Positions 1-64,000 of a stretch of 64,000 nucleotides of DNA are shown piece by piece; position 1 is the first letter of the stretch; the number at the start of each line of letters is the position of its first letter. The translations under genes were made by a program, and so were the position numbers. The stretch lies in contig JAFQRZ010000022.1 of NCBI GenBank assembly GCA_017409825.1, forward strand, positions 61,496-125,495, read 5' to 3'. The notes under the pieces were generated by a model. The model had not been told where the DNA came from, did not search any database, and was given only the letters and a program-made list of their open reading frames with translations. The DNA comes from Agathobacter sp. GTDB lineage: Bacteria; Bacillota; Clostridia; Lachnospirales; Lachnospiraceae.

Positions 1-32
1 ATATTCGCTATTTGGAAAGATTATTTTCTTTT

Positions 33-1358
33 CTATCGCCATATTTCATAGTCAACCTTTTCCTTTAGCACATCTTCGCTCGGAAGTCTCCACTCACCTA
101 AAACTTCATCTGCCCATTTTTCTAAATTTTCCACACAAAATTCCGAACCGCAATGTCGTAAAATCCCATGTGAATGTGCCAATTCATCTGTATAATCATC
201 TAAGAAATATACATTTCCAAACCGATAATCGTTTTGAAACTGATATACCATCGGTATCGCACCCGTTTCCGCTTCTAATATTTCTACCGTTTCACCATCC
301 GTCTCAAACGTTACCCATGCCATCGCTTCCAGCATGGTTTTGGCCTTATCCTGTGTGGAAACGTAATTTCCCAAAGAATAGTAACATAACGCACGATTTC
401 CATTCTCTGCTTCAATCCATTCAATTGGCTGAATTACATGTGGATGTGTTCCAAGAATCAAATCTGCACCAGCCTCCGTCATCTGCTTTGCAAAAGCCTT
501 CTGATAAACAGTGGGAATAAACGTATACTCATTCCCCCAATGCGGACAGACAATAACCACATCTGCCACCTCTTTCGCCGCTGCAATATCCGTTAATACA
601 TCTGGATGAATCGTTTTAAAATCGATTTTTCCCGTCTTTTTATTCCAATCACAAAGCATTGCCAAATGTCCCTGAAGCCACTTAGGTAATGTACTCAAAT
701 TCGGACTATATGTATAATTCAATATCGCAAATGTTACTCCATCTATCGTTAAAAGGCCAATATCCTGATTTGGTTCATCTATCTCTTTAAATATGCCTGT
801 CATTACAATTTCCGGATATTTCTCCCAAAAATCAATGCAATTATTAATTCCTTCTATCCCTTTATCTGCAGCATGATTTGTGGCATGTAACACTACATTA
901 AATCCTGCATTTGCAATCCCATCGCCTACTTCCGTCGGAGAATTAAAACGTGGATATGCAGAAAATCCCAACTGATTTCCACCTAAAATTGTCTCCTGAT
1001 TTGTAATTTTGATATCTGCCAATGCCAAATAATCTTTGATTGGCTCAAACATAAAATCATAGTTTCTCGAACCATCTGCCTGCAAACCAGAATTCACGAC
1101 ACTTAAATGCATTAAATTATCTCCCGTCATCATGAGATGAATTTTTCTGGTTTCTTTTTCTTCCTTCTCTATGTCCTCTGTAATATCGTTCTCGATTTTG
1201 TCAAGCAGATCTGTTGTTTCATTCATTTGTGTATTATTTCCTGCTACTGCTTCCTGTTCCTTATTTTTTTCAAAATAATTCCATAAAACACTACCTGACA
1301 ATAGCAAACAACACACAATCAAAACAATGCAGGTCCATATTAGCCCATTCTTCCTCAT
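33..1358 (-). CDS. CapA/PgsA-family membrane-anchored phosphoesterase-like protein
   Basis: This 441-residue protein belongs to the CapA (poly-gamma-glutamate capsule) family, which has a calcineurin-like metallophosphoesterase fold. Residues about 5-25 form a hydrophobic signal anchor, followed by a Glu/Lys-rich linker. The family blocks are visible: TGDNLMH (about 78-84), NQETILGG, NHAADKG, CPHWGNEYT and GTHPHVIQPIE, whose Asp, Asn and His residues normally bind metal. I placed the start at the ATG preceded by AGGTGATGTA; the open frame extends 32 codons further upstream but crosses the glgCD terminator. No capsule genes are adjacent, so the substrate is unknown. It could equally be a general cell-envelope phosphoesterase. 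The family call is firm; a role in capsule is not. Confidence 0.85.
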   Translation of the reverse strand: MRKNGLIWTCIVLIVCCLLLSGSVLWNYFEKNKEQEAVAGNNTQMNETTDLLDKIENDITEDIEKEEKETRKIHLMMTGDNLMHLSVVNSGLQADGSRNYDFMFEPIKDYLALADIKITNQETILGGNQLGFSAYPRFNSPTEVGDGIANAGFNVVLHATNHAADKGIEGINNCIDFWEKYPEIVMTGIFKEIDEPNQDIGLLTIDGVTFAILNYTYSPNLSTLPKWLQGHLAMLCDWNKKTGKIDFKTIHPDVLTDIAAAKEVADVVIVCPHWGNEYTFIPTVYQKAFAKQMTEAGADLILGTHPHVIQPIEWIEAENGNRALCYYSLGNYVSTQDKAKTMLEAMAWVTFETDGETVEILEAETGAIPMVYQFQNDYRFGNVYFLDDYTDELAHSHGILRHCGSEFCVENLEKWADEVLGEWRLPSEDVLKEKVDYEIWR

Positions 1359-1370
1359 TACATCACCTAT

Positions 1371-1406
1371 AAAAAAAGACGTTGCAGACTTATGTCCACA
1401 ACGTCC
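1371..1406 (-). terminator. Intrinsic terminator after glgCD
   Basis: On the minus strand GACGTTG pairs with CAACGTC and is followed by seven T residues. It lies between the glgD stop and the CapA-like start. Confidence 0.8.
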
Positions 1407-1428
1407 TTCATTCTGTTGTTTTTTAAGA

Positions 1429-2577
1429 CTATACTGTCTGTTTCTTAGCAACAAATACCTGGAAAGAATCTGTTCCTACTAATGATTTGCCAGATGTGAT
1501 TGTAACATCTTTATCAGTAATAACATATTCAAGGTTTGCACCTTCGCCAACAACTGTATCCTGCATTAATACACAGTTCTTAACTTTAGCGCCTTTTGCA
1601 ACTTTAACACCTCTGAAAAGTACAGAGTTTTCAACTTCACCTTCAATTACACAACCATCAGCTGCCATAACGTTAGAAACTTTAGCACCTTTGATATATC
1701 TTGTTGGGTTGTCATCACGAATCTTAGTCCATACTGGGCCAGGTCCGAAAAGTGCGTCTAAGTTATCAGCTTCAAGAAGTCTCATATTTTCATCGAAGTA
1801 GCTCTTCATATCGTGGATAAATGCAACGTATCCATCGTAGCAGTATCCCTGGATGTCAAGCATATCAATCTGTGGAGCAAGTACGTCTCTTTCGAAACAT
1901 GTAAATCCAAGTACGTATGCTTCATCGATTAAACGGATAAGAAGTTCTCTTTCAATTACATAAATGTTCATTGAGAAGTTTACTTCACCGTCTCTCTTAG
2001 AGTTAACGAATAACTGTGTTACACGGTTGCCTTCTACGTCAAGTGTGTAATATAAGTCATGGTTTGTTCCAAGAGGTTTTTTGAAGTTTTCAGGAATTTC
2101 CTGTTTGCGATATACAACTGTAACATCTGCACCACTCTTCTTGTGAGCCTCAATAACTTCACCATAGTTGATGTTTGCTACTACGTTTGCATCTGACATT
2201 ACAACGTATTTTTCTTTCTGTGATACAAGGAAGCTCTTGATGCTTTCTAAAGCTTCTACACGTCCGTTGTATACTTTGATTGTTTTCTGAGCGTATGGAG
2301 GAATAACATTTAAACCACCATTTTTACGTGCAAGGTCCCATTCACGACCAGATCCAAGGTGATCCATAAGTGAAAGGTAATTTTCACGTGCGATTAATGA
2401 GATATTGTCGATTCCAGCACGAGCCATGCTAGAAATAACAAAGTCTACTAAACGATAACGGCTTGCGAATGGAATAGAAGCCATTAATCTTTCTTTTACA
2501 AGTTCTGGTACTAATCCGTCATAGCTGTTAGGAAAAATAACGCCCAACGCTTCATTATTGATAACTTTGTTTAGCAT
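1429..2577 (-). CDS. glgD: Glucose-1-phosphate adenylyltransferase, GlgD subunit
   Basis: GlgD is the non-catalytic or regulatory partner of GlgC in Firmicutes ADP-glucose pyrophosphorylase, which supplies ADP-glucose for glycogen synthesis in the cytosol. The protein has 382 residues. It shows the nucleotidyltransferase fold at the N-terminus ([24 protein letters not shown]) but lacks the GGxGxRL loop that GlgC carries, replacing it with a degenerate stretch around [10 protein letters not shown]. The C-terminus has the hexapeptide-like beta-helix repeats typical of the family ([19 protein letters not shown]). It overlaps the glgC stop by seven bases, so the two are translationally coupled. 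No glycogen synthase or branching enzyme lies in the window. Confidence 0.93.
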
Positions 2578-3779
2578 TTTTCTCCCTCCTTAACATCTTC
2601 ATAAACTTTTGCTGTTGGTCCAACTACTGCATTTGCACCAATCTTTAAGCCAGGACCAACGTGTGCAACATCACCGATGCCACCGCCTGCTGGATGTTCA
2701 CCAACTACTGCGTTTTCACCAACTTCTACATTTTCACCAAGGATACAGTGTTTTACAACTGCACCAGCTTTGATGGTACATCCACCCATAACTACTGCAT
2801 CTTCAACTACTGCGCCTTCTTCTACAGTAACGCCTGCGTAAAGGATAGAGTGTTTAACAGTACCCTTAACGTCACAACCATCTGTAATCATAGAATCTTC
2901 TACAACTGCTGAAGGAGCGATTCTATGTCCTGTATGTCCGCTGTTGCGGCTATAAATCTTCCAATCTTCGTCAAAGAGGTCGATACCAGAGTTTTCTGGA
3001 TCAAGAACTTCCATGTTTGCTTCCCAAAGAGAACCGATAGTTCCTACATCCTTCCAGTATCCATCGAAACGGTATGCATACATTCTTCTTTCGTCTCTTA
3101 AAAGGTTTGGAATAATGTTGTTACCAAAGTCGTTTTCAGATTCTGGATCAGCTTCATCTTCGATAAGATATTTTTTCAAAATATCCCAATTGAATATGTA
3201 GATACCCATTGATGCAAGATTTGACTTAGGATTCTTTGGTTTTTCCTGGAATTCTGTAATCTTGTCATTTTCATCTGTAACCATGAGACCGAAACGTGAA
3301 GCATCATCCCAAGGCACTTCCATAACTGCTACTGAGAATTCAGCATTTTTTGCTTTATGGAACTGTAAGAAGTCGTTATAATCCTGTTTACAAATCTGGT
3401 CACCAGAAAGGATAATAACATACTGAGGATCATATTTTTCAATGAACGCGATATGCTGATAAATAGCATTTGCTGTTCCTTTGAACCAATCAGAACCAGA
3501 TGCTTTCTGGTATGGTGGAAGTACATGAATACCACCATAAAGACGGTCGAGATCCCAAGGCTGTCCGTTTCCAATATAATTGTTCAATTCTACTGGCTGA
3601 TACTGTGTCAATACGCCGACTGTATCGATACCAGAGTTTACACAGTTCGAAATAGGGAAGTCGATGATACGATACTTACCGCCAAATGGAACTGCTGGCT
3701 TTGCAAGGTTCTGTGTCAATGCATACAATCTGGAGCCTTGTCCCCCAGCGAGAAGCATTGCAACCATTTCTTTTGCCAT
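2571..3779 (-). CDS. glgC: Glucose-1-phosphate adenylyltransferase, catalytic subunit
   Basis: GlgC makes ADP-glucose from ATP and glucose-1-phosphate, the committed step of bacterial glycogen synthesis. The 402-residue product begins [13 protein letters not shown] with the catalytic loop [13 protein letters not shown] at about residues 9-21, followed by [16 protein letters not shown]. The C-terminal third is a run of hexapeptide repeats forming a left-handed beta-helix. I chose the ATG behind a GGGGG ribosome site; the open frame extends 12 codons upstream without one. It is first in the glgC-glgD pair. The upstream gap contains a 9-bp inverted repeat that may be regulatory. Confidence 0.95.
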
Positions 3780-3813
3780 AGTTGTTTTCCCCCTTTTTAA
3801 ATATATGTATCCC

Positions 3814-3859
3814 ATCTTTGGATACTCTTGCTAATATAATATCACAGTTGTCCAAAGAT
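3814..3859. repeat. Inverted repeat upstream of glgC
   Basis: ATCTTTGGA at 3814-3822 is mirrored perfectly by TCCAAAGAT at 3851-3859, with 28 bases between. It lies where the glgC promoter should be. I could not define a clean -35/-10 pair. It may be an operator or a leader stem. Confidence 0.45.
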
Positions 3860-3876
3860 TACTAGTAAAATATATA

Positions 3877-3918
3877 CAAAAAAGGCGAAAAAAATAACCA
3901 AAATTATCCTTTTCGCCT
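3877..3918 (-). terminator. Intrinsic terminator after metA
   Basis: On the minus strand GGCGAAA and TTTCGCC form the ends of a long A/T-rich stem, followed by TTTTTTG. It separates metA from glgC. Confidence 0.75.
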
Positions 3919-3925
3919 AATATTT

Positions 3926-4864
3926 TTATTTTTTATCCTTATAAATTTGTTCTGTGTGAATAAAATCGTATGGTGTTGTCTGATATACGTAATAATTTAG
4001 GTAATTATAATACATCAAATTTCCATGCGATCTCCACTGCAAAAGTGGTCTTAGTGTATCATCATCCTGTGGATAATAGTTCACCGGTACCTCAATCGGA
4101 AGATTTCTATCTTTATCTCTACGATATTCTTTATCCAAGGTATATCTATCATATTCTGGATGTCCCATCACATAAATCTGTTTTCCGTCATCCGAAATCA
4201 CTAAGAACACACCCGCTTCATCCGATTCTGCGAGAATCTTCAAATCACTGTGTTTTTCAATATCTTCCTTGCGAACCTCGGTATGTCTAGAATGTGGTGC
4301 ATAAAAAATATCATCAAATCCTCTTACCAATGGCACTCTTCTGTTCATAACCTTATGTGCAAAAACCCCAAACATCTTCGCATCCAAAGGCTTCTTCTGA
4401 ATTCCATAATGATAATATAACGCCGCCTGAGCCCCCCAGCACAAATGCAAAGTTGATGTTACATGAGATTTGGTCCACTCCATAATTTCACAAAGTTCTT
4501 CCCAATAATCCACTTCTTCAAATTCCATCTGCTCTACTGGAGCTCCCGTAATGATAAATCCGTCAAAATTCTGATGTTTTACTTCTTCAAAGGTCTGATA
4601 AAACTTATTCAAATGGCTCATGGACGTATGCGTAGATTCATGACTGTTCGTCTTAATAAAGGTCACATCCACCTGAATCGGTGTATTGGAAAGCGAACGC
4701 AGAATCTGCAATTCGGTATCCTCTTTTAACGGCATAAGATTTAAAATTGCAATGCTAATCGGACGAATATCCTGATGCATCGCACGATGCTCGTCCATTA
4801 CAAATATATTTTCTCTTTCTAAGATTTCCTTTGCAGGTAAATCACTTTGAATTTTAATTGGCAT
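3926..4864 (-). CDS. metA: Homoserine O-acyltransferase (predicted acetyl-CoA specific)
   Basis: MetA acylates homoserine in methionine synthesis. The 312-residue protein starts [15 protein letters not shown] behind GGAGGAG and overlaps the end of the ligase gene by 11 bases. The catalytic residues fall at the canonical positions: Cys142 in HLCWGAQA, and His235 and Glu237 in GHPEYDR. Residue 111 is Glu (GAPVE). Structural work on MetA (Bacillus cereus versus E. coli) links Glu111 to acetyl-CoA and Gly111 to succinyl-CoA, so I predict a homoserine acetyltransferase despite the usual succinyltransferase label. No other methionine genes are adjacent. Confidence 0.93.
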
Positions 4865-6839
4865 TTTCTCCTCCAAACATTTCAATGAAAGTATCCTCAG
4901 AAATAATTGGTACTCCCAATGATTTTGCTTTTTTATTTTTCGATGAGGTGGATTCCACATCATTGTTTACCAAATAATTCGTTTTTCCAGATACAGAACC
5001 GGCTACCTTTCCACCCTCTGCTTCTACATAGGCCTTAAACACATCTCTGTTTTTAAAATGATGTACATCGCCTGTAATAACAAAGGTCATATCTTTACAG
5101 CGACCATTCTCTGTATTTAACACCTCAACCTTTTGTACCTGAATAACCGCAAGAAGATTTTTCAAAATTCGCGCATTATTCTCATTTGCATACCATTGTA
5201 ATATAGAATTTGATTTTTCGCCACCAATTCCGTCAATATCTTCAAATCCTTTTCCATCTTCCATTCGGTTGAGAAATGCCTCAAAACCGACCGTATGAAC
5301 AATTTTCTTTGCAGCATCAAGGCCAATCATCGGAATACATAATGCAAAAATCAAATTCACCGGATGAATATTCCTACTCTTTTCAATCGCCTTATCCATA
5401 TTTTCGCAAGATTTTTCTCCAAAACCTTCCAACTTGCTAATTGCATCAAAATGCTCTCGCAAACGATAAATATCCGCATATTCTTTGATAAATCCTTCAT
5501 TGATAAAACGAAGCATCGTCTGAACAGATAATCCTTCAATATCCATCGCATTTTTACTTACAAAACGGCTGAATTTCTGCACATTTTTCGCTGTACAATC
5601 TGGATTTGTACAATGCAAAGTTTTGGTTCCGCTATTACTCGTATGAATACGGGTCGCAGCCCTACAAACCGGACACTCTGTAGGAATCTCCACTTCTCCA
5701 ACTGCATCTTTTACTGCGATACATTTTGGAATAATTTTATTTGCTTTAATAACTTCTAAAGTACATTCTCTTCCCACACCAAGACGCTCGATTTCACTTA
5801 AATTACATAACGAAGCTCGCGAAACGGTTGTCCCTTCAATCTGTACTGGTTCGAAAACCGCCACAGGTGAAATGGTCGAAACTGCACATGACCACTCGAT
5901 ATATCTTAATTTACTTTCTACTGATTCGTCCTGCCACTTAAATGCATATCCCGCTCTTGTCGCATGATGTCCAGTTACTCTTCCAGTCGATGCATATTCT
6001 GTATCATCATAACAGATTACCAGACCATCTACTGGCAAATCCATTTTCCCTGATTCCACACGTTTGGTCCATTTCTCAATCATTTCAGGCAATGAGTTTT
6101 TATCACCTTTTTCTCGATCCACTACCGTAAATTTCATTTCCTCGAGATAATGCATTCTCTCCCCCCAGGAAACCATCGGTTCATCCAAATGAACTAAGGT
6201 AAACGCATAAAAATGTACTCTACGAGCCTTCACTTCCTCTACATCATCTAAATTCAACGTACCCGATGCAAGATTACGAGGATTTGCATATTTTTCATCC
6301 TCATCCTCAATCATATCATTGATTGCGGCAAAATCTGAATAGGAAATTGCAGCCTCTCCGCGTACTACCAAATGGCCCTTATATGGAATTTCCAAAGGAA
6401 AGCCTTTGATTGCATTTTTTAAATGCGTAATATTCGTTCCAACGGTACCATTTCCACGCGTCAAAATCTTGACAAGTTTTCCATTATCATAAGTCAATAC
6501 AAGAGTACAGCCATCCAGCTTCCAAGACAGCCAAATCGGATAATCCTCCGCCCATTTTACCAACTCATCCACCTGTTTGGTCTTTGCCAAAGAAAGTGCA
6601 GAAAACTCATGCTGTTCCTTTTTTCCACTGGTACTTTCATATCCTGCGGTTTGTGTAGGACTGTTTGGCAGCACATGACCAGTTTCATCTTCCAAGGCAG
6701 TCAGCTCATCAAACATAGCATCCCACTCGTAATTGGACATAATTTCATCCTGCCCGTTGTAGTATGCTTCAGATGCTTTATTCAACTGTTCTACTAATTC
6801 TTCAATTCGTTTTATTTTATTAGAACTAATATCCGTCAT
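4854..6839 (-). CDS. ligA: NAD-dependent DNA ligase, divergent LigA
   Basis: This 661-residue protein has the whole LigA layout: Ia domain (about 15-55), adenylation domain with KLDG (Lys107 the AMP-accepting lysine), OB fold, a four-Cys zinc finger (CPVC...CTNPDC, about 400-430), helix-hairpin-helix repeats and a C-terminal BRCT domain (about 580-660). Several usually invariant positions differ. The Ia motif reads SNYEWD rather than DxEYD. The residue two before the catalytic lysine is Ser rather than Glu. TRGDG is TRGNG, with GTNIT for GEDIT. It may therefore be a second, divergent ligase rather than the main replicative one; whether the genome has another copy cannot be seen here. It is coupled to metA downstream and lies four bases after rluF. 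Confidence 0.9.
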
Positions 6840-6842
6840 TTT

Positions 6843-7631
6843 CTAAATTCCTGTTCTATATATTTTATGCGGTTTGTTTTTTGCCTGGCGTTTCTCATAA
6901 TCAATCGGCGCACTCGAAGATTCCTTTGTAAGCTCCATCAGTTTTTTGTACTCTTCTGAAGTTACCTCACGATACTGTCCTGTTTTTAAATCTCCAAGCG
7001 TAATATTCATAATGCGTACTCGTTCTAGCTTTTCTACGCGATATCCAAAATATTCACACATACGGCGAATCTGGCGATTCAGTCCCTGCGTCAAAACAAT
7101 GCGAATCTTACGGTTCGCAATCTTTTCCACCTTGCATTTACGAGTGGTCGTATTTAGTTCCACTAACGGAACACCGCCAGCCAATCCTCGTACGAAACTA
7201 TCCGTCACAGGTTTGTTTACTGTAACAATATATTCTTTCTCATGATTGTTGCCTGCACGCATGATTTTGTTTACGAGTTCGCCATTGTTCGTCATAAGAA
7301 GTAAACCTTCCGAATCCTTATCCAGTCTTCCAATTGGATAAATCCGTTTTGGATACTTCATAAAATCAATCACATTGTTTTTTTCTCGTTTTTCTGCAGT
7401 ACACACAATCCCTGCTGGCTTATTTAAAACCAGAAGCACCATTTCCTCTTCCTTTTGTACCGGACGACCATTCACGTATACCACATCCTCTGGCATAACA
7501 CGATCCCCCGTGTTTGCTACGTGGTCATTAATTGTAATCTCACCATTTTCTATTTTTCTATCCGCTTCTCTTCTGGAACAAACACCTGCTTCACTTAGGA
7601 ATTTGTTAATTCGAATGCCATTGTTTTCCAT
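6843..7631 (-). CDS. rluF: 23S rRNA pseudouridine synthase, RluF type
   Basis: The 262-residue enzyme isomerises a uridine in 23S rRNA. Residues 1-60 form an S4 RNA-binding domain (INKFLSEAGVCSRREADRKI). The catalytic motif GRLDKDSEGLLLMTNNG has the active Asp, and the C-terminal block is NRQIRRMCEYFGYRVEKLER. The stretches IVTVNKPVTDSFVRG, IMRAGNNHEKEY and RIMNITLGDL match my memory of E. coli RluF (U2604) better than RluB or RsuA. The start ATG follows upstream GGAAATCAAT. Three bases separate its stop from the ligase start, so the two probably share a transcript. Confidence 0.88.
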   Translation of the reverse strand: MENNGIRINKFLSEAGVCSRREADRKIENGEITINDHVANTGDRVMPEDVVYVNGRPVQKEEEMVLLVLNKPAGIVCTAEKREKNNVIDFMKYPKRIYPIGRLDKDSEGLLLMTNNGELVNKIMRAGNNHEKEYIVTVNKPVTDSFVRGLAGGVPLVELNTTTRKCKVEKIANRKIRIVLTQGLNRQIRRMCEYFGYRVEKLERVRIMNITLGDLKTGQYREVTSEEYKKLMELTKESSSAPIDYEKRQAKNKPHKIYRTGI

Positions 7632-7668
7632 ATTGATTTCCTTAGTTCCAATATTTATAAATTGAAAT

Positions 7669-7696
7669 AACGGAGACTCATTCTCAAGTCTCCGTT
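7669..7696. terminator. Stem-loop between the SH3 gene and rluF
   Basis: AACGGAGACT and AGTCTCCGTT form a perfect 10-bp stem with an 8-base loop. No strong T-tract follows on either strand, so it could be a weak terminator for the SH3 gene or a processing hairpin. Confidence 0.55.
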
Positions 7697-7703
7697 ACAG
7701 TTT

Positions 7704-8921
<1,218 letters not shown>

Positions 8922-8946
8922 TTTATCCTCCAGGTAAATAACATAA

Positions 8947-9018
8947 TGCAACCGGCGGGAATCGAACCCACACCCCAGGAGTCGGAGTCCTGTGTTCTAT
9001 CCATTATACTACGGCTGC
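8947..9018 (-). tRNA. tRNA-Arg (anticodon CCG)
   Basis: The minus strand folds as a cloverleaf. The acceptor arm GCAGCCG pairs with CGGTTGC. The anticodon stem CAGGA/TCCTG closes a seven-base loop CTCCGAC, giving anticodon CCG (codon CGG). The T-arm contains GGTTCGATTCC. The 72 bases include the discriminator A; CCA is not encoded. Confidence 0.93.
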
Positions 9019-9060
9019 GTTATCTAAATAGTGTATCAAACGACCAACTAAAAGTCAACC

Positions 9061-9810
9061 TTACGAAAGACTTAATACGTTGAGAATTTCTTCCATTTTT
9101 TGCATAGAAATCTGTCCAGGCGCACTTGCATTTTTACCTGCACTAAAAGTTACGCACGAACCAAATAATTCACCACTCACACGGGAAATAGTACCAAGTT
9201 TGCCCATTGACATAGTAATCAGTGGCTGATTTGGATATCTCTTATGAAAATGGTTCGTTTCTGACAATAAACGCAAGACATCTTCAGCGCTTTGTGGCAT
9301 CATCGCCAGCTTCACAATATCAGCATTACTATGTTTCATCTGTTCTAAAAGCATGAACAAAATATCCGCAGATGGCGTCTCATGAAAATCGTGATGCGAA
9401 GTAATCACCTTCGCTCCCATCTTCTGCAAATTGTAAACTTCAACATCCGCATCTTCTGTATAAAAATATTCGACATCAATAAAATCTACCACCTTGGACT
9501 CCGCCGCTACCTGATGTAAATCAAATATCATTTCACTCTCCAACGAACATTGTCCCCCCTGTTCCTTGGAACGAAACGTAAACACTAAAATCGTATGTTT
9601 CACAAGAGCTGCAATTTCTCTTAACACTTCGCGCACCGCATTCAAGCTCTTCACTCCTTCAAATGCGTCCACACGCCATTCAATCATTTCTGTCTGAAGT
9701 TCCACTAAACGTTTCACTTCTGCAATGATATCTTCTTTCTTAGAATCCATGACTGAAACACAGATTAATGGTTTCCCTTCTCCAATGATTTTATCTTTCA
9801 CCTTTAACAT
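9061..9810 (-). CDS. aroD: 3-dehydroquinate dehydratase, type I
   Basis: AroD dehydrates 3-dehydroquinate to 3-dehydroshikimate in the shikimate pathway by a Schiff-base mechanism. The 249-residue product carries the catalytic His in ITSHHDF and the Schiff-base Lys in ADIVKLAMMP. The substrate-contact block MSMGKLGTISRVSG and the C-terminal APGQIS are also present. I prefer the internal ATG (MLKVKDK) preceded by GAAGGAAATTGGAAAT; an ATG seven codons upstream has no visible ribosome site. The gene is divergent from aroF across a short gap with a promoter in each direction, so the two shikimate genes can be read independently. Confidence 0.93.
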   Translation of the reverse strand: MLKVKDKIIGEGKPLICVSVMDSKKEDIIAEVKRLVELQTEMIEWRVDAFEGVKSLNAVREVLREIAALVKHTILVFTFRSKEQGGQCSLESEMIFDLHQVAAESKVVDFIDVEYFYTEDADVEVYNLQKMGAKVITSHHDFHETPSADILFMLLEQMKHSNADIVKLAMMPQSAEDVLRLLSETNHFHKRYPNQPLITMSMGKLGTISRVSGELFGSCVTFSAGKNASAPGQISMQKMEEILNVLSLS

Positions 9811-9846
9811 ATTTCCAATTTCCTTCTCCATAAGATATTATTTTTT

Positions 9847-9875
9847 ATTATACCTACAATAACAAATTATTGCAA
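9847..9875 (-). promoter_or_regulatory. Sigma-A promoter for aroD
   Basis: On the minus strand TTGCAA (9870-9875) and TATAAT (9847-9852) are separated by 17 bases. Confidence 0.7.
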
Positions 9876-9895
9876 TGAAATACGCACATGAAAAA

Positions 9896-9924
9896 TTGAC
9901 ATTTAATGCGAAAAATATTATTAT
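9896..9924 (+). promoter_or_regulatory. Sigma-A promoter for aroF
   Basis: TTGACA (9896-9901) and TATTAT (9919-9924) are separated by 17 bases. The predicted start site is about 30 bases before the aroF ATG. Confidence 0.75.
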
Positions 9925-9961
9925 TAATGAATATTTATGCAATTTGATGAGGAGTACTATT

Positions 9962-10990
9962 ATGAGTTTCAAATTTTTAAATCAATTACCAAGTCCAGAA
10001 GAAATCAAGCGTGAATATCCACTATCAAAGGAATTAACCGAATTACGCGCCACACGTGACCAAATGATAAAAGACGTCATCTCTGGAGCCGATGATAAAT
10101 TTTTAGTTATTATCGGACCTTGTTCTGCAGACAACGAAGATTCTGTATGCGACTACGTAAGCAGGCTTACCAAAATTCAGGATGATGTAAAAGACAAAGT
10201 TGTTATCATCCCTCGTATATATACAAACAAACCTCGTACCAATGGTACTGGCTATAAAGGAATTGCTTCTCAGCCAAACCCTGAGAAGAAAGAAGATATG
10301 GTGGAAGGCTTAATCGCCATGAGAAAAATGCACATTCGCGCCATCGCAGAAAGCGGGCTCACTTGTGCAGACGAAATGCTCTACCCTGAAAACTGGGGAT
10401 ACGTCGAAGATTTATTGGCTTATGTTGCTATCGGTGCACGCTCAGTCGAAGACCAACAGCACCGCCTAACTGTAAGTGGATTTGATGTTGCATCCGGTAT
10501 GAAAAACCCTACTAGTGGCGATTTCTCCGTAATGCTCAATTCTGTTTATGCAGCACAGCAGTCTCACCATTTCGTACATCGTGGCTACGAAGTAGAAACT
10601 TCCGGCAATCCATACGCTCACGTAATCCTCCGTGGTGCCACAAGCAAACACGGAAACAACGTGTCAAACTATCATTATGAAGATTTGATGCGATTACATG
10701 AAAAATACGAAAAAATGGATGTGGTAAATCCTGCCGCAATCATCGATACCAACCATTCTAATTCTGGGAAAAAATACAAGGAACAAATTCGTATTGCAAA
10801 GGAAATTCTTCACAGCCGTCGTCACAGTGAAGACCTTCACAAACTTGTAAAAGGTCTTATGATTGAAAGCTATATTGAAGAAGGTGCACAATCCATCGGC
10901 GAAGGTATTTATGGAAAATCTATTACAGACCCATGTTTAGGTTGGGAAGATACCAAGAAATTAATTTACGACATTGCAGAAGGATGCTAA
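9962..10990 (+). CDS. aroF: 3-deoxy-7-phosphoheptulonate (DAHP) synthase, AroF/AroG type
   Basis: This enzyme condenses phosphoenolpyruvate and erythrose-4-phosphate at the entry to aromatic amino acid synthesis. The 342-residue protein starts MSFKFLNQLPSP after GAGGAG; the open frame extends upstream through the promoter. Class I-alpha motifs are clear: GPCSADNEDSV with the metal-site Cys, PRIYTNKPRTNGTGYKG for PEP/E4P binding, and DTNHSNSGKKY. It resembles the feedback-regulated E. coli AroF/G/H group, but the effector amino acid cannot be told from sequence. It is followed at once by its own terminator. Confidence 0.95.
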   Translation: MSFKFLNQLPSPEEIKREYPLSKELTELRATRDQMIKDVISGADDKFLVIIGPCSADNEDSVCDYVSRLTKIQDDVKDKVVIIPRIYTNKPRTNGTGYKGIASQPNPEKKEDMVEGLIAMRKMHIRAIAESGLTCADEMLYPENWGYVEDLLAYVAIGARSVEDQQHRLTVSGFDVASGMKNPTSGDFSVMLNSVYAAQQSHHFVHRGYEVETSGNPYAHVILRGATSKHGNNVSNYHYEDLMRLHEKYEKMDVVNPAAIIDTNHSNSGKKYKEQIRIAKEILHSRRHSEDLHKLVKGLMIESYIEEGAQSIGEGIYGKSITDPCLGWEDTKKLIYDIAEGC

Positions 10991-11016
10991 AAAAGGACGG
11001 CTCAGCCGTCCTTTTT
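10991..11016 (+). terminator. Intrinsic terminator after aroF
   Basis: GGACGGCT and AGCCGTCC form an 8-bp GC-rich stem with a one-base loop (or a 7-bp stem with a three-base loop), followed by TTTTTA. Confidence 0.9.
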
Positions 11017-11557
11017 ATATTAGACTTAATCGAATTATCCAAGGAATAAAGTGTGTTCCAACTAGACTTTCCATTATGCAACCAGTTATAAATAACAAAA
11101 GCATAAATATGTAGCTTGCAATATTTAATGCCACCCGATCTCTTGTATGATAGCTTCGTGTACGACGTTTGCCTAGCATCATCCATATCGCGCCTCCATA
11201 CAACAAACCATGCGGTATGACAGAAGCAAGTCCTACTACCAATCCAGCAATTCCTAATTCTATGATCGCACTCATAAGAAAAAATCCCCAAATATAACTA
11301 AAAATCGGAGCCAAAACAATCCCCACCCTCTCTTTCAGTGGAGTTAAGCATAATAATATTAACACTCCGAACAATTTTATTCTTTCATATAAAACATTCC
11401 AAAACACATCTTTAAACACCTGCTTTGTATTGGCATACTGTTCATAAAACTCTGCTCCAACTAACACCTCACTATCTTTTATTTGTTCTAGACAAATATC
11501 TGCACTCAAAAGCCCGCAAATAAATAGTATAATTAAAACAATAAGGAACTTTTTCAT
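11015..11557 (-). CDS. spoIIM: SpoIIM-like membrane protein
   Basis: The 180-residue protein starts with a signal-like hydrophobic stretch (MKKFLIVLIILFICGLL) and has about five membrane segments. It contains the SpoIIM/DUF95 feature VIPHGLLYGGAIWM in place of the usual PHG-E. SpoIIM works with SpoIID and SpoIIP in septal peptidoglycan thinning and engulfment during sporulation. The organism has a spoIIIA operon in the same window, so a sporulation role is plausible. I chose the ATG behind AAAGGTGG; a GTG four codons earlier overlaps that ribosome site. The gene stands alone between the aroF terminator and a Nudix gene. Confidence 0.7.
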   Translation of the reverse strand: MKKFLIVLIILFICGLLSADICLEQIKDSEVLVGAEFYEQYANTKQVFKDVFWNVLYERIKLFGVLILLCLTPLKERVGIVLAPIFSYIWGFFLMSAIIELGIAGLVVGLASVIPHGLLYGGAIWMMLGKRRTRSYHTRDRVALNIASYIFMLLLFITGCIMESLVGTHFIPWIIRLSLI

Positions 11558-11639
11558 AAAACAAACCACCTTTCGTCTAGTCTATCCTATGTCCAAGTTC
11601 CTTATATTATGTCTTATATTTTTAGTTTTGCTTTCCTAA

Positions 11640-12182
11640 CTATTTCTGCTTACATGCATACGCCAAAATAGCCGCAACCGTCTTCGCATCCTGCATTTTT
11701 CCAGTATAAATCATTTCCAACAAATCGCTAAGTTCATGCGCCTCTACACGAATATCTTCTGCATCATCCAATTGCTGTTCGCCTGCCAAATACAAGTCTT
11801 CCGCCAAATATACATCTACCATTTCATTACAGAATGCAACTGTAGTACGAAGTTCTAATAATTTACTCACCTTATTGCTTTTATATCCCGTTTCCTCTTC
11901 CAATTCTCTCACCGCACAAACCATAGTGTCTTCTGTCACACTATCTCTTGCTCCCGCTGGAATCTCTAAAGTATCTCTTTCAATGGCATTACGGTACTGA
12001 CGAACCATAAGAATTTTACCATCCGGGAGCACTGGTACGATGCAGGCAGCTCCTTTACGATGTGCTACAAAATCCCATTGCTCAATTTTGCCATTTCCTA
12101 CGTCCATGGTATCATTATAGATATCAAGAATGGTTCCTTTATATACTAATTCTCTGTTTAAACGTTTGATTTTGTCTGACAT
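11640..12182 (-). CDS. Nudix hydrolase, probable ADP-ribose pyrophosphatase
   Basis: The 180-residue protein resembles YqkG/NudF-type ADP-ribose pyrophosphatases. The beta-sheet block WDFVAHRKGAACIVPVL precedes the Nudix helix in PAGARDS...REL EEETGY; REXXEE is intact, while the glycine-to-glutamate spacing appears to be one residue longer than the strict GX5E form. The C-terminal DAEDIRVEAHEL block is usual in this group. It probably hydrolyses ADP-ribose to AMP and ribose-5-phosphate in housekeeping nucleotide turnover. It stands alone, with a good start ATG preceded by GGGGGGAACTT. Confidence 0.85.
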   Translation of the reverse strand: MSDKIKRLNRELVYKGTILDIYNDTMDVGNGKIEQWDFVAHRKGAACIVPVLPDGKILMVRQYRNAIERDTLEIPAGARDSVTEDTMVCAVRELEEETGYKSNKVSKLLELRTTVAFCNEMVDVYLAEDLYLAGEQQLDDAEDIRVEAHELSDLLEMIYTGKMQDAKTVAAILAYACKQK

Positions 12183-12235
12183 AAGTTCCCCCCTTATTCA
12201 CTACTGTAGTTACTATATTGAATATAGCACTATCC

Positions 12236-12279
12236 AAATAAAAAAGAAAGTCCTGATATTATTATCAAGACTTTCTTTT
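12236..12279 (-). terminator. Intrinsic terminator after the integrase remnant
   Basis: AAAGAAAGTC and GACTTTCTTT form a 10-bp stem with a T-run on the minus strand. Confidence 0.75.
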
Positions 12280-12634
12280 AATAACTGATTGAATGCCCCA
12301 TAATCTTTTGAAGCACCTTAGGCTGCATTCCATTCTCTATACAACGTGTCGCAAACGTGTGTCGTAATGCATGCATATAAATTGGTTTTATTCTTTCCTT
12401 ACACTTTGCCTGTAAGAGAGTTCGCCGAACATAGATTTTTCGATTATCAAAATCTACATTATCCCAACTCAATGCACCAACTTCACCAGCTCTTAACCCT
12501 GTCTGTAGTACAAGCATAAATGCATTTTTGTACATACAGTCTTTCATACCATCCAAGATTAGTCTTTGCTCTTCTCTCGTTAATACTCTTCTATCCTGTT
12601 CTTCTTGATCATCAAGTTTTTTGTATGGGGTATT
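12278..12634 (-). pseudogene. Tyrosine recombinase (phage/transposon integrase) remnant
   Basis: A fragment of a Tn916-like or phage-type integrase. An open frame from about 12634 gives the hinge sequence NTPYKKLDDQEE...LTREEQ, then TGLRAGEVGALSWDNVDF with the first catalytic Arg, then MHALRHTFATRCIENG with the HxxR box. About 40-60 residues between these boxes, including the lysine hairpin, are missing: CKERIKP runs straight into IYMHALRH. The frame stops just after KIMGHS, so the catalytic Tyr is lost. The N-terminal DNA-binding domain is absent. It is dead as a recombinase and marks an old insertion immediately upstream of the carA promoter. Confidence 0.85.
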
Positions 12635-12681
12635 GGCTGACAGACACCATATGATTCAAAGTAATTAAGATATTTTCTTTC

Positions 12682-12710
12682 TTGACTATATTTCAAAAAA
12701 GTAGTATATT
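12682..12710 (+). promoter_or_regulatory. Sigma-A promoter for carAB
   Basis: TTGACT (12682-12687) and TATATT (12705-12710) with a 17-base spacer. The predicted start, about 12717, is the first base of the hexaloop hairpin. Confidence 0.8.
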
Positions 12711-12715
12711 TTCTG

Positions 12716-12756
12716 TGGACAAAGGCGTTCAAGTTTATTCTTGGACGCCTTTTTTA
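12716..12756 (+). promoter_or_regulatory. carA leader: ANTAR-type hexaloop overlapping a terminator
   Basis: Two exclusive folds are visible. The antiterminator is UGGAC[AAAGGC]GUUCA, a 5-bp stem with one G-U pair and a hexaloop with A at position 1 and G at 4. The terminator uses AAGGCGTTCAAG (12722-12733) paired with CTTGGACGCCTT (12740-12751), loop TTTATT, followed by a T-run. The loop and 3' arm of the first hairpin are the 5' arm of the second, so binding to the hexaloop would block termination. The same design recurs at pyrG, gdhA, glnN and after gdhA. A further stem (GAATGTC/GACGTTC, about 12779-12798) lies before the ribosome site and is unexplained. Confidence 0.75.
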
Positions 12757-12839
12757 TGTTACACAAACATATCGACGTGAATGTCTGAGGGACGTTCATC
12801 TCGGTTCAAAATTCTAATAAGGCGAATGAGGTTGTTAAA

Positions 12840-13934
12840 ATGAGTAAAAAAATCTATCTACAATTGGAAGATGGCACCATTTATGAAGGCAGCTCCTTTG
12901 GAGCTCCACTTATCAAAAACGTAATTGCAGAGGTTGTATTCACTACAGCTATGACTGGTTATGTAGAAACACTTACAGATCCAAGTTATTATGGACAAAT
13001 GATTGTTCAAACATTTCCTCTCGTTGGGAACTATGGAATTAATCCACATGACTACGAAAGTAAAAAACTTCATATAAGTGCTTACATCGTTCATGAATAT
13101 TGTCCAAATCCATCTAATTTTAGAAGTCGCTTTGACTTAGATAAATTTCTTATAGAAAACAATATTCCAGGAATATGTAATGTCGATACTCGTGCACTAA
13201 CAAAAAAAATCCGTTCAAATGGCGTAATGATTGGTTGTCTTTGTACTTCTCCCTTATCCCACAAAGAACTTACAACCTTAAAAAACTGGAAAATTACAGA
13301 AGCTGTAAAACATGTATCAACAACTTCTCTTACTCGCTTTTATAGTAGTTTGCCAAAACATCATGTTGTATTATGGGACTTTGGGGCAAAAGAGAATATT
13401 CTCCGTTCCTTAATTCATCTTAACTGTGATGTTTCAATTGTACCTGCTTCTACAACCTGTAACGAAATTTTATCACTAAAACCAGATGGAATTATGTTAA
13501 GCAATGGACCTGGTGATCCAAAGGACAATGTTACTATTATTCTCGAATTACAAAAGCTATGTGCCTGTAATATTCCAATCTTTGGAATCTGTTTAGGACA
13601 TCAACTCTTAGCTCTTGCCAACGGAGGAGATACAGAAAAAATGAAATATGGTCATCGTGGAGCTAACCAGCCTGTAAAAGATACAAAAACAGGAAAAACT
13701 TATATTACCAGTCAAAATCATGGTTATGCTGTCAAAACATATCAAATTCCGCCTTTTTCAAATATGTCTTTTATAAATGTAAATGACCATACCTGTGAAG
13801 GAATCGAATATCATCTCTTTCCAGCATTTTCTGTACAGTTCCATCCAGAAGCATGTGGTGGACCACATGACACAGAATTTATATTTCAAAAATTTATAGA
13901 TTTGATGGAAGGAGTAAAAGAAACATGCCACTAA
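12840..13934 (+). CDS. carA: Carbamoyl phosphate synthase, small (glutaminase) subunit
   Basis: CarA hydrolyses glutamine and channels ammonia to CarB to make carbamoyl phosphate for arginine and pyrimidines. The 364-residue protein has the CarA N-terminal domain (GSSFGAP, MTGYVETLTDPSYYGQ) and a class I amidotransferase domain with the nucleophile Cys in FGICLGHQ and the His/Glu pair in QFHPEACGGPHD. The usual sequence is PEAxxGPxD, so one residue differs. The ribosome site is GAATGAGG nine bases before ATG. It overlaps carB by ten bases. Neither arginine nor pyrimidine genes adjoin; control appears to be the hexaloop leader upstream. Confidence 0.96.
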   Translation: MSKKIYLQLEDGTIYEGSSFGAPLIKNVIAEVVFTTAMTGYVETLTDPSYYGQMIVQTFPLVGNYGINPHDYESKKLHISAYIVHEYCPNPSNFRSRFDLDKFLIENNIPGICNVDTRALTKKIRSNGVMIGCLCTSPLSHKELTTLKNWKITEAVKHVSTTSLTRFYSSLPKHHVVLWDFGAKENILRSLIHLNCDVSIVPASTTCNEILSLKPDGIMLSNGPGDPKDNVTIILELQKLCACNIPIFGICLGHQLLALANGGDTEKMKYGHRGANQPVKDTKTGKTYITSQNHGYAVKTYQIPPFSNMSFINVNDHTCEGIEYHLFPAFSVQFHPEACGGPHDTEFIFQKFIDLMEGVKETCH

Positions 13935-16900
13935 ATTCGAACCTGAAAAAAATACTTGTAATAGGCTCTGGTCCAATTGTGATTGGACAGGCTGCTGAAT
14001 TTGATTATGCTGGTACACAGGCCTGCCTCGCACTAAAAGAAGAAGGGCTTGAAGTAGTTCTTGTGAATTCCAATCCTGCAACTATTATGACTGATTCTAC
14101 CATTGCTGATCATGTATATATCGAACCTCTCACTCTTGACTATTTAAAAATGATTATTGAAAAAGAAAAACCTGACAGTATCTTATCTACGCTAGGCGGA
14201 CAAACTGGTTTGACTCTCTCCATGCAATTAGCAAAAGAAGGCTTTCTAACAAATCATGGAGTTACTCTGTTGGGTGCAAATCCGACTACCATAGATAAAG
14301 CAGAAGACAGACAGCTTTTTAAAGAAACAATGGATGCCATCAACCAGCCAATTGTTCCATCTATTGTAACCCAAACCCTGAATGACGCACTTCAATTTGC
14401 CCGACAGGTTCACTACCCTGTAATCGTACGTCCTGCATTTACCCTTGGTGGTTCTGGAGGTGGAATTGCAAATACCGAAGACGAACTTCGAAAGATTGCT
14501 TCTTCAGGTTTGCGACAATCTCCTATCCATCAGATTTTGGTAGAAAAATGTATTTCTGGGTGGAAAGAAATTGAATTTGAAGTCATGCGTGATGGTGATG
14601 GAAACGTTATTACTATCTGCTCTATGGAAAATTTTGACCCAGTAGGTATTCATACAGGCGATTCCATTGTAATCGCCCCAGCGGTTACATTAGCGGACAA
14701 GGAATATCAGATGCTCCGTACCGCTGCACTTAATATTATAAATGCTATGGAAATAGAGGGAGGCTGTAATGTTCAATTTGCATTAAATCCAAACAGTTTC
14801 GAATATGCAGTCATTGAAGTAAATCCACGTGTCTCCCGCTCTTCTGCTTTGGCAAGCAAGGCAACTGGCTACCCAATCGCACGTGTTGCAGCAAAAATTG
14901 CACTTGGCTATCGTATGGACGAGATAAAAAATGAAGTAACAGGCAAAACAACTGCTTGTTTTGAACCCGCATTAGATTATGTTGTCATAAAATTTCCCAA
15001 ATGGCCTTTCGATAAATTTGTTTATGCTAATCGAACTCTCGGCACACAAATGAAAGCAACTGGAGAAGTCATGGCAATTGGTCGAAATTTTGAACAAGCA
15101 TTTCTAAAAGCCATTCGTGGTGCAGAAATCTCTCATGATTTTTTAGATGATAAAAACATAAAAACGTTATCGGACTCAGAACTGATTGGAAAAATATATG
15201 AACAGGATGACGAACGAATTTTTGCAATTTATGAGGCTTTACGCCGTAATGTTACAATAGAAGATTTATATGCCATGACAAAAATCGATCGCTGGTTTTT
15301 ATATAAACTACTCCATTTATATGAATTAGAAAACAGATTGCTTTCAGAAGAATTGACAGATTCTTTTATAGAAGAATTAAAAACCTATGGATTTTCTGAT
15401 AAAACAATTTGCAGACTTAGCAATATAAAAGAAATAACTCATAAACCATATAGCTATAAAATGGTAGATACCTGTGCAGCTGAATTTAGTGCTGTTACAC
15501 CTTATTTCTATTCCACATATGATGAAGAAGATGAAGCCTTAGAATATGTGACAGATTTTGCTCACAAAAAGCCTGTTGTAATCGTATTTGGCTCCGGTCC
15601 AATTCGTATTGGTCAGGGTATTGAGTTTGATTATGCTTCTGTCCACTGCGTATTTTCTCTAAAAAAAGCAGGCTATGAAGTTGTCATCGTTAACAATAAC
15701 CCTGAAACAGTTTCCACTGATTTTAATACTGCTGACCGTTTGTATTTTGAACCTTTAACCCCAGAAGATATCGCAGACATTATTGCAATCGAGAAACCAG
15801 TTGGATGTGTCGTCGCATTTGGGGGACAGACTGCTATTCGTCTCACCCACTGGTTATCAGAAAATAACATTCCGATTCTAGGCACACCTGCAGAAAGTAT
15901 TGATGCTGCAGAAGACAGAGGACGTTTCGAGCAATTATTAAAAGAGTTAAATATAAAACAGCCAAGTGGCACTACTGTCCAAACAGAAGAAGAAGCACTT
16001 AAAGCAGCAAATGAGTTGGGATATCCAGTGCTGCTTCGTCCATCTTATGTACTAGGTGGACAAAATATGATTATCGCCTTTTCCGACGCAGATGTCAGTG
16101 AATATATGAAAATTATCCTTTCCCACATGACCCATAACATCGTCCTCATCGATAAATATATGCAGGGCACCGAATTAGAAGTAGATGCCATCTGCGACGG
16201 AAAAGATATATTGCTGCCAGGTATTATGGAACATATTGACCGTGCCGGTATCCATTCAGGAGATTCTATCGCGGTATATCCTGCATGGAATTTAACCGAA
16301 AACCAAACAGAGCAAATCATTGATTACTCTACAAAACTAGCATTGGCTTTAAAAACAAAAGGACTAATTAACATTCAATATGTTATCAGTAATGGAGAAA
16401 TCTATGTGATTGAAGTAAATCCTCGTTCTTCACGAACCGTACCATATTTAAGTAAAGTCACTGGTGTTCCAATGATTGATATTGCCACCCAAATCATGTT
16501 AGGCGAAACCTTGGAAAACATGGGATACACATCCGGACTCTATCCTAATGCAAACCATGTAGCCGTAAAGGTTCCTGTATTTTCTTTTGAAAAACTAGCT
16601 GGACTAGATACTTCTTTAGGACCTGAAATGAAATCTACGGGTGAAGTTCTTGGTATTGCCCCTACACTCAATGAGGCTCTTTATAAAGGACTTTTAGGTG
16701 CAGGATATCATTTTGAATCAAAGGGCGGAGTTCTTATTACGGTTCGCGATACAGATAAAGAAGAAGTGATACAGATTGCAAAGGATTTTTCTACTCTCGG
16801 TTTTCATCTATATGCAACCGAAGGTACAACCAATATCCTGCGTGAGCACGGACTTTCCGTTACTATGGTTCATAAAATACATGAATCGGAACACAATACC

Positions 16901-17116
16901 ATTTCTTTGTTAGAAAGCGGAAAAGTAAATTTTATTATCTCTACCACCAAAAAAGGCCGTTCTCCACGACTCGACAGTGTGAAAATACTCCGTAAGAGTG
17001 TTGAACTGGGTATTCCGTGTTTGACTAGTCTGGATACAGCAAAAGCACTTGCTACCATACTTGCTATGAACTATACTCCACAAAAGACATCTCTTATTGA
17101 TATCTGTACATTATAA
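13925..17116 (+). CDS. carB: Carbamoyl phosphate synthase, large subunit
   Basis: The 1063-residue synthetase uses two ATP to make carbamoyl phosphate from bicarbonate and CarA-derived ammonia. It shows the duplicated ATP-grasp architecture: GSGPIVIGQAAEFDYAGTQA near residue 14 and its repeat GSGPIRIGQGIEFDYASVH near 558, each followed by an ATP-grasp domain (RPAFTLGGSGGG and RPSYVLGGQNM). The C-terminal MGS-like allosteric domain (LYATEGTTNILREHGL) binds UMP or ornithine in homologues. Length is normal for the family. The start overlaps the carA end, which keeps the two subunits coupled. Confidence 0.97.
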   Translation: MPLNSNLKKILVIGSGPIVIGQAAEFDYAGTQACLALKEEGLEVVLVNSNPATIMTDSTIADHVYIEPLTLDYLKMIIEKEKPDSILSTLGGQTGLTLSMQLAKEGFLTNHGVTLLGANPTTIDKAEDRQLFKETMDAINQPIVPSIVTQTLNDALQFARQVHYPVIVRPAFTLGGSGGGIANTEDELRKIASSGLRQSPIHQILVEKCISGWKEIEFEVMRDGDGNVITICSMENFDPVGIHTGDSIVIAPAVTLADKEYQMLRTAALNIINAMEIEGGCNVQFALNPNSFEYAVIEVNPRVSRSSALASKATGYPIARVAAKIALGYRMDEIKNEVTGKTTACFEPALDYVVIKFPKWPFDKFVYANRTLGTQMKATGEVMAIGRNFEQAFLKAIRGAEISHDFLDDKNIKTLSDSELIGKIYEQDDERIFAIYEALRRNVTIEDLYAMTKIDRWFLYKLLHLYELENRLLSEELTDSFIEELKTYGFSDKTICRLSNIKEITHKPYSYKMVDTCAAEFSAVTPYFYSTYDEEDEALEYVTDFAHKKPVVIVFGSGPIRIGQGIEFDYASVHCVFSLKKAGYEVVIVNNNPETVSTDFNTADRLYFEPLTPEDIADIIAIEKPVGCVVAFGGQTAIRLTHWLSENNIPILGTPAESIDAAEDRGRFEQLLKELNIKQPSGTTVQTEEEALKAANELGYPVLLRPSYVLGGQNMIIAFSDADVSEYMKIILSHMTHNIVLIDKYMQGTELEVDAICDGKDILLPGIMEHIDRAGIHSGDSIAVYPAWNLTENQTEQIIDYSTKLALALKTKGLINIQYVISNGEIYVIEVNPRSSRTVPYLSKVTGVPMIDIATQIMLGETLENMGYTSGLYPNANHVAVKVPVFSFEKLAGLDTSLGPEMKSTGEVLGIAPTLNEALYKGLLGAGYHFESKGGVLITVRDTDKEEVIQIAKDFSTLGFHLYATEGTTNILREHGLSVTMVHKIHESEHNTISLLESGKVNFIISTTKKGRSPRLDSVKILRKSVELGIPCLTSLDTAKALATILAMNYTPQKTSLIDICTL

Positions 17117-17155
17117 GGCAAAAAGGATGTTGTTAGAAAATCGACAGTTACAATA

Positions 17156-17183
17156 AAGGCGCCGCATTTTGCGACGCCTTTTT
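17156..17183 (+). terminator. Intrinsic terminator after carB
   Basis: GGCGCCGCA and TGCGACGCC form a 9-bp stem with one mismatch, followed by TTTTT. It begins like the leader terminators but has no overlapping hexaloop hairpin. It may also stop minus-strand transcription after the nucleotidyltransferase gene. Confidence 0.8.
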
Positions 17184-17218
17184 CAACATGTAAAATTCGG
17201 CATTTTATTCATTAGAAT

Positions 17219-18004
17219 CTACATCTTACTTATTACTTTCTTTATTTCATCTACCATATCTTTTACTACTGGTGATATCTTCCTACAGAACATTCCTTCA
17301 AAAAGTTTGTTTAAATTTTCTTCAAAATTTTCTGGTAAAATCTTACATTCCTTAGAACAAATGCTTTGCATTCGTTTTTCACCAGGATGTGTCATTTCAT
17401 TTAATGCAAATATAATATCAAAATAACTGGCTAAAAATTCTGTAACCCTATGATTTACGCTTACGAAATCTTTTCTATTCTCTGCTTTTTCTATTTGTGC
17501 ATCAAAAGATGGTAACATTCCACTAAGCAATTTCATATTATTTGAAATAATATTTTCCTTTAATTTCTTCGGATATGGTATTTGATATTTTGTTTGTAAT
17601 TCTTGCAGCTTACCATTCTTGTCATATACAATCTTTGATGTTATCAGATTATGCCACATACAAGTTGTATAACCATTCCAAGAAACACAATAATCCACAA
17701 CAGACGAAACCATATTCTCAAAATCTGTCATATTTCTATAAATAATATCCATATCTATTCCATCACTTAAAGTAACATCATCCTCAAGTTCCCAAAAAGA
17801 ATTTCCTATTTCCATATAGCTGCAATATTTTTCCAATATACCTCTTCGAATACTTTCGTCAACATTATCTGATAAATACACATATACATCATAATCTGAT
17901 TTTTCGTCATTTCTTCCCGTGGCTCGTGAGCCTCCGAGTGCAATTGCTTCAACCTGTAAAATGTGACTAAATTCATCAAATATTTTTTGAACATCAACTT
18001 TCAT
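17219..18004 (-). CDS. Nucleotidyltransferase-fold protein (DUF4037-like C-terminus)
   Basis: The 261-residue protein has a minimal nucleotidyltransferase signature near residue 24: GGSRATGRNDEKSDYDVYVY, with the GS and DxD elements that bind metal and nucleotide. The remainder, helical and ending in MVDEIKKVISKM, resembles the substrate-binding part of DUF4037-type proteins. Such proteins include antibiotic adenylyltransferases and uncharacterised relatives; I see nothing that fixes the substrate. It follows guaA by about 80 bases with its own GGAGG site and could be the last gene of the nitrogen train or independent. Its composition is more A/T-rich than its neighbours, which hints at later acquisition. 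Confidence 0.7.
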   Translation of the reverse strand: MKVDVQKIFDEFSHILQVEAIALGGSRATGRNDEKSDYDVYVYLSDNVDESIRRGILEKYCSYMEIGNSFWELEDDVTLSDGIDMDIIYRNMTDFENMVSSVVDYCVSWNGYTTCMWHNLITSKIVYDKNGKLQELQTKYQIPYPKKLKENIISNNMKLLSGMLPSFDAQIEKAENRKDFVSVNHRVTEFLASYFDIIFALNEMTHPGEKRMQSICSKECKILPENFEENLNKLFEGMFCRKISPVVKDMVDEIKKVISKM

Positions 18005-18082
18005 AAATTACCTCCAAAACTTCATACCTACTTTTAATCATTTACTTTCCAATAGCTTGTTTTACTTACTCTTTGATATGAA

Positions 18083-19627
18083 TTATTCGAACTCTATCGT
18101 TCCTGGTGGTTTACTTGTTAGATCATAAAATACTCGATTTACTCCTTTTACCTCATTTATAATACGACTCATCACCGTCTGTAATACATCGTATGGAATA
18201 TTTGCAGTTTCGGCAGTCATAAAATCAATGGTATTGACCGCACGTAAAGCCACCGCATAGTCATAGGTTCTCTCATCTCCCATTACACCTACCGAACGCA
18301 TATTGGTAAGAGCTGCAAAATACTGTCCGATAGTCTTATCCATACCACATTTTTCAATTTCTTCACGATAAATAGCATCTGCTTCCTGTACAATACGTAC
18401 CTTTTCAGCAGTAATATCACCTACGATACGAACCCCAAGTCCTGGACCTGGAAATGGCTGACGAAAAACTAATTTCTCTGGAATTCCGAGTTCAAGCCCT
18501 ACTTTGCGCACTTCATCTTTGAAAAGGTTGCGAAGTGGTTCTATGATTTCTTTGAATGAAACTACATCTGGAAGTCCGCCTACGTTATGATGAGATTTGA
18601 TAACTACGGACTCACCACCAAAACCACTTTCTACTACATCAGGATAAATGGTTCCCTGTACAAGAAAATCTACTGTTCCAATTTTCTTCGCTTCTTCTTC
18701 AAATACACGGATAAATTCTTCTCCGATAATTTTACGTTTTGTTTCTGGCTCTGTTTCTCCAGCAAGTTTCATATAAAAACGTTCCTGTGCATTGACACGA
18801 ATAAAACTCAGTTCATATTTTCCTTCTGGACCAAAGATAGCTTCTACTTCATCCCCTTCAGCCTTACGGAGTAAGCCATGGTCGACAAACACACAGGTAA
18901 GCTGTTTTCCTATTGCTTTTGACATAAGAACAGCTGCAACCGAAGAATCTACTCCACCTGATAAAGCGCAAAGCACCTTTCCATCTCCTACTTTCTCACG
19001 AATTTCGGAAATTGCATTTTCCACAAAAGAATCCATTCTCCATGCACCACTACAACCGCATACACCCCGTACAAAATTGTACAGCATCTTACTTCCCTCT
19101 ACAGAATGAAGTACTTCTGGATGATACTGAATCGCATAGAGATTCTTTTCTCTATTTTCTGCTACTGCCACCGGACAATCCGCTGTATATCCTACAATAG
19201 CAAAATCTGGTGCAATTTGAGAGATATAATCAAAATGACTCATCCATACCGTTGTTATAGCTGATACCCCCTGAAACAATGGGGAAGTTGTATCTAAATG
19301 CACTTCTGTTTTCCCATATTCACGAATTGGTGCCTTTTCTACACTTCCACCAAGCACATGCATCATAAGCTGCGCACCATAACAAAGTCCCAAAACTGGA
19401 ATTCCAAGTTCAAATAACTCTCTGGAATAAGTAGGTGCCCCCTCTTCATAACAGCTATTTGGTCCACCTGTTAAGATGATTCCTTTCGGATTCATAGTCT
19501 TGATTTCTTCGATTGGTATACGATAAGAATAAATCTCACAATACACATTACATTCTCTTACACGTCGGGCAACCAACTGGTTATACTGTCCACCGAAGTC
19601 GATTACAATTACTAATTCATTTTTCAT
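18083..19627 (-). CDS. guaA: GMP synthase (glutamine-hydrolysing)
   Basis: GuaA converts XMP to GMP using glutamine and ATP. The 514-residue protein has a class I glutaminase domain with Cys82 in GLCYGAQ and His/Glu in IQYHPEV, then an ATP-pyrophosphatase domain with the PP-loop [14 protein letters not shown] (about 218-231), and a dimerisation domain ending in the substrate-binding [10 protein letters not shown]. Length is normal. It is the last recognisable biosynthetic gene in the minus-strand train from pyrG, 10 bases after glmS, and like many genes in the train it spends glutamine. Confidence 0.97.
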
Positions 19628-19637
19628 AGCTTTTTCC

Positions 19638-21479
19638 TTACTCTACTGTTACACTCTTTGCAAGATTTCTAGGTTTATCTACATCCAGCCCCTTTGCCAC
19701 ACTTACATAATAGCCCATAAGCTGAAGTGGAATAATTGCAAGACTCGTGGTAAAATGTTCCTCTGTTTTGGGAATATACACTGTAAAATCTGCATTATCT
19801 TCTACATTATATTTCCCATAATTGGTAAGTCCCATTAAATATGCTCCACGGCTCTTTACCTCAATAAGATTGCTCATGGTCTTTTCAAATAGCTCTGGCT
19901 GGGTTAATACACCTACCACTAAAGTTCCGTCTTCAATCAAACTTATCGTACCATGCTTAAGTTCTCCAGCTGCATAGGCCTCTGAATGAATATAGCTGAT
20001 TTCTTTTAGTTTCAAGCTTCCTTCCAAACAAGTTGCGTAGTCAACACCTCGTCCAATAAAGAAAACATCCTTTGCATTGGAATATTTAGAAGCAAACCAC
20101 TGAATACGTTCTTTATCTTCTAATATTTTTTCAATCTTGCCTGGCAATGTTTGAATTTCTTCTAATAAAGCAGTGTAGTTCTCTTCCGTAATTTCACCAC
20201 GAACCTTTGCAAATTCAATCGCCAAAAGATATCCAGCTATTAACTGCGTACTATAGGCCTTTGTAGTTGCAACTGAAATCTCTGGACCTGCCAATGTATA
20301 AAATACATGGTCTGCTTCTCTGGCAATCGAACTCCCCACTACATTCACAATCGCAAGCGTTTTTACACCTTTTGTCTTTGCTTCACGAAGAGCTGCCAGT
20401 GTATCTGCTGTTTCACCCGACTGACTGATAACAATTACCAAATCATTTTTCCCAAGTAATGGTTTACGATAACGGAATTCCGATGCCAAATCAGTTCTTA
20501 CAGGAATCTTTGCCAAATCTTCCATTACATACTGCGTGGTTACACCTACATGATAAGCAGATCCACATGCCACTATGTGTATCTGACTGTAATTTTGTAT
20601 CTCCTCTGGTGTCATCTCAAGATTAGAAAAATCAATTCTACCGTCCCTTACAACAGAAGATATGGTATCCTGTACCGCCCTTGGCTGTTCATGGATTTCC
20701 TTCATCATAAAATGCTCAAAACCGCTTTTTTCAGCAGCTTCAGCATCCCATTTGATTTCTGTTAAATCTTTCTGGATTTCATCTCCATCCAAATTATAGA
20801 AATGTACTTCTCCTTTTTGTAGTCTGGCAATTTCCAAATTTCCAACATAATATACATTACGTGTAAACTTCAAAATAGCCGGAACATCCGATGCCACATA
20901 GGTTTCTCCATCGTTTACACCGATTACCATAGGGCTGTCTTTTCTTGCTACCCAGATTTCTCCTGGATAGTCATCAAACATAACAGCTAGAGCATAGGAA
21001 CCACGAATACGCACCATTGTTCTATTTAATGCATCAATTGGTCCAATATTATATTTTTTATAATAGTAATCAATCAGTTTTACTGCGGCCTCTGTATCGG
21101 TTTGAGAATAGAAAGTGTAGCCTTTTCTAATAAGTTTATCTCTAATTTCTTGATAATTTTCAATAATACCATTATGCACAGCTACTACACAACTACTGTC
21201 ATCACTCACATGTGGATGTGCATTTTCTTCTGAAGGTTCACCATGAGTTGCCCAACGAGTGTGACCTATACCACAAGTTCCTGTCAATGAATTACCATCA
21301 TTAGTTTTTGCAGCTAGTACCTTTAAACGTCCTTTTGCTTTTACTACTTCTACTTTATTTTCATCATCTCTTACTGCTAATCCAGCAGAGTCATATCCTC
21401 TGTATTCCAGTTTTTCCAAACCTTCCAAAAGAATCGGAGCAGCCTGCTGTCTTCCTGTAAATCCTACAATTCCACACAT
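19638..21479 (-). CDS. glmS: Glucosamine-6-phosphate synthase (glutamine:fructose-6-P)
   Basis: GlmS makes glucosamine-6-phosphate from fructose-6-phosphate and glutamine, the entry to peptidoglycan amino sugars. The 613-residue protein begins MCGIVGFTG, with Cys as the N-terminal nucleophile after Met removal, and [18 protein letters not shown] in the glutaminase domain. Two SIS isomerase domains follow ([18 protein letters not shown] and the KELSYIH-like [21 protein letters not shown]). No glmS ribozyme is possible in the 29-base gap to purA, so the expression control common in Firmicutes is replaced by membership in this train. Confidence 0.97.
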
Positions 21480-21508
21480 ATTTCTCTCATCCTCACTATG
21501 TCATCTAC

Positions 21509-22783
21509 TTATCTATAAATTATATCTTCTCTTCCAGGACCATTTGAAATCATTGTAATTGGATATCCAATATGTTCTTCAATGAATTCAATATATTTAC
21601 GACAGTTTTCAGGAAGTTTATCATATTCTTTGATTCCACGAATATCACATTTCCATCCTGGTAGTACTTCGAATACTGGTTTTGCTTTTTCCAATAAATG
21701 TGTAACCGGAAAATCTGTAGTAACTTCGCCATCAATTTCGTATCCGACGCAAATCGGAATCTCGTCTAAATATCCTAAAACATCTAATACGGTAAATGCA
21801 ACATCCGTAGTTCCCTGCATACGGCACCCATATTTCGAAGCCACGCAGTCAAACCATCCCATTCTTCGTGGGCGTCCTGTAGTAGCACCATATTCTCCGC
21901 CATCACCACCGCGTCTTCTTAATTCATCTGCTTCATCACCAAAAATTTCACTAACAAAAGCACCTGCTCCAACTGCAGATGAATAAGCTTTACAAACTGT
22001 AATAATCTGCTTGATTTCGTATGGTGGAATACCTGCACCAATGGCTCCATATGCAGCCAATGTGGATGAAGATGTTACCATTGGATAAATGCCATGATCT
22101 GTGTCTTTTAATGTTCCAAGTTGTCCTTCTAGTAATATTGTTTTATTTTCTTTAATGGCATTATTTAGTATAGTAGAAACATCTGCAACGAAAGGTGCCA
22201 CCATATCACGATATTCATGGAGTGCTTCCAATAACTTCTTAGCATCAATCAAAGGTTTATGATACATATGCTCTAGCATAACATTTTTTTGTTCTACTAC
22301 TCTTTCTACCTTTTCTTTTAAACCTTCTTCATCAAATAATTCGCTTACCTGAAAACCAATCTTGGCATATTTGTCTGAATAAAATGGTGCAATACCAGAT
22401 TTAGTAGAACCGAATGACTTTTTGCCAAGTCGCTCCTCTTCATACTGATCAAATAAAATATGATAAGGCATTACCATTTGTGCCCTGTCAGAAACGAGAA
22501 TCTTTGGCATAGGCACTCCTTTTTCCACAAGGGATTGAATCTCTTTGAAAAGGAGTGGAATATTTAAAGCAACACCATTACCAATCACACTAGTTGTATG
22601 ATTATAAAATACGCCTGATGGTAAAGTGTGCAGTGCAAATTTACCATATTCATTTACTATTGTATGTCCTGCATTTGCTCCACCTTGAAAACGCACAATA
22701 TAATCAGCATTGCTTGCCAACATATCTGTAATTTTACCTTTTCCTTCATCTCCCCAGTTCGCACCTACTACTGCTTTCACCAT
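21509..22783 (-). CDS. purA: Adenylosuccinate synthetase
   Basis: PurA joins IMP and aspartate with GTP to form adenylosuccinate, the first step from IMP to AMP. The 424-residue protein has the N-terminal GTP loop GANWGDEGKGKITDML, the catalytic Asp within it, GGANAGHTIV, and the IMP-binding stretch STKSGIAPFYSDKYAK. C-terminal GRPRRMGWFD is the usual signature. It lies 15 bases after purB, so both AMP-branch genes are adjacent. Confidence 0.96.
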   Translation of the reverse strand: MVKAVVGANWGDEGKGKITDMLASNADYIVRFQGGANAGHTIVNEYGKFALHTLPSGVFYNHTTSVIGNGVALNIPLLFKEIQSLVEKGVPMPKILVSDRAQMVMPYHILFDQYEEERLGKKSFGSTKSGIAPFYSDKYAKIGFQVSELFDEEGLKEKVERVVEQKNVMLEHMYHKPLIDAKKLLEALHEYRDMVAPFVADVSTILNNAIKENKTILLEGQLGTLKDTDHGIYPMVTSSSTLAAYGAIGAGIPPYEIKQIITVCKAYSSAVGAGAFVSEIFGDEADELRRRGGDGGEYGATTGRPRRMGWFDCVASKYGCRMQGTTDVAFTVLDVLGYLDEIPICVGYEIDGEVTTDFPVTHLLEKAKPVFEVLPGWKCDIRGIKEYDKLPENCRKYIEFIEEHIGYPITMISNGPGREDIIYR

Positions 22784-22798
22784 ATGAATTACCTCGCT

Positions 22799-24253
22799 TT
22801 ACACATTAATTTCAACTGAAATCCCAAGTAGTTCTTTATTCGCTTCTAAAATTGGGCGAATATGATTACTTAAATAAGTTTCTACTTGTTCTTTCGAACG
22901 TCCTACATATTTTGCTGGGTCCATAGTTTCCTGTAGTTCTTCAATAGACAACTTAAATGCAGAATCTGCAGCAATTAATTCCAACAGATTATTTTCCTTG
23001 CCTTCTACTTTCACATTACGTCCAGCTTCCATAGAAAGTTCACGGATACGTTCATGAAGTTCCTGTCTGTTTCCACCCTTCTTTACTGCATCCATCATAA
23101 TATTTTCTGTTGCCATAAATGGCAGTTCACTCATAAGCCTCTTTTCGATTACCTTTGGGTAAACAACCAATCCATCTACTACATTCAGACACAAATCCAA
23201 TATGCCATCTACCGCTAAAAATCCTTCTGGAATGGCTAATCTCTTGTTTGCTGAATCATCCAAAGTTCTTTCAAACCACTGAGTAGCGGATGTAATCGCA
23301 GGATTTAAGGCATCCACCATAACAAATCGCGCCAAGGAAGTAATTCGTTCACTTCTCATTGGATTTCTCTTATATGCCATAGCAGAAGAACCAATCTGAT
23401 TCTTTTCAAATGGTTCTTCGATTTCTTTTAAATGTTGCAACAAACGAATATCATTACTCATTTTATGCGCACTAGCAGCGATTCCAGCCAAAACATTCAA
23501 AACACGTGTATCTATTTTTCTAGAATAAGTCTGTCCGGAAACAGGAAAGCATGCATCAAACCCCATTTTTTGTGCAATCATAGGGTCGATTTTGTCAATC
23601 GTTTCCTGGTCTCCGTCAAACAATTCCAAAAATGATGCCTGTGTACCAGTTGTTCCTTTCGATCCTAATAACTTCATATTAGAAAGTACAAAATCCAGTT
23701 CTTCTAAATCCAACTGAAATTCCTGTAGCCAAAGACAGGCACGTTTTCCAACTGTTGTTGGCTGAGCCGGCTGAAAATGGGTGAATGCCAAGGTTGGCAA
23801 GTCTTTATATTCTTCTGCAAAATCAGCCAATACTTTCATAACATTGACCAATTTTTTCTTTACTAAACGCAAAGCTTCCGTCATTACAATAATATCTGTG
23901 TTATCCCCTACATAACAGGAAGTCGCTCCCAAATGAATGATTCCTGCAGCCTTTGGACATTGCTGTCCATAAGCATATACATGGCTCATAACGTCATGAC
24001 GCACCAGTTTTTCACGTTCTTTTGCTACGTCATAATTGATATCCTCTGCATATGCTTTTAATTCTTCAATCTGTTCCTCTGTAATAACTGGTTTTCCATT
24101 CTGGCTTAAACCAAGCTCTTTTTCCGTTTCAGCTAATGCAATCCAAAGCTTTCTCCATGTACGAAATTTCATGTCTGGTGAAAAGATGTATTGCATCTCC
24201 TTACTTGCATATCTTTCTGATAATGGGCTTTGGTATTTGTCAGTTGTTTGCAT
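22799..24253 (-). CDS. purB: Adenylosuccinate lyase
   Basis: PurB removes fumarate from adenylosuccinate and from SAICAR, serving both purine completion and AMP formation. The 484-residue protein carries the fumarase/aspartase signature [17 protein letters not shown] with the catalytic serine loop, plus [14 protein letters not shown] and [15 protein letters not shown]. It is longer than the B. subtilis enzyme (about 430) and closer to the length of the eukaryote-like clade. It lies 10 bases after the malic enzyme gene. Confidence 0.95.
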
Positions 24254-24263
24254 AAGTTTCCTC

Positions 24264-25415
24264 CTATTTCACATGTATTTTAACTGCTTGACTTACCACT
24301 TCAGGTACACGTGGGTCAAAAGCCTCAGGCATGATAAAATCTTCGTTTAATTCTTCATCTGAAACAAGTGCAGCAAGAGCCTCTGCCGCAGCAAGTTTCA
24401 TTTCCACTGTAATCTGCGACGCACGGCCTTCTAACGCACCTTTGAAAATACCGGGAAATGCTATAACATTGTTAATCTGGTTAGGAAAGTCGCTTCGTCC
24501 TGTACCAACTATACGCGCTCCTGCGGCTTTTGCAACATCCGGCATAATCTCTGGAACAGGATTTGCCATAGCAAAAAGGAGGGCATCTTTGTTCATGGAA
24601 GCTACCATTTCAGGTGTCACGATATTTGGTGCAGATACTCCTATAAAAATATCTGCTCCTTTTAATGCATCTGCCAAAGTTCCCTTTTTATTAGAAAGAT
24701 TGGTAACTTCCGTCATCTTTTTCTGCATCCAATTTAAATTTGGATAATCATTTCCGATGATACCTTCTCTATCACACATGATGACATTAGTAAAGCCATA
24801 TCTAAGCAGAAGCTTGGTGATAGCTACACCGGCAGAACCCGCTCCGTTTACAATGACTTTACAGTCTTCTTTTTTCTTTCCGATAATACGTAGTCCATTA
24901 ATGATACCAGCTAAGACAACAATCGCTGTTCCATGTTGGTCATCATGAAAGACAGGAATATCTAATATTTCTTTCAGACGCTCCTCTATCTCAAAACAAC
25001 GTGGTGCCGAAATATCCTCTAAATTAATACCACCAAAACCAGGAGCAATATTTTTTACTGCTGTGATGATTTCCTCTGTATCCTGTGTATCCAGACAGAT
25101 TGGAACTGCATTTACATCTCCAAACTCTTTAAAAAGAACACATTTTCCTTCCATAACAGGCATAGCTGCATAAGGTCCAATGTTTCCAAGTCCAAGTACA
25201 GCACTACCATCTGAAACGACAGCTACGGTGTTGGCTTTCCAAGTATATGTATACGCAAGTGTTTCATCCTGTGCTATTTCCTTACAAGGCTCTGCAACGC
25301 CAGGAGTATAAGCAATAGCTAAATCTTCACGGCTATTTACCTTGGATTTTGCAGTAGTTTCTAATTTGCCTTTCCATACTTTGTGGCTGGCAAGGGCTAT
25401 TTCCTTCATATCCAT
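24264..25415 (-). CDS. Malic enzyme (malate dehydrogenase, decarboxylating)
   Basis: The 383-residue enzyme decarboxylates malate to pyruvate while reducing NAD(P). N-terminal malic domain: [14 protein letters not shown] with the catalytic Tyr, [16 protein letters not shown], and [13 protein letters not shown]. The nucleotide-binding half starts at [16 protein letters not shown]. It is the short bacterial form without a phosphotransacetylase domain. Within a glutamine-centred train it may supply reducing power for glutamate synthesis or recycle fumarate released by PurB via malate; that link is inference. Cofactor preference is not clear from sequence. Confidence 0.93.
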
Positions 25416-25425
25416 AAATACCCTC

Positions 25426-26133
25426 CTATGAAAGTCCTAATCTTTTCATAACTTCCTTATAGGCTTCCTCTACATTTCCTAGGTCTCTGCGGAATCTGTC
25501 TTTATCCAGTTTTTCATTTGTATGTACATCCCACAAACGACAGGTATCTGGAGAAATCTCATCCGCCAAAATAATTTTATCATGATACCGTCCAAATTCA
25601 ATTTTAAAATCGATCAAACGTAGGTCTGCTTTCAAGAAATATGCTTTCAATACCTCGTTTATCTTAAATGCATACTTTTTGATAGTTTCGATTTCTTCCC
25701 ATGTAGCCAAATCTAAGGCTCTTGCAAAATAGTCGTTAATAAGTGGATCTCCTAATGCATCATTTTTATAGGAAAATTCGATAGTTGGTTCTGTAAACTC
25801 CGTTCCTTCTTCAATTCCTAATCTCTTTGAAAAACTACCTGCTGCCACATTACGTACGATAACCTCTAATGGTACAATAGAAACCTTCTTTACTGCGGTC
25901 TCTCTGTCACTGATTTCTTCAATAAAATGTGTTGGAACTCCTTCTTTCTCTAACTGCTGAAAGAGGTAATTTGTCATACGATTATTGATAGCACCTTTTC
26001 CAACAATAGTTCCCTTCTTTTCTCCATTAAAAGCAGTCGCATCATCCTTATAATCCACAATTAATATGTTTGGATTATCTGTTGCAAATATTTTTTTTGC
26101 TTTTCCTTCATATAACTGTGCACCTTTTTTCAT
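25426..26133 (-). CDS. purC: SAICAR synthase
   Basis: PurC adds aspartate to CAIR using ATP in purine synthesis. The 235-residue protein shows [10 protein letters not shown] at the N-terminus, [30 protein letters not shown] and the catalytic Asp block [22 protein letters not shown]. It is two bases from nadE. The rest of the purine pathway, apart from purA, purB, purF and guaA, is not in the window. Confidence 0.97.
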
Positions 26134-26134
26134 A

Positions 26135-26881
26135 TTATGCCTCCTTGTCTGTCATCTTAAAACATGGCATTAATTCTAATTTAAATTTATTTCTCTTATG
26201 CAATTCATCAATCCTATTCTTTGTTTTTACATCTTCACATATCCCTTCTCGAATATAGCGATCTAACATTGCATAAGTAAAACCAAGATTATCTTCATCT
26301 GTCTTTCCGCAGAGACCATCCGATGGTGTTTTTTCTACCAGTCTATCTGGCAATCCCAACTCCATTCCTATCTGCTTCACCTCTGTAACTGTCAGATTAG
26401 CCAAGGGACTAAAATCCCCTGCCGCATCTCCATAACGTGTAGAGTAGCCTACCCAGTCTTCTGACAAATTACAGGTATTTGCAACCCTGCCATTCATACT
26501 TTGACTGATTGCATATAAAGTTGTCATACGAACTCTTGGTGGTAGATTGATTCTGGTTTGAGATGTTAATTCTGTCACTTCTTCTATTTCTGCCAAAAGT
26601 GCATCTACAGTATTTTTTATATTCACTTCTACACTTCTTATTCCAAGATGCTCTACCAAACACTTTGCCATATCAATGTCAGATTGTTCTCCACAAGGCA
26701 TCAATACACCGACAACTCTATCTTTTCCTAATGCTTCTACACAAAGTGCAGCCACCACTGAACTATCTTTTCCACCTGAAATTCCTATAATAGCATTACA
26801 GTCTGAACCATTCCTTTTAAAAAAATCTCGAATCCAGGCAACACATGCCTCTTTTACTCTGCTTACATTAAATTCGTACAT
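26135..26881 (-). CDS. nadE: NAD synthetase, ammonia-dependent form
   Basis: NadE amidates nicotinic acid adenine dinucleotide to NAD. The 248-residue protein consists only of the ATP-pyrophosphatase domain with PP-loop [15 protein letters not shown]; it lacks the N-terminal nitrilase-like glutaminase domain of the longer form, so it should use free ammonia. [31 protein letters not shown] contains the usual substrate loop. It sits between asnB and purC, consistent with a cluster built around nitrogen donation, and is the one amidation enzyme here that does not carry its own glutaminase. Confidence 0.93.
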
Positions 26882-26895
26882 AGGATTACCTCTTT

Positions 26896-28506
26896 TTATA
26901 CACCACTGTTTCCATAGTTCGCTAATACCCTTGCACTTGGATCATTCACGGCACATCCATCCCATTCTTTGTTTGGCATCCAGAAATCCGGAACCATTTG
27001 AGCCTGTCCTGGGTAGTATTTTTCAAATATTTCACGATATAATAGACTCTCTTTTGTAAATGGCGTAGCAAATGTGTATTGTTTTGAACGCTCTTCAAAT
27101 TCTTCATCCGAATAATAGCTTTCTGTATATTCCTTCAAATCATCAACCATACTGTGCCCTACTGCATCACTAAAGGCAGCTTTCTCTCTCCACAGAATCT
27201 CCTCTGGAAGAATTTCATCCTTTTCAAATGCCTTACGTAATAAGTATTTACCCATATGATATGTATTCAACTTCTTAGCAGGATCAATTGCCATGACGTA
27301 TCGGACAAAATTCAAATCTCCAAACGGAACTCTGGCTTCTAAACTATTCGATGCCAGACATCTGTCTGCTCTTAACACATCATAGTAGTGAATTTCACGT
27401 ATTCTCTTTTTCGCTTCCTCCTGAAACGCCTGTGCATTTGGTGCAAAGTCTGTGTATTTATAACCAAACAATTCATCTGATATCTCACCAGTTAAAAGGA
27501 CTTTAATATTCGTATTCTCATGGATTGCTTTACATACCAGATACATTCCCATACTAGCTCTGATTGTTGTAATATCATATGTACCAAGTGCTGCAATCAC
27601 TTCTTCTAACGTATCCAACACTTGCTGCTTTGTCATAATGATTTCCGTATGTTTTGCCCCTATGAAATCCGCTACTTTTTTTGCATATTTCAAATCGATG
27701 GCATCCACATCCATACCAATTGCAAAGGTATGAATTGGTCTTTTTGTAATATTTGCTGCAATAGCACATACTAAACTGGAATCCAACCCACCAGAAAGCA
27801 GAAAACCAAGTGGAGCATCTGCATCAAGTCTCTTATCCACACCCTTAATTAATAAATCATGAATGTGACTACATATTTCATCCACTTCTTCATGTTTATA
27901 ACCTAAAACTTTGGAAATATCTTCATAACAGATAAATTTAGCTTCTGCATCTTCTCCTTTGGATAAATCCAGTATCATATAATGTCCTGGTGGAAATGGA
28001 TTTATTTTCTGAACCATTCCAACCAAATTTTTTGCTTCACTTGCTAATACAAACGAGCCATTTTCTGAATATCCATAAAACAATGGACGAATCCCAATTG
28101 GATCTCTAGCAGCAAGTACCAGATTCTTTTCTGCGTCATACATAATACAGGCAAACTCCGCATCCATGTGGGCAAACATATCTACTCCATATTCCTTATA
28201 TAATGGAAGTAAAATCTCACAATCGGATTCACTAACAAAGGAATAGCCTCTGTTTTTCAACTCTTTTTTCAATCTACGAAATCCATAGATTTCACCATTG
28301 CATACAATATAATTTCCATTTCTTTCAAATGGCTGCATTCCGCCTTCCGAAAGTCCCATAATTGCCAGTCTGGCAAATCCCAAATAACCAACCTCTGTCT
28401 CAACTACCTGTTGTGCATCCGGCCCTCTTTTTATAGTTTGCAACAATGCATTTTCTATATCTTGTTTCGATACATCTTTTCCTATATAACCTAAAATTGA
28501 ACACAT
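26896..28506 (-). CDS. asnB: Asparagine synthase (glutamine-hydrolysing)
   Basis: AsnB makes asparagine from aspartate, glutamine and ATP. The 536-residue protein begins MCSILGYIG with the class II amidotransferase Cys2, followed by RGPDAQ and NGEIYGFRRL in the glutaminase domain. The synthetase domain has the PP-loop FLLSGGLDSSLVCAIA and the downstream LTGEISDELFGY. The length fits the E. coli AsnB/plant class. It lies 25 bases after dapL. Confidence 0.95.
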   Translation of the reverse strand: MCSILGYIGKDVSKQDIENALLQTIKRGPDAQQVVETEVGYLGFARLAIMGLSEGGMQPFERNGNYIVCNGEIYGFRRLKKELKNRGYSFVSESDCEILLPLYKEYGVDMFAHMDAEFACIMYDAEKNLVLAARDPIGIRPLFYGYSENGSFVLASEAKNLVGMVQKINPFPPGHYMILDLSKGEDAEAKFICYEDISKVLGYKHEEVDEICSHIHDLLIKGVDKRLDADAPLGFLLSGGLDSSLVCAIAANITKRPIHTFAIGMDVDAIDLKYAKKVADFIGAKHTEIIMTKQQVLDTLEEVIAALGTYDITTIRASMGMYLVCKAIHENTNIKVLLTGEISDELFGYKYTDFAPNAQAFQEEAKKRIREIHYYDVLRADRCLASNSLEARVPFGDLNFVRYVMAIDPAKKLNTYHMGKYLLRKAFEKDEILPEEILWREKAAFSDAVGHSMVDDLKEYTESYYSDEEFEERSKQYTFATPFTKESLLYREIFEKYYPGQAQMVPDFWMPNKEWDGCAVNDPSARVLANYGNSGV

Positions 28507-28531
28507 ATTTCGTACCTCTTCTTAAGAAGTA

Positions 28532-29746
28532 TTACATCCTCTTAATTCTTTCTAATGCCTCAATCGTATTTTCATAAGTACCAAAGGCTGTCAAACGGAA
28601 AAAACCTTCTCCGTTAACACCAAAGCCAACACCAGGAGTACCTACTATCTGAACTTTTTCTAATAACTCATCAAAAAACTGCCACGATTTTTTTCCATTT
28701 GGCACTTTCCACCATATATAAGGTGCATTGTCTCCACCATATACCGTATATCCATAGGAAGTTAACCCTTCCCGAATAGTTTTCGCATTCTTCATATAAT
28801 ACGCAATCTGCTCTGATAACTGTTTTTTTCCTACTTCCGAATATACCGCTTCACCAGCTCTTTGCACAATGTATGGTGCACCATTATATTTGGTTCCATG
28901 TCTTCGGTTCCATAAACTATGAAGTGATGTTCCATTACTCTGAAGTTCTTTTGGAATCACCGTATAACCCAGCCTCAAACCTGTAAAACCAGCATTCTTG
29001 GAAAAACTATGCATTTCTATGGCACAAGTTCTAGCTCCTTCACACTCATAGATACTATGGGGAATCCCTTTTTCTGAAATATAAGCCTCATATGCGGCAT
29101 CATATAAGATTACTGCACCGTTTTTATTGGCATAATCCACCCATTGCTGTAATCTCTCCTTTGTGATCGTCATTCCAGTCGGATTGTTTGGAAAACATAA
29201 ATAAATGATATCTGGTATAACACTTGGTAATTCTGGTACAAAACCATTCATTGGAGTACAGGGCATATAAATCAGATGATCAAATCCATTCGTTATCGAA
29301 TTATACGCACCTGTTCTGCCTGCCATTACATTGGTATCCACATATACTGGATATACTGGATCACAAATTGCCACACGGTTATCAATCCCAAAAATCTCCT
29401 GAATATTTCCTACGTCACATTTTGCTCCGTCAGAAATAAAAATCTCATCCGCTTTAATCTCACAACCTCTGGCTCTATAATCTTCTCTTGCTATGGTTTC
29501 TCTTAAAAACGCATAGCCTTGCTCTGGTCCATAACCATGAAACCCTTCTTCTGTTCCCATCTCATCTACGGCTTTATGAAGTGCCTCGATAATTGCTGGC
29601 ACAATCGGCTGTGTAACATCACCAATACCAAGTCGAATAATATCAGCATCCTGGTTATTTGCCTTGTATTCATTTACTTTTCCAGCAATCGTCGAAAACA
29701 AATAGTTACCTTGTAATTTCAAATAATTCTCATTTATTGTAAACAT
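28532..29746 (-). CDS. dapL: LL-diaminopimelate aminotransferase
   Basis: DapL converts tetrahydrodipicolinate directly to LL-diaminopimelate with glutamate as amino donor, the short lysine and peptidoglycan route found in many Clostridia. The 404-residue fold-type I PLP enzyme has the Schiff-base Lys in [25 protein letters not shown], and YDAAYEAYI. Starts possible: GTG at 29749 or the adjacent ATG at 29746; the ATG sits at better spacing from AAAGGG. It ties cell-wall precursor supply to the glutamate genes upstream. Confidence 0.95.
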
Positions 29747-29777
29747 CACATCTGCCCTTTCATTGAAATATGCAATT

Positions 29778-30323
29778 CTAATCAGCTTGTAATAATAAAA
29801 TCATCTGAGCTGTTTCAACCATATTTGTACAGGAATCCATGCTGCTTTTTTGAATATATCGAAAAGCCTCCTGCTCGGTCATCTGATTCTTTTCCATCAA
29901 CAGTTTTTTTGCCTGATCGATATATACCTGCTCTTCCCTGCTTCGTTTTTTTGATTTACTTCGATTTCTTTTGATACGTCGTTCTAAATCCATCGATATA
30001 AGTTCTATGGACTGTAGCAACTCTGCAATTCGAAAAGGAATCTCTATTATCGTTACATTTTCAGGACAATGCTCTAAAACATCCTTTGAAGTCAGTAACA
30101 GCATTTCAAAATATTCTGGTAAATTTTCTGCAATTTCCTTACAGTACATATCTTTTAAACTTCTTGCACAAATGATTATTCCACTATCCAGTTCATGCAC
30201 TCTGGATAACACACTTGCTCCAGTTGTACAAATATCTATTTTTGAAATTCCACGAGATTTTAGCATTGTGCTGATTTTCTCCGCATCTTCTAATCTGGGC
30301 ATTGCCACAATAATACTGCCCAT
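29778..30323 (-). CDS. ANTAR-domain RNA-binding antiterminator with degenerate receiver
   Basis: This 181-residue protein has an N-terminal receiver-like fold (1-105), a basic linker ([16 protein letters not shown], about 115-130) and an ANTAR domain (about 132-178: [21 protein letters not shown]). ANTAR domains bind RNA hairpins with hexaloops and prevent terminator formation. The receiver is degenerate: the acidic pair after strand 1 is absent (VAMPRLED), the phospho-acceptor position reads ICARS, and the conserved Lys before Pro-Phe is Ile (EIPF). Phosphorylation is therefore unlikely, and no histidine kinase is nearby. It lies 12 bases after glnA, the arrangement known for nitR of solvent-producing Clostridium. 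Matching hexaloop leaders occur at other nitrogen genes in this window. Confidence 0.92.
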
Positions 30324-30335
30324 GTGACCACCTCG

Positions 30336-31631
30336 TTACATACGATTTAGATATTTTTTTAACTCCCAATCAGAGATATCTTCCATAAAATCATTCCATT
30401 CCGCTAGTTTAAACTTCTTATATATAGAAACAAATTCTTTTCCTAACACATCCTCTAAAAATGAATCTCTTTCTGTTTCTAAAATTGCTCCATACAGGGA
30501 ACCTGGTAAACGTTCCAACTTGGCACCTTCTTCCAAAAGTTCTGTATAAATTTTCCCAACAGGAATTTTCTTTTCAAGCCCCTCCATACCAGCAGCAATA
30601 CAAATTGCAATTGCCAAATATGGATTTGCTGCTGAATCTGGAAAACGCACTTCAATTTTAGTATCTTCCCCTATTCTGGAATGTACTCTTAACAAGGCAT
30701 TCTGATTTTTGGTCGTCCATGCAATATCCTTTGGTGCACCAAAGCCAGAATTAATACGTTTATAGGAATTTACTAATGGATTGGTAATCGCACACATACT
30801 CTTGGCATGTTCCATAATGCCTGCCATAAACCACTTCGCTTCGTCACATACTTCTTTTGTACTTGAATTGAATATATTTCTGCCATTTTTATATACAGAA
30901 AGGTTCAAATGCATACCAGAGCCTGCCACACCTCTTTTCGGTTTTGGCATAAATGTTGCATGCATACCAAAACGTTTCGCGATTGAAAGTACTGCATTAC
31001 GGAACGTTACCACAGAATCCGCGGCTTTTAATGGCTCTGCTTCACGAAAATCAATTTCATTCTGACCAGGAGCAGTCTCATGGTGAGAGGATTCAATTTC
31101 AAATCCCATCTCCTCTAATGTCAACACCATATCTCTTCTTGCATTTTCACCCTGATCAATTGGTCCCACTGACATATAACCTGCTACCTCATGAGTAGTC
31201 GTAGAAGGTATTCCGTTCTCGTCAGAATGGAAGAAGAAAAATTCACACTCCGGATCAATATAAAATTCATAGCCTTTTTCTTTTGCTTTTTCTACCACAT
31301 TTCTCAGTATCGCTCTGGGACTAAATTCACATAGTGTGCCGTCTTCATGATAGACTTCACATAATAATCGAGCAACTTTTCCCTGCTGTGGTCTCCATGG
31401 AAGTACAACAAAAGTATCTAAATCCGGATACAGATACATATCTTCTTCACATTCCAAAAAACCATCATAAAGTGCAGCTCCATCAAAGACATATTTGTTC
31501 TCTAATACCCTCTCAAACTGATTGGATGTAATAGAAATATTCTTTAAATTTCCAAACATGTCTGTAAACTGTAGGCGAATAAATTCCACATCTTCTTGTT
31601 CGATTAATTCCATAATTTCATTTTTTGTCAT
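30336..31631 (-). CDS. glnA: Glutamine synthetase type I
   Basis: GlnA makes glutamine from glutamate, ammonia and ATP. The 431-residue subunit has the GSI pattern: FDGSSL-equivalent FDGAALYDG, metal-site HHETAPGQNEIDFR, GSGMHLNLSVYKNG, NSYKRINSGFGAPKDIAW and the Glu flap region ENAR. Length fits the GSI-alpha class, which is feedback-controlled rather than adenylylated. The ATG at 31631 is spaced ten bases from AGGAG; a TTG two codons earlier is also open. It lies between gltD and the ANTAR gene, giving GOGAT, GS and the presumed regulator in one run. A second, unrelated synthetase (type III) lies at 43.3 kb. Confidence 0.95.
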   Translation of the reverse strand: MTKNEIMELIEQEDVEFIRLQFTDMFGNLKNISITSNQFERVLENKYVFDGAALYDGFLECEEDMYLYPDLDTFVVLPWRPQQGKVARLLCEVYHEDGTLCEFSPRAILRNVVEKAKEKGYEFYIDPECEFFFFHSDENGIPSTTTHEVAGYMSVGPIDQGENARRDMVLTLEEMGFEIESSHHETAPGQNEIDFREAEPLKAADSVVTFRNAVLSIAKRFGMHATFMPKPKRGVAGSGMHLNLSVYKNGRNIFNSSTKEVCDEAKWFMAGIMEHAKSMCAITNPLVNSYKRINSGFGAPKDIAWTTKNQNALLRVHSRIGEDTKIEVRFPDSAANPYLAIAICIAAGMEGLEKKIPVGKIYTELLEEGAKLERLPGSLYGAILETERDSFLEDVLGKEFVSIYKKFKLAEWNDFMEDISDWELKKYLNRM

Positions 31632-31649
31632 AGTCAAAGCTCTCCTTTT

Positions 31650-33074
31650 TTAAAGATTGGTGTATCCCATGAGAGATTCATCTACCTGTCTCGCTGCATT
31701 TCTTCCCTCTGCAATTGCCCAAACCACTAAAGACTGGCCTCTATGCATATCTCCTGCAGTAAATACACCTTTTACATTTGTTTCATAAGAACCGGGTAAT
31801 GTTTTTACATTTGTTCTATCATCACATTCTACACCCATATTTTCCATAATGTAAACCTCACTGCCTAAAAAACCAGCAGCAATTAAAACCAAGTCTGTAG
31901 AAATCGTTTCCCCATCTGTAAGTTTTGCGCCACATACATCACCTACATCATTCATAAAGAACTCTGTTACCGTAGTTTCATATCTTCTTGGATCTTCTCC
32001 ATAAACATGAATAGCTTCTTCCTGACCATAATCAGTCTTTGATACTCGTGGCCATTCTGGCCACGGATTACTCTCCTGACGTTCCTCGGGAGGCTTTGGC
32101 ATCATTTCTAACTGAGTGACACTTTTTGCACCAAGACGTATTACTGTAGCTACACAGTCATTCCCAGTATCTCCACCACCAATTACTACAACATTTTTAT
32201 TTTTTGCTAAGTTGTAAGGAATATCCTTAAAATCACTATCCAATAATTGTTTTGTTACTAATTTCAAAAAATCAACTGCAAAATAGATTCCATTTGCTTC
32301 TCTTCCTTGGACCTGAATATCTCTTGGGTTTGATGCACCACAGGCAAGAATCACGCTGTCATATTGGTTTCTTAACTCCTCGCTTGAAATATCAACCCCA
32401 ACATTCATATTACAGATAAATGTAATCCCAGATTCTTCCATTAATTTTACACGTCGGTCAATTACAGACTTATCCAATTTCATATTCGGAATACCATAGC
32501 GTAACAGTCCTCCAACCCTGTCACTTCTTTCATAAACCGTTACTCTATGTCCTCTCTGATTTAACTGCATTGCTGCTGCAAGACCAGCTGGTCCGCTTCC
32601 TACAATTGCAACCTTCTTTCCTGTCCTGTTTTTGGGTTTTTCCGAAGTTACCAATCCATGTTTGAAGGCATACTCAATCACTGCTCTTTCATTTGCTTTT
32701 GTGGCTACTGCTTCCGTATGTAACCCGCATGTGCAGGCAGCTTCACATAGTGCCGGACAAACTCTGGATGTAAATTCAGGGAAACAATGTGTTTGAGAAA
32801 GTCTGCTATATGCCGCCTCAAAATTCCCCTGATAGACCAAATCATTGATTTCCGGCACTAAATTATGAAGTGGACAACCAGAAACCATTCCAGAAATCTG
32901 CACTCCCGCCTGACAGAATGGAATACCACAATCCATACAACGTGCGGCTTGCTTTCTTTGCTCTTCTAAATGCAGACTTCCATGAAACTCCTCAAAATTG
33001 TGTATCCTTTCACCAGCTGGAGTCTCTGGTCCATTTTTTCTTTTATATTCTAAAAAACCATTTGCTTTTGCCAT
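31650..33074 (-). CDS. gltD: Glutamate synthase, small (FAD/NADPH) subunit
   Basis: GltD takes electrons from NADPH and passes them to GltB. The 474-residue protein starts [12 protein letters not shown] behind GGAGGAATACTTAC. Cysteine clusters near the N-terminus ([27 protein letters not shown]) bind [4Fe-4S] centres, then come the FAD fold [17 protein letters not shown] and the NADPH fold [14 protein letters not shown]. It follows gltB by 13 bases, giving the standard two-subunit GOGAT. Confidence 0.96.
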
Positions 33075-33087
33075 GTAAGTATTCCTC

Positions 33088-36000
33088 CTATGCTTTTTTT
33101 GCAACTACACATGTATAAAAAGCTTCTATCTGTGCATCTTCCTTACTGAACCCCTGTTCTTCATATTTTCCCGATACCAACATAATCTCTTTATAATCTG
33201 AAGGAATAATTTTTTTAAACTTAGGAAGATAGTCCTTGAAATTCTCTAAAACGATTTTTCCTTTTTTTGAATCTGTAGCTTTTACATGAGCTTCTAGTAT
33301 TCGTTTTAATTCTTCCTGTTCCGCCTTACTCTCAACCTTTTCCATTAGAACAAGTTCTTTATTCAAGTTCTTATAAAGACAATTGTTTTCATCTAACACA
33401 TAAGCAATTCCACCACTCATTCCTGCCGCAAAGTTCTTATCAGTAGGTCCAAGTACCACGACTCTGCCTCCAGTCATGTATTCACATCCGTGTTCACCAA
33501 CACCTTCCACTACTGCTGTTGCTCCAGAATTACGAACACAAAAACGCTCACCTGCACGGCCTGCAATATATACTTCCCCAGAAGTAGCACCATATAATGC
33601 CACATTACCAATCAAAATATTTTCTTCTGGTTCATAAGTTGCTTCTTCTGGTGCATATACTGCCAATTTTCCGCCTGATAAACCTTTTCCTAAATAATCA
33701 TTACAATCACCACAAAGGTTTAATGTTATTCCTTTTGGAATAAACGCACCAAAACTCTGTCCGCCAGCGCCATTACAATCGATTGTAATCGTATCATCTG
33801 CAAGCCCCTCTGGATATTTTCTTGTAACTTCAGCGCCAATAAGCGTGCCAAAAGTGCGGTCTATATTCGTAAGAGAAATTTCAAATTTCTTTGGTATTCC
33901 TTTTTCTATGGCTGCTTTCATATCTTTTTTCTTTAAAAGAACAGCCTCATCTTTCACAGATGATAACTTAAAATCATAGATATATTCTGGCTGAAATACT
34001 GCCTGTTCTCCGGCTATTTCAGTATTCTGTAAAAGAATTTTACTTAAATCTATTTTTGCAGCATTGCCTGATAAACCTTCTTTTTTCTTTAATAAGTCTG
34101 TTCTTCCAACCAATTCATCCACCGTACGGACACCAAGCTTTGCCATATATTCACGTAACTGTCTCGCAATAAAAAGCATAAAATTTTCTACATACTCTGG
34201 CTTACCACTAAAACGCTTTCTAAGCTCCGGATTCTGTGTCGCGATTCCCATTGGACAAGTATCCAAATTACAAACACGCATCATTACACAACCTAAGGTT
34301 ACAAGTGGTGCTGTAGCAAATCCAAACTCTTCTGCTCCGAGAATTACTGCTATAGCAACATCTCGTCCAGTCATAAGTTTTCCATCTGTTTCAATCTTTA
34401 CTCGATTTCTAAGACCATTCGCAATCAATGTCTGATGTGCCTCTGCAAGACCTAACTCCCATGGAAGCCCTGCATTATGAATAGAACTTAGTGGTGCAGC
34501 TCCTGTACCTCCATCATATCCTGAAATAAGAATTACACTTGCACCTGCTTTTGCCACACCAGCAGCAACTGTACCGACACCTGATTCAGCAACTAGTTTC
34601 ACAGAAATTCCAGCATTTTTATTGGCATTCTTCAAATCATAAATGAGTTGTGCCAAATCTTCGATAGAATAGATATCATGATGTGGTGGAGGAGAAATCA
34701 AACTAACACCTGGTGTAGAATGTCTCGTTTTTGCCACCCATGGATATACCTTCTTTGCTGGCAAATGTCCTCCTTCGCCCGGTTTTGCTCCCTGTGCCAT
34801 TTTAATTTGAATTTCTTTAGCACTTACCAGATATTTACTAGTAACACCAAATCTTCCACTAGCAACCTGTTTAATAGCAGAATTTCTATCATCCTTTGTC
34901 CCTGCAGTTTTCAGCCTTTCGTCACTTTCACCACCTTCACCACTATTTGATTTTCCATGCAAATGATTCATAGCAACTGCCAATGCTTCATGTGCTTCTT
35001 CTGAAATAGAACCGTAGGACATTGCACCTGTCTTAAATCTCTTCACAATCTCTTCTTCACTTTCCACCTCAGAAATATCAACCCCTTGAGTTGGATAATT
35101 AAAATCCATCAGACTTCTTAAATATCCATTCTGCTCTTCATCGACCATCTTGGTGTATTGAACAAATTTATCATAATCACCTTCTCTAGTTGCCATCTGA
35201 AGCATGTGAATGGTTCTTGGATTATATCGATGTTCTTCTCCCTGACTTCTCATCTTATGACGCCCCATAGAACTAAGTGTTAAGTCATTTTCTAATCCCA
35301 ATGGATCAAATGCCTTGGAATGCTGTTCATCCGTCGCTCTTGCAATATCCTCTAAGGTGATTCCACCAATACGACTGACCGTACCAGAAAAATACTTGTC
35401 TACTACTTCTTTCGAAATACCGATTGCCTCAAAAATCTTACTTCCCTGATATGATTGAATCGTAGAAATACCCATTTTGGATGCAATCTTAACAATTCCA
35501 CTCAAGATAGCATGATCATAATCTTCCACTGCAGCATAATAATCTTTATTCAAGAATCCTTCTTCTATCATTTGAGCGATAGTGGCATGAGCAAGATATG
35601 GATTCACAGCACTAGCACCATAACCTAATAGTGTAGCAAAATGATGTACTTCTCTAGGTTCTGCTGATTCCAAAATCAATGACATTGCTGTGCATTTCTT
35701 GGTCTGAACCAAATACTGATGTACCGCTGCAACTGCCAAAAGAGAGGGTAATGCCACACGATTTTCATCTACACCCCTGTCAGAAAGTACAAGAATAGTT
35801 GCACCTTCCCGATATGCCTTATCGACCTGCGCAAATAAATGATCCATGACTCTATCAATCGGTGTGCTCTTATAATAAGTAATCAGTACTTTTACTACTT
35901 TAAATCCAGTTTTATCTATAGAGCTGATTTTTAACATATCCAAATCCGTAAGAATTGGATTATCAATCTTTAACGCCTGACAATTATCTGGGTGTTCTTC

Positions 36001-37641
36001 TAATAAGTTTCCATTTTTTCCTACGTAAACAGCAGTGGATGTTACAATCTTTTCACGAACTGCATCAATAGGTGGATTGGTAACCTGTGCAAATAACTGC
36101 TTAAAATAATAAAATAATGGCTGATATTCTTTGGATAATACTGCAATTGGAGTATCCACGCCCATAGCTCCAATCTTTTCACTACCATTTAATGCCATGG
36201 CATAAATATTATCTCTGTATTCTTCATAGGTATACCCAAATGCCTTTTGCAATCTAGCTCTTTCTTCCTTAGAATATTGCACAATTTTTTCATTTGGAAT
36301 CTTAAGTTCTCCCAAAGTAAGAAGTTTATTATCCAACCACTCACCATAAGGTTCCTTGTGAGCATATTCTTCTTTTAATTCTTCATCTGTCTTTACTTTT
36401 CCAACTACGGTGTCCACCAAAAGCATTTTTCCAGGATGCAAACGTTCCTTACAGAGAATATGAGACTCATCTAATTCTAAAACACCTACTTCCGAGGAAA
36501 GAATCAAACGATTATCATCCATAATGTAATACCTAGAAGGTCTCAATCCATTTCTATCTAAAATCGCACCCAATACATCTCCATCGGAAAACAAAATAGA
36601 TGCAGGACCATCCCACGGCTCCATCATGGTTGCATAATATTGATAAAAATCCTTTACCTCTTGCGAAATTGTATCATTATGAGACCAAGGCTCTGGAATC
36701 ATAATTCTAGCAGCAAGTGGTAATTCCATTCCGCTCATTACCAAAAATTCTAAAGTGTTATCCACCATAGAGGAATCGGAGCCCTCTGTATTTATCACTG
36801 GAAGCACCTTTGTAAAATCATCATCACTTAACTTACAAGAAAACATGGTTTCTTCTCGAGCCAGCATTTTATCTGCATTTCCCTTAATCGTGTTGATTTC
36901 ACCGTTGTGAACTATGAAACGATTTGGATGAGCTCTTTCCCAGCTTGGATTGGTATTGGTTGAAAAACGTGAATGTACTGTTGCAATGCCTGACTCATAA
37001 TCTTCATCCTGTAAATCCACAAAAAATGTACGTAACTGATTTACCAAAAACATACCTTTATATACAATCGTTCTTGAAGATAAAGATGGTACATATGTGT
37101 TATTATTACTTTGTTCAAATACACGTCGAACTACATATAACTTACGATCAAAATCAATGCCTTTTTCTACATCTTCAGGCTTTTCTACAAACCCCTGAAG
37201 AATTACCGGTTTACAGGACAATGCCTTTTCTCCCAACACCTCTGGATTCGTTGGAACTTCACGCCATCCAAGAAAACGCATCCCTTCTTTTTCTACAATG
37301 ATTTCAAACATTTTCATTGCCTGACTTCTTTTTCGTTCATCCTGTGGAAAGAAAAACATACCCACGCCATATTCACGTTCATCTCCAATCGGAATATTTA
37401 ATTCTTTACACACCTTTTGGAAGAACTTATGAGAAATCTGAGTCATAATGCCGACACCATCACCAGTTTTTCCTTCTGCATCTTTTCCAGCTCTGTGCTC
37501 CAGATTTTCTACAATACGCAAAGCGTCCTCTACGATTTTATGACTTTTCTTTCCTTTAATATCTACAACTGCACCAATACCACAGTTATCATGTTCAAAA
37601 CTTGCATCATATAAACCATTTTCTAATATATCCTGACGCAT
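33088..37641 (-). CDS. gltB: Glutamate synthase, large subunit
   Basis: GltB transfers the amide nitrogen of glutamine to 2-oxoglutarate, giving two glutamates. The 1517-residue protein has a short propeptide cleaved before Cys20 ([10 protein letters not shown]), the N-terminal glutaminase nucleophile. The central FMN-binding barrel contains [11 protein letters not shown] and [15 protein letters not shown] 3Fe-4S loop is seen in [19 protein letters not shown]. The C-terminal beta-helix ([21 protein letters not shown]) is normal. Its ribosome site GGAGGGAA lies within the last codons of pyrG, so translation of the two genes is coupled. Confidence 0.97.
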
Positions 37642-37643
37642 GA

Positions 37644-39242
37644 CTATTCCTCCCTCCGACTAGCCGCTGCCACAAAACCTTTAAATAATGGATGAGGCAG
37701 GTTCGGCCTTGATTTAAATTCCGGATGTGCCTGAGTTGCTATAAAGAATGGGTGATTTGGTAATTCAATCATCTCCACAATACGTTTATCTGGTGATAGA
37801 CCAGAAAGCACCATCCCTTTTTCCTCTAAACGCGAACGATAATCGTTGTTTACTTCATAACGATGTCTGTGTCGTTCCGAAATATTAGATTTTCCATACA
37901 ATTTTTCTGCAAGAGACCCTGACTTTAATTCACAAGGATATGCTCCCAGTCGAAGTGTTCCGCCAAGATTTTCTACACCATTTTGTTCTGGCATAAGCGC
38001 TATCACAGGATTTGTTGTTTCTGGCTCAAGTTCAATACTAGCAGCATCTGAAATTTTGAGTACATTTTTTGCAAATTCTACAATTGCAAGCTGCATTCCT
38101 AAACAGATTCCTAAATACGGAATTCCCTGTTCTCTTGCAAAACAAATGGCTTCTATTTTTCCATCCGTTCCACGTTTCCCGAATCCTCCAGGCACTAAAA
38201 TTCCATGCATATTTCCTAAATATTCCTGCACATTTTCTTTTGTAATATCTTCCGCTTCTATCCAATGAATATTTACATTTGCTCGATTTGCAATACCTCC
38301 ATGTTTCAATGCCTCAGCCACACTTAAGTACGCATCATGGAGCGCAACATATTTTCCAACAATTGCAATATCAACTGTCTTAGATGCAGTTTTCATATTA
38401 CGAAGCATCTCCCTCCAATCGGATAAATTTGGTTCTGGACATGGAATATGGAGACAATCACATACTGCCTGTGCCAATTGTTCCTCTTCCAGCATAATCG
38501 GTACTTCATACAACGATGGAGCATCCAGATTCTGTAACACATGTTCCTTTTTCACATTACAAAAAAGAGCTATTTTCTCTCGCATACTTTCATCCACTGG
38601 AAGATCCGATCTACATACTATAATATCAGGCCAAATTCCCATTCCCTGTAATGTTTTTACTGCCATTTGTGTAGGTTTTGTCTTCATTTCTCCAGATGCT
38701 TTCAAATATGGAATCAATGATACTAGTATTAATATAGCATTTTCCCTTCCTACTTCTGCTTGAAACTGTCGAATTGCTTCTAAAAAAGGCTGGCTCTCAA
38801 TATCTCCAACCGTACCACCTACCTCGATAATAGCTATTTCATTATCTTCACCTGTTTTCGATTTCTGAAACCTGTCTTTAATTTCATTTGTAATATGTGG
38901 AATGACCTGAACCGTACCACCGCCATAATCTCCATGTCTTTCCTTGTTCAATACAGACCAATATATTTTCCCTGTGGTAACATTTGAATTTTTATCTAAG
39001 TTTTCATCAATAAAACGCTCATAATGACCTAAATCTAAATCTGTTTCCGTTCCATCGTCTGTTACAAATACTTCTCCATGCTGAATTGGATTCATAGTTC
39101 CTGGATCAACATTAATATATGGATCAAACTTCTGCATTGTAATATGATATCCTCTTGCTTTTAAAAGCCTTCCAAGAGATGCTGCTGTGATACCTTTTCC
39201 AAGGCCAGATACCACGCCACCTGTTACAAATACATATTTCAT
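37644..39242 (-). CDS. pyrG: CTP synthase
   Basis: PyrG aminates UTP to CTP using glutamine. The 532-residue protein starts [17 protein letters not shown] behind AGGAGGGATTAAT; the open frame continues 15 codons upstream into the terminator, so the later ATG is right. The N-terminal amidoligase has [13 protein letters not shown] and the UTP/CTP allosteric loops; the C-terminal class I glutaminase has [14 protein letters not shown] and [10 protein letters not shown]. It is the first gene of the minus-strand train. The terminator between promoter and ATG can be expected to gate everything downstream. Confidence 0.97.
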
Positions 39243-39254
39243 ATTAATCCCTCC

Positions 39255-39315
39255 TAGTATCAAAAAAAGGGCGTCAAATAAACCCATATAATTGGGTTAT
39301 TTGACGCCCTTGCCA
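39255..39315 (-). promoter_or_regulatory. pyrG leader: ANTAR-type hexaloop overlapping a terminator
   Basis: On the minus strand the hairpin UGGC[AAGGGC]GUCA (39302-39315) shares its loop and 3' arm with a strong terminator. The terminator's 15-bp stem starts AAGGGCGTC and ends GACGCCCTT, continues through a bulge into CCCA/TGGG, and is followed by seven T residues. The ribosome site lies about 10 bases after the T-run. Hexaloop has A1 and G4. The hairpin is about 20 bases inside the predicted transcript, further than in the other leaders. Confidence 0.7.
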
Positions 39316-39341
39316 TTTCAGAATATTATTTTTACTTAATA

Positions 39342-39370
39342 ATTTTATATCAGAACTTTTCATTTGTAAA
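39342..39370 (-). promoter_or_regulatory. Sigma-A promoter for the pyrG operon
   Basis: On the minus strand TTTACA (39365-39370) and TAAAAT (39342-39347) with a 17-base spacer. A second -10-like TAATAT lies closer to the hexaloop hairpin but has a poor -35. The promoter is back-to-back with that of amt. Confidence 0.6.
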
Positions 39371-39395
39371 GAAAAAAAATTTTTCAAAATATTCC

Positions 39396-39424
39396 TTGAC
39401 ATTTATTTTTCATGGTGCTAAGAT
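39396..39424 (+). promoter_or_regulatory. Sigma-A promoter for amt
   Basis: TTGACA (39396-39401) and TAAGAT (39419-39424) with a 17-base spacer; predicted start near 39431. Confidence 0.8.
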
Positions 39425-39430
39425 TCCACC

Positions 39431-39538
39431 ATAAAGCAATGGAGCTACGAATATTATTCGTGGCTCTTTTTTGTTTTATAAATAACTTCATCTACAGAAA
39501 ACGGAGCAATGACGCTAAAAGTCGTTGCTCCGTTTTCA
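39431..39538 (+). promoter_or_regulatory. amt leader with two tandem terminators
   Basis: The first terminator is an 11-12 bp stem, GGAGCTACGAAT paired with ATTCGTGGCTCT (39441-39467), followed by TTTTTTG. The second is ACGGAGCAATGAC paired with GTCGTTGCTCCGT (39501-39533), followed by TTTTC. Each contains a short hairpin AGC[AAUGGA]GCU or AGC[AAUGAC]GCU, with A1 and G4 in the loop and the 3' part inside the terminator stem. The 3-bp stems are weak. An alternative CCAU[AAAGCA]AUGG is possible only if transcription starts a few bases earlier. The terminators are clear; the hexaloop assignment is tentative. Confidence 0.6.
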
Positions 39539-39577
39539 TTTTATCTAGATGAAAAAATTTTTGAAAGGAGATTCATT

Positions 39578-41326
39578 ATGGGTGAAGAAATTATGACTAT
39601 GATGAACGAACAAATCTTTGGTGTCTGGTTCCTGATTGGTGCCGCACTGGTATTCTGGATGCAAGCTGGCTTTGCCATGGTAGAAGCTGGTTTCGCCAGA
39701 GCAAAAAATACGGGGAACATTTTAATGAAGAATCTTATGGACTTCTGCATTGGTACCGTTGTATTTATCTTAATTGGATTTAGCCTTTTATTAGGCGAAG
39801 ATATGCTAGGGTTAATTGGAAAACCTGGTTTTGATATCTTTACAAGCTACGAAAACTTTGACTGGTCCAATTTCGTATTTAACTTAGTATTCTGTGCTAC
39901 CACAGCAACAATCGTTTCCGGTGCCATGGCGGAGCGAACAAAATTTTTATCCTACTGTGTATATTCCGGAATTATCTCCGCTCTCATTTATCCAATTGAA
40001 GCACATTGGATCTGGGGTGGCGGCTGGCTTTCACAGATGGGCCTTCATGATTTTGCAGGCTCTTGCGCCATCCATATGGTTGGTGGTCTTTGTGCATTAA
40101 TTGGTGCAAAAATGGTTGGACCACGAATTGGGAAATTTACGAAAGACAAAGCTGGAAAAATCACAAAAGTAAATGCTTTCCCTGGACATAATATTCCTCT
40201 TGGCTGTCTTGGTGTATTTATTCTTTGGCTTGGCTGGTATGGATTTAACGGTGCAGCCGCAAGCAGCATTGAACAGTTAGGGTCTATTTTTGTAACAACA
40301 ACTATCTCACCTGCAATTGCAACTGTTGTATGTATGATTTTCACTTGGGTAAAATATGGCAAACCAGATGTTTCCATGTGTCTGAATGCTTCTTTGGCAG
40401 GTCTTGTAGGCATTACAGCAGGTTGTGATGTAACAGATGCCTTCGGTGCAATCTGCATCGGTGCAGTATCAGGAATATTAGTTGTATTTGGAGTATGGTT
40501 TCTAGATTACATACTTCACATAGATGACCCTGTAGGTGCTGTAGCAGTTCATTTCTGCAATGGTATCTGGGGTACGGTTGCAGTTGGTCTATTTGCTACC
40601 ACTACTGCTCCTGGAAATGACCTTCTTACAGGATTATTCTATGGTGGTGGATTTGATTTGCTTGGAAAACAGATAATTGGTATTATAGCAGTTTGTGCTT
40701 GGACTGCTATCACAATTACAATTACCTTCCTTTTGATTAAAGCAATCTTCGGTCTTCGAGTTAGCGAAGAAGAAGAAATCATCGGTCTTGATGCAACCGA
40801 ACATGGTCTTCCATCTGCATATGCAGGTTTCAGTATTATGGATATGGGCAATGCCATGACAATGGAAGTGAATGAAAATACTGACCTTGGAACTTCAGAC
40901 TATGCTAAAGCTTCAGAAGTACAGAAAGATGCATCTGTGAAAGTGGTAAATGTACCTGATATCGCTAAGACTGGTATTTATAAGGTATCGATTATTGCTA
41001 AACTATCTAGATATGAGAAAGTGAAAACCGCCCTTAACGAACTCGGTGTAACAGGCATGACCGTAACACAAGTTATGGGCTGTGGCATCCAGAAAGGTGC
41101 CGGCGAAATGTACCGTGGTGTTGAAATGGATGTTACCTTGCTTCCAAAGGTAAAACTGGAAGTTGTTGTCAGCAAAATTCCTGTCGATGCAGTTATCGAA
41201 GCAGTGAAAAAAGCACTTTATACCGGTCATATTGGAGATGGAAAAATCTTTGTATATAGCGTAGACAGAGTTGTAAAAGTTCGTACCGGTGAAGAAAATG
41301 AAGCAGCACTTCAGGATGTAGAATAA
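39578..41326 (+). CDS. amt: Ammonium transporter fused to a C-terminal PII signalling domain
   Basis: The 582-residue protein combines an Amt channel (about 1-420, eleven membrane segments predicted, with FWMQAGFAMVEAGFARAKN and the WIWGGGWL pore region) and, after a linker of about 45 residues, a complete PII (GlnB/GlnK) domain at about 465-582. The PII part keeps GVTGMTVTQVMGCG, the T-loop EMYRGVE with the tyrosine uridylylated in enteric PII, LPKVKLEVVV, and the ATP-binding GDGKIFVY and VVKVRTGEE. Separate PII proteins normally plug Amt when nitrogen is plentiful; here gate and sensor are one chain. The ATG at 39578 follows AAAGGAG; the open frame upstream crosses the terminator. Confidence 0.95.
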   Translation: MGEEIMTMMNEQIFGVWFLIGAALVFWMQAGFAMVEAGFARAKNTGNILMKNLMDFCIGTVVFILIGFSLLLGEDMLGLIGKPGFDIFTSYENFDWSNFVFNLVFCATTATIVSGAMAERTKFLSYCVYSGIISALIYPIEAHWIWGGGWLSQMGLHDFAGSCAIHMVGGLCALIGAKMVGPRIGKFTKDKAGKITKVNAFPGHNIPLGCLGVFILWLGWYGFNGAAASSIEQLGSIFVTTTISPAIATVVCMIFTWVKYGKPDVSMCLNASLAGLVGITAGCDVTDAFGAICIGAVSGILVVFGVWFLDYILHIDDPVGAVAVHFCNGIWGTVAVGLFATTTAPGNDLLTGLFYGGGFDLLGKQIIGIIAVCAWTAITITITFLLIKAIFGLRVSEEEEIIGLDATEHGLPSAYAGFSIMDMGNAMTMEVNENTDLGTSDYAKASEVQKDASVKVVNVPDIAKTGIYKVSIIAKLSRYEKVKTALNELGVTGMTVTQVMGCGIQKGAGEMYRGVEMDVTLLPKVKLEVVVSKIPVDAVIEAVKKALYTGHIGDGKIFVYSVDRVVKVRTGEENEAALQDVE

Positions 41327-41346
41327 AACAATACATAAGCCAGAGA

Positions 41347-41375
41347 AAGGGCGTCTTATTTTTCAAGACGCCCTT
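41347..41375. terminator. Bidirectional terminator between amt and the small gene
   Basis: AAGGGCGTCTT and AAGACGCCCTT form a perfect 11-bp stem. The flank (AGAG before, CTT after) cannot form the hexaloop hairpin, which separates this plain terminator from the regulated ones although the stem sequence is alike. Confidence 0.8.
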
Positions 41376-41398
41376 CTATTATTTTTATATTAATTTTT

Positions 41399-41566
41399 TT
41401 AATCCCATGTAGTAGTATTTCCAGAAAATTCACTGGTACTCTTTTCCTCCCCAGATAAAAATGCCTCTTTATAAAGTGAATCTGATTCTACTCTATCCGT
41501 ACGCATTTCTGGCGTTACATCCTTAAAATCTACAAAGTGAGTTATCTCTTGTTTTTTCTTATTCAT
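41399..41566 (-). CDS. Small hydrophilic protein (55 residues) downstream of gdhA
   Basis: I do not recognise this product. The gene starts at an ATG behind AGGAGGTAATGGA, an excellent ribosome site, and codes for a charged 55-residue protein (MNKKKQEITHFVDFKDVTPE at the start, NTTTWD at the end) with no membrane segment or cysteines. A bidirectional terminator follows closely. It is separated from gdhA by a hexaloop/terminator module and a second terminator, so its transcription would depend on readthrough from gdhA. Position between gdhA and the ammonium transporter suggests a role in nitrogen control, for example as a small inhibitor or adaptor of a nitrogen enzyme. That is inference. Confidence 0.65.
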   Translation of the reverse strand: MNKKKQEITHFVDFKDVTPEMRTDRVESDSLYKEAFLSGEEKSTSEFSGNTTTWD

Positions 41567-41583
41567 TCCATTACCTCCTACAA

Positions 41584-41609
41584 AAAGAAAGGTCACCGGA
41601 CCTTTCTTT
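41584..41609 (-). terminator. Second terminator before the small gene
   Basis: On the minus strand AAAGAAAGGTC pairs with GACCTTTCTTT (loop CGGT), followed by TTG and the ribosome site of the small gene. No overlapping hexaloop is seen. Confidence 0.7.
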
Positions 41610-41617
41610 GCATGTTT

Positions 41618-41679
41618 GTGCAATCAAAAAGGCATTATTCATGCATATACAATACAAAAACAACGCCTTTGTCATTTTT
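41618..41679 (-). promoter_or_regulatory. gdhA 3' module: ANTAR-type hexaloop overlapping a terminator
   Basis: Four bases after the gdhA stop (minus strand) a hairpin forms with loop AAAGGC (41665-41670). The core stem UGAC/GUUG extends by five A-U pairs to 9 bp in total. The loop and 3' arm also begin a terminator in which AAAGGCGTT pairs with AATGCCTTT across a long A/T-rich loop, ending in TTTTTG. This is the same C[AARGGC]GU core as the leaders, but placed at the end of a coding region, where it would decide whether gdhA transcripts continue into the small gene. Confidence 0.65.
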
Positions 41680-41682
41680 TCA

Positions 41683-43032
<1,350 letters not shown>

Positions 43033-43054
43033 CTATTTGTATTTTCATAGCAAA

Positions 43055-43108
43055 TAAAAAAAGACAAAGTGCCTTCAAGAAATAATCCTGAAAGACGCCT
43101 TTGTCTTC
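43055..43108 (-). promoter_or_regulatory. gdhA leader: ANTAR-type hexaloop overlapping a terminator
   Basis: On the minus strand GAAGAC[AAAGGC]GUCUUU (43091-43108) is a 6-bp hexaloop hairpin within a few bases of the predicted transcript start. The competing terminator pairs AGACAAAG with CTTTGTCT and CTTTCAGGA with TCTTGAAGG (loop TTATT), followed by seven T residues. Hexaloop and 5' arm of the terminator overlap completely. This is the clearest of the set. Confidence 0.78.
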
Positions 43109-43117
43109 ATGTGGGTG

Positions 43118-43146
43118 ATAATACTCCATTAAAAAACCTTTGTCAA
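43118..43146 (-). promoter_or_regulatory. Sigma-A promoter for gdhA
   Basis: On the minus strand TTGACA (43141-43146) and TATTAT (43118-43123) with a 17-base spacer; divergent from the glnN promoter. Confidence 0.82.
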
Positions 43147-43168
43147 TAAAATTTTTTTCAAAAAATGG

Positions 43169-43197
43169 TTGACAATTAAATTTCGAGGTACTAAAAT
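43169..43197 (+). promoter_or_regulatory. Sigma-A promoter for glnN-purF
   Basis: TTGACA (43169-43174) and TAAAAT (43192-43197) with a 17-base spacer; predicted start near 43204. Confidence 0.82.
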
Positions 43198-43205
43198 CCA
43201 AGCAT

Positions 43206-43246
43206 AGACAAGGGCGTCTTGGATTTATTCCAAGGCGCCTTTTTCT
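43206..43246 (+). promoter_or_regulatory. glnN leader: ANTAR-type hexaloop overlapping a terminator
   Basis: AGAC[AAGGGC]GUCU (43206-43219) lies at the predicted RNA 5' end. The competing terminator pairs AAGGGCGTCTTGG with CCAAGGCGCCTTT (13 bp with two G-U pairs, loop ATTTATT) and runs into T residues. Hexaloop A1 and G4 are conserved. Confidence 0.77.
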
Positions 43247-43282
43247 ATGCCTTATATTGTATTTTGAAAGGAGCATGACATT

Positions 43283-45379
43283 ATGGAAAAGAAAATCCCT
43301 GAACTTTATGGAAGTCTTGTATTTAATAACAAGATCATGCGAGAGAAATTACCTAAGGACGTTTACAAAGCTCTTAGGAAAACAATCGAAAATAATACAC
43401 ATTTGGAATTAGATGTTGCAAATGCCGTAGCTACAGCTATGAAAGAATGGGCAATTGAAAATGGAGCAACTCATTTTACACATTGGTTCCAGCCTATGAC
43501 TGGACTTACTGCTGAAAAACACGATAGTTTCATTTCACCAATTGGTGACGGTGAAATAGCCATGGATTTTTCTGGAAAAGAACTAGTAAAAGGTGAACCA
43601 GATGCATCAAGCTTTCCTTCCGGTGGTCTCCGTGCAACTTTCGAAGCTAGAGGATATACTGCCTGGGATCCCACTTCACCTGCGTTTATCAAAGATGGAA
43701 CCTTATATATTCCAACTGCATTCTGTTCTTACAGTGGCGAGGCGCTTGATAAGAAGACTCCTCTTCTTCGCTCTATGGAGACATTGAGCAACGAAGCAAC
43801 CAAATTATTAAATCTATTAGGAAATACAGAGGTAACCAGCGTATCTACAACCGTTGGACCAGAACAGGAATACTTTCTTATAGATAAAAATTTATATAAA
43901 AAACGTAAAGACCTTGTATTTACTGGACGTACACTTTTAGGCACAATGCCTCCAAAGGGTCAGGAAATGGACGATCATTATTTTGGAACTCTAAAACCAC
44001 GTGTCTCTGCCTATATGCATGATTTAGACGAAGAACTTTGGAAATTAGGTATTCCTGCAAAAACAAAACATAACGAAGTAGCTCCTGCACAGCATGAACT
44101 TGCTCCTGTTTTTGAAACTGCAAATGTTGCCGTTGATCACAACCAGTTAACAATGGAAATCATGAAAAAGGTTGCAGAAAAGCACGGCTTAGTATGTCTT
44201 TTACACGAAAAACCATTCGACGGAATCAATGGTTCCGGTAAACACAACAACTGGTCGATGATTACAAATACAGGAGTAAACCTCCTTGACCCTGGAAAAA
44301 CTCCAGCCGAAAATACACAGTTTTTGATTTTTCTAATAGCAGTTGTGAAAGCTGTGGATGAATATGCAGACCTGATGCGATTATCTGTTGCAACAGCAGG
44401 AAATGATCATCGTCTAGGAGCAAATGAAGCACCACCTGCCATAGTATCTATGTTTTTAGGTGATGAATTAACAGCGATTTTAGAATCGATAGAAAGTGAT
44501 ACCTTCTTTGGCACCCAGAAACGCGTCCGCATGGAAACAGGTGCCGCAGTATTGCCACACTTTTTCAAAGATACGACAGACCGAAACAGAACTTCACCTT
44601 TTGCCTTTACGGGAAACAAATTCGAATTCCGTATGCTCGGTTCTTCTTTATCCGTATCTGGTCCAAATATTATACTAAATACATCTGTAGCAGAAATCCT
44701 GTCTCAGTTTTATGAAGAATTAAAAAACACTAAACCAGAAGATATGGAAGCTGCTGTTTATGAATTGGTAAAACGCACTTTTATTGAACATAAGAAAATT
44801 ATCTTTAATGGTAACGGCTATACAGATGAATGGGTAGAGGAAGCCAAACGTCGTGGTCTTCCAAATATGAGATCTACGCCAGATGCACTTCCATGCTTTA
44901 TAGCAGAAAAAAATGTTAAATTATTTACCAAGCATCATGTATTTACAGAAGGTGAAATCCACTCTCGTTATGAAATTTTATTAGAAGACTACTGTAAAAC
45001 ACTTCATATTGAAGCCAAAACAATGAAAGATATGATGTGCAGAGATTTCTTGCCGGCACTATCTAAATATACGACCAAACTTGCACGGGCTATACAGACC
45101 AAAAGCCAGTTAACAGATATTCCTTGCACGGGTGAAAGAAATCTTCTTTCCACACTTTCTAATGCATATGATGATTTATATACGTTAGAAGAAAAATTAG
45201 AGTCCCAAACTCTTGCTGCTGAAAGTACGGATGATCTTCTCGAAACAGCAAAATATTACTGCGATTTAGTTATTCCATATATGAATGCAATTCGCCTCAT
45301 CGCTGACTCTGTTGAAGAATATTTGCCAGATGATATATTACCATATCCAAACTATGAACAACTTTTATTTTCACTATAG
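43283..45379 (+). CDS. glnN: Glutamine synthetase type III
   Basis: GSIII is the large dodecameric glutamine synthetase of Bacteroides, cyanobacteria and some Clostridia. The 698-residue protein shows FTHWFQPMTGLTAEKHDSF, FPSGGLRATFEARGYTAWD, PEQEYFLID, and GINGSGKHNNWSMITNTG, all GSIII hallmarks. C-terminal FNGNGYTDEWVEEAKRRGLPN is also typical. The ATG follows GAAAGGAGCATGACATT. It is 14 bases upstream of purF. Together with GlnA it gives the cell two unrelated glutamine synthetases in the same region, both under hexaloop-type leaders. Confidence 0.96.
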   Translation: MEKKIPELYGSLVFNNKIMREKLPKDVYKALRKTIENNTHLELDVANAVATAMKEWAIENGATHFTHWFQPMTGLTAEKHDSFISPIGDGEIAMDFSGKELVKGEPDASSFPSGGLRATFEARGYTAWDPTSPAFIKDGTLYIPTAFCSYSGEALDKKTPLLRSMETLSNEATKLLNLLGNTEVTSVSTTVGPEQEYFLIDKNLYKKRKDLVFTGRTLLGTMPPKGQEMDDHYFGTLKPRVSAYMHDLDEELWKLGIPAKTKHNEVAPAQHELAPVFETANVAVDHNQLTMEIMKKVAEKHGLVCLLHEKPFDGINGSGKHNNWSMITNTGVNLLDPGKTPAENTQFLIFLIAVVKAVDEYADLMRLSVATAGNDHRLGANEAPPAIVSMFLGDELTAILESIESDTFFGTQKRVRMETGAAVLPHFFKDTTDRNRTSPFAFTGNKFEFRMLGSSLSVSGPNIILNTSVAEILSQFYEELKNTKPEDMEAAVYELVKRTFIEHKKIIFNGNGYTDEWVEEAKRRGLPNMRSTPDALPCFIAEKNVKLFTKHHVFTEGEIHSRYEILLEDYCKTLHIEAKTMKDMMCRDFLPALSKYTTKLARAIQTKSQLTDIPCTGERNLLSTLSNAYDDLYTLEEKLESQTLAAESTDDLLETAKYYCDLVIPYMNAIRLIADSVEEYLPDDILPYPNYEQLLFSL

Positions 45380-45393
45380 CGAGGAGAACTACT

Positions 45394-46776
45394 ATGCCAT
45401 ATGAATTTGATAAACTTCACGAAGAATGTGGTGTCTTTGGAATCTTAGATTCCAAAGGAGAAAATGTTGCCAATACAATTTACTATGGTCTCTGTGCACT
45501 TCAGCACAGAGGCCAGGAATCCGCTGGAATCGCTGTCTGTAATACAGAAGGACCTCTCGGCAATTTATTATGTCATAAAAACATGGGATTAGTAAATGAA
45601 ATATTCTCACCAGATATTTTATCGGAATTAACAGGAAATATCGGAATTGGACATGTGCGTTATTCCACAACCGGAGAAAGCACGATAAAAAATGCCCAAC
45701 CCATTGCCATCAATTATTTTAAAGGTACATTGGCTTTAGTGCACAATGGAAACATAACCAATATGGAGGAATTAAAAAATTCACTACAAGAAAATGGTGC
45801 TATTTTTCACTCTACTACAGACTCCGAAATAATTACCTATCAAATTGCTTTAGAACGCACAAAAACAAATAGTATTGAAGAAGCTGTATATGAAACTACC
45901 CGTAAAATAAAAGGTGGATTTGCACTGATTATAATGAGTCCGCAAAAAATGATTGGAGTACGAGATCCATATGGTCTAAAGCCTCTTTGTCTTGGTAAAA
46001 AAAACGGAAGCTACATCTTAGCATCCGAAAGCTGTGCTCTAAATGCAGTTGGTGCCGAATTTGTACGCGATATTCTTCCTGGTGAAATTATAACCATTCA
46101 AAAAAATGATATCAAAAATAATTATGCATTGTGTAATCAAACACATACACATTGTATCTTTGAATACATCTATTTTGCTCGATTAGATTCTACCATTGAC
46201 GGTATAAATATCTACGATGCAAGAGTACATGCTGGTGAAGCTTTAGCAAAATCCTATCCCGTTGAAGCAGACTTAGTAGTAGGTGTTCCGGACTCTGGAA
46301 TTGCGGCTGCTATGGGATACGCAAAACAATCTCACATCCCTTATGGAATCGCATTTCAAAAAAATAGTTATGTAGGACGAACTTTCATTAAACCTACCCA
46401 AAACGAAAGAGAAACGGCTGTTCAGATTAAATTAAATGTAATCCCTAGTACTGTAAAAGAAAAACGTATTATATTAATTGACGACTCTATTGTACGTGGT
46501 ACAACTATTTCAAAACTTATTATAATGTTGAAAAAAGCCGGAGCAAAAGAAGTTCATGTGCGAATTAGTTCACCACCATTTTTATATCCATGCTACTACG
46601 GAACAGATGTTCCATCAAATCATTTATTAATTGCTTCTAAACACACAAATGAAGAAATCTGTGAACAAATAGGAGCGGATTCATTAGGATATTTAAATAT
46701 AGATGATTTTAAAGTAATGGTTGGCAATTTACCTTTGTGTAAGGCTTGTTTTGACCAACAATATCCTGTTATATAA
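45394..46776 (+). CDS. purF: Amidophosphoribosyltransferase
   Basis: PurF makes phosphoribosylamine from PRPP and glutamine, the committed purine step. The 460-residue protein has an 11-residue propeptide before the nucleophile Cys12 (HEECGVFGI), then HRGQESAGIA, and the PRPP motif ILIDDSIVRGTT. Four cysteines in the right places (HTHCIFEY, LYPCYYGTD, LCKACFDQ) suggest the [4Fe-4S] cluster of the B. subtilis type. It is coupled to glnN rather than to other pur genes, so glutamine supply and the first purine glutamine user share a transcript. Confidence 0.96.
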   Translation: MPYEFDKLHEECGVFGILDSKGENVANTIYYGLCALQHRGQESAGIAVCNTEGPLGNLLCHKNMGLVNEIFSPDILSELTGNIGIGHVRYSTTGESTIKNAQPIAINYFKGTLALVHNGNITNMEELKNSLQENGAIFHSTTDSEIITYQIALERTKTNSIEEAVYETTRKIKGGFALIIMSPQKMIGVRDPYGLKPLCLGKKNGSYILASESCALNAVGAEFVRDILPGEIITIQKNDIKNNYALCNQTHTHCIFEYIYFARLDSTIDGINIYDARVHAGEALAKSYPVEADLVVGVPDSGIAAAMGYAKQSHIPYGIAFQKNSYVGRTFIKPTQNERETAVQIKLNVIPSTVKEKRIILIDDSIVRGTTISKLIIMLKKAGAKEVHVRISSPPFLYPCYYGTDVPSNHLLIASKHTNEEICEQIGADSLGYLNIDDFKVMVGNLPLCKACFDQQYPVI

Positions 46777-46848
46777 CATCTTTTTAATTCCTTCTGAATA
46801 GAAAAAGAAACTTTAGAGACCCGCACCTCTAGGTGCACAATTTGAAAA

Positions 46849-46868
46849 GGAGCCCATTTCTGGGCTCC
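46849..46868. terminator. Stem-loop after purF
   Basis: GGAGCCC and GGGCTCC with a 6-base loop. There is no T-tract on the plus strand, so it may be a weak terminator or a processing site. A second small stem, GCACC/GGTGC, lies just upstream. Confidence 0.45.
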
Positions 46869-47015
46869 CTACCTGTGTACATCTTCTATATCTTTACATT
46901 CTTGGTGTTGTCATTTCGCCATAAAGGTAAAGACATTTTTAAAATACGATACTACCAGGTATTTGATAAAAATGGCTGTCGTGCAATTTATTTGTAAAAT
47001 CTTGTTTCTAGTTAT

Positions 47016-47573
47016 TTGGAAACTCTGCAACAGCTTTATCCAAAAACTCCTGTCATATCCCCCAAAAATGTAGATGAGGATATTTTGTATGCTATCAAAA
47101 GTCTTTTAAGACAACGTCGTGGAAAGACAGATCTTATGCTTCAACAAGCATTTTCTCAAATCATTTTGGCAAGAAACCTTCCCCGATTTGAACTAATTGA
47201 CCGTACAACTATTGGAAAAAAAGATATTGTATATCAATCAGTCAAATATATTGCTGCTAATTTTCGTAATCCTATCTCCCTCACTTCAATGACAAGTGAT
47301 TTAGGATATAGTCCTTATACATTATCAAGAGTATTTTTGGGAAGATTTCATAAAAAATTTAATCAGTATTTGAATGAAATCCGACTAGAATATGCCTGTG
47401 CTTTGTTATTATATACTAATCAGACAATTACAGATGTCTATATGAATGCTGGATTTGAAAGCCAGCGTACATTTAATCGTGTATTTCTTGAAGAATATCA
47501 CATGTCTCCAAGGAAATATCGAAAAAATCAGATTTCTACAGCAAAACATATAGAAGAATTTGATTTCATTTGA
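47016..47573 (+). pseudogene. AraC-family regulator, 5'-truncated
   Basis: The frame begins at a TTG with no ribosome site, shortly after an in-frame TAA (46995). It encodes only the linker and the C-terminal AraC DNA-binding domain: two helix-turn-helix units (LTSMTSDLGYSPYTLSRVF and TITDVYMNAGFESQRTFNRVF) ending YHMSPRKYRKNQ. The N-terminal cupin-like sensor of about 100 residues is missing, and I find no trace of it upstream. The DNA-binding half is intact, so a short regulator is possible, but truncation is more likely. A bidirectional terminator follows. Confidence 0.6.
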
Positions 47574-47639
47574 TGAACCTAAAAGACACGATGGACAATA
47601 ACAACTATACAATCTCATGGCTTAATGAATTGTGAAAAC

Positions 47640-47690
47640 AAAAAGCTGAAAACCCTAATCTTCTCATAGGATTTTCAGCATTTTCTTTTT
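47640..47690. terminator. Bidirectional terminator between the AraC gene and rny
   Basis: GCTGAAAA...TTTTCAGC with an inner CCTA/TAGG pair. T-rich tails are present on both strands (TTTTCTTTTT and TTTTTG). Confidence 0.8.
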
Positions 47691-47722
47691 AGTGCTGTAA
47701 TAACCACACAAATAACATAAAA

Positions 47723-49276
47723 TTATTTTGCGTAGTCCACTACTCTCGATTCACGAATTACATTTACTTTAATCTGACCTGGATATTCTAATTCAGATTC
47801 AATCTGTTTTGAAATATCACGAGCCATGAGAATCATATCTGCATCGCTAATCTGTTCAGGAACTACCATAATACGAATCTCTCTACCCGCCTGGATAGCA
47901 AAAGATTTTTCTACTCCCTTATAACCATTTGTGATGTCTTCTAACTGTTTCAAACGGTTAGAATATGTTTCCAATGTTTCTCTTCTAGCACCTGGTCTAG
48001 CAGCACTGATAGTATCAGCAGCCTGTACAAGACATGCAATAAGAGAAGTTGGTTCTACGTCGCCGTGATGTGATTCTACTGCATTAATCACAAGGGCAGA
48101 CTCTTTGTATTTCTTACATAATTCAACACCCAGCTGAATGTGTGAACCTTCCATATCATGGTCAACTGATTTACCAATATCATGTAACAAACCAGCACGC
48201 TTTGCGATACGTACGTCTTCACCAATTTCAGCGGCAAGTAAACCTGTAAGCTGTGAAACTTCGATGGAATGCTTAAGTGCATTCTGTCCATAACTTGTTC
48301 TAAATTTCATCTTACCAAGTAAGCGAATCAGTTCAGGATGTAATCCATGAATGCCTACTTCAAGTGCGGCTGCTTCACCTTCTTCACGAATCATGACTTC
48401 AACTTCTTTTTGAGCTTTTTCTACCATTTCTTCAATACGAGCTGGGTGAATTCGGCCATCTACGACTAATTTTTCCAAAGCAATACGAGCTACTTCTCTA
48501 CGGATTGGATCGAAGCTTGAAAGGATAACTGCTTCTGGTGTATCATCGATAATTAAATCAACACCTGTCATTGTTTCAAGAGTACGAATATTACGTCCTT
48601 CTCTACCAATGATACGTCCTTTCATTTCATCATTTGGAAGCTGAACTACTGAAATTGTAGTTTCAGCAACGTGATCCGCTGCACATTTCTGAATTGCTGT
48701 TACAACACAATCCTTCGCTTTTTTAGCAGCTTCTTCTTTCGCTTTGTTTTCTAATTCTTTGATTAATTTTGCAGTATCAAGTTTAACATCTTCTTCAATG
48801 GTCTTTAAGAGATATTCTTTTGCTTGTTCGGAGGTTAATCCAGAGATTCTTTCGAGTTCCTGTATGCGCTGTTCATTCAAAGCAGCGATTTCTGCTTTCT
48901 GTTTGTTCAGTTCTTCTTCTTTTGCTGTAAAGTTAGCTTCGCGCTTTTCAATCGCGTCGAGTTTTTTGTCCAAGTTTTCTTCCTTCTGAACAATACGGCT
49001 CTCGTTGCGCTGAATTTCTTTTCTACGCTCTTTGATTTCTTTGTCGAGTTCATTCTTCGCACGAATAGACTCTTCTTTAATCTCAAGCATAGATTCACGC
49101 TTCTTGTTTTCTGCTGTCTTTACTGCATCATCAATAATTTCTCTCGCACGTTCTTCTGCGTTACCAATTTTAGACTTAGCTGAATTCTTATGGAAAATAC
49201 CAGCACCAATCCAAACAACAACGCCTGTTATAGCAGCAACAACGAGACAAATCACTACAACAAGAATTGGATCCAT
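47723..49276 (-). CDS. rny: Ribonuclease Y
   Basis: RNase Y is the membrane-bound endonuclease that starts mRNA decay in Firmicutes. The 517-residue protein has an N-terminal membrane segment ([19 protein letters not shown]), a long Lys/Glu coiled coil (about 40-190), a KH RNA-binding domain ([19 protein letters not shown]) and an HD metal-dependent domain ([17 protein letters not shown]). Order and length are standard. The upstream region contains a good promoter and a leader of about 160 bases with hairpins. Confidence 0.97.
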
Positions 49277-49322
49277 ACAGGAGCACCTCCTTTATTTAAT
49301 TTTCATTGTACATATAAAGATA

Positions 49323-49390
49323 AAATTGCGCTATGTGCAATTTTCATGCGTAAGCGGTGTTGCATAGCAACAATTTCCTTTTCCGCAAGC
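49323..49390 (-). promoter_or_regulatory. Structured 5' leader of rny
   Basis: Between promoter and ATG the leader has the stems AAATTGC/GCAATTT (49323-49345) and TGTTGC/GCAACA (about 49359-49373). The stem separation is short and there is no T-run, so these are not terminators. Autoregulation by RNase Y cleavage is possible but unproven. Confidence 0.4.
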
Positions 49391-49444
49391 TGCGCATCAT
49401 TTGCACGTAATGCATTTTACATGTTCAAATTCTACAACATAAAG

Positions 49445-49473
49445 ATTTTATACTTTTTCACAAGATATGTCAA
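49445..49473 (-). promoter_or_regulatory. Sigma-A promoter for rny
   Basis: On the minus strand TTGACA (49468-49473) and TAAAAT (49445-49450) with a 17-base spacer. Confidence 0.75.
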
Positions 49474-49545
49474 GCAATATAACTCCATTATATCGAATTG
49501 TTACAATTTTCTAACACAATATCTTGTAACCACTTACTAAAAACT

Positions 49546-49573
49546 TAAAAACGGACTGGCAATTACCAGTCCG
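49546..49573 (-). terminator. Intrinsic terminator overlapping the recX stop
   Basis: On the minus strand CGGACTGG pairs with CCAGTCCG and is followed by TTTTTA. The 5' arm includes the last recX codons and stop. Confidence 0.88.
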
Positions 49574-50189
49574 CTCCTACACATTTCATTTCTTTTAAAA
49601 TATCGCTGCTACGAAAGCCTCGCCTTAACAAATAATTGTACACACGACGAAACTCACCATCATCTGCTATTTCATTAGAAAAATGTTTCTTCTCCAAGAT
49701 ATTTCGAATATGTACTGTTTCATCCACATCATACGCTTCTTCAATCGCATTTGATATAATATCTCTAGATATCCCTTTCATCATCAGCTTCTGTTTAATT
49801 TGTTGACGACTCATTTTATCTTTCTTATACCTTGTGAATATTTCAGCATATCTCTCATCATCTAAATAATGAAAACTTTTCACATATTCGATAGCGTCAT
49901 CAATACATCTTGCAGGATATTCCGAAGCCATCAATTTTTCTCGAAGCTGTTGTTCGGTTCTATCCATCTGTTCTAAAAGATGTAGTGCACGTTTCTTGGT
50001 TCTCTTGCCTACGATTTCTTTGAAAATTTTCTCATATATCTCATAATCAATATATGCATCGACTTCTAAAGGAAGACCTCTTACCTCCGAATAATATACA
50101 ATACAACTCTCTCCATTTTCAAATCGTATACGACGTTTCCCTTTTTCTAGTTTCTCAAAGGATGTAATTTGTATCTGTTCAGCACTCAT
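49563..50189 (-). CDS. recX: RecA regulator RecX
   Basis: RecX modulates RecA filaments. The 208-residue protein is all-helical with the family's tandem three-helix repeats (MDRTEQQLREKLMASEYPAR, YLDDERYAEIFTRYKKDK, SRQQIKQKLMMKGISRDII). The ATG (MSAEQIQ) follows GGTAGG; a GTG three codons earlier is also open. It is 21 bases after recA and so on the recA transcript, as is usual. Confidence 0.88.
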   Translation of the reverse strand: MSAEQIQITSFEKLEKGKRRIRFENGESCIVYYSEVRGLPLEVDAYIDYEIYEKIFKEIVGKRTKKRALHLLEQMDRTEQQLREKLMASEYPARCIDDAIEYVKSFHYLDDERYAEIFTRYKKDKMSRQQIKQKLMMKGISRDIISNAIEEAYDVDETVHIRNILEKKHFSNEIADDGEFRRVYNYLLRRGFRSSDILKEMKCVGADW

Positions 50190-50210
50190 ATAAAGCACCT
50201 ACCATTTCAA

Positions 50211-51254
50211 TTATTCGTCATCTTCTACCGTAGCAGGATCCACTTCTGCAACATCTTCTGGATGTGAGAAATAATGTTCACGAACCAATCCCTCAATCAT
50301 ATCACAGAATGCTGGATTTTCTTTCAAATAAGTCTTCGCATTTTCACGTCCCTGACCAATCTTATCGCCTTCATAAGCATACCAAGCACCAGATTTATTG
50401 ATAATACCAACATTGGCTGCTAAGTCAAGAATATCGCCTTCCTTCGAAATTCCCTGACCAAACATAATATCAAATTCTGCTTCCTTAAATGGTGGTGCCA
50501 CTTTATTCTTCACAACTTTTACTCTAGTATGGTTACCGATTACTTCACCAGCCTGTTTCAAAGCTTCTACTCTACGAACATCCAAACGTACGGAAGAATA
50601 GAATTTAAGCGCACGACCACCTGTTGTAGTTTCTGGGTTACCAAACATGATACCTACTTTTTCACGCAACTGATTGATAAAAATAACGATACAGTTTGAT
50701 TTGCTGATAACACCTGTAAGTTTACGAAGTGCCTGGCTCATAAGTCTAGCCTGTAAACCAACATGAGAATCTCCCATATCCCCATCAATTTCTGCCTTAG
50801 GAACCAATGCAGCTACAGAGTCCACGATAACGATATCTACCGCACCAGAACGAACCATCGTTTCTGTAATTTCCAATGCCTGCTCCCCACAGTCTGGCTG
50901 TGAAATATAAAGGTTGTCAATATCAACTCCAATATTCTTCGCATAAGCTGGATCTAATGCATGCTCCGCATCAATAAAGCCTGCGATACCGCCAGCTTTC
51001 TGTACTTCTGCTACACAATGAAGTGCTACTGTTGTCTTACCAGATGATTCTGGTCCATAAATCTCAATAATACGTCCTTTTGGAAGACCACCCAAACCTA
51101 ATGCTATATCTAAGCTTAAAGAGCCTGTAGGCACGGTTTCTACGTTCATATTTGCAGCATTTTCACCTAATTTCATAACAGAACCTTTACCATACTGCTT
51201 CTCAATCTGAGCAATCGCTGCATCCAATGCTTTCAATTTATCTTCTCTTGCCAT
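50211..51254 (-). CDS. recA: Recombinase A
   Basis: RecA catalyses strand exchange and triggers SOS cleavage of LexA. The 347-residue protein has Walker [13 protein letters not shown], Walker [15 protein letters not shown], and the L2 loop [22 protein letters not shown]. Length is standard, with an acidic C-terminal tail. A consensus promoter and a LexA-box candidate lie upstream. Confidence 0.98.
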
Positions 51255-51333
51255 AATAAAATAGTCTCCTTTTAATCTTTCTTAAAATTCTTTTCCTTAT
51301 GAACCATTCCGTCGCAAACAAAACACTTGTTCA

Positions 51334-51347
51334 CGAACATTTGTTTG
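51334..51347 (-). promoter_or_regulatory. Candidate LexA (SOS) box for recA
   Basis: CGAACATTTGTTTG differs at two positions from the Firmicutes palindrome CGAACATATGTTCG. It lies about 7-20 bases downstream of the predicted recA start site. Confidence 0.6.
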
Positions 51348-51360
51348 TTTTCTTGTTCTT

Positions 51361-51389
51361 ATAATAGTATAAATGTCCCTCCTTGTCAA
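51361..51389 (-). promoter_or_regulatory. Sigma-A promoter for recA-recX
   Basis: On the minus strand TTGACA (51384-51389) and TATTAT (51361-51366) with a 17-base spacer. Confidence 0.82.
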
Positions 51390-51453
51390 CACCAAAATAT
51401 AAACATTTTCATTGACCAATAAATCGTACACTAAGCAGTCAAAAACAAAAAAT

Positions 51454-51524
51454 AGGAATATGATGGGAAGCCTTACGCCAGTACAAAAAAACAGGAATAA
51501 AGTGGGAAGCCTTACGCCAGTACA
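51454..51524. repeat. Two direct copies of a 32-bp sequence
   Basis: The segments 51454-51485 and 51493-51524 are identical except around the bases ATGA versus AAAG; both contain GGGAAGCCTTACGCCAGTAC. The second copy also forms the left arm and loop of the prfC terminator. Confidence 0.85.
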
Positions 51525-51542
51525 GCAACCACTTTATTCCTG
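51485..51542 (-). terminator. Intrinsic terminator after prfC
   Basis: On the minus strand a perfect 14-bp stem (CAGGAATAAAGTGG with CCACTTTATTCCTG) encloses a 23-base loop and is followed by seven T residues. Confidence 0.88.
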
Positions 51543-51549
51543 TTTTGCT

Positions 51550-53142
51550 TTAATTTCTACCAAATTCAGTTAACACGAGACCTTTGTTTCTATCCAAGGT
51601 CATACCAACGCTCCATGCGTTGACAAAGAGAAGCAATGGATTGCCCTTCATGTCAATCACCTTCTTCATATCAGAAGTTCCTGTCAGGCTGTCAACATCC
51701 ACCTCATCTTTATTTTCAATCCATCGAATATGTTCGTATGGAAGATTTTCCAAACGAATTTCTACATTATATTCACTTTCCAGACGGAATTTTAATACGT
51801 CAAACTGGAGAACACCTACTACACCTACGATAATTTCTTCCATGCCACCCTTGTATTCCTGGAAAATCTGGATAGCACCTTCCTGTGCAATCTGTGTCAC
51901 ACCTTTTACGAACTGCTTACGTTTCATAGAATCTACCAAACGTACGCGTGCGAAATGTTCTGGTGCGAAAGTAGGAATACCTTCGAACTGGAATTTATCC
52001 TTTGCAGTAGTCAATGTATCACCGATGGAGAAAATACCTGGGTCGAAAATACCGATAATATCGCCAGCATAAGCCTCTTCTACCATCTTACGTTCATCTG
52101 CCATCATCTGCTGAGGCTGAGACAGCTTAATCTTTTTATTTCCCTGCACATGGAAGACTTCCATGCCAGCATCGAACTTACCAGAACAGATACGCATAAA
52201 TGCAATACGGTCTCTGTGGTTTTTGTTCATATTTGCCTGAATCTTAAATACAAAAGCAGAAAAATCTTCATTAAATGGGTCAATCATCCCCACGTCTGCC
52301 TTACGTGCCAATGGTGAATATGTCATTTTCAAGAAATGCTGCAAAAACGTCTCTACACCAAAGTTAGTAAGTGCGGAACCAAAGAATACTGGTGACAATT
52401 CCCCCTTGGATACCAAATCAATATCAAATTCTGCACTCGCACCATCCAATAATTCGATTTCTTCCATTAACTGGTCATATTTATCCTGTCCAATTTTCTC
52501 AATTAATGCTGGATCATCGATATCTACTAACTCTTCTTTTCCTTCTTTAGTACCTTTTAAGGTATCTGAGAAAAGTCGAACCTGTTTGGTATTTCTATCA
52601 TATACACCCTTAAATTCTTTACCAGAACCAATTGGCCAGTTCACAGGACATGTTTCAATCCCAAGCTCTTTTTCAATTTCGCCTAATAAATCAAATGTAT
52701 CGTTCGCATCACGGTCCATTTTATTGATAAAGGTAAAAATAGGAATATGACGCATCACACAAACTTTGAAAAGCTTACGAGTCTGTGCTTCTACACCCTT
52801 GCTACCATCGATAACCATTACTGCAGAATCCGCTGCCATAAGGGTACGATAGGTATCTTCCGAGAAGTCCTGATGTCCAGGGGTATCCAAAATATTGATA
52901 CAATATCCATCATAGTTAAACTGAAGTACCGAAGAAGTAACAGAAATACCTCTCTGCTTTTCGATTTCCATCCAGTCAGAAACTGCATGACGCGCAGTCG
53001 CCTTTCCCTTTACACTACCTGCTAAATTGATAGCACCACCATATAACAAGAATTTCTCTGTTAAAGTAGTTTTACCAGCATCCGGATGGGAAATAATGGC
53101 AAAGGTACGTCTTTTTTCTATTTCTTTTCTTAAGTTGCTCAC
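51550..53142 (-). CDS. prfC: Peptide chain release factor 3
   Basis: RF3 is a GTPase that recycles release factors RF1/RF2. The 530-residue protein begins with a GTG (VSNLRKEIEKRRT) nine bases after GGAGG; an upstream in-frame ATG lacks a ribosome site. GTPase motifs: SHPDAGKTTL (G1), QRGISVTSS (G2), DTPGHQDF (G3) and NKMDRD (G4). Length matches E. coli PrfC (529). Monocistronic. Confidence 0.95.
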   Translation of the reverse strand: MSNLRKEIEKRRTFAIISHPDAGKTTLTEKFLLYGGAINLAGSVKGKATARHAVSDWMEIEKQRGISVTSSVLQFNYDGYCINILDTPGHQDFSEDTYRTLMAADSAVMVIDGSKGVEAQTRKLFKVCVMRHIPIFTFINKMDRDANDTFDLLGEIEKELGIETCPVNWPIGSGKEFKGVYDRNTKQVRLFSDTLKGTKEGKEELVDIDDPALIEKIGQDKYDQLMEEIELLDGASAEFDIDLVSKGELSPVFFGSALTNFGVETFLQHFLKMTYSPLARKADVGMIDPFNEDFSAFVFKIQANMNKNHRDRIAFMRICSGKFDAGMEVFHVQGNKKIKLSQPQQMMADERKMVEEAYAGDIIGIFDPGIFSIGDTLTTAKDKFQFEGIPTFAPEHFARVRLVDSMKRKQFVKGVTQIAQEGAIQIFQEYKGGMEEIIVGVVGVLQFDVLKFRLESEYNVEIRLENLPYEHIRWIENKDEVDVDSLTGTSDMKKVIDMKGNPLLLFVNAWSVGMTLDRNKGLVLTEFGRN

Positions 53143-53247
53143 GCCTAAGTTCCTCCAAAAATCATCTAAAAACAATACATTCTAAATCAGTATAAAAATA
53201 CACCGCTAGATAGTATACCTTAGATTTATCCGCATTTCAACGAAATT

Positions 53248-53862
53248 TTATTCCGTTTTTGAAGTATTCAGGGGTGTAATCACAATTTTATCCGCAGTCA
53301 CACCCGTTTTTCGCTTTACAATATCCTCTACCTGGGCACGTTTTGCATCTGTGACCTCTCCCATATCTAAAACGACATCACAGCTATTTTCGTTTATACT
53401 AACAACGACATTCGTAAATCCCTTTGCTTCCAATAACATCTCTGCATTGGCTTCTTTTTCTGCAATATCGGTCATCTCTACCAGCTTATTCACAGCCTCT
53501 TTCTTTGCCTCTTCTGAAAGTGCCTCATTGTTTACAATGTCCATCAATGATTCCTTATTGCTTGCACGAATCTGCTCTCGGTTCAACTTCACCGCAGCCG
53601 CATAATCCGTTACATTAATAATATTTCCCGTCAAAATGGACTCTCCCGGATTTAACTCATCTTCGGTATTGGATGCAATCTCTGTATTTTCCTCATTCCA
53701 TACTAGTTTATCCCATGCATTTTTATCCTCATCCGCATTTGCCTCCTGACTATCCGGATTCAAATCAAATCCGTTTTTGTCATAGCTTATGTACCCTGCA
53801 ATCGCGATTAATACTGCCAATGTTGCGATTACAACCTGATTTTTACGAATTTTAAATTTCAC
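53248..53862 (-). CDS. spoIIIAH: Stage III sporulation protein AH
   Basis: SpoIIIAH is a mother-cell membrane protein whose outer domain pairs with forespore SpoIIQ to form the feeding-tube channel. The 204-residue protein has one N-terminal membrane segment (VVIATLAVLIAIAGYISY) and a C-terminal YscJ/FliF-like ring-building domain (AEKEANAEMLLEAKGFTNVVV). It is last in the eight-gene spoIIIA operon and overlaps spoIIIAG by four bases. Confidence 0.93.
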   Translation of the reverse strand: MKFKIRKNQVVIATLAVLIAIAGYISYDKNGFDLNPDSQEANADEDKNAWDKLVWNEENTEIASNTEDELNPGESILTGNIINVTDYAAAVKLNREQIRASNKESLMDIVNNEALSEEAKKEAVNKLVEMTDIAEKEANAEMLLEAKGFTNVVVSINENSCDVVLDMGEVTDAKRAQVEDIVKRKTGVTADKIVITPLNTSKTE

Positions 53863-54266
53863 TTGTGCTCCTCCTGCGACCTCATTTTTACTATACTTAT
53901 CTTATGCACGTCTATGGAAAATAATGCCTTGACCGCCTCAGAAATTCGAGCATTGACCGTTGCACTGCCTGCACCTTCTGCCACTACCACAACACCACAC
54001 ACCTTTTGTCCAACTGACTGCGCTCCAAAAGCACTTTCCTTTCCGCCTTCTGTCGTAATCATAACCTCAACATCTCCCACGCCTTCCATCGCAGATAATA
54101 CCTGCTCTAGCTTTGCTTCGAGTTCACCATCCGCAACCTCTGCCTCCTCCTGAACCAACTGTGTCGTTTTCGTCCCTGTAGGAATACACATTACAAGAAT
54201 TAGGAGTCCTACCAAAATAAATACGATATATTTATTCCCCTTCTCCTTCCAAAAAGAAATGTTCAT
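53859..54266 (-). CDS. spoIIIAG: Stage III sporulation protein AG
   Basis: SpoIIIAG forms the large ring of the SpoIIIA-SpoIIQ channel. The 135-residue protein starts MNISFWKEKGNKY after GGAGAGAATCTAT and has one membrane segment (IVFILVGLLILVMCI) and a ring-building domain (LEQVLSAMEGVGDVEVMITT). It is shorter than the B. subtilis protein (about 229), lacking part of the cytoplasmic and beta-triangle insert; short forms are common in Lachnospiraceae. Its start lies inside spoIIIAF. Confidence 0.88.
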   Translation of the reverse strand: MNISFWKEKGNKYIVFILVGLLILVMCIPTGTKTTQLVQEEAEVADGELEAKLEQVLSAMEGVGDVEVMITTEGGKESAFGAQSVGQKVCGVVVVAEGAGSATVNARISEAVKALFSIDVHKISIVKMRSQEEHK

Positions 54267-54516
54267 ATAGATTCTCTCCTTCCCTTCCTTCAAACTCCAA
54301 TTCCATCATCCGCTGATTAAATGTATCAAACAATTCATAAATTCGTGCTGGATGATCCATCGAAAAGAATTCCAACACTGGTTTTAAGAGCAATACCACC
54401 ACAAAAATCCCGATAAAAAACTGCAAATATTTTTTGTACTCATCCTTGGGAACCAAATAAGAAAACACTAATAAAAGCAGCATAAATACATAATAATTTT
54501 TCAGAAAATCTAACAT
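54232..54516 (-). CDS. spoIIIAF: Stage III sporulation protein AF (short)
   Basis: The 94-residue protein keeps the two N-terminal membrane segments of SpoIIIAF (YVFMLLLLVFSYLVP and YLQFFIGIFVVVLLLKPVLEFF) but has only about 40 residues of the soluble domain, where B. subtilis has about 150. It overlaps spoIIIAG by 35 bases. It is placed by order in the operon and by the membrane motif. Confidence 0.85.
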   Translation of the reverse strand: MLDFLKNYYVFMLLLLVFSYLVPKDEYKKYLQFFIGIFVVVLLLKPVLEFFSMDHPARIYELFDTFNQRMMELEFEGREGENLYEHFFLEGEGE

Positions 54517-54525
54517 ACTCTTCCC

Positions 54526-55611
54526 CTAGAACACAAAGCTGGTTGCCATGGTAACCATGGAAATCAAGACAAAAAACAATAACATGGAATACACAATTAT
54601 TTTAAGGTACAAATCACACCCTCGCGCAACACCTGACACACACTCAACCACCCGTTTATCCGTCACCGGCTGCAAAATAATAGAAAGCAGATGATACATT
54701 ACCCAAAAACAGCCGATTTTTAGCACAGGAATTACCGCCATCACAAATAAAACGATAAGTCCCACAATTCCGACACTGTTTTTGATTAGCATCCCACAGC
54801 TAAACAAAAGCTCTCCCGTGGAACCAAGCACACCACCGACCCCCGGTATGGAAGACATCCCTGATAACAGCACATGATTCGCTAAGCGGTCTTTCATCGG
54901 TGACAAAAGCGACTGCACAACTCCAAGACCAACCACTGCCCCAAATGCCACTTTTAGAATAATCGTAATCATTTTCTCCATAAATTCTGCCAGTTTAGAA
55001 AGCTTATCCTCTTCAAATAAATGATTCAAAAAAAGCACCAGAATAAAGACGTGAATCAAAGGACTAAGCACATATTGCATGAAAAATTCTATGAGATATA
55101 CGAAGAAAAAAGCCATCTCGTATGTCACCGCCCCAGACACTCCATTTCCTGTAAAAACCATTGTCATGGCATACGTTGGAATCAACGCATTTAGAAAGGT
55201 GAGTATCCCATTCATTCCATCTATCGCAATATCCCGAACCATATAAAACGACTGCATCAATAGTACCATCAGAGTCGTATAAATTAGAAGGAAGCCTATA
55301 TTAGATACATACGTTTTTTTAGACACAAGCAACTTGTGAATCACCGAAAAAAGGAGCGAAAACATGAGCATTTTAACAAAAATTGGTCGTGCAATTGATA
55401 TCTCATAAAACAAGGCATCAAAAAACATCTGCGTGATATTTTCTTTATTAAGTGCCTCTAAACCATAGATACTGATTTGTGATATCAGTTCTTCAAAACT
55501 CATCTCGCTTCTCATATGTTCGTACAAGAAATCATTTAACGCCCCAAAATCCAGTGTCTCTATAATTTCCTCTAAATACCCACTTACATCCGTCATCAAC
55601 ATTCTTCTCAT
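54526..55611 (-). CDS. spoIIIAE: Stage III sporulation protein AE
   Basis: SpoIIIAE is the largest membrane protein of the spoIIIA channel. The 361-residue product has about seven to eight membrane segments and the family stretch SSIPGVGGVLGSTGELLFSCGMLIKNSVG. The start ATG overlaps the spoIIIAD stop by four bases. No cleavable signal peptide is evident, unlike the longer B. subtilis form. Confidence 0.93.
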   Translation of the reverse strand: MRRMLMTDVSGYLEEIIETLDFGALNDFLYEHMRSEMSFEELISQISIYGLEALNKENITQMFFDALFYEISIARPIFVKMLMFSLLFSVIHKLLVSKKTYVSNIGFLLIYTTLMVLLMQSFYMVRDIAIDGMNGILTFLNALIPTYAMTMVFTGNGVSGAVTYEMAFFFVYLIEFFMQYVLSPLIHVFILVLFLNHLFEEDKLSKLAEFMEKMITIILKVAFGAVVGLGVVQSLLSPMKDRLANHVLLSGMSSIPGVGGVLGSTGELLFSCGMLIKNSVGIVGLIVLFVMAVIPVLKIGCFWVMYHLLSIILQPVTDKRVVECVSGVARGCDLYLKIIVYSMLLFFVLISMVTMATSFVF

Positions 55612-55985
55612 GCAAACAGCCCCAAAGTTTCAATCAAAAATACCAATCCCGGAATGCTAAGTGCTACTATTGATATTTTTGCAAATAATTCAATCATACC
55701 TGCAATCGACTGATGACCTGCATCCCTACAAATTGAGGATGCAAACTCTGCCACATAAGCCACCCCTAGCATTTTAAAGAGCTGCAAATAATAAGTTTCC
55801 TCAATTGCAACCATCCCCCATAGCTCTGTAATAAAATGAACCACAACAGAAATCTGAGTGAGCACAAAATAAAAAATAATCATGCCGGCGACCATTCCTA
55901 TGACCACCGAAAGTTCTGCCCGTTCTTTTCGGATAAAGCTGGATAAAATCGCAGCTATCACTCCAATAATTCCTATTTTTAAAAT
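55608..55985 (-). CDS. spoIIIAD: Stage III sporulation protein AD, predicted AUU start
   Basis: SpoIIIAD is a small polytopic protein of the channel, normally about 125-133 residues. A GTG at 55961 would give 117 residues and lacks a ribosome site. The frame continues upstream to ATT at 55985, just after GGGGTGAG and 11 bases past the spoIIIAC stop. Starting there gives 125 residues and restores the family-like N-terminus (M-LKIGIIGVIAAIL). I therefore predict an AUU initiation codon. The rest matches the family, with three membrane segments and CRDAGHQSIAGMIELFAKI at the end. Confidence 0.8.
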   Translation of the reverse strand: MLKIGIIGVIAAILSSFIRKERAELSVVIGMVAGMIIFYFVLTQISVVVHFITELWGMVAIEETYYLQLFKMLGVAYVAEFASSICRDAGHQSIAGMIELFAKISIVALSIPGLVFLIETLGLFA

Positions 55986-55996
55986 ACTCTCACCCC

Positions 55997-56194
55997 TTAT
56001 CCCATCAAAAATAATGTTTCCATCGCTTGAAACAGCTCACTGATATAAGGCACCACCCAGAACAATACAATAACTAGTCCCACCAAACTAAGGAGAAATG
56101 CCTGCTCGTCCCTACCACTATGTTTTAATACCTGTCCCAAAACTGTCACGATAATTCCAACTGCCGCTATTTTAAAAATGATTGTTATTTCCAT
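55997..56194 (-). CDS. spoIIIAC: Stage III sporulation protein AC
   Basis: The 65-residue protein has two membrane segments and the family core AAVGIIVTVLGQVLKHSGRDEQAF. Length is standard. It follows spoIIIAB by 10 bases. Confidence 0.93.
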   Translation of the reverse strand: MEITIIFKIAAVGIIVTVLGQVLKHSGRDEQAFLLSLVGLVIVLFWVVPYISELFQAMETLFLMG

Positions 56195-56204
56195 GTTTGT
56201 CCTC

Positions 56205-56744
56205 TTACATAAAAAGTATCATTATCATCACTGCTCCCAGCATTCCTACTGGAATCCACACCTTTCTCTCCTGTGAATCTTTTTCTTTGATTTTCTCCTG
56301 TTGTTTCTCAAGCTCCTGTATACTCTTTTGCAGGAAACAGATATTTTCCTCTCGGCTTCTTCCGAAAAATCCATTTCCTGCACGCAAGAGCACTCCAAAG
56401 GTCTCCTTATCAAACGCCCAGTTCTGCTTCTCTTCCTCAAAAACTTCTTCCCAGACGGACTGACCATTTGGATAGGTATTCGCAGCCAGTCTTTTCGCTA
56501 TCTCATGTAACGACTTTTCTAAAATACTTTCCTTTTTACTTAGCATTTGTCCATCCATAGACACATATCTCGCAAAATACTCAATGATTTTTATCTTTTC
56601 CTTCTCCATAGCAAACATCGTTTTTTGGAAAAAATGAATCACTTCTTCTAGTCGTATTTGCTTTTCCCTTTGCTGTATCATCCAGCTATGTAAGCCTCCC
56701 GCAACGCCTCCTAAAACTAGAACCATTCCAACTATTTTCCCCAT
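56205..56744 (-). CDS. spoIIIAB: Stage III sporulation protein AB
   Basis: The 179-residue protein has membrane segments at both ends (GMVLVLGGVAGGLHSW and PVGMLGAVMIMILFM) flanking a helical cytoplasmic part, with LRAGNGFFGRSREENICFLQ as in the GspF-like SpoIIIAB family. It overlaps spoIIIAA by 13 bases. Confidence 0.92.
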   Translation of the reverse strand: MGKIVGMVLVLGGVAGGLHSWMIQQREKQIRLEEVIHFFQKTMFAMEKEKIKIIEYFARYVSMDGQMLSKKESILEKSLHEIAKRLAANTYPNGQSVWEEVFEEEKQNWAFDKETFGVLLRAGNGFFGRSREENICFLQKSIQELEKQQEKIKEKDSQERKVWIPVGMLGAVMIMILFM

Positions 56745-57643
56745 AGCAGATTTCCTTGTCCATCAAAAACGCGATACTTTCTTTGCCCATTATCCAGACG
56801 AATTAACTCTACGAATCGTTCGATTGCGCCTGTTCTTACACCATCTCTTATCATTGGATTACGAAGTAGTTCCTCTATATCGCCGGCATGTATCGTTCCT
56901 AAAATCTTCACACCCGAGCATCGCATCTGTTCTAACAAAACGAACTCCTCTTCCTTCCCAATCTCGTCTACTGCGATAATGTCCGGTGACATCGTACGAA
57001 GCACCATTTTCATTCCAATTTCCTTTGGGCAGGCATCCAACACATCCGTCCGCTTTCCTAAGTCGTTTTGTGCTTTTCCATTGACACAAGCAGCAATTTC
57101 CGAACGTTCATCAATCACACTGATTTTATACGTTTCCGATAAGATGCGAATCGTATCTCTCAAATATGTCGTCTTTCCAACCCCAGGTGCCGCAAAAAAC
57201 AGAGTATTATAAATGCTATTTTCTTTTCGCAAATGGGGCACAATTTTTTCTGCGCAGCCTTTTCTTTCATGAGCAATACGAATATTCAAGCCTCCAATAT
57301 CAATGATATTCGTAATCCTATGCTCCCTTGTATCTCTCAGTGCTTCATAAGTTGCATGCCCCGTAATCCCAATCCGATGCCCACCAGAAAAAGTAATATA
57401 CCCCTGTTTGATTTCTTCATCCATGGCATAAATGGAATATCCCGTAATGTAATTGAGCATCTCATCCAAGCACTGCCTGTCTATCATGCTGTCATAGTTT
57501 CCCAGCCATTCGTTGTGATTTCCATAAATAAGTTCTACTGGCCATCCGATACGTACGCGGATTTCCTCCAAACCATCCCAGTTTATCTTTCGCATACGTG
57601 GTCTGATACTTGTCGGAAACACCGTTACCAATCCTTTGACCAT
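56732..57643 (-). CDS. spoIIIAA: Stage III sporulation protein AA (secretion-type ATPase)
   Basis: SpoIIIAA is the AAA+ ATPase that powers the feeding-tube complex and resembles type II/IV secretion ATPases. The 303-residue protein starts MVKGLVTVFP after AAAGGAGAACGCA; the open frame upstream runs through a terminator, which excludes earlier starts. Walker A is FAAPGVGKTTYLRD, Walker B is IIAVDEIGKEEE, and GTIHAGDIEELL is the His-box. A sigma-E promoter is expected between the terminator and the ATG, but I could not identify it with confidence. Confidence 0.95.
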   Translation of the reverse strand: MVKGLVTVFPTSIRPRMRKINWDGLEEIRVRIGWPVELIYGNHNEWLGNYDSMIDRQCLDEMLNYITGYSIYAMDEEIKQGYITFSGGHRIGITGHATYEALRDTREHRITNIIDIGGLNIRIAHERKGCAEKIVPHLRKENSIYNTLFFAAPGVGKTTYLRDTIRILSETYKISVIDERSEIAACVNGKAQNDLGKRTDVLDACPKEIGMKMVLRTMSPDIIAVDEIGKEEEFVLLEQMRCSGVKILGTIHAGDIEELLRNPMIRDGVRTGAIERFVELIRLDNGQRKYRVFDGQGNLLWGK

Positions 57644-57666
57644 TGCGTTCTCCTTTCGTTCTGTCA

Positions 57667-57704
57667 TAAAAAAATAAGACATAGGCTTTTCATACCTATG
57701 TCTT
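57667..57704 (-). terminator. Intrinsic terminator after the DUF1349 gene
   Basis: On the minus strand AAGACATAGG pairs with CCTATGTCTT (9-base loop), followed by a T-run. It separates the DUF1349 gene from the spoIIIA operon. Confidence 0.85.
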
Positions 57705-57742
57705 ATATATATGACTTGTCTTATATTTTATGACTATTATTT

Positions 57743-58351
57743 TTATTCCTCATCTGGTGCCTGTCCATCATGTGCCAACCATTTACACTCTGTCATTTCC
57801 ATATTGGTAAATGTCGCCTTGAATGAAGAATCCTCTGGACTGCAGGCATAAATACCAAACTGGATTTCGCCAGCACCATTCCACATATGACAAACTCTCA
57901 TCTGACTGAAATTTACACCATCCTGCGAACAATCGATACAATAATCGTCCTCCCGACGACTGAATCGATACCACATAGATTTCATAGAAGCATCAATAGC
58001 TGTCGTCGCCCAATCGGAATATCCATTGTTTGTCACAACACTTCCTAAATGCTGAAACTCTTCATTCTCATACTCGACAGAACCTTTCAACCAATTCTCG
58101 CTATCTAAGTACATTACAACACCGCACTGATCAAAACGATGCTTGCTTTCAAACTCTGTCTTTACCACAAATGAAAAGAATTTCTCATTTGTAGTCATCT
58201 GGAGCACTGGCGCATTATCATTACGAAAATGATAATACGTTCTCTGCCACAAATCAGTATGCGGCTTTGTGACAATTTCTATTTTATCTTCTGTAATCGT
58301 ACAACTTTCTGGTTCTCTGGTCCATTTAAGATTGTTAATATCGAATTTCAT
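57743..58351 (-). CDS. DUF1349 protein (concanavalin-like fold)
   Basis: The 202-residue protein matches the DUF1349 pattern: TKPHTDLWQRTYYHF, the DQCGVVMYLDSENWLKGSVEYE block, SDWATTA and CSPEDSSFKATFTNMEM at the end. The fold is a beta-sandwich like laminin G/concanavalin lectins, and members are suspected of binding carbohydrate. No signal peptide is present, so it is cytosolic. It follows the nitroreductase gene by 15 bases. Confidence 0.85.
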   Translation of the reverse strand: MKFDINNLKWTREPESCTITEDKIEIVTKPHTDLWQRTYYHFRNDNAPVLQMTTNEKFFSFVVKTEFESKHRFDQCGVVMYLDSENWLKGSVEYENEEFQHLGSVVTNNGYSDWATTAIDASMKSMWYRFSRREDDYCIDCSQDGVNFSQMRVCHMWNGAGEIQFGIYACSPEDSSFKATFTNMEMTECKWLAHDGQAPDEE

Positions 58352-58366
58352 TTTCGCACTCCTTAT

Positions 58367-58876
58367 TTACTTGATATAATGTACAAACTTTTTTTCGTAC
58401 TGGTCTCTTGCTTCTGGTTCTTCCGCTGGATGACCAATAAAAATCACATTGAGCGGCACTTGCGTTTTGGGAATATCCAACATCTCTCGCACGCGCTCTT
58501 CCGCACGTTTCTGTGGATGAATCCCGCACCACACTGCACCAAGCCCCAAATCCGTTACACGAAGCAAGATATTCTCAGTCGCTGCACTACAGTCCTGAAT
58601 CCAATAACTTGCCATTTGCATTGGCAAGGCTCTAGATAGATTTCCACAAACTACAATCACCAGCTTGGCATTGAATTTTGTGAATTTGGATGCTCCCTTT
58701 AATTCTTCAAGCTTCGCTTCATTTGTCACTACATAAAATTCCCACGGCTTTTTGTTGCAGGCAGATGGACCACTCATTGCTGCATGGAGCAATTCTTCTA
58801 TCATCTCGTCGGATATCGGTTCATCCGTGAACTTACGAACACTTCTACGTTTTAATAATGCATCTCTTAATTCCAT
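58367..58876 (-). CDS. Nitroreductase-family flavoprotein
   Basis: The 169-residue FMN protein has RRSVRKFTDEPI at the N-terminus, AMSGPSACNKKPWEFYVV, and GLGAVWCGIHPQ near the C-terminus, all typical. The family reduces nitro-compounds, quinones or enones with NAD(P)H; the physiological substrate is not known. The good ribosome site is GGAGACAATC. It shares a transcript with the DUF1349 gene. Confidence 0.9.
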   Translation of the reverse strand: MELRDALLKRRSVRKFTDEPISDEMIEELLHAAMSGPSACNKKPWEFYVVTNEAKLEELKGASKFTKFNAKLVIVVCGNLSRALPMQMASYWIQDCSAATENILLRVTDLGLGAVWCGIHPQKRAEERVREMLDIPKTQVPLNVIFIGHPAEEPEARDQYEKKFVHYIK

Positions 58877-58895
58877 GATTGTCTCCTTATATTCT

Positions 58896-59411
58896 TCAAT
58901 CCCAAAGTTTTGAAAAATGTTTTTCCAAAAAATCTCTACACACTGTATTCATTTCATCCTCAATATGATCTCTTATATAATTTGCATGCATTTTCTGCTC
59001 TGCTAAATCAATTTCTTCATAACGATGAATGACTAAATTACCTTCTGCTTCTTCTATTAATATTTCTTCGTATATATCCTCAACTATATCACATTCATCT
59101 ATCGTTATATCTGTATCGCATTCCCAAGTATGCAATATTGTATTCACGAGATTTTGGGATTCAAAAATTTTATATAAGTATCCTTTCTTACCTTGATATA
59201 ATACTTTCAACTGATTGGGAAAACGTTCATAATAGTGCTGTTTTCCCTCTCTTAATCCCATCGTCACAAAATTCTCTTCTGGTTTTCTACAACAGCTGAG
59301 GGCATATCCCCTGTCTTCTGTGAAATATGCAACATTCTTTTTCAACGTATGTGAATATGCATTCGCCTTGATTACTTTTAAATCTTTGATTACCGAACCG
59401 TGATATAACAT
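58896..59411 (-). CDS. Hypothetical protein with LYHGS-type N-terminus
   Basis: I do not recognise this 171-residue protein. It begins MLYHGSVIKDLKVIKANAYS followed by KKNVAYFTEDRGYALSCC, a pattern seen in ADP-ribosyltransferase-like folds, where a tyrosine/histidine near the N-terminus contacts NAD. The C-terminal half is acidic and helical (ECDIVEDIYEEILIEEAEGN). It might be a stand-alone toxin-like or regulatory domain; this is suggestion only. It is upstream of the nitroreductase gene with a short gap, and downstream of the decayed ORF6N gene. Confidence 0.6.
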   Translation of the reverse strand: MLYHGSVIKDLKVIKANAYSHTLKKNVAYFTEDRGYALSCCRKPEENFVTMGLREGKQHYYERFPNQLKVLYQGKKGYLYKIFESQNLVNTILHTWECDTDITIDECDIVEDIYEEILIEEAEGNLVIHRYEEIDLAEQKMHANYIRDHIEDEMNTVCRDFLEKHFSKLWD

Positions 59412-59519
59412 TATTATTTCCCTACTCCATATTCTTCTTTACTCGCCTTATCTTTCGGCGAATATATTTTATTATATCACATTTATCTCCAACTTGTAGT
59501 CACAAATTGTGACGTCTAA

Positions 59520-60316
59520 CTATTCACCCTCTAATTTTAATCTCTCTAAAATATCCTTAATTATCTTCTCATCTTCAATTTTATTTATTCCAAAACACTT
59601 CTTTCCTACATCTTTCATAGATGCACCGATATGATATGCTGTTTTCTCATCCAAAATAAGAAATCTATCATGAAATACATTTGTATACTTCATCTCTAGT
59701 GTAGGATATTGCTGATTAAATTCCTCTACATCTGCATTTGATAATTTGGTTCGCTCCAATGTATATATCTGTCCATCAAAAAAACTTTTTGTGTACTTTC
59801 CTCATGTTGAGATATGTATTCAAAAATCTGTTCAAATTTCTCATCTGTAGTTTTCTGATATTCTAACTGACGCACTTCTAGTTCATTAATTCGATTAAGC
59901 ATGAGTGAATTGTTGGCGAGAAAATGTCGCATTTCTACAAATGCGCGCATAATTCCAATACTCACTTTTATTGCTACTTCACTACGCAATATAGCAGATA
60001 ACATAGATATCCCTTGTTCTGTATATACATATGGCATATATCTGCGCCCGCCTTTACACGTTCTTGCTTCCTTTGAGATTCCAAATTGGAATCTCAAAGT
60101 TTCATATTCATCTTCTGATAACTGAAAACAAAAATCTTCTGGGAAACGCATACTATTTCTTTTCATTGCCTTATTTAAATTCCCTGTTTCCACCTGATAC
60201 AGCATCGCTAAATCACTATCTAGCATCACCTGTTTTCCCCTCACTATATGTATTAAATTTCTTATCATTGATTCAGAAATCTCTACATTCATAACTTCAG
60301 TCTTCTCTTCTGTCAT
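59520..60316 (-). pseudogene. ORF6N/KilA-N-type protein, frameshifted and internally deleted
   Basis: The first part (59726-60316) encodes an intact ORF6N DNA-binding domain (GKQVMLDSDLAMLYQVETGNLNKA, RYMPYVYTEQGISML). The second part (59520-59759, another frame) has the family C-terminus (LSNADVEEFNQQYPTLE, FHDRFLILDEKTAYHIGASM). The junction is at a run of seven T: eight T would restore KVFFDGQIYTLERTK in one frame. About 45 residues of the phospholipase-D-like middle region are also missing at the IY/T junction. One base loss plus an internal deletion make it non-functional as a full protein. The ORF6N half could still be made. Confidence 0.85.
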
Positions 60317-60486
60317 ACTTTCCCCCCTTTTTTGAGGCTACTTATTCAATTTCTTTCAATTCATTTGGAATACTTCCAGAACATGGATTGACTTTTAGAC
60401 AATATGAGGCATAAAATTGAAACCTCAAATTTTTGTTAATTATAATATGTTATTACATTACAGGCAACTATTTATTTGATTAATTT

Positions 60487-60520
60487 AAAGAAAAAGCACA
60501 AGTTCCACCCCTTGTGCTTT
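60487..60520 (-). terminator. Intrinsic terminator after the Fic remnant
   Basis: AAAGCACAAG pairs with CTTGTGCTTT, loop of eight, with a T-rich tail (TTTTTCTTT) on the minus strand. The rest of the 60317-60570 gap shows nothing I can name. Confidence 0.75.
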
Positions 60521-60570
60521 AGAGACTTTTGAAACTAAGAACTACAAAAAACTATTTTTGTTCCCCATAT

Positions 60571-60895
60571 TTATAATTCTTTCATCTTGAATGTCGTATA
60601 CCCTTCATAGTAATAGCTATAGTCAATACTCTTCATATAGACCTCACGACTATGGATATCATCTGTTAAAGCATTCTTTAAGATATGCTTGATTTCGATA
60701 TCTCTGATTGGACTACTCTCCATTGCCAGCAGATAATCTTCTTTATCAACCTTGCTCCAATCAACTACCTTACCAATCTCTTTTCTTAAAATGCAATCAA
60801 GCCAAATACATGAGCGGTGCAAACCGAAAATTTCCTTTTGCAATATTTTCCGTACGAAGCTCGCCAGCAAAGTCATAAATATCCTCAAAGAGATA
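60571..60895 (-). pseudogene. Fic/Doc-family protein remnant
   Basis: Two pieces in different frames are recognisable as Fic. From about 60895 one frame reads [19 protein letters not shown] and [10 protein letters not shown] then stops. The other frame continues from [27 protein letters not shown] to SREVYMKSIDYSYYYEGYTTF, the usual C-terminus. The segment between them, with the catalytic HPFxxGNGR motif, is deleted. It cannot AMPylate. It lies next to the decayed ORF6N gene. Confidence 0.85.
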
Positions 60896-60953
60896 TTATA
60901 CGATAATTTACAGTTTTTTCAAATTTTAAACCACAGTATAAATTATTAACGTA

Positions 60954-61114
60954 TATCAAGGAAAGTAGCTCGACCCGACTGCTACGCAGTCACTCGCATT
61001 TTACAATGCGATGGCCTCGCTATTTGACTAACCGTCAAATAAAAAAGCTATCATTTAACCTTTTGTAAGCAAGCTTACACGGTTTCATGATAGCTTTTAT
61101 TACTTTCCTTGATA
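60954..61114. repeat. Palindromic element with 14-bp terminal inverted repeats
   Basis: TATCAAGGAAAGTA at 60954-60967 is mirrored by 61101-61114. Inside are four further hairpins: GACTGC/GCAGTC (60977-60991), TCGCATT/AATGCGA (60994-61011), ATTTGAC/GTCAAAT (61022-61040) and a long stem AAAAGCTATCAT/ATGATAGCTTTT (61043-61098) that also serves as the argS terminator. The layout resembles a MITE or a multi-branched RNA. It is not coding. Confidence 0.7.
61041..61098 (-). terminator. Terminator after argS, within the palindromic element
   Basis: On the minus strand AAAAGCTATCAT pairs with ATGATAGCTTTT, with inner pairing AACC/GGTT and GTAAGC/GCTTAC, followed by TTTTTTATTTG. Confidence 0.75.
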
Positions 61115-61121
61115 GTTACAT

Positions 61122-62915
61122 TTACATTCTCTCTGGTGCTTCAAAGCCAAGCATATCAATACATATTTCGAGCACACTCTTGGTTAAGCAGAGCAAGCCA
61201 ATATACGCTTTCTGTGCTGCTTCATTTTCTTCGGAAAGGATCTTGGTTCCGTGATAGAAGCCGTTGAATGCATTTGCGAGTTCATAAATATATGCACAAA
61301 GCTTGTGTGGTGCACTTTCTTCATACGCATTTTCTACCACTGCATTGAAGCGGGAAAGAGAAAGCATAAGTGCTTTTTCGTGCTCATTGTGAGCCGCTTC
61401 CATCGCACCAAGACAATCTGCTACGGATTTACCAGTTGCTTCGTATTTTCCAAGGATGGATTTGATACGAACAATAGTATAAAGGATATATGGACCTGTA
61501 TTTCCTTCGAAGGATGTGAATCGTTCGATATCGAAGATATAGTCCTTACTTGCCTGGTTCGAAAGGTCCCCGTATTTAATAGCAGCTAACGCAATCTTAC
61601 GAGCAGTATCCTGTGCTTCTTCCATAGAAATATCGAGGTTTTCTTTGGTCTTCTGGTTTTCCAGAATCTTCTTAAGCATTTCCTCGTAGATTTCTTCTAA
61701 TAAGTATTCCAAACGCATAACACCGCCATCACGCGTCTTAAATGGCTTTCCATCTTTGCCATTCATGGTACCGAACCCAATATGTGTAAGCTCTGTTTCT
61801 GGTTTTACGATGCCAGTTTTCTTTGCACAACGGAATACCTGTTTAAAATGCAATTCCTGACGTTTATCTGTAATATAGATAATAGACTCTGGATTATAAT
61901 CTTCCATACGCATTACAAGTGTTGCAAGGTCTGTAGTGCTGTATAATGATGCTCCATCGGATTTTAAGATAATACATGGTGGAATTTCCTTGGTATCTGT
62001 TTCCTCTGCAACATCTACAACCAATGCACCTTCACTTTCGTAAGCAAATCCGCCATCTTTCAATTTGGCTACCATATCTGGAATGTATGGCTGCGCATCC
62101 GATTCGCCCTTCCAAAGCTCAAAGTCTACGTTTAATTTTTCGTAGTTCTTCTTAAGGTCTGTTACAGATACATTTAGGATATGTGCAAGCAATGCACGGT
62201 ATCCTGCTCTGCCCTGCTGTAATTCATTCGTAGCAGCAAGTGCTTCCTCTTTATACGCTTCATCTTCTTTTGATTTCGCACTTGCGGTTGGATAAATTTC
62301 TTCCAATTCTGCGATAGTAAATGGCGCTTCTTTTGGATATTCTCCTGTATAGCTTTCGTCAAAGTAAACCAGTTCTGGCTTGCGAAGCTTAAGCTCTGTG
62401 ATAATAAGCCCCATCTGAAGCCCCCAGTCACCAAGATGAACGTCACCAATCATTTCGTGTCCTACAAATTTACCGATACGTTTTACACTCTCACCAATAA
62501 TCGCAGAACGAAGATGTCCTACATGGAGTGGCTTCGCTACGTTTGGTCCGCCGTAATCAATCATGATTGTCTTAGGATTTTCTACTTTCGAACAGCCGAA
62601 ACGACCTTCATCGGCCTGCATATCGTTCATATATTTTGCAAGATAAGCCTCGTCTATTTTTAAATTTAAAAATCCTGGTTTTACAGATTCTACCATTGCA
62701 AACATTTCATTTTCAGATAACAGTTCTGCAATTTTATCTGAAATCATAAATGGTGCACACTTATATTCTTTGGCAGCTGCCATGGCACCATTACACTGAT
62801 ATTCACAAAGGTCCGGTCTGTTAGACAAAGTAACCCTACCATACTTCTCATCATAGCCACTTGCTACGAACGCTTTAGTTACTTCTTCGGAAATTAAATC
62901 AAGTAATTTTTTCAT
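61122..62915 (-). CDS. argS: Arginyl-tRNA synthetase
   Basis: ArgS charges tRNA-Arg. The 597-residue class I enzyme has the HIGH-type motif GGPNVAKPLHVGHLRSAIIG, an N-terminal tRNA-contact domain and a C-terminal DALR anticodon-binding domain (SRFNAVVENAYEESAPHKLCAYIYELANAF). No clear KMSK is present (KTRDGGVM in its place), as in many ArgS. No T-box leader is seen: the gene follows queT by nine bases and appears to share its transcript. Confidence 0.97.
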   Translation of the reverse strand: MKKLLDLISEEVTKAFVASGYDEKYGRVTLSNRPDLCEYQCNGAMAAAKEYKCAPFMISDKIAELLSENEMFAMVESVKPGFLNLKIDEAYLAKYMNDMQADEGRFGCSKVENPKTIMIDYGGPNVAKPLHVGHLRSAIIGESVKRIGKFVGHEMIGDVHLGDWGLQMGLIITELKLRKPELVYFDESYTGEYPKEAPFTIAELEEIYPTASAKSKEDEAYKEEALAATNELQQGRAGYRALLAHILNVSVTDLKKNYEKLNVDFELWKGESDAQPYIPDMVAKLKDGGFAYESEGALVVDVAEETDTKEIPPCIILKSDGASLYSTTDLATLVMRMEDYNPESIIYITDKRQELHFKQVFRCAKKTGIVKPETELTHIGFGTMNGKDGKPFKTRDGGVMRLEYLLEEIYEEMLKKILENQKTKENLDISMEEAQDTARKIALAAIKYGDLSNQASKDYIFDIERFTSFEGNTGPYILYTIVRIKSILGKYEATGKSVADCLGAMEAAHNEHEKALMLSLSRFNAVVENAYEESAPHKLCAYIYELANAFNGFYHGTKILSEENEAAQKAYIGLLCLTKSVLEICIDMLGFEAPERM

Positions 62916-62924
62916 AACAGCCTC

Positions 62925-63437
62925 CTAATTTTCTTTAAAAATAATATTTTTATATGGCAACAGTGCATTCAAAAGCACACTACCTAATACACCTACTGAG
63001 ATGATTTCGCCAATTCCTACCGTTGTAGCAAAATATGGAATCGACCAGTCCACACCTTGATATTCCCAAGCCAATCCATAACCATACCGCAACACCAGCG
63101 GTACAATCACTGTATTCGCAATCACTGGTGGAAATGTCATCAAAACCTTATGCTTTCGCAAAAGATAGGTTCCCATTGCACCAATTAAAGTTGCTAGACT
63201 TCCAAACAACACGTCCCAAATCATGGCACCTGTCAAAAGGTTCGAAATCAGACAGCCAATGGTAAGCCCCGGAATTGCCGCCACTGTAAAAAATGGCAAT
63301 ATACACAAAGCCTCCGAAAACCGCACCTGAATGGCATAGTTTGCGAGCCCCATCGCATTGGCAATCATGGTTAACACTACATAAAGTGCCGCAATGATAG
63401 CCCCTTGGGTAATCATCGATACATTCTTATTTCTCAT
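62925..63437 (-). CDS. queT: QueT-family queuosine-precursor transporter
   Basis: QueT is an ECF-type substrate-binding membrane protein for queuosine precursors. The 170-residue protein starts MRNKNVSMITQGAIIAALYV after AAGGAGACAAATAAAT and has about five to six membrane segments, with VRFSEALCILPFFTVAAIPGL as family core. A candidate preQ1 riboswitch overlaps its ribosome site, which fits the function. ECF energy-coupling components are not in the window. Confidence 0.88.
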   Translation of the reverse strand: MRNKNVSMITQGAIIAALYVVLTMIANAMGLANYAIQVRFSEALCILPFFTVAAIPGLTIGCLISNLLTGAMIWDVLFGSLATLIGAMGTYLLRKHKVLMTFPPVIANTVIVPLVLRYGYGLAWEYQGVDWSIPYFATTVGIGEIISVGVLGSVLLNALLPYKNIIFKEN

Positions 63438-63449
63438 ATTTATTTGTCT

Positions 63450-63503
63450 CCTTAGTTTTGATTTAGAGCTTATGCTCAAGTGAGGATGGTTTCGAACTCA
63501 CTT
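63450..63503 (-). promoter_or_regulatory. Candidate preQ1 riboswitch before queT
   Basis: On the minus strand AGTGAG pairs with CTCACT around the loop TTCGAAACCATC, then comes a small hairpin GAGC/GCTC and an A-rich tail AAAACTAAGGAG that overlaps the ribosome site. Type I preQ1 riboswitches have this P1 stem plus A-rich tail layout, with UUC after the 5' arm and a trailing AAAAACUAA. The extra hairpin is unusual. Location before a queT gene is the main support. Confidence 0.5.
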
Positions 63504-63574
63504 TATAACCTGAAAATTTTAACACAGGTATAGCTAAATTGCAACCGCAATCCATAAAGTTCATCTTAACATAA

Positions 63575-63811
63575 ATTCCGCTTTAGTTACGAATTGAGTT
63601 TTTCGACAAACTACGAAACGAGGCATTTGTATATATAAAATTCAGACACGTTTGCACTCTTCGCCTGCTCGTTGCGTTACTAAGTTCGTATCAAGTTAAC
63701 ACTTGCTACTCACTAAGTAACGACGGCAGCTCGAAAGGTCTGATATTTATATATACAAATGCCTCGTTTCGTACTCTATGGATATTCCTCAATTCGTAAC
63801 TAAATCGGAAT
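63575..63811. repeat. MITE-like element with nested inverted repeats
   Basis: The outer arms 63575-63598 and 63788-63811 form a 24-bp inverted repeat with one mismatch. The inner arms 63612-63639 and 63746-63773 form a perfect 28-bp inverted repeat. Further imperfect complementarity lies inside (TCAGAC/GTCTGA, GTTACT/AGTAAC). No coding potential is seen. The whole 237 bp can fold as one long hairpin. Confidence 0.8.
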
Positions 63812-64000
63812 TCTTCTATAGAGGAGCCAAGTCGCATATTTACTGGTAAATTGGGTTTATCTATATTGTATCTACAATTTCGAGAAGATGGACTCGGTTA
63901 GTTCCTCAAAAAGTAAGAAAAGCACAGGGAGCATATATAAAAGGGGACCATTAGTGGCCCGTCGTTACTTAATGAACAGACCACAGTTTGTGGGCTGTGA
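63812..64000. other. Non-coding region with short palindromes at window end
   Basis: I find no gene. Small palindromes occur (CCA/TGG at 63947-63956 and CCACA/TGTGG near 63980-63993). The bases CCGTCGTTACTTA near 63960 are the reverse complement of a 13-mer within the preceding MITE-like element, so a related repeat may begin here and continue past the window. Confidence 0.4.

Follow-up and report, generated by a model that had tools for sequence, protein, structure and literature searches.

Six leaders in a block of Agathobacter sp. genes concerned with the glutamine economy are, as a whole, most plausibly explained as attenuators at which an ANTAR protein would read a single hexaloop and thereby permit antitermination, a reading that we consider likely. 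It draws on computed features of the DNA, namely the sites and their alternative structures, stem covariation, loop conservation, regulon membership, co-occurrence with an ANTAR gene, the absence of an upstream hairpin (P1) and the loss of an Asp from the protein. The switch appears to be a stripped-down form of the known two-hairpin kind, predicted to turn on glutamine makers and users together, with carAB, the pyrG-...-glnA-ANTAR-...-guaA operon, gdhA, glnN-purF and amt as its putative target set.

Results

The window, that is, the whole stretch of DNA analysed, comprises 64,000 nt of Agathobacter sp. (Bacteria; Bacillota; Clostridia; Lachnospirales; Lachnospiraceae; GCA_017409825.1, contig JAFQRZ010000022.1, positions 61,496 to 125,495, forward strand), and the block discussed here spans window positions 12,716 to 43,246. 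A preliminary description had reported five sites in this block sharing the core C[AARGGC]GU (carA, pyrG, the end of gdhA, the gdhA leader and the glnN leader). All five were found where it had placed them, each with a hexaloop hairpin having A at loop position 1 and G at position 4 (A1/G4), a C-G closing pair and the loop AAAGGC or AAGGGC. The features are listed below, with scores from a covariance model (R1) trained on the leaders of relatives together with carA, pyrG and glnN of this genome.

12682..12710, +, carA promoter-like match TTGACT-17-TATATT (-10 end to stem, 5 nt)
12716..12731, +, carA leader hairpin TGGAC[AAAGGC]GTTCA (R1 37.9 bits, in training set)
12721-12752, +, carA leader terminator, starting with the hairpin loop and 3' arm
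12840..17116, +, carA-carB, carbamoyl-phosphate synthase
17219..39287, -, probable long operon (neighbours overlapping or at most 78 nt apart), in the order pyrG-gltB-gltD-glnA-ANTAR-dapL-asnB-nadE-purC-malic enzyme-purB-purA-glmS-guaA-nucleotidyltransferase
29778-30323, -, NitR-like ANTAR protein of 181 aa (receiver-like domain, helix, C-terminal ANTAR domain)
30336..31637, -, glnA (glutamine synthetase of type I), immediately upstream of the ANTAR gene
39267-39311, -, pyrG leader terminator
39302..39315, -, pyrG leader hairpin TGGC[AAGGGC]GTCA (R1 35.2 bits, in training set; end of promoter-like match to stem, 26 nt)
39396-39424, +, amt promoter-like match TTGACA-17-TAAGAT (4 nt to stem)
39429..39442, +, amt leader hairpin CCAT[AAAGCA]ATGG, with a divergent loop (from the hexaloop-terminator scan)
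39438-39470, +, first terminator of the amt leader
39497..39537, +, second amt-leader hairpin of terminator-like form, with AGC[AATGAC]GCT inside it (by eye)
41399..41566, -, orphan ORF of 55 aa lying downstream of the hairpin 3' of gdhA, with a stretch resembling a ribosome-binding site
41629-41669, -, terminator of the hairpin 3' of gdhA
41656..41679, -, hairpin directly 3' of gdhA (R1 41.4 bits at 41621-41678, -, outside training set)
43091..43108, -, gdhA leader hairpin GAAGAC[AAAGGC]GTCTTT (R1 25.7 bits, outside training set)
43118..43146, -, gdhA promoter-like match TTGACA-17-TATTAT (9 nt to stem)
43169..43197, +, glnN promoter-like match TTGACA-17-TAAAAT (8 nt to stem)
43206..43219, +, glnN leader hairpin AGAC[AAGGGC]GTCT (R1 36.1 bits, in training set)
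43211-43241, +, glnN leader terminator
43283..46776, +, glnN (type III glutamine synthetase) and purF

The hexaloop hairpin and the intrinsic terminator are mutually exclusive, as in the P2-type hairpin of ANTAR targets. Loop and 3' arm had been described as doubling as the terminator's 5' arm; the overlap is present at all five sites, with the amendment that the gdhA-leader terminator takes in the hairpin 5' arm too, and because of this the site was missed by our hexaloop scan (which accepted only terminators beginning in the loop or in the 3' arm) and recovered by R1. The minimum-energy fold of all six leaders (amt included) is a terminator-like stem and not the hexaloop hairpin, with fold energies at z of -5.4 to -8.5 (300 dinucleotide shuffles per leader); the hairpin alone is worth -1.1 to -4.6 kcal/mol. 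The amt leader, earlier put forward as a possible member, does hold a sixth site, but its loop, which also has A1 and G4, differs in sequence, its closing pair is U-A and not C-G, and it is absent from the R1 list. The terminator after amt (41347-41375) contains GGGCGTC but, by eye, no hexaloop closing pair. Promoter-like matches in 39240-43300 were no commoner than in shuffles (11 vs 12.1), and terminator-like sites inside 17150-37100 were not above them (13 vs 10.1).

Run against the whole genome (2,796,438 bases), R1 returned five matches at E ≤ 0.05, exactly the five sites first described and nothing else. Two are independent of training (41.4 and 25.7 bits): the hairpin 3' of gdhA, the top score of the whole genome, and the gdhA leader (E 0.0425), after which the next, sixth match reached 17.2 bits (E 2.96). 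For the models, 68 non-redundant leaders of 76 were kept and 54 of these formed alignment A2, from which amt and 13 longer leaders were excluded; rows were misaligned (shifted) for amt in alignment A1 and for L079 in A1 and A2. A plain pattern search (GACAARGGCGTC, 2 mismatches, genome-wide) was uninformative, giving 224 matches vs 454 for the reversed control. One near-match (C30) was set aside as lying, by eye, inside coding sequence, and a terminator-structure model (R2) also picked plain terminators at 41339-41382 and 17148-17189, which were excluded from the counts.

The loop is conserved among relatives (all counts are taken without correction for genome kinship). Of 293 hexaloop hairpins overlapping a terminator, 95 carried A1/G4 and 24 the next most frequent combination, and across the relatives' 80 loci A1/G4 occurred in 72 of 95 sense-leader matches vs none of 11 matches antisense to the leaders. 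The paired percentages of our covariation test are biased upward, matches having been preselected for stems of at least 4, with cores picked by their C-loop-G sequence only as the control; 63 of 85 such cores lying upstream of the genes formed three more pairs, vs 26 of 292 elsewhere. Two-sided change affected 76 cells of the hairpin stem and 109 of the terminator stem, and none of 500 shuffles reached either value. On both stricter measures the terminator stem exceeded the shuffles (reached by 1 and 0 of 500), and the hairpin stem showed no excess in pairs with two-sided change (4 vs 3.5 in shuffles; 277 of 500 reached it) or in further pair types (12 vs 10.6; 77 of 500). Across relatives, A1/G4 is kept while stem sequence varies with pairing maintained, in line with the initial observation that stems differ and loops stay constant.

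The genes that follow are nitrogen genes across the family, a question raised at the start. A1/G4 matches lay at most 450 nt upstream of a matched gene of a type found in the window in 79 of 96 cases, vs 23 of 192 for others. Loci picked by the model (n = 110, own genome included) preceded glnN (26), glnA (20), gltB (14), amt (10), pyrG (9), asnB (5), gdhA (3), purF (2), dapL (2) and carA (1); gene assignment left 18 of these 110 matches, and 3 of 78, without a gene. That the same genes carry the hairpin in many genera weighs against constitutive intrinsic terminators or chance, under which leader-like stems would be unregulated remnants of overlapping or read-through transcription. The shortness of the stems, the low energy of the hairpin alone and the site 3' of gdhA, which leads only to the orphan ORF (no clear homologue among 60 relatives; best other match E 0.258), speak for such an origin. 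However, the upstream arm, dispensable for most of these terminators, is complementary in most loop-defined cores and no other genome match falls below E 0.05, and we regard this origin as highly improbable. In one relative (L199), a hairpin is also present between gdhA and glnN.

In one respect the sites depart from the preliminary description, which had them match ANTAR targets as known. Those in the literature consist of two tandem hairpins, P1 and P2, the upstream one being required for antitermination (PMC3369931, PMC8934654), and here the upstream one is absent: P1-like A1/G4 hexaloops with three pairs, sought across a short linker in the 45 nt upstream, were at chance level (9/75 vs 10.3 in shuffles; in another set, 8/88 vs 10.7). 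In 44 of 45 glnA, glnN and carA leaders the stem lies 4-11 nt beyond the end of the best -10 match, leaving no room for P1 in the transcript; in pyrG leaders this distance is 3-36 nt (11-36 nt in 24 of 26), which would allow one. The leaders might instead be ordinary dual-hexaloop antiterminators whose P1, more degenerate or provided by a tandem copy, was overlooked. Consistent with this are the free space in pyrG leaders, the tandem hairpin-terminators preceding gdhA in L199 and amt in L208, the two in the amt leader of the window, and a P1-like hairpin seen by eye in one class-level locus (L250); set against the chance-level counts and the short spacing in the other leaders, this alternative seems unlikely to us. 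The main text of a C. phytofermentans start-site paper (PMC5171806) contains neither 'glnA' nor 'glutamine'.

The ANTAR gene noted earlier within the block was confirmed (PF03861, E 3e-17, 62.6 bits, cut-off 27.3) and is the sole ANTAR match in this assembly (96.94% complete). Its product has fold matches to 6wsh, 6ww6, 1qo0 and 1s8n and no NCBIfam name. The receiver-like domain lacks the Asp and acidic pair of a phosphorylated, EutV-like receiver: every one of the 80 rows (window and relatives) has G, S, A or T at the phospho-acceptor place, and at the acidic-pair places 77 have P and all 80 have K or R, with D at the phospho-acceptor place in 3 of 17 class-level rows. For the RNA-contacting residues of EutV (places set by us from the alignment and the residue names in PMC8934654), the G4 contacts K149 and E160 are conserved in all 97 rows, and where EutV has the stacking Tyr164 all 97 carry Y, H, F or W; R142, K143 and K147 are not conserved, the R142 place being Q in 45 of 80. 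The gene directly follows glnA in all 78 loci having upstream sequence and adjoins it in 19 of 29 class-level loci.

Matches and the ANTAR gene co-occur, a point also raised at the start, at the family and class levels, and the link is weak within the genus. Lachnospiraceae genomes had a match in 103 of 131 ANTAR-positive vs 3 of 19 ANTAR-free cases (91/114 vs 0/12 among good assemblies), leaving 28 of the 131 without one at E ≤ 0.05; class-level genomes did so in 41/73 vs 10/75, and 40 genomes with the same genus label in 20/36 vs 1/4. At 0.05 per genome, about 4 matches would be expected among the 75 ANTAR-free class genomes, E-values being rough. In one ANTAR-free family genome with a match (G137), the contig stops 18 nt past the glnA match, before the expected place of the ANTAR gene, and in another (G129) the match falls within a coding frame. 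The weak link within the genus would suit a hairpin read by some other RNA-binding protein or acting as a small-ligand RNA, as would the three differing EutV contact residues and the Rfam search at gathering score, which found only a tRNA in the window and nothing in the 4 loci searched out of the relatives' 80. We think such a reader very unlikely, given that the A1/G4 loop rule and conserved top pairs are features of ANTAR targets, that co-occurrence holds at family and class level, that the ANTAR gene lies inside the regulon, and that of the three family genomes having a match but no ANTAR gene, two are those just described.

Discussion

From these observations we infer binding, the direction of control, the +1 position and glutamine synthetase as sensor. 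Transcription would start at about the foot of the small A1/G4 hexaloop hairpin in most leaders. By default, loop and 3' arm would re-pair downstream into the intrinsic terminator, and the message would stop after about 50 nt; on nitrogen (glutamine) shortage, the ANTAR protein would bind and hold the single hexaloop, blocking the terminator, and read-through would then reach carAB, the long operon, gdhA, glnN-purF and amt. The system would also amplify itself, since the ANTAR gene sits within its own target operon. With no phospho-acceptor in the receiver, the signal is probably a bound partner rather than a kinase, and the leading candidate for this partner is the constant neighbour, glutamine synthetase I, on the model of AmiC-AmiR and of GS-TnrA in Bacillus.

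The closest parallel is the EutV antiterminator of the Enterococcus faecalis eut genes, which shares the A1/G4 hexaloop, the conserved top pairs, a hairpin overlapping an intrinsic terminator and a receiver-ANTAR protein (matched here by fold in 6wsh and 6ww6). EutV is phosphorylated by EutW, whereas the protein here has no phospho-acceptor, and EutV targets have two hairpins whereas these leaders have one hexaloop at about +1. A structural study of EutV from 2022 redefined the smallest motif bound by ANTAR proteins as one hexaloop; it expected single-hexaloop sites where the transcribing polymerase sets no time limit, and asked for their role to be investigated (PMC8934654). Antitermination by a single hexaloop is hard to square with this expectation and with the need of EutV for P1. 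The fold comparison also picked out AmiR (with AmiC) and Rv1626 (1qo0, 1s8n), two more ANTAR proteins of the receiver-like kind, whose partners and targets are different; AmiR works without phosphorylation. In Bacillus, glutamine synthetase is a nitrogen sensor that holds TnrA (PMC6316151). The contact proposed here between glutamine synthetase and the ANTAR protein would be of the same kind. TnrA, however, is DNA-binding, whereas the target proposed here is RNA.

ANTAR control of GS/GOGAT is already known: NitR of Clostridium saccharobutylicum is an ANTAR protein inducing these genes on nitrogen limitation (Stutz 2007, as cited in PMC6316151), and its described regulon is GS/GOGAT, not amidotransferases; no RNA target structure for NitR was found in the literature examined. 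Here, too, an ANTAR protein is tied to GS/GOGAT, with induction on nitrogen limitation predicted. In C. saccharobutylicum nitR adjoins glnA, as the ANTAR gene does here. Several nitrogen-gene operons per genome are also under ANTAR control in the regulons of Ramesh et al. (2012) in Desulfotomaculum and Pelobacter, with targets including glutamate, glutamine and arginine synthases, amt and P-II, although their dual-hairpin model is not expected to report single-hexaloop leaders (PMC3369931). The initial view that no such regulon had been described was therefore too strong (PMC3369931; PMC6316151), and the ANTAR regulon reading survives in its loops, stems, nitrogen genes and co-occurrence, and not in its likeness to the known target or its lack of precedent. 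What would be new is a target of one hexaloop at the 5' terminus, together with the extension of control to pyrG, carAB, asnB and purF; no description of ANTAR control reaching amidotransferases was found in the literature searched.

More tentatively, and with the odds somewhat against the combination, Lachnospiraceae and other Clostridia may use a kinase-free ANTAR protein held by glutamine synthetase to read nitrogen through one 5'-terminal hexaloop, recruitment site and antiterminator in one, with a regulon of glutamine makers and the amidotransferases that spend glutamine. Jointly with this, the steps possibly covered are those to CTP, carbamoyl phosphate and asparagine and the amidation of PRPP, with GMP and glucosamine included by operon. 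If true, these leaders would be a rich natural collection of cases where antitermination is achieved entirely by one hexaloop at the transcript start, one RNA-binding protein would couple the synthesis of pyrimidines, purines, asparagine and amino sugars to the supply of glutamine, and the switch would represent a general nitrogen control for Lachnospiraceae, a major gut family.

Conserved hexaloop leaders

The five hairpins reported in the preliminary description (at carA, pyrG, the 3' end of gdhA and the leaders of gdhA and glnN) were found as described, each with a six-base loop carrying A at position 1 and G at position 4 (A1/G4). An open search for any hexaloop hairpin of at least four pairs with a terminator beginning in its loop or 3' arm, covering both strands of 1.49 Mb (the window plus 33 loci from the same genome and 80 from relatives), returned 293 distinct matches, 95 of them A1/G4 and 24 the runner-up combination. 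The loop rule, on which the description depended, was conserved in relatives: A1/G4 occurred in 72 of the 95 sense-leader matches at the 80 loci, versus 0 of 11 on the leaders' opposite strand. A covariance model built from 54 leaders (R1) recovered exactly the five sites and nothing else genome-wide at E ≤ 0.05, two of them, including the top-scoring one, from outside the training set.

Gene context

The genes concerned in the window are as follows.
carAB
22-kb run on one strand: pyrG-gltB-gltD-glnA-ANTAR-dapL-asnB-nadE-purC-malic enzyme-purB-purA-glmS-guaA-nucleotidyltransferase
After the pyrG run: amt with fused P-II domain, 55-aa ORF, gdhA, glnN-purF
39578-41326 (+), ammonium transporter with C-terminally fused P-II domain (PF00543)
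41399-41566 (-), orphan 55-aa ORF flanked by amt and gdhA, downstream of the best-scoring hairpin

A short malic enzyme (383 aa; 24264-25415, -) lies among the purine genes of the pyrG run. The window very likely belongs to Lachnospiraceae: among the 80 matches kept for the ANTAR protein, the closest, at 93% identity, came from a MAG with an Agathobacter sp. label, and Lachnospiraceae or genera thereof appeared in many of the 79 other titles.

In relatives, such hairpins stand upstream of the same gene class as in the window, bearing out the expectation that matches precede nitrogen genes. The 78 C-G-closed matches in the window and 80 loci preceded glnA (37), pyrG (26), glnN (6), carA (2), gltB (2), purF (1) and asnB (1), with no gene assigned for 3; the 110 matches in loci picked by the model, own genome included, preceded glnN (26), glnA (20), gltB (14), amt (10), pyrG (9), asnB (5), gdhA (3), purF (2), dapL (2) and carA (1), with 18 unassigned. 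Some of the unassigned hairpins, in other genera, stand upstream of genes that were named by eye: a eutA-like gene (L146, 1508, +) and amino-acid transporter genes (L141, 1508, +; L176, 542, +).

The best-scoring hairpin in the genome lies right behind gdhA in the window, although gdhA and glnN are transcribed divergently there. At locus L199, gdhA is followed by a hairpin, some tens of nucleotides past its stop, and then by glnN; judging from this one relative, the window hairpin may be an old gdhA-glnN attenuator left by rearrangement or, alternatively, may be the leader of the small 55-aa gene. This ORF had no clear homologue in 60 relatives; one guess is that its product is a small protein regulating GS or GDH. 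The terminator after amt (41339-41382) shares GGGCGTC/GACGCCC with the regulated leaders and has no hexaloop hairpin.

Pairing and competing structures

The covariation anticipated for the stems was found in part. Over 60 distinct rows the hairpin stem had 76 cells with changes on both sides, and over 54 rows the terminator stem had 109; none of 500 shuffles reached either count. On two stricter measures the terminator stem again exceeded shuffles (1/500 and 0/500), but the hairpin stem did not, either in pairs with two-sided change (4 versus 3.5 in shuffles; 277/500) or in further pair types (12 versus 10.6; 77/500). Because the original matches had been preselected for stems of at least four pairs, the pairing test was repeated on cores chosen solely by C-loop-G sequence: three further pairs were present in 63 of 85 upstream cores versus 26 of 292 cores at other positions in those loci. 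Most terminators do not need the upstream arm of the hairpin, and the complementarity of this arm therefore argues for the hairpin as a second structure that would compete with the terminator.

A single hexaloop near the predicted promoter

ANTAR antiterminators, as described in PMC3369931 and PMC8934654, carry two hexaloops, both essential, with a linker whose length matters. The leaders here differ, and the proposed match to the known ANTAR target was not supported as to a second hexaloop: an upstream (P1-like) hairpin within 45 nt was no commoner than chance (9/75 versus 10.3 in shuffles; 8/88 versus 10.7 in a second leader set). Promoter matches of at least 9.5 of 12 occurred in 63 of 78 leaders versus 49 of 1,560 shuffled. 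The best -10 match ended 4-11 nt before the stem in 36/37 glnA, 6/6 glnN and 2/2 carA leaders, and in these the stem would therefore begin at about +1. Spacing was looser for pyrG (3-36 nt, at least 11 in 24/26); for gltB it was 23 and 34 nt in the first set (n = 2) and 4-9 nt in 8 of 9 leaders with a good promoter in the second. By eye, single promoter-near hairpins also precede glnA in other Clostridia families (L241, L242, L247, L248 and L253); L250, L254 and similar leaders have a longer upstream stretch, where P1 is possible. A minority of leaders, the window amt leader among them, carry two complete hairpin-terminators in tandem, for example:
L199, 2743-2860 (+), tandem units before gdhA
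L208, 550-680 (+), tandem units before amt

In an alignment of family ANTAR domains (A3), conservation was unusually strong at residues 155-176 of the window protein, around a 20-residue stretch, perhaps linked to the single-hexaloop target.

Co-occurrence with the ANTAR gene

The expected co-occurrence of matches and ANTAR gene was seen at family and class level, but was weak within the genus. Across 150 family genomes (one per genus label), and with kinship ignored in all these counts, R1 matches were found in 103 of 131 genomes with an ANTAR domain versus 3 of 19 without, and in 91/114 versus 0/12 for good assemblies. At class level the figures were 41/73 versus 10/75. Among the three ANTAR-free family genomes with a match, the contig of G137 stops 18 nt past its glnA match and the match in G129 sits in a coding frame. 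Conversely, 28 of the 131 had no R1 match. Some misses will stem from the threshold, as even the gdhA leader of the window scores no better than E 0.04. The 40 genomes carrying the same genus label showed no clear link (20/36 with ANTAR, 1/4 without, namely G322).

Relation to known regulons

The preliminary description knew of no such regulon. ANTAR nitrogen regulons are, however, already described (PMC3369931), as are ANTAR nitrogen control in C. thermocellum (PMC4676874) and ANTAR control of GS/GOGAT by NitR (PMC6316151); PMC8934654 states that the role of single hexaloops is still to be determined. In the main texts of the papers searched, neither leaders with one hexaloop at the transcript start nor an ANTAR regulon over the amidotransferase set were described. 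Within the literature searched, ANTAR nitrogen control is known, and what is new is the single hexaloop proposed at the transcript start together with the reach over amidotransferases.
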